DNA of 33,473 nucleotides from an uncultured Bacteroidales bacterium (GTDB lineage: Bacteria; Bacteroidota; Bacteroidia; Bacteroidales; FEN-979). The position numbers and the translations under genes were made by a program. Every line of letters starts with the position of its first letter. The stretch's first letter is position 1. This document shows, in pieces, positions 1-33,473 of this stretch. The stretch covers positions 1-33,473 of the forward strand of contig CAIMWF010000148.1 of assembly GCA_903845055.1 (NCBI GenBank). Direction: 5' to 3'. The notes below the pieces were generated by a model. The model did no database searches and was not told the origin of the DNA. It saw only the letters and a program-made list of their open reading frames with translations.

Positions 1-867
1 GAATGAAAGAGATTGGGTCTCTTCCGTCATGAAGGGAAACATCCCGAAGCCGGGGATGGTATTGCCCCACACCGAAACGATGGGTTTCCTGAAGGCCGCC
101 GCCACATGCATCAGCCCGGTATCGTTCGTCATCACCGCCAGCGCCTGCCTGACGAGGGAGGCGGACTGGTTCAGGTTGTATCGTCCGCAGCCATTGTAAA
201 CGCCGGGGCCGGTCATACCGGCAATCAGCTCCCCGCGCCCGTGGTCTTCCTTCGCGCCAAGCAGGATGACCGGGTGCGAAAGTTCCCGGCATACCTCCGA
301 AACTTTGTCGGCAGGGAAGATCTTTGTGGTGTGTTTTCCCCCGATCACAACGGCAACATAACCGCCCCGGTGGCCCACGGGAAGCGTAGCCGGGTCAACT
401 TCGTCGGCGGGGGGAATGAAATAATCGAGTCCCATGCCGTCGTATCTGACCCCCAGCTTCACACATGCCCTGAAATAGCGGTCGACAATGTGCACATCGG
501 GCAGCAGGTTGATCCTGAAGCGGACCATCAGCCATTTGCGGAAGTTCAGCTTGGGAAAGGAGGCTGACCTGACGCCGAGCTGGGTCACGGCAAACACCGA
601 ACGGTAGTTTTTATGCAGGTCGACGACGAAGGTAAATCCCTGCGATTTGAGTTGCGGGATCAGGTCGTCGAAGTTGTGATCGTACTCCCATATTTTGGTG
701 ATGTGCGGGTTGCCCCGGAGCAAGGGTTCGAACTGGCTTTTGGTCAGGAAATGGATCTCGGCGCCGCGTAATTGCTGCCGGAGGCACCTGACCACCGCGC
801 TGGTCAGTACAATATCGCCGATCGAACTGAAACGGATTACAAGAACCTTAGTGAGTGGCCTGAGCAT
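1..867 (-). CDS. Glycosyltransferase family 9 (heptosyltransferase-like), 3' end cut off by window
   Basis: Reading the minus strand from an ATG at 867 gives 289 codons open to base 1, so the C-terminus lies outside the window. The N-terminus reads KVLVIRFSSIGDIVLTSAVV, the GT9 signature in which the Asp of GDI is the expected catalytic base. Near the end it has VMTNDTGLMHVAAAF followed by PIVSVWG, the usual nucleotide-sugar site of heptosyltransferases. The family transfers sugars, typically ADP-heptose, to the LPS core on the cytoplasmic face of the inner membrane. The exact sugar cannot be told from sequence. The open + frame over 13-567 is its shadow. The MBL gene upstream ends at 914, so the two could be co-transcribed. 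Confidence 0.9.
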   Translation of the reverse strand, partial: MLRPLTKVLVIRFSSIGDIVLTSAVVRCLRQQLRGAEIHFLTKSQFEPLLRGNPHITKIWEYDHNFDDLIPQLKSQGFTFVVDLHKNYRSVFAVTQLGVRSASFPKLNFRKWLMVRFRINLLPDVHIVDRYFRACVKLGVRYDGMGLDYFIPPADEVDPATLPVGHRGGYVAVVIGGKHTTKIFPADKVSEVCRELSHPVILLGAKEDHGRGELIAGMTGPGVYNGCGRYNLNQSASLVRQALAVMTNDTGLMHVAAAFRKPIVSVWGNTIPGFGMFPFMTEETQSLSF

Positions 868-913
868 CTTACAAAGTCAAAAAATATTTACATTATCCTC
901 CCGGGATGGCCTT

Positions 914-1552
914 TTACCGGATAAAGGGGTTATTCTCCTTCTCATACCCGATGGTGGTCTCGGGCCCGTGGCCCGGGTATACGATGGTTGCATCGGGCAG
1001 GGTGAAAAGCCGGTTCCGGATGCTGGCCATCAGCTGGTCAAAATCACCCGTGGGCAGGTCGGTACGGCCGATGGTATCCCTGAACAACACATCGCCGGTA
1101 ACCACGAAATCCTGGGCTTCGTTGTAAAAACAAACGCTCCCCTCGGCATGGCCGGGTGTAAAAAGGACCGTCAGCTCCGAATTCCCCCACGACACGACCT
1201 CCCCGGGCACCAGGAATTTTTTCGGTTCGGGCATCCTGCCGACCGTGTAGCCGAACGAAGCCCCGATTTCCTGGACTGTCTGAAAGAACGGCACCGAATT
1301 TTTATGGTATTCCGGCCTGATTCCATAAGTGAGGGAGACAAATTCATTTCCCAGCACATGGTCGATATGGCAATGGGTGTTGAGGTTACGGACCACCCTG
1401 AGGTTGTTCTCCGTGATAAAATCCTGCAGCTGGGCCTTCTCCCCTGTTTCGTAACAGGCGGGATCGATGATGACACAATCGCCAGTTTCATCGTACAGCA
1501 AATAGGTGTTGACCATGAAGGCGTTAAAGACAAACTTTGAAATTTTTATCAT
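914..1552 (-). CDS. MBL-fold metallo-hydrolase (glyoxalase II-like)
   Basis: The 212-residue protein starts at ATG 1552 (MIKISKF); a longer frame to 1684 would need a TTG start and would overlap the divergent gene. It carries the complete dinuclear metal site of the metallo-beta-lactamase fold: HCHIDH (H60, H62, D64, H65), H135 in GHAEGS, D154 in TGD and H195 in YPGHGPETT. The length and the GDVLFRDTIGRTDLP block match the short glyoxalase II-like hydrolases (YcbL type) common in Bacteroidota. It is likely a cytoplasmic thioester hydrolase; the substrate is not known. The start is divergent from the large propeller-barrel gene, with 116 bases between them and a -7 box at 1580-1587. Confidence 0.9.
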   Translation of the reverse strand: MIKISKFVFNAFMVNTYLLYDETGDCVIIDPACYETGEKAQLQDFITENNLRVVRNLNTHCHIDHVLGNEFVSLTYGIRPEYHKNSVPFFQTVQEIGASFGYTVGRMPEPKKFLVPGEVVSWGNSELTVLFTPGHAEGSVCFYNEAQDFVVTGDVLFRDTIGRTDLPTGDFDQLMASIRNRLFTLPDATIVYPGHGPETTIGYEKENNPFIR

Positions 1553-1579
1553 TCTTTTCGCGTTATTTCTGAGGTATTG

Positions 1580-1587
1580 CAAAGATA
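1580..1587 (-). promoter_or_regulatory. -7 box TATCTTTG for the MBL-fold gene
   Basis: The minus strand reads TATCTTTG, an exact match to the Bacteroidota -7 consensus TAnnTTTG, about 28 bases before the start at 1552. No clear TTG -33 element was seen at the expected distance. Confidence 0.5.
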
Positions 1588-1668
1588 TGAAAATGCGGCT
1601 GAATGGCCGGCACATTGAAAATAATCGTACTTTAGCAGTTCCAATTGAATTCCCTTGTATAACTTGAT

Positions 1669-4600
1669 ATGGCGAAGGATGCAAACGTGATCGGAGGTTT
1701 AAAAAGCTGGACGGTAGCGTTGTTTATCCTCTTTTTTGTCATCCTTTGTTCATATGGCGGCCATGCCCAGTTTTACAATGGATCACAGATGACCTTCGGA
1801 AAAAACAGGGTGCAGTACAGCAATTTTCTGTGGCTCTATTTCCGTTTTGAGAAGTTCGACACCTATTATTATCTCAACGGCCGCGAACTGGCGTTATACA
1901 CTGCCGAATATGCCGACAAGCACATTAAGGAGATCGAACTTGACCTGCAGTCGAACCTCGAAGAAAAGGTACAGTTCATCATATTCAACACCCTTTCCGA
2001 CCTCAAGCAAAGCAACATCGGCCTTTACGGCGACTGGGACTATTACAACACCGGCGGTGTCACCAAGATCATCGGGGGGAGGGTGCTCCTGTTTTTCGAC
2101 GGCAATTACGAACATTTTAACCGGCAGATCCGCGCCGGGATCACGCAGGTCATCCTCAACAACATGATGTACGGTACCGGCATCGGCGCCCAGATCAAGA
2201 ACAACGCGCTGTTTTCGGTTCCCGAATGGTACACCAACGGCCTCGTATCCTTCATTTCGCGCAAATGGGACGCCGAGATCGAGAACCAGGTAAGGGATGC
2301 GATCCTCCATGGGAAGTATGACAAATTCAACGGTCTTACCGGTGAGGAGGCGACCTATGCCGGCCATTCGCTCTGGAACTACATCGCCCTGAAATACGGG
2401 GCCTCGTCGATCCCCAACATCGTTTACATGGCCCGGCTCAGCAGGAATGTCGAAAAGGGTTTCCAGTATGTGGTCGGGGGAAATTTCAAATCGGTGATCC
2501 TGGACTGGCTTGCATTTTACAAGGATATCTACCGTGCCCAGGAAAACAGCCTGGGGCTTCCGCAGGGCGACCTGATCAACAGGCGAAACCGGCCCGACCG
2601 TGTTTACCATTCCCTGAAAATCGACCCTGAAGGCGGGAAGGTCGCATATGCCACGCATTATCTCGGCATCTACAAGGTATTTATCCAGGACACCGAAAAG
2701 GGCAAAAAAAAGCTGGTATTCCGGGGGGGCTACCGGCTTGCCGACCGTCCCGATTATACTTACCCGCTCATCGCCTGGCATCCGAGCGGGCGGGTCCTCG
2801 CCTTCCTGGCTGAACGCAAGGGAGAGATCTGGCTCTATTTCTACAACCTGGATGACCGGTCGCTGGAACACCAGAAACTTGTCAACTTCCAGAAAGTGCT
2901 CGACATGTCATACTCCGACGACGGGAGCCTCCTGGTACTCTCGGCAGTTCAGAAGGGGCAGTCGGATATTTTTGTGTACAACATCGCCTCAGGTTCGCAC
3001 GAGCAGATCACGCGGGACATATACGACGACATGAACCCCAGGTTCATCCATGGTTCGCGCGACATTATCTTCTCCTCAAACCGCGCCAACGATACCATCC
3101 GTTTCGACGACCCGGTGAAGATCGGGAACCTGCACGACAACAACGATATATTCATTTATCATTATTCGGCAAAAAGCAACGTGCTGCAGCGTATCACCAA
3201 AACCTCCGATGCCAGTGAAACACAGCCGCAGCCGTATGGCGACAACTTTTTCAGTTACCTGAGCGACCAGGGAGGAATTGTCAACCGTTACCTGGCAAGG
3301 TACGACAGTGCCATTTCGTACATCGACACGGTGACCCATTACCGTTATTTTACCACCACATACCCGGTCACCAGCTATTCGCGCAGCATCGTGGAACAGG
3401 ACATTTCGCCCAGGGCGGCGAAGATCGGCGAGATCATCTTCAGGGATGGCAATTATAAAATGTATACCAGCGACCTGGTCAGGCCCAAATATGTTCAGCG
3501 GGCCGAAATCCCCGTTTCAGCTTTTAAGGCAATGGCCGCGACCGCAACGAAAAAACCGCAGCAAGCCGCAAAACCCGACACCGTCATCCACCCGGACGAA
3601 CCCTTTGCTGTGCAGACCCGGAAGCATTTCAGCGTTGTCAGGCAAAGCGAGGTGTACAGCCAGATCCTGGCGAGGATCGACACCGTGCGCGGCTATAAGG
3701 TCGCCGGCAACGGTAAAACAGTTCCCGTCGCGGATACCGCGTCAAACAGCCTCCTTTCGCTCTACCGGGCGATGCAGAAGAGAGAGCTTTTCAGCGCCCC
3801 GTCCGTGAAGGACACCACGAACAAGTATAAAACCGCCAAGCAGCTGAATTACAATGTTGAGTATTACATCGACCAGATGGTCACCCAGATCGACTTCACC
3901 TATCTCAATTTTGCCTACCAGCCCTATACCGGCAGGGGCTCGACACCCCAGTTCATCAATCCCGGCATGAACGCCCTTTTCATGGTCGGGGTGACCGACC
4001 TGATGGAAGATTACCGCATTAGCGGCGGGGTGCGGCTGAATGTCAGCCTGGTCAACAACGAATACCTGTTCAGTTTCGGGAATTACCGCCACCGCCTCGA
4101 CCACCAGATCGTCTTTCACCGGAAGGTGGTGGAGGAGGCCGGGGTCTTTTCGATCGTCAGGCACAAGATACACGAACTGTATTACGTGGCAACCTACCCG
4201 TTTACACCTGTTCTGAACATCAAGGGAACCGCGTCAATCCGCTATGACCGGGCGGTCTATCTTTCGACCGACCAGCCGAACCTTGCACAGCCCGACCTGG
4301 ACAAGGTGTGGGGCAGCGTGAAGGGGGAACTTACCTACGACAACACCCGGGGACTGGGACTGAACCTATACCAGGGAACCCGGTACAAGCTTTTCGGCGA
4401 ATATTACCAGCTGGTGAACACCCACGGAAACAACATGGTGGTTTTGGGGATGGACATCCGCAATTACCAGAAACTGCACCGCACCCTGATCTGGGCGAAC
4501 CGTTTTGCCGCCAGCACATCGCTCGGCAGCAACAAACTCCTTTATTATATGGGAGGGGTCGACAACTGGATGTTCCCGAAATACAACGTTTTCCCGCTTG

Positions 4601-5037
4601 CAGCCGACGACCAGAACTACGCTTTCCAGACCCTTGCCACCAACATGCGGGGTTTCAACCAGAACATCAGAAACGGGAACAGTTTCTTTGTTTTCAACTC
4701 CGAACTGCGCTGGCCGGTTTTCCGTTACCTGTTCAACCGGCCCATCCGCTCGGATGTGATCAACAACTTCCAGATCATCGCCTTCGGCGACCTGGGAACA
4801 GCCTGGACCGGCGTCTCCCCCTGGTCGTCCACCAACCAGCTCTTCACCAGTTATATCAGCAACGACCCCCTGTTCATCAAAGTCGAGATACAGAAGGACC
4901 CGATCGTCGAGGGGTTCGGTTTCGGCGCCCGTACCCGGTTGTTCGGCTACTTTCTCAGGGGTGACCTTGCCTGGGGGGTCGAAGACGGCCATGTCGGGAA
5001 ACCGATATTTTACTTTTCTCTCAGCCTCGACTTCTGA
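1669..5037 (+). CDS. Outer-membrane protein: degenerate peptidase-MA-like domain, TolB-like propeller and C-terminal barrel
   Basis: This 1122-residue protein starts at ATG 1669 and has a signal peptide ending near HAQ (residue 34). Residues about 100-280 resemble the gluzincin peptidase MA fold, but the HExxH position reads AGITQ (156-160) and the later PEWxxE motif reads PEWYTN (185-190), so zinc binding should be lost. Residues about 310-620 are WD40/TolB-type propeller blades, for example the segments around IAWHPSGRVLAFLAE and DIFVYNIASGSHEQIT. Residues about 720-1122 look like an outer-membrane barrel (BamA/surface-antigen style) ending in an aromatic residue (LDF). The predicted location is the outer membrane with a periplasmic front. 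It is coupled to the next gene (two bases between stop and start). Function unknown. Confidence 0.85.
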   Translation: MAKDANVIGGLKSWTVALFILFFVILCSYGGHAQFYNGSQMTFGKNRVQYSNFLWLYFRFEKFDTYYYLNGRELALYTAEYADKHIKEIELDLQSNLEEKVQFIIFNTLSDLKQSNIGLYGDWDYYNTGGVTKIIGGRVLLFFDGNYEHFNRQIRAGITQVILNNMMYGTGIGAQIKNNALFSVPEWYTNGLVSFISRKWDAEIENQVRDAILHGKYDKFNGLTGEEATYAGHSLWNYIALKYGASSIPNIVYMARLSRNVEKGFQYVVGGNFKSVILDWLAFYKDIYRAQENSLGLPQGDLINRRNRPDRVYHSLKIDPEGGKVAYATHYLGIYKVFIQDTEKGKKKLVFRGGYRLADRPDYTYPLIAWHPSGRVLAFLAERKGEIWLYFYNLDDRSLEHQKLVNFQKVLDMSYSDDGSLLVLSAVQKGQSDIFVYNIASGSHEQITRDIYDDMNPRFIHGSRDIIFSSNRANDTIRFDDPVKIGNLHDNNDIFIYHYSAKSNVLQRITKTSDASETQPQPYGDNFFSYLSDQGGIVNRYLARYDSAISYIDTVTHYRYFTTTYPVTSYSRSIVEQDISPRAAKIGEIIFRDGNYKMYTSDLVRPKYVQRAEIPVSAFKAMAATATKKPQQAAKPDTVIHPDEPFAVQTRKHFSVVRQSEVYSQILARIDTVRGYKVAGNGKTVPVADTASNSLLSLYRAMQKRELFSAPSVKDTTNKYKTAKQLNYNVEYYIDQMVTQIDFTYLNFAYQPYTGRGSTPQFINPGMNALFMVGVTDLMEDYRISGGVRLNVSLVNNEYLFSFGNYRHRLDHQIVFHRKVVEEAGVFSIVRHKIHELYYVATYPFTPVLNIKGTASIRYDRAVYLSTDQPNLAQPDLDKVWGSVKGELTYDNTRGLGLNLYQGTRYKLFGEYYQLVNTHGNNMVVLGMDIRNYQKLHRTLIWANRFAASTSLGSNKLLYYMGGVDNWMFPKYNVFPLAADDQNYAFQTLATNMRGFNQNIRNGNSFFVFNSELRWPVFRYLFNRPIRSDVINNFQIIAFGDLGTAWTGVSPWSSTNQLFTSYISNDPLFIKVEIQKDPIVEGFGFGARTRLFGYFLRGDLAWGVEDGHVGKPIFYFSLSLDF

Positions 5038-5039
5038 TC

Positions 5040-5489
5040 ATGAGCCTTCCTGAAACACACATCACCGATTTTATCGCCGAACACCATATCCTTAACCTCG
5101 CCATTTCCAGGAATGACCTTCCCTGGTGCGCCACCTGCTATTATGCCTACCTGAAGGACCTGAACCGGTTTGTCATCACCTCCGATCATGACACACGGCA
5201 TATCCGGGAGGTGACCGAAAGCGGGAACTACCGCGTGGCCGGGACCATCGCCCTTGAGACGAAGCTCGTCGGAAAAATCAGGGGGATCCAGTTCTCTGGA
5301 TTGTTGACAACCCCGGAAGGGGATGACCTGAAAACGGCAAAATCGGCCTACCTCAGAAGATTTCCCATCGCCCGGCTGATGCCGGCATTACACCTGTGGT
5401 TTGTTGAACCTGACTTTATTAAGATGACCGACAACCAGCTCGGTTTTGGCAAAAAACTGCTCTGGTCTGCCGCAGATACCCGTAATTAA
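5040..5489 (+). CDS. YhbP/UPF0306-type pyridoxamine 5'-phosphate oxidase-fold protein
   Basis: The 149-residue protein starts two bases after the stop of the barrel gene, so translational coupling is likely. It shows the layout of the FMN-binding split-barrel family: LAISRNDLPWCATCYYAY near the N-terminus, ITSDHDTRH, VAGTI, then KIRGIQFSG. This is the pattern of the small YhbP proteins, which are related to PNPOx but lack proof of that activity. It is probably cytoplasmic and flavin-binding. Why it follows an outer-membrane protein is not evident. 216 bases without a gene follow, holding the nrdJ promoter. Confidence 0.8.
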   Translation: MSLPETHITDFIAEHHILNLAISRNDLPWCATCYYAYLKDLNRFVITSDHDTRHIREVTESGNYRVAGTIALETKLVGKIRGIQFSGLLTTPEGDDLKTAKSAYLRRFPIARLMPALHLWFVEPDFIKMTDNQLGFGKKLLWSAADTRN

Positions 5490-5666
5490 AGGCCCGGCGG
5501 GCATCTGCTGAATTATCAAAGTCTATGTTTTTTGAAGTCAGGTATTTACCTGAGTTACGCACCACCCCTGTTAATAACTAAATTTACCCGTCCCGGTTCT
5601 TCGTTGTATATTGCCTCATCAAAATATTTCCCAAAAATTTATTGTAACGTTCGAAAGAATAGTTAA

Positions 5667-5694
5667 TTGACAAAACTGGTACATAACAGATAAT
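5667..5694 (+). promoter_or_regulatory. Sigma70-like promoter of nrdJ (TTGACA, 16 bases, GATAAT)
   Basis: TTGACA at 5667-5672 and GATAAT at 5689-5694 are separated by 16 bases, and ATG follows at 5706. This looks more like an E. coli promoter than the TAnnTTTG boxes elsewhere in the window. Transcription would begin close to the start codon, leaving little or no leader. It may be a chance match in AT-rich DNA. Confidence 0.35.
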
Positions 5695-5705
5695 CCTGTT
5701 CATGC

Positions 5706-8381
5706 ATGGAAAATAACATGGTGGTAAATACGGAAAAGGATCATAAATCCGACTATTACAATGAAGTACTGGCAAAAAGAATCCGGCCGAAAATGACGAT
5801 TGAAGAATTTGAAATGAGCGAAAAAAAATCACAGGAACCTGCCAGGCAGATTTACTCGTTTGCCGAGGTGGTTGAAAAATCAACAGCGTATTTTAAGGGG
5901 GACAGCCTGGCCGCGAATGTCTGGGCCAACAAGTATGCCCTGAAAAATTCGGAAGGCCAGTTGTTCGAACTGACCCCCGATGACATGCATCGTCGCATCG
6001 CCCGGGAGATTGCCCGGGTTGAAATAAAATATCCCAACCCGATGAGCGAGGATGAGTTGTTCGAACTCATGCGCAATTTTAAATACATCGTTCCGCAGGG
6101 AAGTCCGATGGCCGGTATCGGCAATGATTACCAGATCGGCTCCCTGTCGAATTGCTTTGTCATCGGGAACGAAGGCGCCTCCGATTCCTACGGGGCCATC
6201 ATGAAAATCGATGAAGAGCAGGTTCAGCTGATGAAACGCAGGGGCGGCGTTGGCCACGACCTGTCGCATATCAGGCCCAAGGACAGCAGGGTGAAGAACA
6301 GCGCGCTGACCTCCACCGGCATCGTACCCTTCATGGAACGGTACTCGAACTCGACCCGCGAAGTGGCCCAGGAGGGCAGGCGGGGCGCCCTGATGCTCAG
6401 CATTTCGGTTGTTCACCCCGATTCCGGGAACTTCATTGATGCCAAGCTTGAAGCCGAAAAGGTCACAGGTGCAAACATCTCCGTGAAGATCACCGACGAG
6501 TTCATGGATGCAGTTATAAACGATACCGAATTTATCCAGAAATTCCCCGTGGATTCCGACAATCCCATGGTCACAAAACCGATCAGGGCGCGTGAACTCT
6601 GGAGCAAGATCGTGCACAATGCCTGGAAATCGGCCGAACCCGGCATCCTTTTCTGGGATACCATCATCCGCGAATCGATCCCCGACTGTTATGCCGACCT
6701 TGGCTTCCGGACGGTATCGACCAACCCCTGCGGCGAAATCCCCCTTTGCACTTACGACAGCTGCCGCCTCCTGGCCATCAACCTGTACAATTACGTCGAC
6801 AAGCCCTTCACCGCCGATGCCAGCTTTGATTCTGAATTGTTTATTTCACACGTTCACAAGGCCCAGCGCATCATGGACGATATCATCGACCTCGAGCTCG
6901 AGAAGATCGACCGCATCCTGGCAAAGATCGACCAGGATCCCGAAGGGGAAGAGATCAAGGCCCGCGAACGCAACATGTGGCTGAATATCAAGAAAAAAGC
7001 ACTGCAGGGTCGCAGGACCGGCTTCGGGATCACCGCCGAAGGCGACATGCTCGCCGCACTCGGTACCCGCTATGGCTCCGACACGGCCACCGATTTTTCT
7101 GTTGAAGTGCACAAGATCCTCACCATTGAAGCCTATCGCTCGTCAGTCACCATGGCACGCGAACGAGGAGCCTTCCCGGTTTACGATACCAGGCGGGAGG
7201 AAAACAATCCTTTTATCAATCGTATCCGTGAAGCCGCCCCCGACGTTTATGAGGACATGGCCAAATACGGCCGCCGGAACATCGCCATGCTGACCATCGC
7301 GCCAACCGGCTCGGTGAGCATCCTCACCCAGACCACCTCGGGGCTCGAACCGGTCTTTGCCGTTTCGTACAAACGCAGGAGGAAGGTAAACCCCAACGAC
7401 AAGAATGTCAAGATCACCTTTACCGACAAGGTGGGCGATACGTGGGAAGAGTACAACGTTTTTCACCACAATTTCGTCACCTGGCTTACCGTCAACGGAT
7501 ACAATGTCGACGAGGTGGCCCATATGGACGACGAAGAGCTGAAACCCATCATCCAGCAATCGCCATACTACAAGGCGACCGCCAACGATGTCGACTGGGT
7601 GGCCAAGGTGACCATGCAGGGAGCCGTACAAAAATGGGTGGACCATTCCATCAGTGTCACGGTGAATGTACCGAACGACACGAAAGAGGAGATGATCAGT
7701 TCGATCTACGAAACAGCCTGGAAGGTTGGCTGCAAGGGGATGACCGTTTACCGCGACGGTTCACGCGACGGCGTGCTGGTGAACAACAACGTGAACGACA
7801 AGAAGGAAAAAGCAGAAGGGGATGAGTTCGTTGAGACGAAAGCGCCCCATCGCCCCGACCGGCTGGAGGCAGAGATCGTCCGTTTCCAGAACGACCACGA
7901 AAAATGGGTGGCCGTGGTGGGTATCCTCAACGGAAGGCCATACGAGATCTTCACCGGCGTTGCCGAAGACTTCTGGGTTCCCACCTGGGTGCAGAAGGGG
8001 TGGATCATCAAAACCCGCACCGACAACAACGGTTCGCGGTACGATTTCCAGTTCGAAGACCGCCAGGGTTACAAGATCACCATCGAAGCCCTATCGCGTT
8101 CGTTCAACAAGGAGTACTGGAACTATGCCAAACTGATCTCGGGGATCCTGCGTCACGGGATGCCGCTGATCTTCGTGGTCAACATCATCTCCAAACTTCA
8201 TTTCGAGGTGGATTCCATCAACACCTGGAAGAACGGCGTGGAGCGCGCCCTCAAGAAATTCATCCCCGACGGCACCAAGGCCGCCGAACACGCCTGCCCG
8301 AAATGCAGCGATCCCAACGGCCTGATATACCAGGAAGGTTGCCTGGTATGCAAAAGCTGCGGCTATTCCAAATGCGGATAG
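5706..8381 (+). CDS. nrdJ: Adenosylcobalamin-dependent (class II) ribonucleotide reductase
   Basis: The 891-residue protein makes deoxyribonucleotides from ribonucleotides using B12 to create the thiyl radical, so it works with or without oxygen. Evidence: C150 in GSLSNCF (one half of the redox pair), the catalytic loop NPCGE with C342 and E344, the block APTGSVSILTQTTSGLEPVF, and MTVYRDGSR. The C-terminal tail has six cysteines (C864, C867, C879, C882, C885, C890) ending CGYSKCG, as in NrdJ enzymes that use a C-terminal thiol shuttle or zinc finger. No ATP-cone is apparent at the N-terminus. It is a single gene, convergent with the 25-residue-repeat gene three bases away. No other nrd gene and no cobalamin riboswitch were seen. 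Confidence 0.96.
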   Translation: MENNMVVNTEKDHKSDYYNEVLAKRIRPKMTIEEFEMSEKKSQEPARQIYSFAEVVEKSTAYFKGDSLAANVWANKYALKNSEGQLFELTPDDMHRRIAREIARVEIKYPNPMSEDELFELMRNFKYIVPQGSPMAGIGNDYQIGSLSNCFVIGNEGASDSYGAIMKIDEEQVQLMKRRGGVGHDLSHIRPKDSRVKNSALTSTGIVPFMERYSNSTREVAQEGRRGALMLSISVVHPDSGNFIDAKLEAEKVTGANISVKITDEFMDAVINDTEFIQKFPVDSDNPMVTKPIRARELWSKIVHNAWKSAEPGILFWDTIIRESIPDCYADLGFRTVSTNPCGEIPLCTYDSCRLLAINLYNYVDKPFTADASFDSELFISHVHKAQRIMDDIIDLELEKIDRILAKIDQDPEGEEIKARERNMWLNIKKKALQGRRTGFGITAEGDMLAALGTRYGSDTATDFSVEVHKILTIEAYRSSVTMARERGAFPVYDTRREENNPFINRIREAAPDVYEDMAKYGRRNIAMLTIAPTGSVSILTQTTSGLEPVFAVSYKRRRKVNPNDKNVKITFTDKVGDTWEEYNVFHHNFVTWLTVNGYNVDEVAHMDDEELKPIIQQSPYYKATANDVDWVAKVTMQGAVQKWVDHSISVTVNVPNDTKEEMISSIYETAWKVGCKGMTVYRDGSRDGVLVNNNVNDKKEKAEGDEFVETKAPHRPDRLEAEIVRFQNDHEKWVAVVGILNGRPYEIFTGVAEDFWVPTWVQKGWIIKTRTDNNGSRYDFQFEDRQGYKITIEALSRSFNKEYWNYAKLISGILRHGMPLIFVVNIISKLHFEVDSINTWKNGVERALKKFIPDGTKAAEHACPKCSDPNGLIYQEGCLVCKSCGYSKCG

Positions 8382-8384
8382 CCT

Positions 8385-8783
8385 TCAGAACTGTTTCTTG
8401 TGATAGTCAAAGGTGGTGTTGTCGCGCAGATCCTTGATCCGTCTTGCAATCAGGACGAAGGCCTGCAGGTTGTTCCCGTGCAGCCAGTCGATGGCCGTCT
8501 GTTTGCCCCGGCATGCATCGGCAAAAACCACCAGGAAGGGGTGCTTGTTCACCTGTAGCCACCGGCAGGCCTGTGCATTTTCATCAATGGCCGCATCGAA
8601 TGCCGCCAGGTGAAAAAACTTATTGCGGAACAGCCACACCGTTGCCTCTTCGCTTCCCCTGATGGCATGGGCCAGGGCAGCCACCTCGGGATAGCCATTC
8701 TTCATCAGCCACTCCACGATCTCCGTGTTGCCGATTACCGCCTCTCCGAAGGCCAGCCAGATTTTGGGGGGATAGTACAACAT
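8385..8783 (-). CDS. Small protein of four exact 25-residue WL repeats, function unknown
   Basis: The 132-residue protein starts at ATG 8783. It has no signal peptide or membrane segment and is probably cytoplasmic. Tryptophans sit at residues 25, 50, 75 and 100, each followed by Leu. Each 25-residue unit runs like HAIRGSEEATVWLFRNKFFH then LAAFD: a small residue pair, an acidic/charged helix ending in WL, N or G two to four residues later, and a second hydrophobic helix. That suggests an alpha-helical solenoid of two short helices per repeat, somewhat ankyrin-like. I do not recognise the family. The gene lies downstream of the radical SAM gene on the same strand, separated by a heptamer array. 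Confidence 0.75.
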   Translation of the reverse strand: MLYYPPKIWLAFGEAVIGNTEIVEWLMKNGYPEVAALAHAIRGSEEATVWLFRNKFFHLAAFDAAIDENAQACRWLQVNKHPFLVVFADACRGKQTAIDWLHGNNLQAFVLIARRIKDLRDNTTFDYHKKQF

Positions 8784-8785
8784 TT

Positions 8786-8834
8786 CGATTGACGATTTAC
8801 GATTTACGAATGACGATTTACGAATGACGAATTA
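8786..8834. repeat. Heptamer array, seven units (CGATTTA/CGAATGA type)
   Basis: Seven consecutive 7-base words in register. The variants seen are CGATTTA, CGAATGA, CGATTGA and CGAATTA. The array fills nearly all of the gap between two minus-strand genes and overlaps the TAA stop of the radical SAM gene (8832-8834). Confidence 0.9.
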
Positions 8835-9611
8835 TTCGTAGACCTGGACGTTGAGGCCGGCATGGCGGATTTTGACCGCGATGGCATTCAGTTCGGCCAG
8901 GCCGATCTTTTCGAGGTTCTGCACAGGCGTTGCACGGGCAATGGGGTAGATCATGACGAGCGCGGGGCCGATCTCAAGCAATTGCCGAAGCCACTGCTGA
9001 ACCTCCGCTTCGGTGGTATTGTCGATGACTTCACCCTTCCATGTGCCCCGCAGGAACATGCTCTGGATGATCACCCTGCCGTTGAACCTTTTCAGCCCGC
9101 CGATCACCTCCGCGAAGGAGAGGTTCTCTTCCGGATTATTGATCAGTCCGAACATCTTTTCAGCCCCTGCATCCAGTTTCTGGATGTTGTTATCCAGTTT
9201 CAGAAGTGCTTCGAATACCCCCGGATCGCCAAGACGGCTCGCGTTTGAAAGAACCGTTACTTTTGCCCCGGGGAGATACCGGTCACGAAGGAGAATGGTA
9301 TCGTCGACGATGGCGGCAAATTCAGGGTGCAGCGTAGGCTCACCATTCCCTGCATAGGTAAGAGCGTCGGGAAGATAATCTTCGGCAACCAGTTCCTGCA
9401 GCCGTTGTTCAAGGAACCCGCTTACCTCCGCGCGGGAGGGGTAATCAGGCGGGCCGGGCGTATGCGGCGGCGTCCAACCACATTCGCAGTAGATGCAGTT
9501 GAAGGAACAATACTTCCTATTCAGGGGCAGCAGGTTGATCCCCAGCGACAATCCAAGCCTCCGGCTGCGCACCGGGCCAAACACAACTTCATGAAAAAGA
9601 AATCCGGCCAT
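8832..9611 (-). CDS. Radical SAM protein of the COG0731 type
   Basis: The 259-residue protein most likely starts at ATG 9611 (MAGFLF); a TTG three codons upstream is possible. It has FGPVRSRRLGLSLGINLLP followed by CSFNCIYCECG, the CxxxCxxC cluster that binds the [4Fe-4S] centre cleaving S-adenosylmethionine. GNGEPTLHPEF is the SAM-binding GGE-like motif. These features place it with COG0731 Fe-S oxidoreductases, relatives of the wyosine enzyme TYW1; bacterial members have no agreed function. It lacks the extra N-terminal flavodoxin domain of eukaryotic TYW1. It is divergent from the polyprenyl synthase gene with 86 bases between the starts. Confidence 0.88.
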   Translation of the reverse strand: MAGFLFHEVVFGPVRSRRLGLSLGINLLPLNRKYCSFNCIYCECGWTPPHTPGPPDYPSRAEVSGFLEQRLQELVAEDYLPDALTYAGNGEPTLHPEFAAIVDDTILLRDRYLPGAKVTVLSNASRLGDPGVFEALLKLDNNIQKLDAGAEKMFGLINNPEENLSFAEVIGGLKRFNGRVIIQSMFLRGTWKGEVIDNTTEAEVQQWLRQLLEIGPALVMIYPIARATPVQNLEKIGLAELNAIAVKIRHAGLNVQVYE

Positions 9612-9697
9612 ATTTTCCAATTAAGGTGCAAAATTCCGCATTTTCGTGGGCAAAACCTAAATTAGTCACGTTAAAAATACTTACTTTTACGGGTTAT

Positions 9698-10684
9698 ATG
9701 ATCCACCCGGTGATATCACTCGACGAAATAAAGGCCCCCATCAGGGAACACATCGAAGCTTTTGAAGACAAATTCAGGGCTTCCATGAAAAGTTCCGTGC
9801 CCCTGCTCGATACCATCACCCATTACATCATCAAGCGTAAGGGAAAGCAGATGAGGCCGATGTTCGTCTTCCTTTCGGCGGGACTTTGCGGCGTGGTGAA
9901 CGAGAGCACCTTCAGGGCCTCATCGCTGATCGAGCTGCTTCATACCGCCACACTGGTGCACGACGACGTGGTGGACGACTCCAACCTGCGGCGCGGTTTT
10001 TTTTCACTGAATGCGCTCTGGAAGAATAAAATCGCTGTCCTTGTTGGCGATTACCTGCTGTCGAGGGGATTGCTGCTGGCGCTTGAACAGGATGAGTTCC
10101 AACTCCTGAAGATCGTGTCGAACGCAGTTCGCGAAATGAGCGAAGGCGAATTGCTGCAGATTGAAAAGGCAAGGAAACTCGACATCCAGGAAAATGTCTA
10201 TTTCGAGATCATCCGCAAGAAGACCGCCACCCTCATCGCCTCCTGCTGTGCCTGCGGGGCCTCCTCGGTGGGTGTTTCAAGGGAAATGATCGATTCGATG
10301 TGGGCCTTTGGCGAGCATGTCGGCATCGCCTTCCAGATCAAGGACGACCTTTTCGACTACCAGCGCAGCAATGCCACCGGCAAACCGAACGGCACCGATA
10401 TCCGCGACCAGAAGATGACCCTTCCCCTGATCTACCTGCTGAACCATTCCGATTACATGGAAAAGCGCTGGATCATCAACACGGTAAAAAATCACCATGA
10501 CGATGCAGCGCAGGTGTCGAAACTGATCGGAAAGGTCGTCGAACGCGGCGGGATCGATTACGCAAATGAACAGATGCTTCAATACAGAGGCAAAGCGCTC
10601 GAGATCCTGGAAACCTTCCCCGCGAACAGTTACCGTACCTCGCTCGAACAGCTGGTACTCTTCACCACCGAGCGGAATACCTGA
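9698..10684 (+). CDS. Long-chain polyprenyl diphosphate synthase
   Basis: The 328-residue protein starts at ATG 9698 (MIHPVISL); the frame is open upstream but only with GTG. It is a trans-prenyltransferase extending allylic diphosphates with isopentenyl diphosphate. The first Asp-rich motif is HDDVVDDSNLRRG, the second is KDDLFDYQ, and KGKQMRPMFV supplies the substrate-binding Lys/Arg. Small residues before the first Asp motif and the length fit octaprenyl/heptaprenyl synthases (IspB/HepT group), which would make the menaquinone side chain; chain length cannot be fixed by eye. A TACTTTTA box lies eight bases before the ATG. It is convergent with the histidine kinase gene, 10 bases away. Confidence 0.92.
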   Translation: MIHPVISLDEIKAPIREHIEAFEDKFRASMKSSVPLLDTITHYIIKRKGKQMRPMFVFLSAGLCGVVNESTFRASSLIELLHTATLVHDDVVDDSNLRRGFFSLNALWKNKIAVLVGDYLLSRGLLLALEQDEFQLLKIVSNAVREMSEGELLQIEKARKLDIQENVYFEIIRKKTATLIASCCACGASSVGVSREMIDSMWAFGEHVGIAFQIKDDLFDYQRSNATGKPNGTDIRDQKMTLPLIYLLNHSDYMEKRWIINTVKNHHDDAAQVSKLIGKVVERGGIDYANEQMLQYRGKALEILETFPANSYRTSLEQLVLFTTERNT

Positions 10685-10694
10685 CCCGCCTGCC

Positions 10695-11753
10695 CTATGC
10701 TTTTTTAAGGGTGAAACCGAAGGTAGTGCCCACCCCGATCGTGCTGCGGACATTGACGGTCTGCATGTGGGCTTCGATGATGTGTTTGACGATGGCAAGT
10801 CCCAGCCCCTTCCCCTTGCGCGTGGCCACCCTGCCGCGTTCGGTGCGGTAAAATCGTTCGAAGACCCGCAGCAGGTCGCCGGGATCGATCCCGATACCGT
10901 TGTCCGTAATCTCGGTGAGAATGTGCTCGTCCAAGTCGAAAAAGCTGATCTTGGTCTTCCCGCCGTCGGGATTGCCATACCGGATCGAATTGTCGATGAT
11001 GTTGGTCAGTACCTGCCTGATTCGGTCCTTGTCGCCCTCTACCATGACCGGTTTTTCGGGATCGATTAAAAGGATGTAGATTTCATGCTTCTGCGCCTTC
11101 ATCTCCAGGAATTCAACCACCTCGCGTGTCAGGGCAACAAGGTCAAACCGGATTATGTTCAGCCGCAACTGTCCCGATTCAAGCTGCGAAATCTCATCGA
11201 GGTCGCCGATGATCTTGACCAGACGTTCGATGCTCTTCTCGGTACGCTTCAGGTATTCGCGGTTGATGGTGGGATCTTCGAGCCCTCCGTCGAGCAGGGT
11301 CGACACGTAGCCCTGGATGTTGAACAGGGGTGTTTTCAGTTCGTGCGACACGTTGCCGATGAATTCGCGGCGGTAGACTTCCAGCCGTTTCAGCTGTTCG
11401 ATCTCCAGTTCCTTCTCCTTCTCCCAGTTTTCGACCTCTGCCTGCACCTTGTCGATGAGGTTGCCGTCGGGGCGGATCTGGGCCTTGCCCTTCTTCCCAA
11501 CCTTCACCGAGTGGATCGATTTGTAGATCAGCCTGATTTTGTCGTAGATGAACTTTTCAAGCGTGTAGCGGAAGTTGAAGTAGGCTACCAGGAAGATGAC
11601 CATCGCACTGACCAACAGGGCCAGGAAAGTATAATAATGGGTAAAGGCATCGGAAAAGATGACCGTGACCGACAATACAAACAGCAGGATGTAGGAGACG
11701 GTGATGACAGCCGCGTTCAGGAACGCCAGGTTGCGGGGTTCGTAGAGTTTCAT
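10695..11753 (-). CDS. Sensor histidine kinase, PhoR-like
   Basis: The 352-residue kinase has two membrane helices at about 10-33 and 41-60 with a very short loop between them, so there is almost no periplasmic sensor. A coiled segment (about 100-125) leads into the dimerisation helix with H137 in FIGNVSHELKTPL. The ATPase domain shows N251/N255 (N box), DNGIGI (284-289, G1), ERFYRTE (F box) and GKGLGLAI (314-321, G2). Its ATG lies inside the stop of the response regulator (4-base overlap), so it is translated with it as a pair. The signal sensed is unknown; the short loop suggests sensing inside the membrane or through a partner, as in PhoR. Confidence 0.95.
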   Translation of the reverse strand: MKLYEPRNLAFLNAAVITVSYILLFVLSVTVIFSDAFTHYYTFLALLVSAMVIFLVAYFNFRYTLEKFIYDKIRLIYKSIHSVKVGKKGKAQIRPDGNLIDKVQAEVENWEKEKELEIEQLKRLEVYRREFIGNVSHELKTPLFNIQGYVSTLLDGGLEDPTINREYLKRTEKSIERLVKIIGDLDEISQLESGQLRLNIIRFDLVALTREVVEFLEMKAQKHEIYILLIDPEKPVMVEGDKDRIRQVLTNIIDNSIRYGNPDGGKTKISFFDLDEHILTEITDNGIGIDPGDLLRVFERFYRTERGRVATRKGKGLGLAIVKHIIEAHMQTVNVRSTIGVGTTFGFTLKKA

Positions 11754-12436
11754 GATTCATCGAATTTATAGCCGACCCCCTTGATGGTTTTGATGCTGTC
11801 GATGCCCAGCTTTTCACGGATGCGGCGGATGTGAACATCGATGGTACGGTCGCCCACCACGACATTCTCGCCCCAGACATTCGCGAAGATCTCCTCGCGG
11901 GTGACCACCTTGTCGGGCCGCGACACAAGGAATTGCAGCAGTTCGAACTCCTTGCGCACCAGTGTGTATTCCGATTCCCCGACGATGACCACGTACCGGT
12001 CCCTGTCGATGGTAAACCCCTTGAGGGTGATGATGCTGCCGTTGTCGGGAGCCTCCTTGTACCTGCGCAGCAGGGCCTGGACCCGGCTGAGGAACAGCTT
12101 CGGTTTGATGGGCTTGGCGATATAGTCGTCGGCACCGGCATCAAAACCGGCGATCTGCGAATAATCCTCTCCCCTGGCCGAAAGGAAGGCAATTACCGTG
12201 CCGGCCAGCTCAGGGATCTCCCTAAGTTTGGTGCAGGTTTCCATCCCGTCCATCCCGGGCATCATCACATCGAGGATCACCAGTTGAGGCTTGCCTTCCC
12301 GGGCAAGTTTCAGCGCCTTCTGGCCGTTTTTTGCCTTCAGCACGCGGTATCCCTCCTTTTCCAGGTTATACCCGAGAAATTCCAGAATGTCCGCCTCATC
12401 GTCGACCAGGAGGATCGTTATTTCGTTGTTTTCCAT
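11750..12436 (-). CDS. Response regulator, OmpR/PhoB family
   Basis: The 228-residue protein has a receiver domain with acidic residues at 12-13, phospho-acceptor D56 in LVILDVMMPGMDG, S86 in FLSARGE and K108 in AKPI. The C-terminal winged helix (about 133-226) includes EYTLVRKEFELLQFLVSRP and DVHIRRIREKLG then TIKGVGYKF, typical of PhoB-type regulators. It is the first gene of a two-gene operon with the kinase. It is not PorX, which carries an alkaline-phosphatase-like output domain. A TAACTTTA box (one mismatch to the -7 consensus) lies on the minus strand at 12447-12454. Confidence 0.95.
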   Translation of the reverse strand: MENNEITILLVDDEADILEFLGYNLEKEGYRVLKAKNGQKALKLAREGKPQLVILDVMMPGMDGMETCTKLREIPELAGTVIAFLSARGEDYSQIAGFDAGADDYIAKPIKPKLFLSRVQALLRRYKEAPDNGSIITLKGFTIDRDRYVVIVGESEYTLVRKEFELLQFLVSRPDKVVTREEIFANVWGENVVVGDRTIDVHIRRIREKLGIDSIKTIKGVGYKFDES

Positions 12437-12453
12437 AAAAACCAGTTAAAGTT

Positions 12454-12481
12454 ACGAATGACGAGTGTCGAGTGACGAGTA
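12454..12481. repeat. Heptamer array, four units (ACGAGTG type)
   Basis: Four 7-base words in register (ACGAATG, ACGAGTG, TCGAGTG, ACGAGTA), lying in the promoter region of the response regulator. It is nearly the reverse complement of the array at 12547-12581. Confidence 0.8.
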
Positions 12482-12546
12482 AAATTACTAATTAATAAAT
12501 ACTGATTACTTATAAATGTGTACCTTGATTTAAACCTGTCATGCGC

Positions 12547-12581
12547 CACTGGTCACTGGTCACTCGTCACTGGTCATTCGG
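12547..12581. repeat. Heptamer array, five units (CACTGGT type)
   Basis: Five 7-base words in register; variants CACTGGT, CACTCGT and CATTCGG. Its reverse complement matches the array at 12454-12481 with about three differences over 26 bases, so the two form an inverted repeat around some 65 bases of AT-rich DNA. Confidence 0.85.
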
Positions 12582-12677
12582 TTTTCCTTCGTAAAGGTAA
12601 TAAACTTCACAATTTTATCAGAACTTTCATGTTTGATAAGATCTTATGGCAAACATAACGGGTTGTTTTATACTTTT

Positions 12678-13316
12678 ATGAAAAATTTGTGGATGAAAAT
12701 AACCATCATCATCATGCTTTTCTGTCTGCCTCTGGCTGTTTTCGCGCAACGGTTCAACGGCGGGATGCTGGCCGGCGGGGTGGTGAGCCAGGTTGACGGG
12801 GACAATTACGGAGGTTACAACAAGTACGGCTTCCTGGGCGGGGGATTTGTCAGCCTGAAGGTCTCTCCGCATTCATCCTTCATGCTTGAGATGGAATACA
12901 TCCAGAAAGGGGCGCGGGTGAACGCCGATTCCATCACCAATACGGGCAATACCTACCTGACACGCCTGCATTACCTGGAAATCCCGCTGCTTTACCAGTA
13001 TACCTTTGCAAACCGGCTGCAGGTTGAAGTGGGTCCCGCCGTTGATGTTCTGCTCGGCACGCACGTGGAAATAAATGGTATTGAACCGCCCTATATCACC
13101 GTGCCATACCGTCCTGTCACCCTAAGCGGAATCGCAGGGTTTTCCTGTTTTATCACCGATCATCTGAAAGCAGGGCTTCGCGCCAATTATTCGCTGCTCT
13201 CCATCCGGTCAGCAGGGTATGTATACGGGCAACGAAAAATATTATTTGAGGCAGGACAGTACAACAATGTGCTTTCGCTGGCACTGAGCTGGTATTTCAA
13301 ACCGAGGGACCACTGA
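12678..13316 (+). CDS. Outer-membrane beta-barrel protein, PorT-like
   Basis: From ATG 12678 the protein has 212 residues; an earlier TTG (12633) is unlikely, and ATG 12693 is a possible alternative. A signal peptide ends near FAQ. The mature part alternates Gly/aromatic-rich strands (YGFLGGGFVSLKVSP, SSFMLEMEYIQKGARV, LHYLEIPLLYQYTFANRLQV, VEVGPAVDVLL) and ends in a strand with aromatic residues, the pattern of the small PorT-type barrels found in Bacteroidota. No specific role can be read. Its stop overlaps the start of ubiX by one base, so the two are co-translated. Confidence 0.82.
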   Translation: MKNLWMKITIIIMLFCLPLAVFAQRFNGGMLAGGVVSQVDGDNYGGYNKYGFLGGGFVSLKVSPHSSFMLEMEYIQKGARVNADSITNTGNTYLTRLHYLEIPLLYQYTFANRLQVEVGPAVDVLLGTHVEINGIEPPYITVPYRPVTLSGIAGFSCFITDHLKAGLRANYSLLSIRSAGYVYGQRKILFEAGQYNNVLSLALSWYFKPRDH

Positions 13317-13894
13317 TGAAAAAACACAGGCTGATCATCGCGATAACCGGGGCAAGCGGCGCCATTTACGGCAAACTGCTGCTGGAGCGTCTCGCCGGTC
13401 TCGGCGACCAGATACAGGCCTGCGGCGTGATCTTTTCCGACAATGCCCGCGCAGTGTGGCGGTATGAGCTGGGAATGGAACCCGACCTCCCTGCGGCCTC
13501 CGGCGGCGACCGGATGACGCTCTATGCCGCCGGCGATTTTTTCGCCCCCATGGCATCCGGTTCATCGGGTTACGATGCCATGATCATATGCCCCTGTACC
13601 ATGGGTACGATGGGCAGGATCGCTTCGGGCGTCTCTTCCGACCTGATCACGCGGGCGGCCGATGTCATGCTGAAGGAGCGGAAAAAACTCATCCTGGTCC
13701 CCCGGGAAGCCCCTTACAGCCTGATCCACCTGCGCAACATGACCCTGCTCACCGAAGCTGGCGCCATCGTTTGCCCCGCCTCCCCTTCTTTTTACAGCAG
13801 GCCCGCCACCATCGAAGCGCTCGTCATGACTGTGACCGACCGGGTGCTGGCGCTGGCGGGAATTGAGCTGGAAAGCTACCGGTGGGGAGGGTGA
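13316..13894 (+). CDS. ubiX: Flavin prenyltransferase UbiX
   Basis: The 192-residue protein makes prenylated FMN, the cofactor of UbiD-type decarboxylases, from FMN and dimethylallyl phosphate. It shows the N-terminal phosphate-binding turn ITGASGAIYG, then MIICPCTMGTMGRIASGVSSD, the RAADVMLKERKKLILVPRE block and SFYSRPATI, in the order and at the length expected of UbiX. Its start codon shares a base with the stop of the upstream barrel gene. No ubiD is present in the window. The downstream gap holds two heptamer arrays. Confidence 0.93.
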   Translation: MKKHRLIIAITGASGAIYGKLLLERLAGLGDQIQACGVIFSDNARAVWRYELGMEPDLPAASGGDRMTLYAAGDFFAPMASGSSGYDAMIICPCTMGTMGRIASGVSSDLITRAADVMLKERKKLILVPREAPYSLIHLRNMTLLTEAGAIVCPASPSFYSRPATIEALVMTVTDRVLALAGIELESYRWGG

Positions 13895-13944
13895 ACAGTC
13901 GAAAAGACGATCAACGATTTTTGAAGTTCGAAGTCATTGCCAAA

Positions 13945-13972
13945 GGCAATGGAAGACTGGCAATAGGCAATA
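13945..13972. repeat. Heptamer array (GGCAATA type)
   Basis: Four 7-base steps: GGCAATG, a diverged unit, then two GGCAATA. It lies 50 bases after the ubiX stop. Confidence 0.65.
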
Positions 13973-14007
13973 AGGAATTGATAACGGGTAACAAGCCTGC
14001 TTCCTAT

Positions 14008-14035
14008 AAATCGTAAATCGTAAATCGTAAATATG
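14008..14035. repeat. Heptamer array (AAATCGT type)
   Basis: Three perfect AAATCGT units and a diverged fourth. The reverse complement is ACGATTT, the same word as at 8786, 18354 and 26411. It sits just downstream of the queG stop (14049). Confidence 0.85.
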
Positions 14036-14048
14036 TGCAACCTGCTCC

Positions 14049-14960
14049 TCAGTCCGCATTATTGCGTATGTTTTGCATAAACCGCGCATATCCCAGCCTT
14101 TTCACCGGTGAACCTTCAAAAAGCACGTTGAATTCCGTCTCTGTGAGCGCGGTCCAGTCGCTTTTACGCATCTCCGACAACCGGGCCGAAGGGAGGAACG
14201 CGGGCGTTTTGTGGGCAGCGGCAAAGCGGTTCCAGGGACAGGCATCCTGGCACAGGTCGCATCCATAGATGCGTCCGGCCGTGTTTGAAGGCAAGTCATC
14301 GGATGCCCCTGTCTTATTTTCTATGGTCCGGTAAGCAATGCAGCGGGGTATATCCAGCTGGTAAGCTGTATCGAGCGCACCCGCCGGGCAGGCATGGATG
14401 CATTTGTCGCAATCGCCGCAGTGATCCGTTTCAGAGAGGTCGGGTTCCATCTCAAGGTCGGTCAGGATGATGCCAAGGAAAAGAAAGGATCCCGCCGACC
14501 GGTTGATCAGCAGGGTGTTCTTTCCCTGCCAGCCGATGCCGCACCGCTGGGCCCAAGCCTTCTCAAGCACCGGCCCGGAATCCACGAAGGCCCTTGCGTG
14601 CAAATCGCCTGCAAGCATACGCATGTGGCTGACAAGTTGCTCCATCCGCTCTCTGATCAGCACATGATAGTCCTGCCCGTATGCATACCGCGAGATGATG
14701 AAATTATCCTCCGTTGGGATCTGTTCCGGGGGATAGTAGTTCAACGCAAGGCTGATCACGGTTTGTGCGCCGGGCAGCAACCGGCCCGGATCGAGCCGCT
14801 GTGCGGCATACCGTTCAAGGTACTGCATCGATGCGAACCGCTTTTCCGTAACAAACGTGTCGTAAAAGGGACGCAATTCCTCCAGCGGCGTGCAACGCGC
14901 AAAACCGCACAGGCTGAAGCCGAGTTCGGAAGCTTTCTGAATGATGGAGGACTTTATCAC
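14049..14960 (-). CDS. queG: Epoxyqueuosine reductase
   Basis: The 303-residue enzyme carries out the last step of queuosine synthesis, reducing epoxyqueuosine at the tRNA wobble base with cobalamin and two [4Fe-4S] clusters. The clusters are bound by CGDCDKCIHACP and CDLCQDACPWN plus a further Cys in IPRCIAYRT. The family blocks LGFSLCGFA near the start, RYAYGQDYH, and GWQGKNTLLINRSAGSFLFL are all present. The start is GTG at 14960; an in-frame stop upstream leaves no ATG. It lies downstream of ruvB on the same strand, and an inverted repeat fills the gap between them. Confidence 0.96.
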   Translation of the reverse strand: MIKSSIIQKASELGFSLCGFARCTPLEELRPFYDTFVTEKRFASMQYLERYAAQRLDPGRLLPGAQTVISLALNYYPPEQIPTEDNFIISRYAYGQDYHVLIRERMEQLVSHMRMLAGDLHARAFVDSGPVLEKAWAQRCGIGWQGKNTLLINRSAGSFLFLGIILTDLEMEPDLSETDHCGDCDKCIHACPAGALDTAYQLDIPRCIAYRTIENKTGASDDLPSNTAGRIYGCDLCQDACPWNRFAAAHKTPAFLPSARLSEMRKSDWTALTETEFNVLFEGSPVKRLGYARFMQNIRNNAD

Positions 14961-14970
14961 CTGGTAAACC

Positions 14971-15113
14971 TTTGAATGAATAACGAATATTGATCAACGA
15001 AGTTTGAAATCAGCATGATTGGGTTTAACCGGCATGTGTTGTTCAAACCTTAACGTTGGCTGTCCTTACAGTTCAAACTTCGAACTTCGTTGATCAATAT
15101 TCGATATTCAAAA
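14971..15113. repeat. Long inverted repeat between ruvB and queG
   Basis: Arms at 14971-15008 and 15072-15113 flank about 63 bases. They share a perfect 21-base core (14984-15004 and its complement) and further imperfect pairing outward. The arms step in sevens (units such as CGAAGTT, CGAATAT and TGATCAA), so this is probably a heptamer array copied in inverse. The right arm covers the last codons and stop of ruvB. Confidence 0.88.
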
Positions 15114-16130
15114 GAGTTGCTCCTGCGTCCCCGGCTTGTACTTGCCAAGGTGCCTGTAGGCCTGTTCGGTGGCTTCGCGGCCGCGGGGCGTGCGCATGAG
15201 GTATCCCTCCTGGATCAGGAAGGGTTCATACACCTCCTCGATGGTTCCCGAATCCTCCGATACCGCCGTCGCGATGGTGCCGAGGCCCACCGGTCCGCCT
15301 TTGAACTTGTCGATGATCGTGAGCAGGATCTTGTTGTCCATCTCGTCGAGGCCGTTCTTGTCGACATTCAGCGCCGCCAGGGCATACTGGCTGATCTTCA
15401 GGTCAATTTTCCCGTCGCCCTTGATCTGGGCAAAGTCGCGCACCCTGCGCAGCAGCATGTTGGCGATGCGGGGCGTGCCGCGGCTCCTGCGCGCAATTTC
15501 CGCCGTGGCGGCCTGGTCGATGGGCACATCGAGCAGTTCGGCCGAACGTTTGATGATCTTGTCGAGGGTGCCTGCCTGGTAATAGTTCAGCCGTGAATTG
15601 ATGCCGAAACGCGAGCGCAGCGGCGCGGTGAGCAATCCCGACCTCGTGGTGGCCCCCACCAGGGTGAAGGGGTTTAGCTTTATCTGGATGCTGCGGGCAT
15701 TCGGCCCGGTTTCGAGCATGATGTCGATCTTGTAATCCTCCATGGCCGAATAGAGATACTCCTCCACCACCGGGGAGAGCCGGTGGATCTCGTCGATGAA
15801 GAGCACATCGTTCGGCTCAAGCCCCGTGAGCAGACCTGCCAGGTCGCCCGGTTTGTCGAGCACGGGACCCGAGGTGACCCGCATGTTTACATTCAGCTCG
15901 TTGGCGATGATGTGCGCCAGGGTGGTTTTGCCAAGCCCCGGCGGACCGTGCAGCAGCACATGGTCGAGGGCTTCGCCGCGCAGCCTGGCGGCCTGCACGA
16001 AGACCTTCAGGTTTTCAACAATGGCCTCCTGTCCGGAGAAGTCCACGAACACTCCGGGACGCAACGCCTTTTCAATCTCTTTATCCGCAGGATTCAGCAG
16101 TTTCCCGGTGGGATCGAGGTTTTCGTTCAT
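15108..16130 (-). CDS. ruvB: Holliday junction branch-migration ATPase RuvB
   Basis: The 340-residue AAA+ motor drives Holliday junctions through RuvA during recombination repair. Walker A is GPPGLGKTT (62-70), Walker B LFIDEIH (D113, E114), sensor 1 GATTRSGLL (159-166) and the arginine-finger region LRSRFG (171-176). The C-terminal winged helix (about 265-330) has [10 protein letters not shown] and [11 protein letters not shown]. Length is normal for the family. RuvA and RuvC are not in the window. The -7 box at 16136-16143 lies only five bases before the ATG. Confidence 0.98.
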
Positions 16131-16135
16131 ATATG

Positions 16136-16143
16136 CAAAAGTA
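16136..16143 (-). promoter_or_regulatory. -7 box TACTTTTG for ruvB, possible leaderless start
   Basis: The minus strand reads TACTTTTG, an exact TAnnTTTG, with five bases to the ATG at 16130. Transcription would begin at or very near the start codon. Confidence 0.5.
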
Positions 16144-16216
16144 AATTATTTTCATAAATTTAATTTGTAAATAAATTTTGCTATTTTTACGTTATCTTTC
16201 ATAAACCTGCCTCATC

Positions 16217-17065
16217 ATGGAACCCATCATTGTAGCCGTTGACTTCTCGAACACCTCGATCCATGCTGTAGAATATGCTATCCCGATGGCAAACAGGATG
16301 AAGTCGGATATCTTCCTGGTATGGGTCGACAAACTCAATCCGCAGGAGTCGGTCTATCCCGACACCTCCAACGAAAACAGGAATGAAGCGAAAAAGCGGT
16401 TCGAGGAGCTCATCGCCCATTACCGCCCGATGCTGAACAAGGGACTCACGATGGAATGCAAGCTGAAAAAGGGAAGGATTCACCGGGAAGTCGACAACCT
16501 CGCCAGGCAGGCCGGGGCAGGGCTGATCGTCACCGGGGCACACGGCATTTCGGGATACGAAGAGTACTGGATCGGCAGCAATGCCTACAAAATAGTCTCC
16601 TATACTGCCACGCCGGTGATCACCGTACGACATGATTTCGGGATTACCGACACCCTGGCCAGGATCCTCGTTCCCATGGATGGCTCCAATGAAACCATCC
16701 ATAAAATTCCCTTTGTCGTGAATCTCGCCAAACTCTTCAACTCGGAAATCCACCTCGTGACCACCCACAACAGCCACCTGAAATCGATCCAGCGGATCAC
16801 CGAGAAACTTGCGCAGACGGCGCTCGGATTCATCAGGGAGCAGCATGTGGCGGTGATCGAAGACAGCATCATTTCCAACGATCTGACCAAATCGGTCATC
16901 GACTACGCCAAAAACCTGCAGGTCGACCTCATCGCGATCATGACCGAACAGGAAACCCCGGTCAATATTATGCTCGGGGCCCAGGCACAGCAGCTCATCA
17001 ACCAGTCGCCGATCCCGGTATTAAGCATTCATCCGCAGGAAAAATTCACGCTTGCAGCCATATGA
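16217..17065 (+). CDS. Tandem-domain universal stress protein
   Basis: The 282-residue cytoplasmic protein has two UspA folds. The first (1-140) keeps the ATP-binding motif G-x2-G-x9-GS: G107, G110, G120, S121. The second (about 148-275) has lost these glycines, although its last strand LINQSPIPVLSIHP is typical. So one domain should bind nucleotide and the other probably serves pairing or regulation. It is a close paralogue of the protein at 17505. It starts a three-gene set and overlaps the SPOR gene by four bases (ATGA). A TATCTTTC box (one mismatch to the -7 consensus) lies at 16193-16200. Confidence 0.93.
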   Translation: MEPIIVAVDFSNTSIHAVEYAIPMANRMKSDIFLVWVDKLNPQESVYPDTSNENRNEAKKRFEELIAHYRPMLNKGLTMECKLKKGRIHREVDNLARQAGAGLIVTGAHGISGYEEYWIGSNAYKIVSYTATPVITVRHDFGITDTLARILVPMDGSNETIHKIPFVVNLAKLFNSEIHLVTTHNSHLKSIQRITEKLAQTALGFIREQHVAVIEDSIISNDLTKSVIDYAKNLQVDLIAIMTEQETPVNIMLGAQAQQLINQSPIPVLSIHPQEKFTLAAI

Positions 17066-17493
17066 AACGCCTTGTTTTTACCGGACTCTGCCTGCTGCTG
17101 CTTTTCATGCTGCCAGGATACACCCGTGCGCAACATTCCGATACAACAACCGTTAAAACTGGGATAATCCAGGATCCAAGGGTGGACCAGCTGGTGAACA
17201 AGCACATCCAGATCAACCAGGCGGATAAAACGATGGACGGGTACAGGATCCAGTTGTTTTCGGATTCGGGTAACAATTCAAAAAACAAGGCGCAGGCTGC
17301 GCTTGATGAATTTCATGCAAAGTTCCCGGCCACCGGGGTCTACCTAACCTTCAAATCCCCCAACTACCAGGTAAGGGCAGGAGATTTCCGCACCAAACTG
17401 GATGCGCAACGTTTTCTTATCGAAATTTCAGCAGAATATTCCAATGCCTTTATCATAACCGACCAGATCAACTTACCAAAAACCAACAACTAA
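17062..17493 (+). CDS. Secreted SPOR-domain protein
   Basis: The 143-residue protein has a signal peptide (cleavage near TRAQ, residue 24) and a SPOR domain at about 60-138, seen from YRIQLFSDSG, the Ala-rich helix, and YQVRAGDFRTKLDAQRFL. SPOR domains bind peptidoglycan strands stripped of stem peptides, often at division sites, so a periplasmic, wall-bound role is likely. Placement between two cytoplasmic stress-protein genes, overlapping the first by four bases and 11 bases before the second, is odd and implies common expression. Confidence 0.88.
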   Translation: MKRLVFTGLCLLLLFMLPGYTRAQHSDTTTVKTGIIQDPRVDQLVNKHIQINQADKTMDGYRIQLFSDSGNNSKNKAQAALDEFHAKFPATGVYLTFKSPNYQVRAGDFRTKLDAQRFLIEISAEYSNAFIITDQINLPKTNN

Positions 17494-17504
17494 ATTGCCT
17501 GGAT

Positions 17505-18356
17505 ATGAATAAGATAATTGTTGCCATCGATTTTTCGGAATGCTCCATCAATGCTTTTCTGCATGCCTTTACCATTGCCGAACACTGCGATGGTGAACTG
17601 ATCCTGCTCTGGGTCGAAAAGGCAAACGGGGAGAAAGAAAAATATGTGGCCCAGTCCGGCGATTCAGTGAAGGACGTTCAAACCGCCTTTGAATATCTGA
17701 TCGCGAAATACCAGCCCGCTCATCCCGGCGTGAAAATTTCATGGAAAATCCGTAAGGGCAAGATCTACAAGGAGGTTACAGAAGAAGCAAGGCTCCAGAA
17801 GGCGATGATGATCGTCACAGGCACCCACGGGGCTTCAGGATTCGAAGAGTTCTGGATTGGCAGCAATGCAAACAAGATCGTCACGGCAAGCACCTGCCCG
17901 GTGCTCACCATCCGCGGGGGAATCAACATCGCGCGGCCGCTGACCCGGATCGTGCTGCCGATCGACAGCGCCGAGGAGACACGGCAGAAAGCCTCTTTCA
18001 CCGGGTTCATCGCCAAAAGGCACCAGGCCGAGATTTTCGTGCTGAAATTATACACTTCCAAGATCAAGGCGATGCGGCATCATGTCGACCTCTACGCCCT
18101 GCAGGTCACGCGCCACTTCGAGGAGGAGAAGATTAAATTCCAGGTCGGTTTCATGGAATGCGAGAATATCTCGGATGCCACCATCGAATATGCCAGGACG
18201 GTCGACGCAAACCTCATTTCAGTGATGACCGAACAGGAGACCACCACCGCCAACATTTTCCTGGGCCCTTACGCGCACCAGATCGTAAACCACTCCCCCA
18301 TCCCCGTGCTCAGCATACACCCGAAGGATACGCAGGCGACGGGACAGGGGTTTTGA
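17505..18356 (+). CDS. Tandem-domain universal stress protein (second copy)
   Basis: This 283-residue paralogue of the protein at 16217 has the same two-domain plan. The first domain has G-x2-G-x9-GS (G106, G109, G119, S120) within TGTHGASGFEEFWIGSN; the second lacks it but keeps MTEQET and VNHSPIPVLSIHP. The shared EEYWIG/EEFWIGSN and MTEQET segments show that the two genes arose by duplication. It is the last gene of the set. The TGA stop is also the first three bases of a heptamer array. Confidence 0.93.
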   Translation: MNKIIVAIDFSECSINAFLHAFTIAEHCDGELILLWVEKANGEKEKYVAQSGDSVKDVQTAFEYLIAKYQPAHPGVKISWKIRKGKIYKEVTEEARLQKAMMIVTGTHGASGFEEFWIGSNANKIVTASTCPVLTIRGGINIARPLTRIVLPIDSAEETRQKASFTGFIAKRHQAEIFVLKLYTSKIKAMRHHVDLYALQVTRHFEEEKIKFQVGFMECENISDATIEYARTVDANLISVMTEQETTTANIFLGPYAHQIVNHSPIPVLSIHPKDTQATGQGF

Positions 18357-18409
18357 TTTACGATTTACGATTTACGATTTGGAGTGACCTGTGACCAGTG
18401 ACGAATGAC
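18354..18409. repeat. Heptamer array, eight units, two word families joined
   Basis: Eight 7-base units in register, beginning with the TGA stop of the stress-protein gene. The first four are CGATTTA-type (TGATTTA, CGATTTA, CGATTTG); the last four are GTGAC-type (GAGTGAC, CTGTGAC, CAGTGAC, GAATGAC). It separates convergent genes. Confidence 0.92.
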
Positions 18410-18442
18410 TAGCGGTCATTCAGGGTTTCACCTAAGTTTCCT

Positions 18443-19522
18443 TTAGTAGCGGTCGATGCAGTTGAGGTCGGTAAAGGCGGTTTTGAGGCGTTCGACGACC
18501 GATTTTTCTCCTTCGCGGAGCCAGGCGCGCGGATCATAAAATTTCTTGTTGGGTTTGTCCTCGCCTTCGGGGTTGCCGATCTGGCCCTGGAGGTATCCTT
18601 CGTTTTTCTTGTAGAAGTTCAGCACACCTTCCCAGAAGGCCCACTGCGTGTCGGTGTCGATATTCATCTTCACCACGCCGTAACCGAGGGCTTCGGCGAT
18701 CTTTTCGGGTTCGGAACCCGATCCGCCGTGGAATACGAAGTTGACCGGGTTTTCGACGGTATTAAACTTCTGCCGGATATAGACCTGTGAATTGTGCAGG
18801 ATCACCGGCTCGAGCTTTACGTTGCCGGGTTTGTACACACCGTGCACGTTGCCGAAGGAGGCGGCGATTGTGAAGTTGGGGCTCACAGCGAGCAGGGCTT
18901 CATAGGCCTGGGCCACATGTTCGGGCTGGGTGTAGAGGCGCGAACTGTCGATGCCGGTATTGTCGACACCGTCTTCTTCCCCGCCGGTCACCCCGAGTTC
19001 GATTTCGAGGGTCATCCCCATTTTGCTCATGCGTTCGAGGTAGCGTTTGCTGATCTCGATGTTCTCTTCGAGCGATTGTTCCGACAGGTCGAGCATGTGC
19101 GAGCTGAAGAGTGGCTTGCCGTGGCTGGCGAAATATTTCTCGCCGGCGTCGAGCAGTCCGTCAATCCAGGGCAGCAGTTTCTTTGCCGCATGGTCGGTAT
19201 GGATGATCACGGGGATGCCGTACAGTTCGGCGATTTCATGGATGTGCAGCGCGCCCGAGATGCTGCCTTTGATGGCGATGCGCTCCTGGTCGTTCTTCAG
19301 CGACTTGCCGGCGTAAAAGATGCCGCCGCCGTTGGAAAACTGGATGATCACCGGGGAATTTACCGCTTTGGCGGCCTCCATCACGGCATTCACCGAGTCG
19401 GTACCAATCGCATTCACTGCAGGCAACGCAAACCTGTTGGCTTTCGCGATGCGGAAGATCTCCTGCACGGCCTCGCCCGTTGCAACACCGGGTGCAACTT
19501 TATCTCTGATTTTTTCTGGCAT
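18443..19522 (-). CDS. fbaA: Fructose-bisphosphate aldolase, class II
   Basis: The 359-residue zinc enzyme splits fructose 1,6-bisphosphate into glyceraldehyde 3-phosphate and dihydroxyacetone phosphate, and does the reverse in gluconeogenesis. D110 and H111 in HTDHAAKK match the catalytic Asp and a zinc-binding His of the E. coli enzyme. GNVHGVYKPG and FHGGSGS supply the other zinc His residues, and NIDTDTQWAFW the phosphate site. Length equals E. coli FbaA (class IIA). It has its own -7 box at 19552-19559 and is divergent from tRNA-Arg. Confidence 0.97.
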   Translation of the reverse strand: MPEKIRDKVAPGVATGEAVQEIFRIAKANRFALPAVNAIGTDSVNAVMEAAKAVNSPVIIQFSNGGGIFYAGKSLKNDQERIAIKGSISGALHIHEIAELYGIPVIIHTDHAAKKLLPWIDGLLDAGEKYFASHGKPLFSSHMLDLSEQSLEENIEISKRYLERMSKMGMTLEIELGVTGGEEDGVDNTGIDSSRLYTQPEHVAQAYEALLAVSPNFTIAASFGNVHGVYKPGNVKLEPVILHNSQVYIRQKFNTVENPVNFVFHGGSGSEPEKIAEALGYGVVKMNIDTDTQWAFWEGVLNFYKKNEGYLQGQIGNPEGEDKPNKKFYDPRAWLREGEKSVVERLKTAFTDLNCIDRY

Positions 19523-19551
19523 AACTTCAGTATTTTTATCGTTTCAGGATG

Positions 19552-19559
19552 CAAAGGTA
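19552..19559 (-). promoter_or_regulatory. -7 box TACCTTTG for fbaA
   Basis: The minus strand reads TACCTTTG, an exact TAnnTTTG, 29 bases before the fbaA start. It lies back to back with the tRNA box at 19603. Confidence 0.55.
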
Positions 19560-19602
19560 GCCAAAATCGCACAAACCGGCTTTTTTACACCCGAAAAATA
19601 GT

Positions 19603-19610
19603 TATCTTTG
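19603..19610 (+). promoter_or_regulatory. -7 box TATCTTTG for tRNA-Arg
   Basis: An exact TAnnTTTG ending 10 bases before the tRNA. Upstream, a T-run (19581-19586) is at about the right distance for a weak -33 element. Confidence 0.55.
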
Positions 19611-19620
19611 CCGGCTGAAC

Positions 19621-19694
19621 GGCTCCGTAGTTCAATTGGATAGAATGGCAGATTCCGGTTCTGTTGGTTGGGGGTTCGAGTCCCTTCGGAGTCA
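19621..19694 (+). tRNA. tRNA-Arg (anticodon CCG)
   Basis: A full cloverleaf can be drawn over 74 bases: acceptor GGCTCCG with CGGAGTC (one G-U), D stem GTTC with GAAT, anticodon stem GCAGA with TCTGT, anticodon loop TTCCGGT giving CCG (reads CGG, Arg), and T arm GGGGG-TTCGAGT-CCCTT. The discriminator base is A and CCA is not encoded. A -7 box lies upstream and a terminator downstream, so it is a single-tRNA unit. Confidence 0.95.
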
Positions 19695-19710
19695 CGGATT
19701 AAAATAATTA

Positions 19711-19748
19711 GCGCCTGTAATGCAACTCATAACGGGCGTTTTTTTTTT
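19711..19748 (+). terminator. Intrinsic terminator after tRNA-Arg
   Basis: A 7-bp stem (CGCCTGT with ACGGGCG, one G-U) around a 13-base loop is followed directly by ten T residues. Confidence 0.8.
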
Positions 19749-19883
19749 GTTGAAAACGAATGGAAACAGTATGATTCAGGGAAGATTTCCGGAGGTACAC
19801 GCCGATTACACCGTAGTGGATTGTTAAAACTTCCCGGTAACGCTGCAGATAAGAAACTTTACCCTTCGGTAAATTACCCCCCG

Positions 19884-19916
19884 TTGTTTACCCGGACAAG
19901 TTTATTTGTACATTTA
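19884..19916 (+). promoter_or_regulatory. Possible promoter, TTG-N22-TACATTTA
   Basis: TTG at 19884 and TACATTTA at 19909-19916 are 22 bases apart, within the range described for Flavobacterium-type promoters; the -7 box has one mismatch. The start codon at 19965 follows about 48 bases later. Confidence 0.4.
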
Positions 19917-19964
19917 AACTTTTTCTGGCGGGAACAACAAATCAAGCACCATCAATTGCAGGAG

Positions 19965-20729
19965 ATGCAAACAAAAGCCCTGATCCTCGTCATTTTTCTT
20001 TTCTGCCATCCGGCGGTGAAGGCCGACGTTAATCCAACGATACAGGCTGTTTGTAAGGTAAACCTGAGAAATGGGACCATCGCGGAAGGATTCATTCTAC
20101 TGGGTTCCGGCAACTACGAGGGTATCTGGATGAATGGGTTTAATCTTGAAACCCGGCAGGGTGGGCAACGGCATGATAAACAATTCTTTTTCGATCTGGA
20201 TTTCAGATATATTCTGTGTACAGATTCAACCATTGAATGTGCCATGAAGGAAAATAATTCCCTCAGCAGATATCTTAAAGTAGATAAAATGAACATAACG
20301 TTTCTTCTTTGGAAAAGAAACCCATCTGATTATGATTCAATTAAATATTCAAGCGTTGACCATTCAATCAAATTCATCAGACACAGTGAACGTGAATATT
20401 TATTACTTGATTCACTGACGATATATCAGGATTTAACTTCAGGTACTTTTATTGATTCAGTTGACAATTTTCAAAAACCACCAAAGCGAATAAAGGGATC
20501 GAAAATTGCCGTCAAAGATGTGGGGAGATTTGAAATCCTGGCAAATCCTGAAAACGCATGGCTTGATAAAATCGAATCAGCAGAAAAATCATATTCTGAA
20601 ATGAACAATGACCCTGATTCTTCCGGCGATGGACGGGAAGCTGAATGGTTTCATAAAATCTTAACCGATAAGGGAACATATAATCTTTACCAATCAACTA
20701 TTTTGCGTAGTCTTGAAAAAAAAGATTGA
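19965..20729 (+). CDS. Secreted protein of unknown function, AT-rich
   Basis: I do not recognise this 254-residue protein. ATG 19965 is chosen because a signal peptide follows at once (MQTKALILVIFLFCHPAVKA) and GGAG precedes it; the open frame further upstream runs through the tRNA. The mature part has no cysteine cluster or known motif. It is rich in Asp, Ser, Lys and Asn, with strand-like segments such as FEILANPENAWLDKIESAEK. The coding DNA is clearly poorer in G+C than its neighbours, which hints at a different origin. The end overlaps the next gene by 17 bases. Confidence 0.65.
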   Translation: MQTKALILVIFLFCHPAVKADVNPTIQAVCKVNLRNGTIAEGFILLGSGNYEGIWMNGFNLETRQGGQRHDKQFFFDLDFRYILCTDSTIECAMKENNSLSRYLKVDKMNITFLLWKRNPSDYDSIKYSSVDHSIKFIRHSEREYLLLDSLTIYQDLTSGTFIDSVDNFQKPPKRIKGSKIAVKDVGRFEILANPENAWLDKIESAEKSYSEMNNDPDSSGDGREAEWFHKILTDKGTYNLYQSTILRSLEKKD

Positions 20730-21852
20730 TTTAAAAATTGGATTTCTTTTCCTTGCCATCCTGATGATCCTTGTGCCGGCATGCAAAAAGAAACAAGCCG
20801 GAAACGACGCGCTGATCCCCGGGGTGACAACCCTGGCTGTAACCAATATCACCGCCAGTTCTGCGCAGTCCGGGGGCAACTGCACGGAAAACGGGGCGGT
20901 GATCGTTCAAAAAGGGGTGTGCTGGAGTACGCTGCCTGCGCCGACCACGGATGGCAACAGAACATCCGGCAGCGGGGGGACCGGGGATTATGTGAGCATG
21001 CTGACCGGGTTGACATTCAACACGCTTTATTACATCCGCGCCTATGCCACCAACCGTGTTGGAACGGGTTACGGCAAAGAACTAACGTTCAGAACGCTCC
21101 CCCCGCCGGATATTACAACTGCCCGTGTGACGGAGATCGCAGCCACCTCGGCCCGGTCGGGCGGTTTCGTGCTTACCGGCGGCGGGCAACCGGTTACCGC
21201 TCGCGGCCTTTGCTGGGGCACCAGTCCTGCTCCAACCCTCATGGATGATCACAGCGTGGACGGAACCGGCACCGGTGTGTTTGTCAGCCAGATGCACAAC
21301 CTTACCCCGAATACCCGCTATTATGCAAGGGCCTATGCGACAACCGCCGACGGAACATTTTATGGCAATGAGGTTACGTTTGATGACACCTATTACATCG
21401 GTTCCAAATACGGAGGCGGGACTGTTTTTTACCTCGACAGCACGGGCGTGCATGGCCTGGTCGCGGCCAACAACGACCAGGGGGCCTCTGTTGCATGGGG
21501 CTGTGAAGGCGTCAGGGTTGGCACCGCGGCAACGATCGGCTCGGGACGGGGCAATACCACCGCCATCGTGTTAAAATGCAATACAGGGCAGAATGCTGCG
21601 CTCCTCTGCGACGCACTGGTATTGAATGGATATTCCGACTGGTTTTTGCCTTCGAAAGATGAATTGAATGAAATGTTCCTTCACAGGGATGTTATCGGCG
21701 GTTTTCCCGCCACTCCGGGGGCATACTGGAATTCAACAGAATTCAATTCGACAGGGCCGGAGTGGGCATGGCTCCAATGGTTCAATACAGGCGAACAGTT
21801 GTACGCCCTGAAACAGGATCTTTGCTTTGTGCGTGCCGCCAGGGCGTTCTGA
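20713..21852 (+). CDS. Lipoprotein with two FN3-like domains and an Lcl/DUF1566-type C-terminal domain
   Basis: The 379-residue protein has a type II signal peptide with lipobox LVPAC (C24). The only start giving that peptide is TTG 20713; no ATG, and no better start, lies between it and the last upstream stop (20662). Two Bacteroidota FN3-like repeats follow (about 39-128 and 129-226), each with a GVCW or GLCW motif and a YYIRAYATN or YYARAYATT strand. Residues 227-379 have GGGTVFYLDSTGVHGLVAA, GYSDWFLPSKDELNEM and CFVRAARAF, the Lcl C-terminal pattern often found on surface lipoproteins. It is probably anchored in the outer membrane. The role is unknown. Confidence 0.8.
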   Translation: MKKKIDLKIGFLFLAILMILVPACKKKQAGNDALIPGVTTLAVTNITASSAQSGGNCTENGAVIVQKGVCWSTLPAPTTDGNRTSGSGGTGDYVSMLTGLTFNTLYYIRAYATNRVGTGYGKELTFRTLPPPDITTARVTEIAATSARSGGFVLTGGGQPVTARGLCWGTSPAPTLMDDHSVDGTGTGVFVSQMHNLTPNTRYYARAYATTADGTFYGNEVTFDDTYYIGSKYGGGTVFYLDSTGVHGLVAANNDQGASVAWGCEGVRVGTAATIGSGRGNTTAIVLKCNTGQNAALLCDALVLNGYSDWFLPSKDELNEMFLHRDVIGGFPATPGAYWNSTEFNSTGPEWAWLQWFNTGEQLYALKQDLCFVRAARAF

Positions 21853-22136
21853 TGCGGGATGAGCAACCGGCTCGCGGCAGGGCTATGCCATGCCATGGCG
21901 CGATCACCTCCCCCGTATCATAGCCCGGCGAACTTTGCTACTTACAACCGGTTTAAAGGATCGAAATCCACTGTTCCCCGGATAACCGGCATGCATGACC
22001 GGTCCCCTTCCGGGGCATATCCAGGTATAAAATTCCGGGAACCACCTCCAATGAAACCTGCAATGACAGCAAAAATGGACACCGACCCGGGCCGGCGGAC
22101 CCCGCTAAAATTTTAAAAAAATAATCCGTAATTAGA

Positions 22137-22164
22137 TTGATTATAAATTAATTTTATAATTTTA
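22137..22164 (+). promoter_or_regulatory. Possible promoter, TTG-N17-TAATTTTA
   Basis: TTG at 22137 and TAATTTTA at 22157-22164 (one mismatch to TAnnTTTG) are 17 bases apart, 21 bases before the ATG at 22186. Confidence 0.4.
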
Positions 22165-22184
22165 GGGTCTAAAACCCCTAAAAT
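22159..22184 (+). promoter_or_regulatory. Perfect 9-bp hairpin directly before the start codon
   Basis: ATTTTAGGG and CCCTAAAAT pair perfectly around an 8-base loop, ending one base before ATG 22186. It overlaps the predicted -7 box. Confidence 0.6.
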
Positions 22185-22185
22185 C

Positions 22186-23628
22186 ATGAACAAGATCTAC
22201 ATATTTATTGTGATGCTGATCATGGCGCTGCAGGCGACTGCGCAGACAGAGTTATCAGCGTTTAACCTTACGGGCAGTGCTTATTCAACCACAACGGCAA
22301 CGGATTACCAGTGCCTTGGGATCAATCCGGCAAACCTGGGCTGGAACAAGGGCGGCAACAGCATGAGCCTGGGACTCATGGAATCTGCGTTTTCAGTATA
22401 TGCCCAGCCGCTGACCGGTCACCAGGTCGTTCACGACCTGTTCAGCAATTCCCTGAGTTTATCCATGCAGGAAAGAAACCTGGCGGCCCAGAACTTTAAT
22501 GACAAACGGTTCTCAGCCAATATTTCAATGACCTGGCTGGGCTTTGCTTACCAGGATGATAAGGTCGGTGGATTTGCATTCGCGATCCGTGAAGGGATCA
22601 ACTGGAGTTCAGTGCTGAACAATTACGGCGCAAGGTTCCTGTTTCTCGGTTACCACGACCCCTATTTCGATTCGCTGGCCATCCATGGCAAGGATACGGT
22701 CGGTTACAGCAAGCATCCTCAAAAAGCGTCGGTGCTTTACAAGGGAACAAGCCAGAATTTTCTCTGGACAAGGGAATACAACCTGGGATATGGAAGGGTC
22801 ATCGTTAACAAGGAACATGTGAAATGGTACGGCGGGATCAACCTGAAGTACATGACGGTTTATGCCGGGACCCAGTATTCCAATTCGAACTCGGTCGATC
22901 AGCTTGGCTTTTCAGCCCTGAGCCCTTTGTTCAATGTGAAATACAGTACACCGACGCCATCGCAGCTTTCAGGTTCGGGGCTTGCGAAGGTCGGCTGGGG
23001 CTGGGGGATCGACCTTGGAACGACCATCCAGCTTTACGACAAAGTCAGGATCGGGCTTGCCCTGAACGACATCGGCCAGGTGATGTATAACGGCAATGTT
23101 TATGAGGCCCGCGATACGCGTGTCTGGAAAATATCCACATCGGGACTTGAAAATTACAACATTTTTTCACAGGGCCAGCTGATCACGGCTGACAACCCGC
23201 CGAACGATTCGAGTTTCTGGAAAGGGTTGAAAAACAAATCCTATTCACTCCCGATGAATTTCCGCGGTGGTGTCAGTTACCGAATCGTCAAACAGCTGGA
23301 GGTCGGTACAGATTTCCTGATCCCGGTTACCAAACATGTTCCCGGTGCTTACGAAAGCCTGGTTTTCGGCTTAGGCGGCAAATATGATCCGGCCGACTGG
23401 GTGGAACTTTCGCTGGGCGTGACAAGCAGTGTTAACTTTGGGACCAACATGCCCTTTGGCGTTACCTTTTATCCATTCAAGGGTACAACCACCTGGGAGA
23501 TTGGGGTTGCCACCCGCGACATCATCACGGTGGTTAACGGTAAAAACCCCAATGTTTCCATGGCCTTTGGATTCCTGCGTTTCGGGTTCGGGGAAAAGCA
23601 CGATTACAGTGTGAAAAAATCAGGATGA
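22186..23628 (+). CDS. Outer-membrane beta-barrel protein (DUF5723/FadL-like)
   Basis: The 480-residue protein has a signal peptide ending near ATAQ (residue 20). The mature start names the conserved block DYQCLGINPANLGW, seen in Bacteroidota barrels in which an NPA motif leads the first strand, as in FadL/PorV relatives. Many amphipathic strands follow (FSANISMTWLGFAY, VGGFAFAIREGINW, WYGGINLKYMTVYAG, VRIGLALNDIGQVMY). The last strand is VSMAFGFLRFGFG. It is probably an outer-membrane protein; whether it is a transporter, or a PorV-like shuttle for the T9SS cargo encoded next to it, cannot be told. It is preceded by a promoter candidate and a hairpin. Confidence 0.8.
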   Translation: MNKIYIFIVMLIMALQATAQTELSAFNLTGSAYSTTTATDYQCLGINPANLGWNKGGNSMSLGLMESAFSVYAQPLTGHQVVHDLFSNSLSLSMQERNLAAQNFNDKRFSANISMTWLGFAYQDDKVGGFAFAIREGINWSSVLNNYGARFLFLGYHDPYFDSLAIHGKDTVGYSKHPQKASVLYKGTSQNFLWTREYNLGYGRVIVNKEHVKWYGGINLKYMTVYAGTQYSNSNSVDQLGFSALSPLFNVKYSTPTPSQLSGSGLAKVGWGWGIDLGTTIQLYDKVRIGLALNDIGQVMYNGNVYEARDTRVWKISTSGLENYNIFSQGQLITADNPPNDSSFWKGLKNKSYSLPMNFRGGVSYRIVKQLEVGTDFLIPVTKHVPGAYESLVFGLGGKYDPADWVELSLGVTSSVNFGTNMPFGVTFYPFKGTTTWEIGVATRDIITVVNGKNPNVSMAFGFLRFGFGEKHDYSVKKSG

Positions 23629-23681
23629 TTCCCTGAAGGGGATTTGATTGTCAGGATGTCTGGCGACCGGTTACCCGCAGG

Positions 23682-23699
23682 GACACGCCATGGCGTGTC
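23682..23699. repeat. Perfect 18-bp palindrome
   Basis: GACACGCCATGGCGTGTC reads the same on both strands. It lies in the 179-base gap before the Ycf48-like gene. A diverged relative lies near 21885-21905. Confidence 0.85.
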
Positions 23700-23807
23700 G
23701 CTACCGTCATCCGCCGATCATGTCGCAGGATAAACAGTGCAAAAAGGGATCATGTCAGGATAATTTTTGAAAATCTTTCGTACCTTGTACTGCCAATCCC
23801 CCGGCTT

Positions 23808-25898
23808 ATGAGAACCTCCCTGGTTGTTCTGTGCCTTTTCCTGCAATTTGCCTGTTTCTCCCAGTGGAACTGGGTCAACCCGCTGCCGCAGGGCAACACC
23901 CTGCACGACGTGCAGTTTGTCAACGCCACCACCGGCATTGCGGTGGGCGACTGCGGAACCATCCTACGGACCACCGACAGCGGAGCCAGTTGGACCACGG
24001 TCGTGGACGACCCGTCGGTCGGTGGATTAAATGCTGTCTCTTTCCCCGACCCGGACACAGGGTTTGCCATCTCCGATGGCGGATCATACTTATACAAGAC
24101 CACCGACGGGGGGCTGACCTGGTCGTTCCTTTACTCCTTCGATACCTTCAACATGTGGGATGTATGGTTCACGGATGCCCTGCACGGGACTGCCATCGGG
24201 GATGAATGCGTTTTCCTCACCTCCGACGGGGGCGTTCACTGGGCCTGGAAAGGGCCTTATACCTGGAACTATTCGATCTGGTATACCTCGCCTTCAACGG
24301 CAATCATGACCTGCCAGTCGTCGCTGTACAAAAGCTATGACGGCGGGAATACCTGGACGGTCAAAATCCAGAATTTTAATGGCTGGCAGGGCTCCCTTTT
24401 CTTCATGAATGCCGATACCGGCCTTTATGTAGGGATGGGCGGGATGATCTGCCGCACCACCGACGGGGGTGAACACTGGTCCACCGGGCCTATCCTGACA
24501 ACAAAGACGCTCTCCGCGGCCTGCATCCTGCAGTCGGGGAAGGGTTTCATCGTCGGCGGTTCGGGGAAGATGCTAAAAACCGACGACTTCGGGGTTTCAT
24601 GGTATACCCTGCCGGCCCTTACCGATCACGACCTGGAGACCGTCACCTTTTCCGATCAGCTGCATGGCGTCATTATGGGAAAGCAGGGAATCATCTTCAA
24701 TACCGTTGACGGCGGGAACAGCTGGACGAACCTCACCGCTTCGGTTACCAGGAAACAACTGAACGCCGTTGTATTCAGCGACCCGAACACCGGCTATATC
24801 GCGGGCGACAGCGCCACCCTGCTGAAAACGGTCAACGGGGGCGGCACCTGGCAGCCGGTGGCAATCCCCGGGGGAACGGACTTCAAGGCACTTTGCTTTA
24901 CGGGTGTCCAGACGGGTTATGTAGCCGGATCAAACGGAACCGTATGGAAAACGCTGGATGGTGGTGGCACCTGGACTCCATTACAGGTCAGCAGCCATGA
25001 CCCGGATGCCATCGAATTTCCGGACGCCTTCACCGGGTATGTGCTGACAGGCGGTACGAACCTCGATGATTCCATCATCCTGTACCGGACAACCAACGCC
25101 GGGTCCTCCTGGGTAAAGCGTTACCTTGGGCTGGGTTATGACTGCTTCATGGATTTTACAAGCCCAGATACCGGTTATCTTGCTGCAAACAACAATATCA
25201 GGAAAACAACCGACGGTGGAAATACATGGACCGTGCTGGCTACATTCCAGGTGCAGGGCTTCGGCGACCTTTGCTTTTCATCAAAAACAACGGGATTTGC
25301 CTGTGCCATGGATGCCTACGGCAACGGTATAAATTACAAAACGACCGACGCGGGGCTGCATTGGGAGCCGTTCTATGCAGGACCCGTATTTTTCAGCAGG
25401 ATGCACTTTGCCGATTCTCAGAACGGGTACGCCATGACCAGGGGTGACCTGGGGAATGTCAGCATGTATAAAACAGTGAATGGAGGCCTTTCCTGGAGCC
25501 AGAAGGAGGTGGGAATGACCTGTTACCTGCTCCGGGATTTCTGCTTCAACGGTTCGGGTACCGGGATCCTTGCCGGGGATTGTGGCGTGATCCTGAGGAC
25601 CACCAACAGCGGCGGGATCGTCACCGGCGTTCAACCAGCGATCGGGCCGAATGAGATCGTCATCTCCCCGAACCCCTGCCGCGACCGGTTCCGGATTCAA
25701 TTTCCGGATGCGGAGCATTCGGTCGATGTATCCATTTATTCAATGCTCGGGAAGGAGGTGTTTTCATCGGGTTACAGCCGGGTTCAGTCCATAGATGTCA
25801 ATGTTTCCTCCCTGCATGCGGGCACCTGGCTGGTGCGCATCACGACCGGGTCGGAAGTCACGGTGAGAAAGCTGGTGAAAACGAATGAACAGGAGTGA
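23808..25898 (+). CDS. T9SS-secreted Ycf48-like beta-propeller protein
   Basis: The 696-residue protein has a signal peptide (cleavage near CFSQ, residue 19). About thirteen Asp-box motifs of the form TTDGGxTW or VNGGxTW follow through residue ~600, each with a preceding GxAVGD-like strand, as in Ycf48/BNR propellers; this many implies two propellers or an enlarged one. Residues about 615-696 are a T9SS type A sorting domain: ISPNPCRDRF, VSIYSMLGKEV, LHAGTWLVRI, then VRKLVK. It should be exported by T9SS and attached to, or released from, the cell surface. The ligand is unknown. Confidence 0.9.
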   Translation: MRTSLVVLCLFLQFACFSQWNWVNPLPQGNTLHDVQFVNATTGIAVGDCGTILRTTDSGASWTTVVDDPSVGGLNAVSFPDPDTGFAISDGGSYLYKTTDGGLTWSFLYSFDTFNMWDVWFTDALHGTAIGDECVFLTSDGGVHWAWKGPYTWNYSIWYTSPSTAIMTCQSSLYKSYDGGNTWTVKIQNFNGWQGSLFFMNADTGLYVGMGGMICRTTDGGEHWSTGPILTTKTLSAACILQSGKGFIVGGSGKMLKTDDFGVSWYTLPALTDHDLETVTFSDQLHGVIMGKQGIIFNTVDGGNSWTNLTASVTRKQLNAVVFSDPNTGYIAGDSATLLKTVNGGGTWQPVAIPGGTDFKALCFTGVQTGYVAGSNGTVWKTLDGGGTWTPLQVSSHDPDAIEFPDAFTGYVLTGGTNLDDSIILYRTTNAGSSWVKRYLGLGYDCFMDFTSPDTGYLAANNNIRKTTDGGNTWTVLATFQVQGFGDLCFSSKTTGFACAMDAYGNGINYKTTDAGLHWEPFYAGPVFFSRMHFADSQNGYAMTRGDLGNVSMYKTVNGGLSWSQKEVGMTCYLLRDFCFNGSGTGILAGDCGVILRTTNSGGIVTGVQPAIGPNEIVISPNPCRDRFRIQFPDAEHSVDVSIYSMLGKEVFSSGYSRVQSIDVNVSSLHAGTWLVRITTGSEVTVRKLVKTNEQE

Positions 25899-25934
25899 AA
25901 ACAACATCCGGTAGGGTGAACACAACTGCAAAGT

Positions 25935-25955
25935 AATTAAAAATTAAAAATTACT
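25935..25955. repeat. Heptamer array, three units (AATTAAA type)
   Basis: AATTAAA twice, then AATTACT, 36 bases after the propeller stop. Confidence 0.55.
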
Positions 25956-26040
25956 TTTTGACAGGGAGCCGTCCGGTCTGCAAAAGACCTCTCCTTGCTT
26001 GCGGGAAGACGTTTTTTACCGGCTGGCCGGCGATCCCTGA

Positions 26041-26061
26041 AATCGTTAATCGTAAATAAAA
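26041..26061. repeat. Heptamer array, three units (AATCGTA type)
   Basis: AATCGTT, AATCGTA and AATAAAA in register; same word class as 14008. Confidence 0.5.
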
Positions 26062-26129
26062 AAATGCTGGCGAAGCACAGGAACCGCATGAGGAAATTCA
26101 CGTGAAGAAAATCAAGGAATGAGCGTTAA

Positions 26130-26175
26130 AAACTGCGGACTGTTTGAGGCGCGCAGCGCCGAGTTTCCGCAGTTT
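26130..26175. repeat. Nested hairpin with 10-bp outer and 5-bp inner stems
   Basis: AAACTGCGGA at 26130-26139 pairs perfectly with TCCGCAGTTT at 26166-26175. Inside, GGCGC (26148-26152) pairs with GCGCC (26156-26160) around a 3-base loop. Confidence 0.8.
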
Positions 26176-26227
26176 AGCGATTGACGCGGATTTTTAGTGA
26201 ATTTTCGTAAGCGGTGATTTTTCTTTG

Positions 26228-26260
26228 TTTCTTTCTTTTGATGGCAGCAAAAGAAAGAAA
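26228..26260. repeat. 13-bp perfect inverted repeat
   Basis: TTTCTTTCTTTTG and its exact complement flank a 7-base loop. It is not followed by a clean T-run typical of a terminator on either strand. Confidence 0.85.
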
Positions 26261-26410
26261 GGCAATATGACAAAACGAAGCGTTTAGGGCTAAAGCCCAG
26301 GGTAACTCCGGCCTGCTCACCCCCCGGCTAAAGCCGGAGGCAATTGATTTTCCCGCAGGCGGGAAGAGATTTTGTGCCGGCCGGTGGGCTGCTATTGCCT
26401 GTTGTCTTTT

Positions 26411-26445
26411 TGATTTACGATTTACGAATGACGATTTACGATTGA
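26411..26445. repeat. Heptamer array, five units (CGATTTA type)
   Basis: Variants TGATTTA, CGATTTA, CGAATGA and CGATTGA in register; the same words as at 8786 and 18354. Confidence 0.9.
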
Positions 26446-26477
26446 AGGGGTAGCCGGCCATGGGATTCTCACAAATG

Positions 26478-26509
26478 CCATTTTGCCATTTTACCATTTT
26501 ACCATTTTA
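26478..26509. repeat. Octamer array across the stop codon of the GH16-like gene
   Basis: Four 8-base units: CCATTTTG once and CCATTTTA three times. On the minus strand the copies inside the gene encode its last residues (KMVKW) and the stop; the others continue past it. Confidence 0.85.
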
Positions 26510-27843
26510 ACAACCCTGTTCTCCTCCACGCTCCTGAAACGCAGCAGGTAGACCCCCGGGGGTAAAATACGCCCGTTCGCGGCACAGCCGTCCCAGGAGA
26601 TGTGGATGGTCCCGGCATCGGGTTTCCCGGCAAACAGCTTCCTGATACACCTCCCCTGCAGGTTGAGGATATCGATCTCTGCCTCCGTGGCCTGCCGCAA
26701 TGTTATTTCAACCTGGCACCCGTCGGAGAAGGGGTTGGGAAAGATGTTGATGTTTCCGGGCAGGCGCCCGGGTTCGGGCAAACCGGTCGTGAACGAATTC
26801 AGGATCATTTCGGCATTCTTCCCGTCGGCCGGGGGGAGCCCCTGGTACAGGTAAAAGTTGATCCTGAGGTTTTCATCGCCCGGTTCAGGCAGGTAGGTTT
26901 TATTACGGTAGGTCCATCTTCGCGCGGAATCTCCCCAGGTGCTTGAAAAGAGGATCGAATCGTGCTTCCAGTCAAAATAGTGAACCGAATGGTCCGCTGC
27001 CGTCATGTTGAACCGGCTGATGTTCCCCGCAGCATCGTAAGGCTGCACCACGAACTTGGCATTGCTGTTCGCAGGGTCGCCCCAGCGGGAGAATTCAAGG
27101 TCGATCTCCCGGTAGTAATTGTTTGGCGGTTTAGCAAGCGGGGAGCAGTCGTCCCAGGTAAAGATCCCGGCGATCAGGTTCGGATCCAGCAGGTCGGTCC
27201 GGCCGGCCACATCGAAGTTGTAGCGCTGATAACCCAGCGACGACCGGCAGATCACCTCCGAGCAGGACCAGCCGGCATTGCTGCGGGCGACCCGCAGGTG
27301 CAGCCGTTGCTGCGCATCCACCCATACCATCGAGTCGCGGTCGCTGAAGAGGTTCGGACCGGGTCCCATCGGCACCGGCGGACTGCCGATCGACCGTTTG
27401 ACGGTCCATTCGAGCCCCGACCAGCTGACCACCCGTTCGCCGTGCGGACGGCAAATGACGGCATAGGGAAAATCAAGGAGTGCGGCCGGGAGGTCGCCGC
27501 CCTCCAGTGCCGGCGGTGAATATGAAACCGGTACCAGGAAGGCGATGATCTTTGTGGCATAGGGGTCGGTGGGGGCGATGGCGATGGCGGCGCTGAACCC
27601 CGAATCGGCGCGGATGACGGTGACGGGAGCCGCGGCCGAGGGCTTGATCCACCACCCGCCGGCCTCCTCCAGGAAGATGTACACGGCAATGGCATGGTCG
27701 CCGGTAGTGGTGTTGTGCACCACGCCCTGCAACTGTCCCCCGCCGCCCCAGCCGGGTACGGCGGTAAGCTGGACAGAAGGGGCGGACTGCGAAAAACAGA
27801 CCTGGCTGAACAGGAAAAAAAGTGCAGTGAGCAGGTTTTTCAT
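26491..27843 (-). CDS. T9SS-secreted GH16-like (jelly-roll) protein
   Basis: From ATG 27843 the protein has 450 residues; a TTG nine bases upstream is less likely. The signal peptide ends near CFSQ (residue 18). Residues about 20-120 form a module with YIFLEEAGGWWIKPS and PYATKIIAFLVP, which I have seen attached to carbohydrate-active proteins. Residues about 160-350 look like a concanavalin-type jelly roll with YYREIDLEFSRW, whose ExDxE (E246, D248, E250) fits the GH16 catalytic triad; WKHDSILFS fits a following strand. The C-terminus (about 368-450) is a T9SS sorting domain: NIFPNPFSDG, LPPGVYLLRF. It could be a glucan- or galactan-cleaving enzyme, or only a binding protein. Confidence 0.75.
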   Translation of the reverse strand: MKNLLTALFFLFSQVCFSQSAPSVQLTAVPGWGGGGQLQGVVHNTTTGDHAIAVYIFLEEAGGWWIKPSAAAPVTVIRADSGFSAAIAIAPTDPYATKIIAFLVPVSYSPPALEGGDLPAALLDFPYAVICRPHGERVVSWSGLEWTVKRSIGSPPVPMGPGPNLFSDRDSMVWVDAQQRLHLRVARSNAGWSCSEVICRSSLGYQRYNFDVAGRTDLLDPNLIAGIFTWDDCSPLAKPPNNYYREIDLEFSRWGDPANSNAKFVVQPYDAAGNISRFNMTAADHSVHYFDWKHDSILFSSTWGDSARRWTYRNKTYLPEPGDENLRINFYLYQGLPPADGKNAEMILNSFTTGLPEPGRLPGNINIFPNPFSDGCQVEITLRQATEAEIDILNLQGRCIRKLFAGKPDAGTIHISWDGCAANGRILPPGVYLLRFRSVEENRVVKMVKW

Positions 27844-27849
27844 ACCCTT

Positions 27850-27857
27850 CAAATGTA
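27850..27857 (-). promoter_or_regulatory. -7 box TACATTTG for the GH16-like gene, possible leaderless start
   Basis: The minus strand reads TACATTTG, an exact TAnnTTTG, six bases before the ATG at 27843. This also supports ATG 27843 over the TTG at 27852. Confidence 0.5.
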
Positions 27858-27883
27858 AGGAAGAATGGGGGAAATTAAGATTG

Positions 27884-27911
27884 ACCTGGCATTTGACACC
27901 TGGCCCCTGGT
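27884..27911. repeat. Weak heptamer array (ACCTGGC type)
   Basis: ACCTGGC twice with ATTTGAC between and CCCTGGT after, in register, just beyond the stop of the sialidase-like gene (27913). Confidence 0.4.
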
Positions 27912-27912
27912 G

Positions 27913-29343
27913 TTACCCGGAAATGATTATTTTACATTTCATGATGACTCCGTGCCCCGTTGTTACCTGCAAATAATAGATTCCGCCTGGTAAATTATTT
28001 CTTTCCAGGATCATCCTGTTACCGGTCACAATTTGTGTTTTAACCACCTGTCCCCAAATATTATAAATTCTCAAACAGGCGTTTTGAAGTTCTTTTTGAA
28101 ATTCGATGGTCGCCGATATATCAAACGGATCAGGATAAACGTTCATGGAATCCGGCAATTCTATCCCCGGAATACCCGTTGTCGCAAGGCAATGCCGGCC
28201 GTTGTTACCTGTCGGATTGCGCATATAATGAACATGATGATCCGTATTGCTTGCATAAATAATATGAACTGCACAGCCTGAAATTGCTGTAAAAGCTGTG
28301 ATCCCGATGTTCCCGGGGAAAAATGTAAAAGGAGCGTCCCAGTTTGTTCCACCGTCGCCGGAGTGCAGGTATTGACCACCAATGAATGCTTTTACGTATG
28401 TCAAATGCAGGTCGGAACCATCCCTGACCATATACGGGTAATAAAAAGTTGTATCCGGGTCATTGGTCAGATTCTTGTCCGTTCCCCAGGTTAAACCGTT
28501 GTCTCCGCTTTGAACGATATGAACCTGGTAATGTGTTGTGGGAGCCCCGGCATAAGCAACATCGACATTTGAGCTATCCGCGCTTACCATTGTTCCGTAA
28601 CCATAAGGAGGGGATATTGTATCATCAGAACTCCATGTTATCCCGTAATCAGGTGAGGATTTATAGAATATCTGCATTTTATTGTTATACCGGTTGTCAT
28701 TCCAGACCATGTGTATATGAGGTCCCTGGGCCGTGATGGCTTCATCTTCCGATCGGCCCGAGGCATACGTAATTTGCTGGTGTGGACTCCATGTCGTTCC
28801 GTTATCGGCTGATCTCAGGAAAAAGATTTCCGTATTGTAAGGCGATTGGGAAGTCACAATGTCATTTGCCACATAAACGCTGTTACCCGATGCCGTGACA
28901 GCGGGCCAGTTTGCAATTACAGAATCCAGCATGACGCCGGGGCCCCATGTACTGCCTCCATCCAGGGAATGCCTGTAATGGGATGACCGGTGATTGTCAA
29001 CGGTATCAATTTCCCTCCATACAACATGTACCCGGGAGCCACTGACGGAAATCGCAGGATTCCAGGCATTTCCGTTGATCCCTGTTATTGGAATGGGAGC
29101 AGTCCAGGTTAACCCCGTATCCGCAGACATTGTGTAATATAAAGCGCCTTTCTTTGCGCTGAACCGATCGCACCATACTACATGGATCGTGTCACCACTG
29201 ACTCCTATGCATGATCCCATGCTTTCATTCAGTAAAGCGGAAACTGCCCCGGGAGAGATATCCGCAGGACTGCTCCATTGGGCAAGTGCAGCAAACCGGA
29301 TGAACCCCGTGAAAACAAGTGCTAAAAGTATTCTTGTCCGCAT
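27913..29343 (-). CDS. T9SS-secreted sialidase-fold (BNR/Asp-box) propeller protein
   Basis: The 476-residue protein has a signal peptide ending near ALAQ (residue 22). Six Asp boxes occur at regular spacing (SADTGLTW, SLDGGSTW, SADNGTTW, SPDYGITW, SGDNGLTW, SGDGGTNW), one per blade of a six-bladed sialidase-like propeller, and each is preceded by an IHVVW-type strand. The catalytic Arg triad and Tyr of true sialidases could not be assigned, so binding rather than cleavage is as likely. Residues about 400-476 form a T9SS sorting domain (NVYPDPFDIS, LRIYNIWGQVV, LPGGIYYLQV). A -7 box lies at 29372. It is downstream of the 29-residue-repeat gene on the same strand, with 189 bases between. Confidence 0.88.
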   Translation of the reverse strand: MRTRILLALVFTGFIRFAALAQWSSPADISPGAVSALLNESMGSCIGVSGDTIHVVWCDRFSAKKGALYYTMSADTGLTWTAPIPITGINGNAWNPAISVSGSRVHVVWREIDTVDNHRSSHYRHSLDGGSTWGPGVMLDSVIANWPAVTASGNSVYVANDIVTSQSPYNTEIFFLRSADNGTTWSPHQQITYASGRSEDEAITAQGPHIHMVWNDNRYNNKMQIFYKSSPDYGITWSSDDTISPPYGYGTMVSADSSNVDVAYAGAPTTHYQVHIVQSGDNGLTWGTDKNLTNDPDTTFYYPYMVRDGSDLHLTYVKAFIGGQYLHSGDGGTNWDAPFTFFPGNIGITAFTAISGCAVHIIYASNTDHHVHYMRNPTGNNGRHCLATTGIPGIELPDSMNVYPDPFDISATIEFQKELQNACLRIYNIWGQVVKTQIVTGNRMILERNNLPGGIYYLQVTTGHGVIMKCKIIISG

Positions 29344-29371
29344 TTTGTTTAGGTATTATGTCTGCAAACCC

Positions 29372-29379
29372 CAAATTTA
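29372..29379 (-). promoter_or_regulatory. -7 box TAAATTTG for the sialidase-like gene
   Basis: The minus strand reads TAAATTTG, an exact TAnnTTTG, 28 bases before the ATG at 29343, so this gene probably has its own promoter. Confidence 0.5.
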
Positions 29380-29532
29380 CACTTTTTTACCCATAAAACA
29401 TAGATCATTATCGTACCATCAATGTTGGCCAATACAGGCCGGTTCACACCGGTCCATTCCGGTCAGCATGACATTTTCCGCACAAAGTAAAGTTGGTCCG
29501 AACAAGACTTGGAGAAAGAGGCACCGCAAACG

Positions 29533-31011
29533 TTACTCCTTCACAAAATGGACCGACTCTTTCAAATCAGTGGCGGAAAGTACCAGTACATAGGTTCCCC
29601 TGGCCAGCCGGCTGATGTCGACCTCCGTATTGTTACTGCTGACGGTTCGGCGCAACATAAGCCTGCCGCGGGAATCGTAAACGGAGAGCGCGCAAACTGC
29701 GCCCGGGTTGAAATTGCGCACCGATACGACCATCCTGTCGGAGGCGGGATCGGGACAGACAGCCAGGTCACGGCTGATCCTGCCGCTGCCGGGCAACCCC
29801 GAACTGACAAACGAAACGAAACTTGCTTCATACCTGTATAATACCGAAAACGCCCCGATGGTCTTTTTCTGCGAATACATCCACAGCGAGCCGATGGCAT
29901 GCTGCCACGCCCCGTTCCTCCATTGTTCGTATTTCCCGGTTACCGAATTACCCGCGGCATCGTACGTATAAACGTAGCGCGATGAATTCACCCACCCGGT
30001 TGTTTGCCACAGTTGCCATGTTTCACTCAGCATATCCCCGGCCGCGTCGAAGGTATGGGTGATGAGGTAATTATTCACCCAGGCGTTCGACTGCCACATC
30101 TCATCCTGCGAGGTGAGCATGTTCCCGGCTGAGTCGTAGGTATAGAGCAGGCGCCAGTAGTTCTCCCAGGCGCCCGAGACCCATTGCTGGTTTGTTTCGG
30201 TCAGCATGTTCCCGGCCGTGTTGTATGTGTAACTCGTGATAAACTGGTTCTGCAGGACACCTCCCTGCCACATCTGGTAAAGCATGGTCAGCAGGTTGTT
30301 GTTTGCATCGTAGGTGTCGGTGTAGATGTCCGCTGCAATCCAGCCGTTGTTCACCCAATGCTGCTTTTCATCGGTAAGGTTGTTGCCGTTGGCATCATAG
30401 GTGAGCAGGTATTGATCGGAGTTCACCCATGCGCCTGTCTGCCAGTATTCATCCAGTTCCGTCAGCATGTTCCCGCCTGCATCGTAGGTGTAGGAATACC
30501 TGAAGTTGTTGGTCCATGCCCCCGCCTGCCATTGTTCCACGGTCTCCGTGAGGTTAAGCCCGGCGGCATTGTAGGTGTATGTATACCTCCAGTTGTTGAC
30601 CCAGGCGTTGTTTTGCCACAGCTGATTCACATCGGTCAGCAGGTTCCCCGCGGCATCATAGGTGCCGGCATCCCTCATGTAATTCACCCACAATCCTGCC
30701 TGCCAGTTCTCAATAAGCATCGTCAGCAGGTTCCCATGAATATCGAAGGTGGCCGATTGCCGTTCGACGACCCCGGAGGTGTCGTAGGTGATGACTGTGT
30801 CCCATTTCCAGAGAAGCGTGGCGGGGTTAATCCGGCCCGGATTTTGGGAATAGCCGTTGAAATGCACACCGGGTGCGGCATGTGTTGCGGTCAGCATTGC
30901 CAGGTGGCCGGCGGATTTCCGGGAGAAGGAATGCCCACCCTGTCTATCGCTTGCAACGGCAGAAAAGGTTACGAGGATCAGGACAATAAAAAGCAGCAGG
31001 TTTTTTTTCAT
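29533..31011 (-). CDS. T9SS-secreted protein with ten 29-residue YD-like repeats
   Basis: The 492-residue protein has a signal peptide (cleavage near AVAS, residue 21). Residues 88-377 are ten repeats of exactly 29 residues with no gaps. The consensus begins TYDAAGNxLT, has a central W (position 16), then GAW (19-21) and ends in aromatic residues. The opening resembles RHS/YD repeats, but the unit is longer and has the extra W strand, so a beta-hairpin stack is likely. Residues about 410-492 form a T9SS sorting domain (AVCPDPASDRM, LSVYDSRGRLML, LARGTYVLVL, HFVKE). There is no RHS core or toxin end. It is probably a surface adhesin or binding protein; function unknown. Confidence 0.85.
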   Translation of the reverse strand: MKKNLLLFIVLILVTFSAVASDRQGGHSFSRKSAGHLAMLTATHAAPGVHFNGYSQNPGRINPATLLWKWDTVITYDTSGVVERQSATFDIHGNLLTMLIENWQAGLWVNYMRDAGTYDAAGNLLTDVNQLWQNNAWVNNWRYTYTYNAAGLNLTETVEQWQAGAWTNNFRYSYTYDAGGNMLTELDEYWQTGAWVNSDQYLLTYDANGNNLTDEKQHWVNNGWIAADIYTDTYDANNNLLTMLYQMWQGGVLQNQFITSYTYNTAGNMLTETNQQWVSGAWENYWRLLYTYDSAGNMLTSQDEMWQSNAWVNNYLITHTFDAAGDMLSETWQLWQTTGWVNSSRYVYTYDAAGNSVTGKYEQWRNGAWQHAIGSLWMYSQKKTIGAFSVLYRYEASFVSFVSSGLPGSGRISRDLAVCPDPASDRMVVSVRNFNPGAVCALSVYDSRGRLMLRRTVSSNNTEVDISRLARGTYVLVLSATDLKESVHFVKE

Positions 31012-31108
31012 GGTATTAAGATTTGGCGGCCAGGAGGCCTGTTCAGAATCGGGGGGGATATGCGGGCGATCAAATCATTAAATTGAAGCCGGATTGATAA
31101 ATAAAAAA

Positions 31109-31143
31109 GGCAACAGGCAACTGGCAACAGGCAACAGGCAATT
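31109..31143. repeat. Heptamer array, five units (GGCAACA type)
   Basis: Variants GGCAACA, GGCAACT and GGCAATT in register; related to 13945 and 32397. Confidence 0.9.
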
Positions 31144-31174
31144 AAAAGCGGGAAGCACGCCTGATGACCTTAAT

Positions 31175-31202
31175 TTAGTAATTAGTAATCAGTAATTAGT
31201 AA
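31175..31202. repeat. Heptamer array, four units (TTAGTAA type)
   Basis: TTAGTAA three times and TCAGTAA once, in register, 32 bases after the GGCAACA array. Confidence 0.88.
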
Positions 31203-31328
31203 TTTCCCGGGTAACGGTATTTTAAAAATGAAGAAAGTATTCACCGCAAATATAACCTTGAAACCCGTCAAAAAATAAATATTTTTCATTTTACTGCAAT
31301 AAATAGGAACGATCGCGTCTACAACATC

Positions 31329-31880
31329 ATGGAAAAGGAATTTCAGAAAAGGTCGCTCGACCGGTTTTTCAGGGTGGAATACCAGAAACTGGTGAATTAT
31401 GTCAGGAAGAACCTGGAAGACCGCTTTTTTGAAGCCTCGCCCGAAGACATCGTGCAGGATGTGGCCCTGGGGCTGATCGACCGGCTGGATCTCGACGCCC
31501 AGATCGGCAACCTGACAGCCTATCTCTACCGGTCGGTGAAGAACAGGATCATCGACCTGCAGAAAAAGCCCCTGCGGAATGTGTCGATTGAGCATTACAC
31601 GGATAAAAAAAATGAGAATTATTTACTAAATACCCTTGCAGATGAAACCCTAAAAGATGAACCAAATTGGCCTGACATCGCCCCGGAGCGGCTGCAGCAG
31701 GCCCTGTCGGAGCTGCGGCCCGACGAACAGGCCCTGATCATCGCCACGGAGTTCGACCATCAGAGCTATGAAGAGCTCTCCGAAAGCTGGGATGTGCCGG
31801 TGGGGACCCTGCTTTCGCGCAAACACCGGGCGCTTTCGAAATTACACCGGAAATTGTCTGAGAACCGGTCATTGACCTGA
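31329..31880 (+). CDS. ECF-type sigma70-family RNA polymerase sigma factor
   Basis: The 183-residue protein has sigma region 2 (about 10-80), with ASPEDIVQDVALGLIDRL and LTAYLYRSVKNRIIDLQ, and region 4 (about 122-176), with ALSELRPDEQALIIATEFDH, YEELSESWDVPVGTLLSR and a basic recognition helix. Regions 1 and 3 are missing, as in ECF factors. The linker (83-120) is acidic and AT-rich in codons. No classical anti-sigma gene follows; the next gene encodes a small two-helix membrane protein that may do that job. Target promoters are unknown. Confidence 0.9.
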   Translation: MEKEFQKRSLDRFFRVEYQKLVNYVRKNLEDRFFEASPEDIVQDVALGLIDRLDLDAQIGNLTAYLYRSVKNRIIDLQKKPLRNVSIEHYTDKKNENYLLNTLADETLKDEPNWPDIAPERLQQALSELRPDEQALIIATEFDHQSYEELSESWDVPVGTLLSRKHRALSKLHRKLSENRSLT

Positions 31881-31895
31881 CCGTAACCGCAACTT

Positions 31896-31930
31896 AAAAT
31901 TCAAAACTCAAAACATAAAAATCAACCATC
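31896..31930. repeat. Heptamer array, five units (AAAACTC type)
   Basis: AAAATTC, AAAACTC, AAAACAT, AAAAATC and AACCATC follow one another in register, filling most of the gap between the sigma factor and the membrane-protein gene. Confidence 0.65.
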
Positions 31931-31948
31931 ATTTAATAAATTACAATT

Positions 31949-32383
31949 ATGGAAACTTCAGAAAACAGATATCAGCACAAACGCTTTTTCGGGAACCGCC
32001 GGCACCGGGCCGGGTGGGTATTCCTCGGCATCATCGGTTTTACAGCCCTGGCCCTGTTGTTCGGACTGGTGGTCCTGTCCCTTTGGAACTGGCTCATGCC
32101 CGTCATCTTCCACCTTGGGGTAATCACCTATTGGCAGGCCATTGGCCTTGCGATCCTCGGGCGGCTGCTTTTTGGCGGCATGCACCATGGCGGACCACAC
32201 CGGCATATGGAACGCAGGTCGGGGCCATGGAACCACATGCGCGGCATGCATGGCCGCAAGGATTGCCGCGACCATGACTACGGTATGAAATGGAGCCACT
32301 ACGACCGTTACTGGGAAGAGGAGGGCGAAAAGAACTTCAACGATTACCTTGAACGCAATCGGCGGAAGCCGGTCGGAGAATAA
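31949..32383 (+). CDS. Small two-helix membrane protein with His/Met-rich tail
   Basis: The 144-residue protein has a basic N-terminus, helix 1 at about 22-50 ending in SLWNWLMP, and helix 2 at about 52-77 with ITYWQAIGLAILGRLLFGG. I recall the pattern LWNWLMP...ITYWQALGL in small proteins next to ECF sigma genes in other bacteria. Residues 78-118 hold eight His (79, 80, 84, 86, 96, 101, 109, 117), several Met and one Cys (106), which could bind a metal. The positive charge on both ends suggests a hairpin with both ends in the cytoplasm. It is 68 bases downstream of the sigma gene and probably in its operon. An anti-sigma or metal-sensing role is inference. Confidence 0.78.
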   Translation: METSENRYQHKRFFGNRRHRAGWVFLGIIGFTALALLFGLVVLSLWNWLMPVIFHLGVITYWQAIGLAILGRLLFGGMHHGGPHRHMERRSGPWNHMRGMHGRKDCRDHDYGMKWSHYDRYWEEEGEKNFNDYLERNRRKPVGE

Positions 32384-32396
32384 GACGGGGGTAATA

Positions 32397-32440
32397 AGGC
32401 AATAGGCAATAGGCAGTAGGCAATAGTGGCAGGCAGCAGG
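32397..32440. repeat. Heptamer array, about six units (AGGCAAT type)
   Basis: AGGCAAT repeated with AGGCAGT and AGGCAGC variants; register slips by one base at 32425-32430. It begins 14 bases after a stop codon. Confidence 0.85.
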
Positions 32441-32459
32441 CCGGCTCACCATCAAAAAG

Positions 32460-32480
32460 TAATTATTAATTATTAATTTT
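32460..32480. repeat. Heptamer array, three units (TAATTAT type)
   Basis: TAATTAT twice, then TAATTTT, just downstream of the Rieske gene stop. Confidence 0.6.
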
Positions 32481-32490
32481 AAATTTGGTC

Positions 32491-32913
32491 TTACCCCTTA
32501 ATGGTAAGTATGCTGTTTACCCGGGTAACTGCGTACGATTTCACCGGGTTTGGAGGAGGACCGCCCGATACATTTCCGTTTGCATCGTAGGTTCCGCCGT
32601 GGCAGGGGCAGAGAAAGTTCATACCCGCCGCGTTGTAGGCAATCGTGCAACCCGCGTGGGTACAGGCCTGTGCGAGGGCGACAAAGCCAAGGGCGGCGGT
32701 GCTGATGCGTGTCACGATGACGCCGTTGGAATAGATGAATCCACCCATGTTGGCCAGGGCGGCATTGGCGGAGGCATTCAGGTCAACAGTAAAATTGACC
32801 GTCGGACCCTGCGGCCCCGTTCCCGATTTACTGCAGCTTTCGATCAGTGCGGGGCCGATGGCGATGCCTGCCAGTGCAAGGGCTGTTGTTTTGAAAAAAT
32901 CTTTCCGGTTCAT
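32491..32913 (-). CDS. Rieske [2Fe-2S] lipoprotein
   Basis: The 140-residue protein has an RKDFFK start (Tat-like, but lacking the twin Arg) and a lipobox-like IESC at C27, so it is probably a membrane-anchored lipoprotein. Rieske box 1 is CTHAGC (C84, H86, C89) and box 2 CPCHGG (C102, C104, H105), so the two His and two Cys ligands and the disulfide pair of high-potential Rieske centres are all present. It is short, lacks the helical anchor of bc1-type Rieske proteins, and no cytochrome b gene is next to it. It is likely an electron carrier with an unknown partner. A -7 box lies at 32937. Confidence 0.9.
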   Translation of the reverse strand: MNRKDFFKTTALALAGIAIGPALIESCSKSGTGPQGPTVNFTVDLNASANAALANMGGFIYSNGVIVTRISTAALGFVALAQACTHAGCTIAYNAAGMNFLCPCHGGTYDANGNVSGGPPPNPVKSYAVTRVNSILTIKG

Positions 32914-32936
32914 CTTATCGCTTGTTAAGGGGAGGT

Positions 32937-32944
32937 CAAAGTTA
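32937..32944 (-). promoter_or_regulatory. -7 box TAACTTTG for the Rieske gene
   Basis: The minus strand reads TAACTTTG, an exact TAnnTTTG, 23 bases before the ATG at 32913. Confidence 0.55.
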
Positions 32945-32982
32945 GTTAAAGTATGTATAGCATTACATTTTATTCTCCTTTG

Positions 32983-32996
32983 CCCCCCCCGGGGGG
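32983..32996. repeat. C8G6 homopolymer tract with 12-bp palindrome
   Basis: Eight C then six G; the inner CCCCCCGGGGGG is a perfect palindrome. It lies between two minus-strand genes, four bases beyond the stop of the barrel gene. Confidence 0.85.
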
Positions 32997-32999
32997 TAT

Positions 33000-33473
33000 T
33001 CAGAACCTGCCGAAACGCAGGCGGAGGGTGGCAGTAAACTGGTTGACCAGGTTGGCCGGGGTGTTCCTGAGATCGAGATTGGGGGCGTAACGGTAACTGA
33101 TGCCCAGGCCGATTCTCAGGGCCCGGATCATATTGGCCTCCACCCGCACACCCGGCTCCAGGAAGAAGAAATGGTCCTTGATGACATTACCCGGTTTCCA
33201 GTCGTGATGTGAAATGGTCGAGTCGTTGTGGTGCGACTGGTGTGTATAATAGAGGTCGCCGATGCCGATCAGCAGCGGGAATGCAAAATGAACGCGTGCC
33301 TTCGGATGGAGGGTGTATTCAAGGAGAACAGCGCCGAATCCCCCGTTTAAGTTTGCCCCGTGTTTCCTGTTCGCAGTGGAATCAAAATAGATGTTGTGAT
33401 AATAGAGCCCCTTCAGGTTGCCGATGAAACTGCCCGAAAGCCCGATGGTCCAGTGGTGGCTGAGGATCACCCC
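33000..33473 (-). CDS. Outer-membrane beta-barrel protein, 5' end cut off by window
   Basis: The visible C-terminal 157 codons are open to the right edge. A GTG at 33470 is not taken as the start, because the sequence there (ILSHHWTIGLSGSF) is already a barrel strand and no signal peptide is seen. Strands such as GGFGAVLLEYTLHP, HFFFLEPGVRVEANMI, ALRIGLGISYRYAP and FTATLRLRFGRF alternate in the barrel manner and end with a terminal Phe, the outer-membrane insertion signal. Residues between strands carry several His (SHHNDSTISHHDW). Function unknown. The Rieske gene follows on the same strand. Confidence 0.8.
   Translation of the reverse strand, partial: GVILSHHWTIGLSGSFIGNLKGLYYHNIYFDSTANRKHGANLNGGFGAVLLEYTLHPKARVHFAFPLLIGIGDLYYTHQSHHNDSTISHHDWKPGNVIKDHFFFLEPGVRVEANMIRALRIGLGISYRYAPNLDLRNTPANLVNQFTATLRLRFGRF

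Follow-up and report, generated by a model that had tools for sequence, protein, structure and literature searches.

The intergenic gaps of this uncultured Bacteroidales bacterium contain dispersed arrays of 7-base words, confirmed as real both in the window (the whole stretch of 33,473 nucleotides analysed here) and in the genome, together with octamers as a second array class that is about half as frequent as the heptamers. The genome draws on a small word set that is common to unlinked gaps, with many words in use at once, and the arrays crowd gene edges, where they point away from the gene. The original prediction for this DNA was right about the arrays and the shared words. It did not foresee the octamers, the outward orientation of arrays near genes, the difference in word sets from species to species, or the turnover of arrays in orthologous gaps.

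Arrays in the window and across the genome

At a period score of at least 11, the threshold for arrays in the window, 11 period-7 segments were found, where 60 block shuffles gave a mean of 0.017 (maximum 1); period 8 contributed one segment and periods 4-6 and 9-12 none. Lag 7 exceeded lags 5, 6, 8, 9 and 10 at 17/17 predicted sites, and 15/17 reached the floor P of 0.002 in 500 local shuffles, these being uncorrected per-site values for preselected sites. The weak ones were 14971 (P 0.030) and 27884 (P 0.016), and six of the 17 (13945, 14971, 15072, 26041, 27884 and 31896) lie outside the 11 threshold segments (Table 1). The predicted 7-base words in register within gaps are thus borne out, and period 7 dominates the window; the period is not strict, however, since octamers occur too, one of them at 26476-26509. 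Pfam, PHROG and Rfam matches for window genes and window DNA were to ordinary genes and one tRNA. Pieces of the inverted-repeat gap at 14961..15107 were found again at two other loci (L042 and L157).

Table 1. Arrays and weaker heptad-like features of the window
Feature	Position	Strand	Context
Period-7 array, words CGATTTA/CGAATGA	8786..8832	+	Fills 48-nt gap between two minus-strand genes
Period-7 array, GAATGAC/GAGTGAC	12454..12480	+	17 nt upstream of minus-strand response-regulator gene start
Period-7 array, CACTGGT (reverse complement ACCAGTG)	12547..12576	.	Shares divergent gap with 12454..12480 array
Weak: GGCAATA twice plus one decayed copy	13945..13964	+	Below array threshold
Array, CGATTTA reversed	14007..14032	-	
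Inverted repeat, weak heptad register, arms 14971 and 15072	gap 14961..15107	.	Below array threshold
Period-7 array, GATTTAC x3.7	18355..18380	+	Begins within TGA stop of Usp-family gene 17505-18356, outward
Period-7 array, AATTAAA	25935..25953	.	
Weak ATCGTTA/ATCGTAA words	26041..26058	.	Below array threshold
Period-7 array, GATTTAC/GAATGAC	26412..26443	+	
Period-8 array (TGCCATTT, TACCATTT)	26476..26509	.	Overlaps 3' end of minus-strand gene beginning at 26491
Weak CCTGGCA-like words	27884..27912	.	Short gap; local P 0.016
Period-7 array, GGCAACA	31108..31141	+	
Period-7 array, TTAGTAA	31175..31204	.	Same divergent gap, 33 nt past GGCAACA array
Weak period-7 array, AACTCAA/AATTCAA	31891..31925	.	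TRF-detected, below period-score threshold
Period-7 array, GGCAATA	32397..32426	+	13 nt past a gene end, outward
Period-7 array, TAATTAT/TAATTTT	32460..32486	.	4 nt from convergent gene's end; 33 nt spacer to GGCAATA array

The own-genome sample comprised 432,772 bases, namely the window and 20 further stretches of the source genome (G000). At a score of at least 14 it held 39 segments of period 7 and 20 of period 8, besides 1 at period 6, 2 at 9, 22 at 14 and 4 at 21, with zero at periods 2-5, 10-13 and 15; multiples of the period were seen at 14, 16 and 21, and one block shuffle of the same bases yielded 0 segments at all periods. The array load was 81 in 433 kb, or about 740 per genome, a density that may be too high because the contigs were picked from the match list of CGATTTACGATTTA, a choice that affects positions and orientations less. 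Between genes, autocorrelation was higher at lags 7 and 8 (0.296 and 0.291) than at lags 6 and 9 (0.274 and 0.281), and the lag-7 peak was absent from coding DNA as delimited by a crude gene caller that missed some genes, such as 27913-29343.

With at most one mismatch, CGATTTACGATTTA occurred at 98+120 genome places and its reversed control at 0, while 115 period-7 segments fell on 26 repeated necklaces, the commonest of which accounted for 39 segments. The lag-7 and word-sharing checks proposed with the original prediction therefore came out in its favour: the genome carries a lag-7 excess, 7-mers cluster on repeated necklaces, and the same words are shared by unlinked arrays, so that neither an absence of excess nor an absence of sharing was encountered. 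By reading, the main words GATTTAC, GAGTGAC, AATTAAA and GGTAGCGA contain no GGG. A fixed word order of GGTAGCGA before AATAGCGA, taken from an early listing, was rejected by counts over whole genomes (24 versus 18 in G000, 48 versus 57 in G009).

Polarity, facing pairs and spacers

Most arrays (167/184) lie outside called genes and overlap with stop codons was seen, in line with the expectation that arrays would avoid genes except for stop codons. Within 7 nt of a gene were 60 of 151 arrays, where random placement gave 22.8 (maximum 37 in 500 placements). Word-family polarity, which covers the arrays of three families, was strongly outward within 12 nt of a gene, with 28 outward and 3 inward for the GATTTAC family, 14 and 1 for GGTAGCGA, and 4 and 0 for GGCAAY, and weak beyond 12 nt (27 outward versus 17). 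Words do occur on both strands, as had been claimed, but near genes their orientation follows the gene edge. By G-C skew, in ratios that omit ties, the G-rich strand ran outward at 3' gene ends in 43 versus 10 cases (10 ties), and in other genomes in 37 versus 14 (7 ties). At 5' gene ends non-array DNA has a G-C bias of equal direction (225 versus 98), so that part of the 5' polarity may reflect selection. A stop codon stood in phase in 19/67 and 19/58 arrays near 3' ends (two samples, the second from other genomes); an array overlapping a gene end has an in-phase stop codon by construction. Stop codons were rejected as the cause of polarity: close to 3' ends, ten arrays of GATTTAC point outward though that strand has no stop. 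Divergent gaps were array-poor in G000 and in other genomes, and an excess in convergent gaps was found in G000 and not in the others.

Where arrays share a gap they tend to point towards each other; their words are independent, and a spacer of 18-34 nt between them is favoured. Among labelled neighbour arrays within one gap, 16/19 faced each other and 0 diverged; by G-C skew, 4/54 neighbour pairs were opposite to facing and 19/54 were tied. Both members came from the same word family in 10/54 pairs (8.25 expected). Of 36 gaps with two arrays, 18 had a spacer in the 18-34 nt range, against 5.6 expected and at most 12 in 500 randomizations. A common spacer motif was rejected, a weak TAGCCGG excess being all that appeared. 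Hairpin selection in G000 was not supported, since facing arms had a mean of -7.4 kcal/mol against -8.3 kcal/mol for shuffled partners (41 pairs); a few single facing pairs in G000 fold strongly. In another genome, G431, six GATTTAC sites, covering 10 listed among 19 GATTTAC places, form facing hairpin arms, with folding energies of -39 to -93 kcal/mol for five of the sites, and identical arms enclose different loops at three sites.

The fixed polarity, the preferred spacer, the rarity of arrays in divergent gaps and the G431 hairpins are what selected elements could produce, in the form of candidate binding sites, RNA 3'-end or terminator elements, or gene-border insulators with species-specific recognition, and regulator binding has been proposed for the paired octa-/heptamer sites of Geobacter (PMC2700814). 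We nevertheless consider this unlikely, as congeners leave the same gap empty or fill it with other words, the spacers have no core in common, facing arms in G000 pair no better than shuffled partners, and many words are used at once in one genome.

Arrays might instead be the termini of a MITE- or REP-like element moved by a transposase, given their dispersal, species-specific bursts and inverted pairs, and the same arms with different loops in G431. REPINs and other Y1-transposase repeats are short, dispersed, intergenic and often inverted. The arrays described here, in contrast, have no common palindromic core beyond the weak TAGCCGG excess, and neighbouring arrays belong to independent families. 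No common core, and hence no single mobile core, was found in array-masked gaps, where 36 matches resembled other repeats, tRNA genes or short matches. A search of G000 (95% complete) for two families, Y1_Tnp and RVT_1, gave no match at E 1e-6, and dependence on RT or RAYT was rejected on that ground for G000. Movement by a transposase thus appears quite unlikely.

Turnover between species and a possible origin

The 48-nt gap that holds the 8786..8832 array was compared in 17 congeners, of which seven have 4-25 bp without an array and eight have arrays of various words. At one orthologous gap G008 has GGTAACAG, while G009 and G007 have GGTAGCGA, each array carrying on in register from the GGTAA or GGTAG with which the gene itself ends. 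There are 356 GGTAACAR pairs in G008 and 25 in G009; for GGTAGCGA pairs the counts are 0 and 236. Congeners amplify different words and fill one gap differently, and the orthologous-gap comparison suggested at the outset revealed variation in both array presence and words. Some arrays persist, because G006 and G011 retain 7 of 19 array segments within aligned blocks, with unit changes. No target-site duplication was noticed in the 17-congener gap or in the G006/G011 alignments, which are too divergent or too few for a firm negative.

Independent local slippage, by which each array would duplicate its own local sequence with a preferred slip of 7-8 nt, could explain the period fixed at 7-8, its multiples at 14, 16 and 21, and the unit changes between G006 and G011. 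As had been argued from the window, it is insufficient on its own: with words shared at unlinked gaps, differing in congeners and genome-specific at orthologous gaps, slippage as sole cause is hardly credible and, by sequence comparison, already contradicted. Slippage probably sets array length. PMC4679880 and PMC4692102 both cite Mrazek 2007 for the idea that 7 nt reflects polymerase contact.

Spread of arrays or words between species by horizontal transfer, as MacGregor argued for TAACTGA (PMC4679880), could account for GATTTAC triplets (at most one mismatch) in 18/395 Bacteroidota genomes, the source genome included, but the reversed control matches 4/395. Exact GATTTAC triplets occur in 26 viral-collection stretches (GC 0.47-0.67), several near-identical to one another, GAATGAC in 23, GGCAATA in 18 and GGTAGCGA in 0; permuted heptamers match 8, 5 and 2, so that chance or convergence is possible. 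Among the 81 viral-collection loci (L247-L327), L247-L272 were read. A favouring of GATTTAC across phyla was rejected as at most a modest preference, given GAATGAC, GGCAATA and the controls, and import seems very unlikely.

The explanation that we tentatively prefer, as plausible though short of probable, is that breaks in gaps are patched by gene-leaving strands on word templates elsewhere, with slippage of 7/8 nt; we infer its steps as follows. A break or replication stall within a gap would be the start, the 3' end of the strand leaving each gene would be extended in repair, and homology over a few bases, in many cases those of the stop codon, could pair that end with an array elsewhere in the genome. 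The captured end would copy words, add more by slipping 7 or 8 bases and be joined to the other end, leaving a spacer between the arrays. Selection would remove gene-damaging patches, so that gene edges would be where arrays start, and tolerance of them would be lowest in divergent (promoter) gaps; arrays would need no function to be kept, and single arrays may be co-opted. End-patching is supported by the origin of the words, which belong to the set used across the genome and do not derive from the local sequence. Further support comes from gaps that are short and array-free in some congeners but filled in others, from edge crowding and outward polarity close to genes, from facing neighbours with their favoured spacer, from in-phase stop codons, and from the matching outward rule that Rehm et al. 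report for different words in Xanthomonas and Nostoc. Against it stand the persistence of arrays in G006 and G011, the weak polarity beyond 12 nt from a gene, the opposite and tied neighbour pairs by G-C skew, the 5' bias in non-array DNA, the in-phase stops that arise by construction and the restriction of the convergent-gap excess to G000; it does not account for the lengths 7 and 8, and no event has been caught in progress. A single outward rule also conflicts with a Microcystis TAACTGA sample, 6 forward and 8 reverse to the start codon (PMC4679880). Distinctly improbable, in our estimate, is a broader conjecture in which several phyla have in common an activity at the DNA level that adds oriented 7/8-base arrays, in species-specific words, to broken or stalled ends, working outward from the edges of genes; its effect would be a little like telomere healing, and it would do without an RVT_1-type reverse transcriptase or a Y1 transposase.

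Relation to known repeats

The STRR of heterocystous cyanobacteria are degenerate heptads and in the narrow sense cyanobacterial, whereas the nearest named relatives here are Bacteroidales. The likeness to STRR drawn by the original prediction is upheld, tandem 7-base units and words being present at many gaps, although the unit length is not 7 only. Heptads of Nostoc trnL introns (TDNGATT/NNTGAGT; PMC4476775) have one word class replaced by another region-wide, and the GATTTAC necklace includes TACGATT, which fits TDNGATT; those heptads lie in an intron stem-loop, whereas the arrays here occupy many gaps in another phylum and include octamers.

The GGGAATC and GGGGA(C/T)T heptamers of Xanthomonas and Nostoc point outward, being on the non-coding strand upstream of genes and on the coding strand downstream of them (Rehm et al. 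2015, PMC4692102). Like the present arrays, they are dispersed, intergenic and near gene edges, overlap stop codons, are few between divergent genes, and vary in length and sequence between relatives (PMC4692102). They consist, however, of one G-rich, quadruplex-capable word with four units preferred (PMC4692102), whereas the present arrays use numerous words, most of them lacking G-tracts, include octamers, form facing pairs whose two sides have independent words, and occupy gaps that are empty in relatives. TAACTGA arrays, known from Beggiatoaceae, Cyanobacteria and five Bacteroidetes (MacGregor 2015, PMC4679880), are also intergenic heptamers present in one species and missing at a relative's same gap, but they use a single word and, in the Guaymas filament, are mostly forward and directly upstream of start codons (PMC4679880). 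Heptamer arrays in Bacteroidota had already been published, on a small scale, for those five Bacteroidetes, a point that the original prediction missed. The tandem octa-/heptanucleotide sites of Geobacter metallireducens form mostly opposite-strand pairs at variable distance (PMC2700814) and share short 7-/8-base-word arrays and opposite-strand pairing with the arrays here; they have three to five units and a class-specific consensus common to both sites of a pair (PMC2700814), unlike the usually unrelated words on the two sides in G000.

Outward polarity (Xanthomonas/Nostoc, PMC4692102) and opposite-strand pairs (Geobacter, PMC2700814) were thus already published, and what is new here is the octamer class, the small genome-specific word sets, the turnover at orthologous gaps, and edge crowding together with facing pairs and their spacer. 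The published heptamer accounts considered here deal with one or few words each and give no tested mechanism, whereas this genus shows turnover, a single rule of polarity and both periods in a large vocabulary of words, with array-rich and array-poor congeners; because words, periods, polarity and turnover can be seen side by side, the cause is testable by strain comparison. If end-patching is true, intergenic space in such bacteria would be shaped largely by repair rather than by gene regulation, and array words would be a record of past breaks.

Period and words of the arrays in the window and its genome

The genome that carries the window spans 3.95 Mb on 175 contigs (95% complete), and its nearest named relatives, judged by the ribonucleotide reductase gene, were metagenome genomes labelled Bacteroidales or Bacteroidetes. 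At a score of at least 11, the window contained 11 period-7 segments, against a mean of 0.017 after shuffling. The original prediction had named 17 places with heptameric arrays, and lag 7 ranked first among the six lags tried at all of them; 14971 and 27884 were weak, and six of the 17 were absent from the 11 segments. The features located are listed in the table.

Features of the window and of other fetched DNA stretches (G431, a more distant Bacteroidota genome)
Stretch	Position	Feature
Window	5706-8381	Ribonucleotide reductase gene
Window	14961-15107	Inverted repeat, formed by two arms named in the original prediction
Window	17505-18356	Usp-family gene
Window	18355	Start of array, within the TGA of the Usp-family gene
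Window	23808-25898	YCF48/BNR-like protein with Por secretion tail
Window	25899-26490	Gap with a dispersed repeat not related to the arrays
Window	26476-26509	Single period-8 array, overlapping a gene end
L042	2163-2680	Gap with a copy of the dispersed repeat (93% identity over 207 nt)
L157	18967-19741	Gap with a copy of the dispersed repeat (81% identity over 104 nt)
L166	4413-5459; 11995-12758	Second dispersed intergenic family
L168	6373-6735	Second dispersed intergenic family
L042	12182-12934	Second dispersed intergenic family
L330 (G431)		Arms between TGA and TGA of convergent open frames
L329 (G431)		Arms between TGA and TAG of convergent open frames

Across 432,772 bases of the genome, segments scoring at least 14 were concentrated at period 7 (39) and period 8 (20), with two at period 9, one at period 6 and, at multiples, 22 at period 14 and four at period 21; none was found at periods 2-5, 10-13 or 15, nor any in shuffled DNA. 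Most arrays (167 of 184 in 831,279 bases) lay outside called genes. The 115 period-7 segments with a score of at least 12 comprised 26 locally repeated necklaces, led by AAATCGT (equivalent to GATTTAC, 39 segments) and ACGAGTG (19 segments), and the 46 period-8 segments comprised 13, with ACCTCGCT (GGTAGCGA) in 17.

Other repeats were encountered in passing. Pieces of the inverted repeat also occur in L042 and L157, in gaps with copies of the dispersed repeat, and the second dispersed family (about 330-370 nt) has three copies that are 91-94% identical mutually and a fourth at 78-80%. The YCF48/BNR-like protein belongs to a large paralogous family, with 42 matches in its own genome and members in congeners.

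Words in relatives and turnover at orthologous gaps

With up to one mismatch, at least 10 places matched CGATTTACGATTTA in 33 of the 37 family genomes (range 1 to 648). Among 24 genomes from the order's other families, one reached that number (range 0 to 13), and the reversed control there gave 0 to 6 per strand. In the congener G007, CGATTTACGATTTA was unevenly distributed between the strands of the deposited contigs (266 forward vs 167 reverse), which most congeners did not show. Congeners also differed in their word sets: GGTAACAR pairs numbered 381 in G017, 356 in G008, 114 in G003, 110 in G018 and five in the window's genome, and GGTAGCGA pairs 236 in G009, 144 in the window's genome, 26 in G007 and none in eight of 19 genomes.

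Among 71 named loci (1.27 Mb) of more distant Bacteroidota, 11 had period-7 or period-8 arrays; segment counts were 11 for period 7, eight for period 8 and five for period 9, with each of periods 4-6, 10-13 and 15 giving between zero and two. GATTTAC triplets with up to one mismatch were present in 18 of the 395 Bacteroidota genomes, the window's own among them (reversed control, four). Exact triplets were found in 26 stretches of a viral collection (L247-L272, 245 kb, GC 0.47-0.67, some near-identical to one another), which held 77 period-7, four period-8 and seven period-10 segments. Since permuted control heptamers were found in eight, five and two stretches, any preference for the GATTTAC word is modest at most. 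Import of the arrays is a rival reading.

The gap of the 8786 array was located in 17 members of the genus, counting the window's genome. It was 4-25 bp and array-free in seven, longer without a marked array in two, and filled by arrays in eight, whose words varied with the species: GGCAGTA, CACTTGT, TCGTCAC, AAATCGT, GATTTAC or octamers. At a second compared gap, the upstream gene ended with GGTAA or GGTAG in each of the 14 genomes having a gap there, and in-phase arrays extended this end with GGTAACAG in G008 and GGTAGCGA in G007 and G009, words that belong to the own sets of these genomes. Alignment of G006 with G011 (86 kb, 94.5% identical) was broken at two array-bearing gaps where most words differed, and seven of 19 G011 array segments lay within aligned blocks, retained with unit changes. 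Because orthologous gaps are filled by genome-specific words, the array words are inferred to originate outside the locus; local slippage and mobile elements are further rival readings of the arrays.

Position, polarity and pairing

Arrays lay within 7 nt of a gene in 60 of 151 cases, compared with 22.8 under random placement. Within 12 nt, they mostly ran outward, that is, away from the nearest gene (outward to inward 28:3 for the GATTTAC family, 14:1 for GGTAGCGA and 4:0 for GGCAAY), and beyond 12 nt the three pooled gave 27:17. By G-C skew, the G-rich strand at 3' ends pointed outward 43:10 (ties 10) in the window's genome and 37:14 (ties 7, P 0.0018) in others, a bias not seen in non-array DNA at 3' ends (80 to 101). 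Non-array DNA at 5' ends shares it (225 to 98), so that the 5' polarity may be partly due to selection. The identical polarity at both gene edges is most simply understood as arising at the DNA level. Near 3' ends, the gene's stop codon was in phase with 19 of 67 and 19 of 58 arrays in two sets, which follows by construction for arrays overlapping the gene end.

Labelled neighbours in one gap faced each other in 16 cases (15 of them in tandem gaps), diverged in none and ran the same way in three; by G-C skew, 54 pairs gave 19 facing, four diverging, 12 same way and 19 ties. Neighbour families were independent (same family in 10 of 54 pairs, 8.25 expected), and base-pairing in 41 neighbour pairs was no better than with shuffled partners. 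Spacers of 18-34 nt were present in 18 of 36 two-array gaps, with 5.6 expected. Array share was smallest in divergent gaps (2.7% in the window's genome, 0.5% elsewhere); convergent gaps had the top share in the window's genome (15.8%), but elsewhere (3.0%) fell below tandem gaps (7.1%).

Earlier papers report the outward rule for GGGAATC-type heptamers of Xanthomonas and Nostoc (PMC4692102), TAACTGA arrays from Beggiatoaceae, Cyanobacteria and five Bacteroidetes, which had mixed orientations in a sample from Microcystis (PMC4679880), octamers and heptamers paired on opposite strands in Geobacter (PMC2700814), and TDNGATT heptads in Nostoc introns (PMC4476775). No paper joining these repeats was found in an open-licence library.

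Hairpin sites and a possible origin of the arrays

G431 belongs to a different order of the same class. Its six fetched sites, covering the 10 listed of its 19 GATTTAC places, all had facing GATTTAC-type hairpin arms; folding was computed for five. At two of them (L330 and L329) the arms span exactly from stop to stop of convergent open frames, comparable to the array that starts in the TGA of the Usp-family gene; L332 lies within a 997-codon open frame, contrary to the gene-avoidance rule. Arm words are identical on both arms in G431 and mostly not in the window's genome. Of the hairpins in L328-L333, three have the arms GATTTAC GATGTAC GATTTAC in common but differ in the loop. Several of the hairpins are flanked by the stop codons of convergent frames. 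Because of these hairpins, the rival reading that the arrays are functional retains a fair share.

For the reading at the DNA level, the extended strand would be the one whose 3' end leaves the gene, the two ends would be extended separately and then joined, and array length would be set by slippage of 7 or 8 bases. The independent words on each side, the short unique spacer and the starts at gene edges could fit such separately extended and joined ends.
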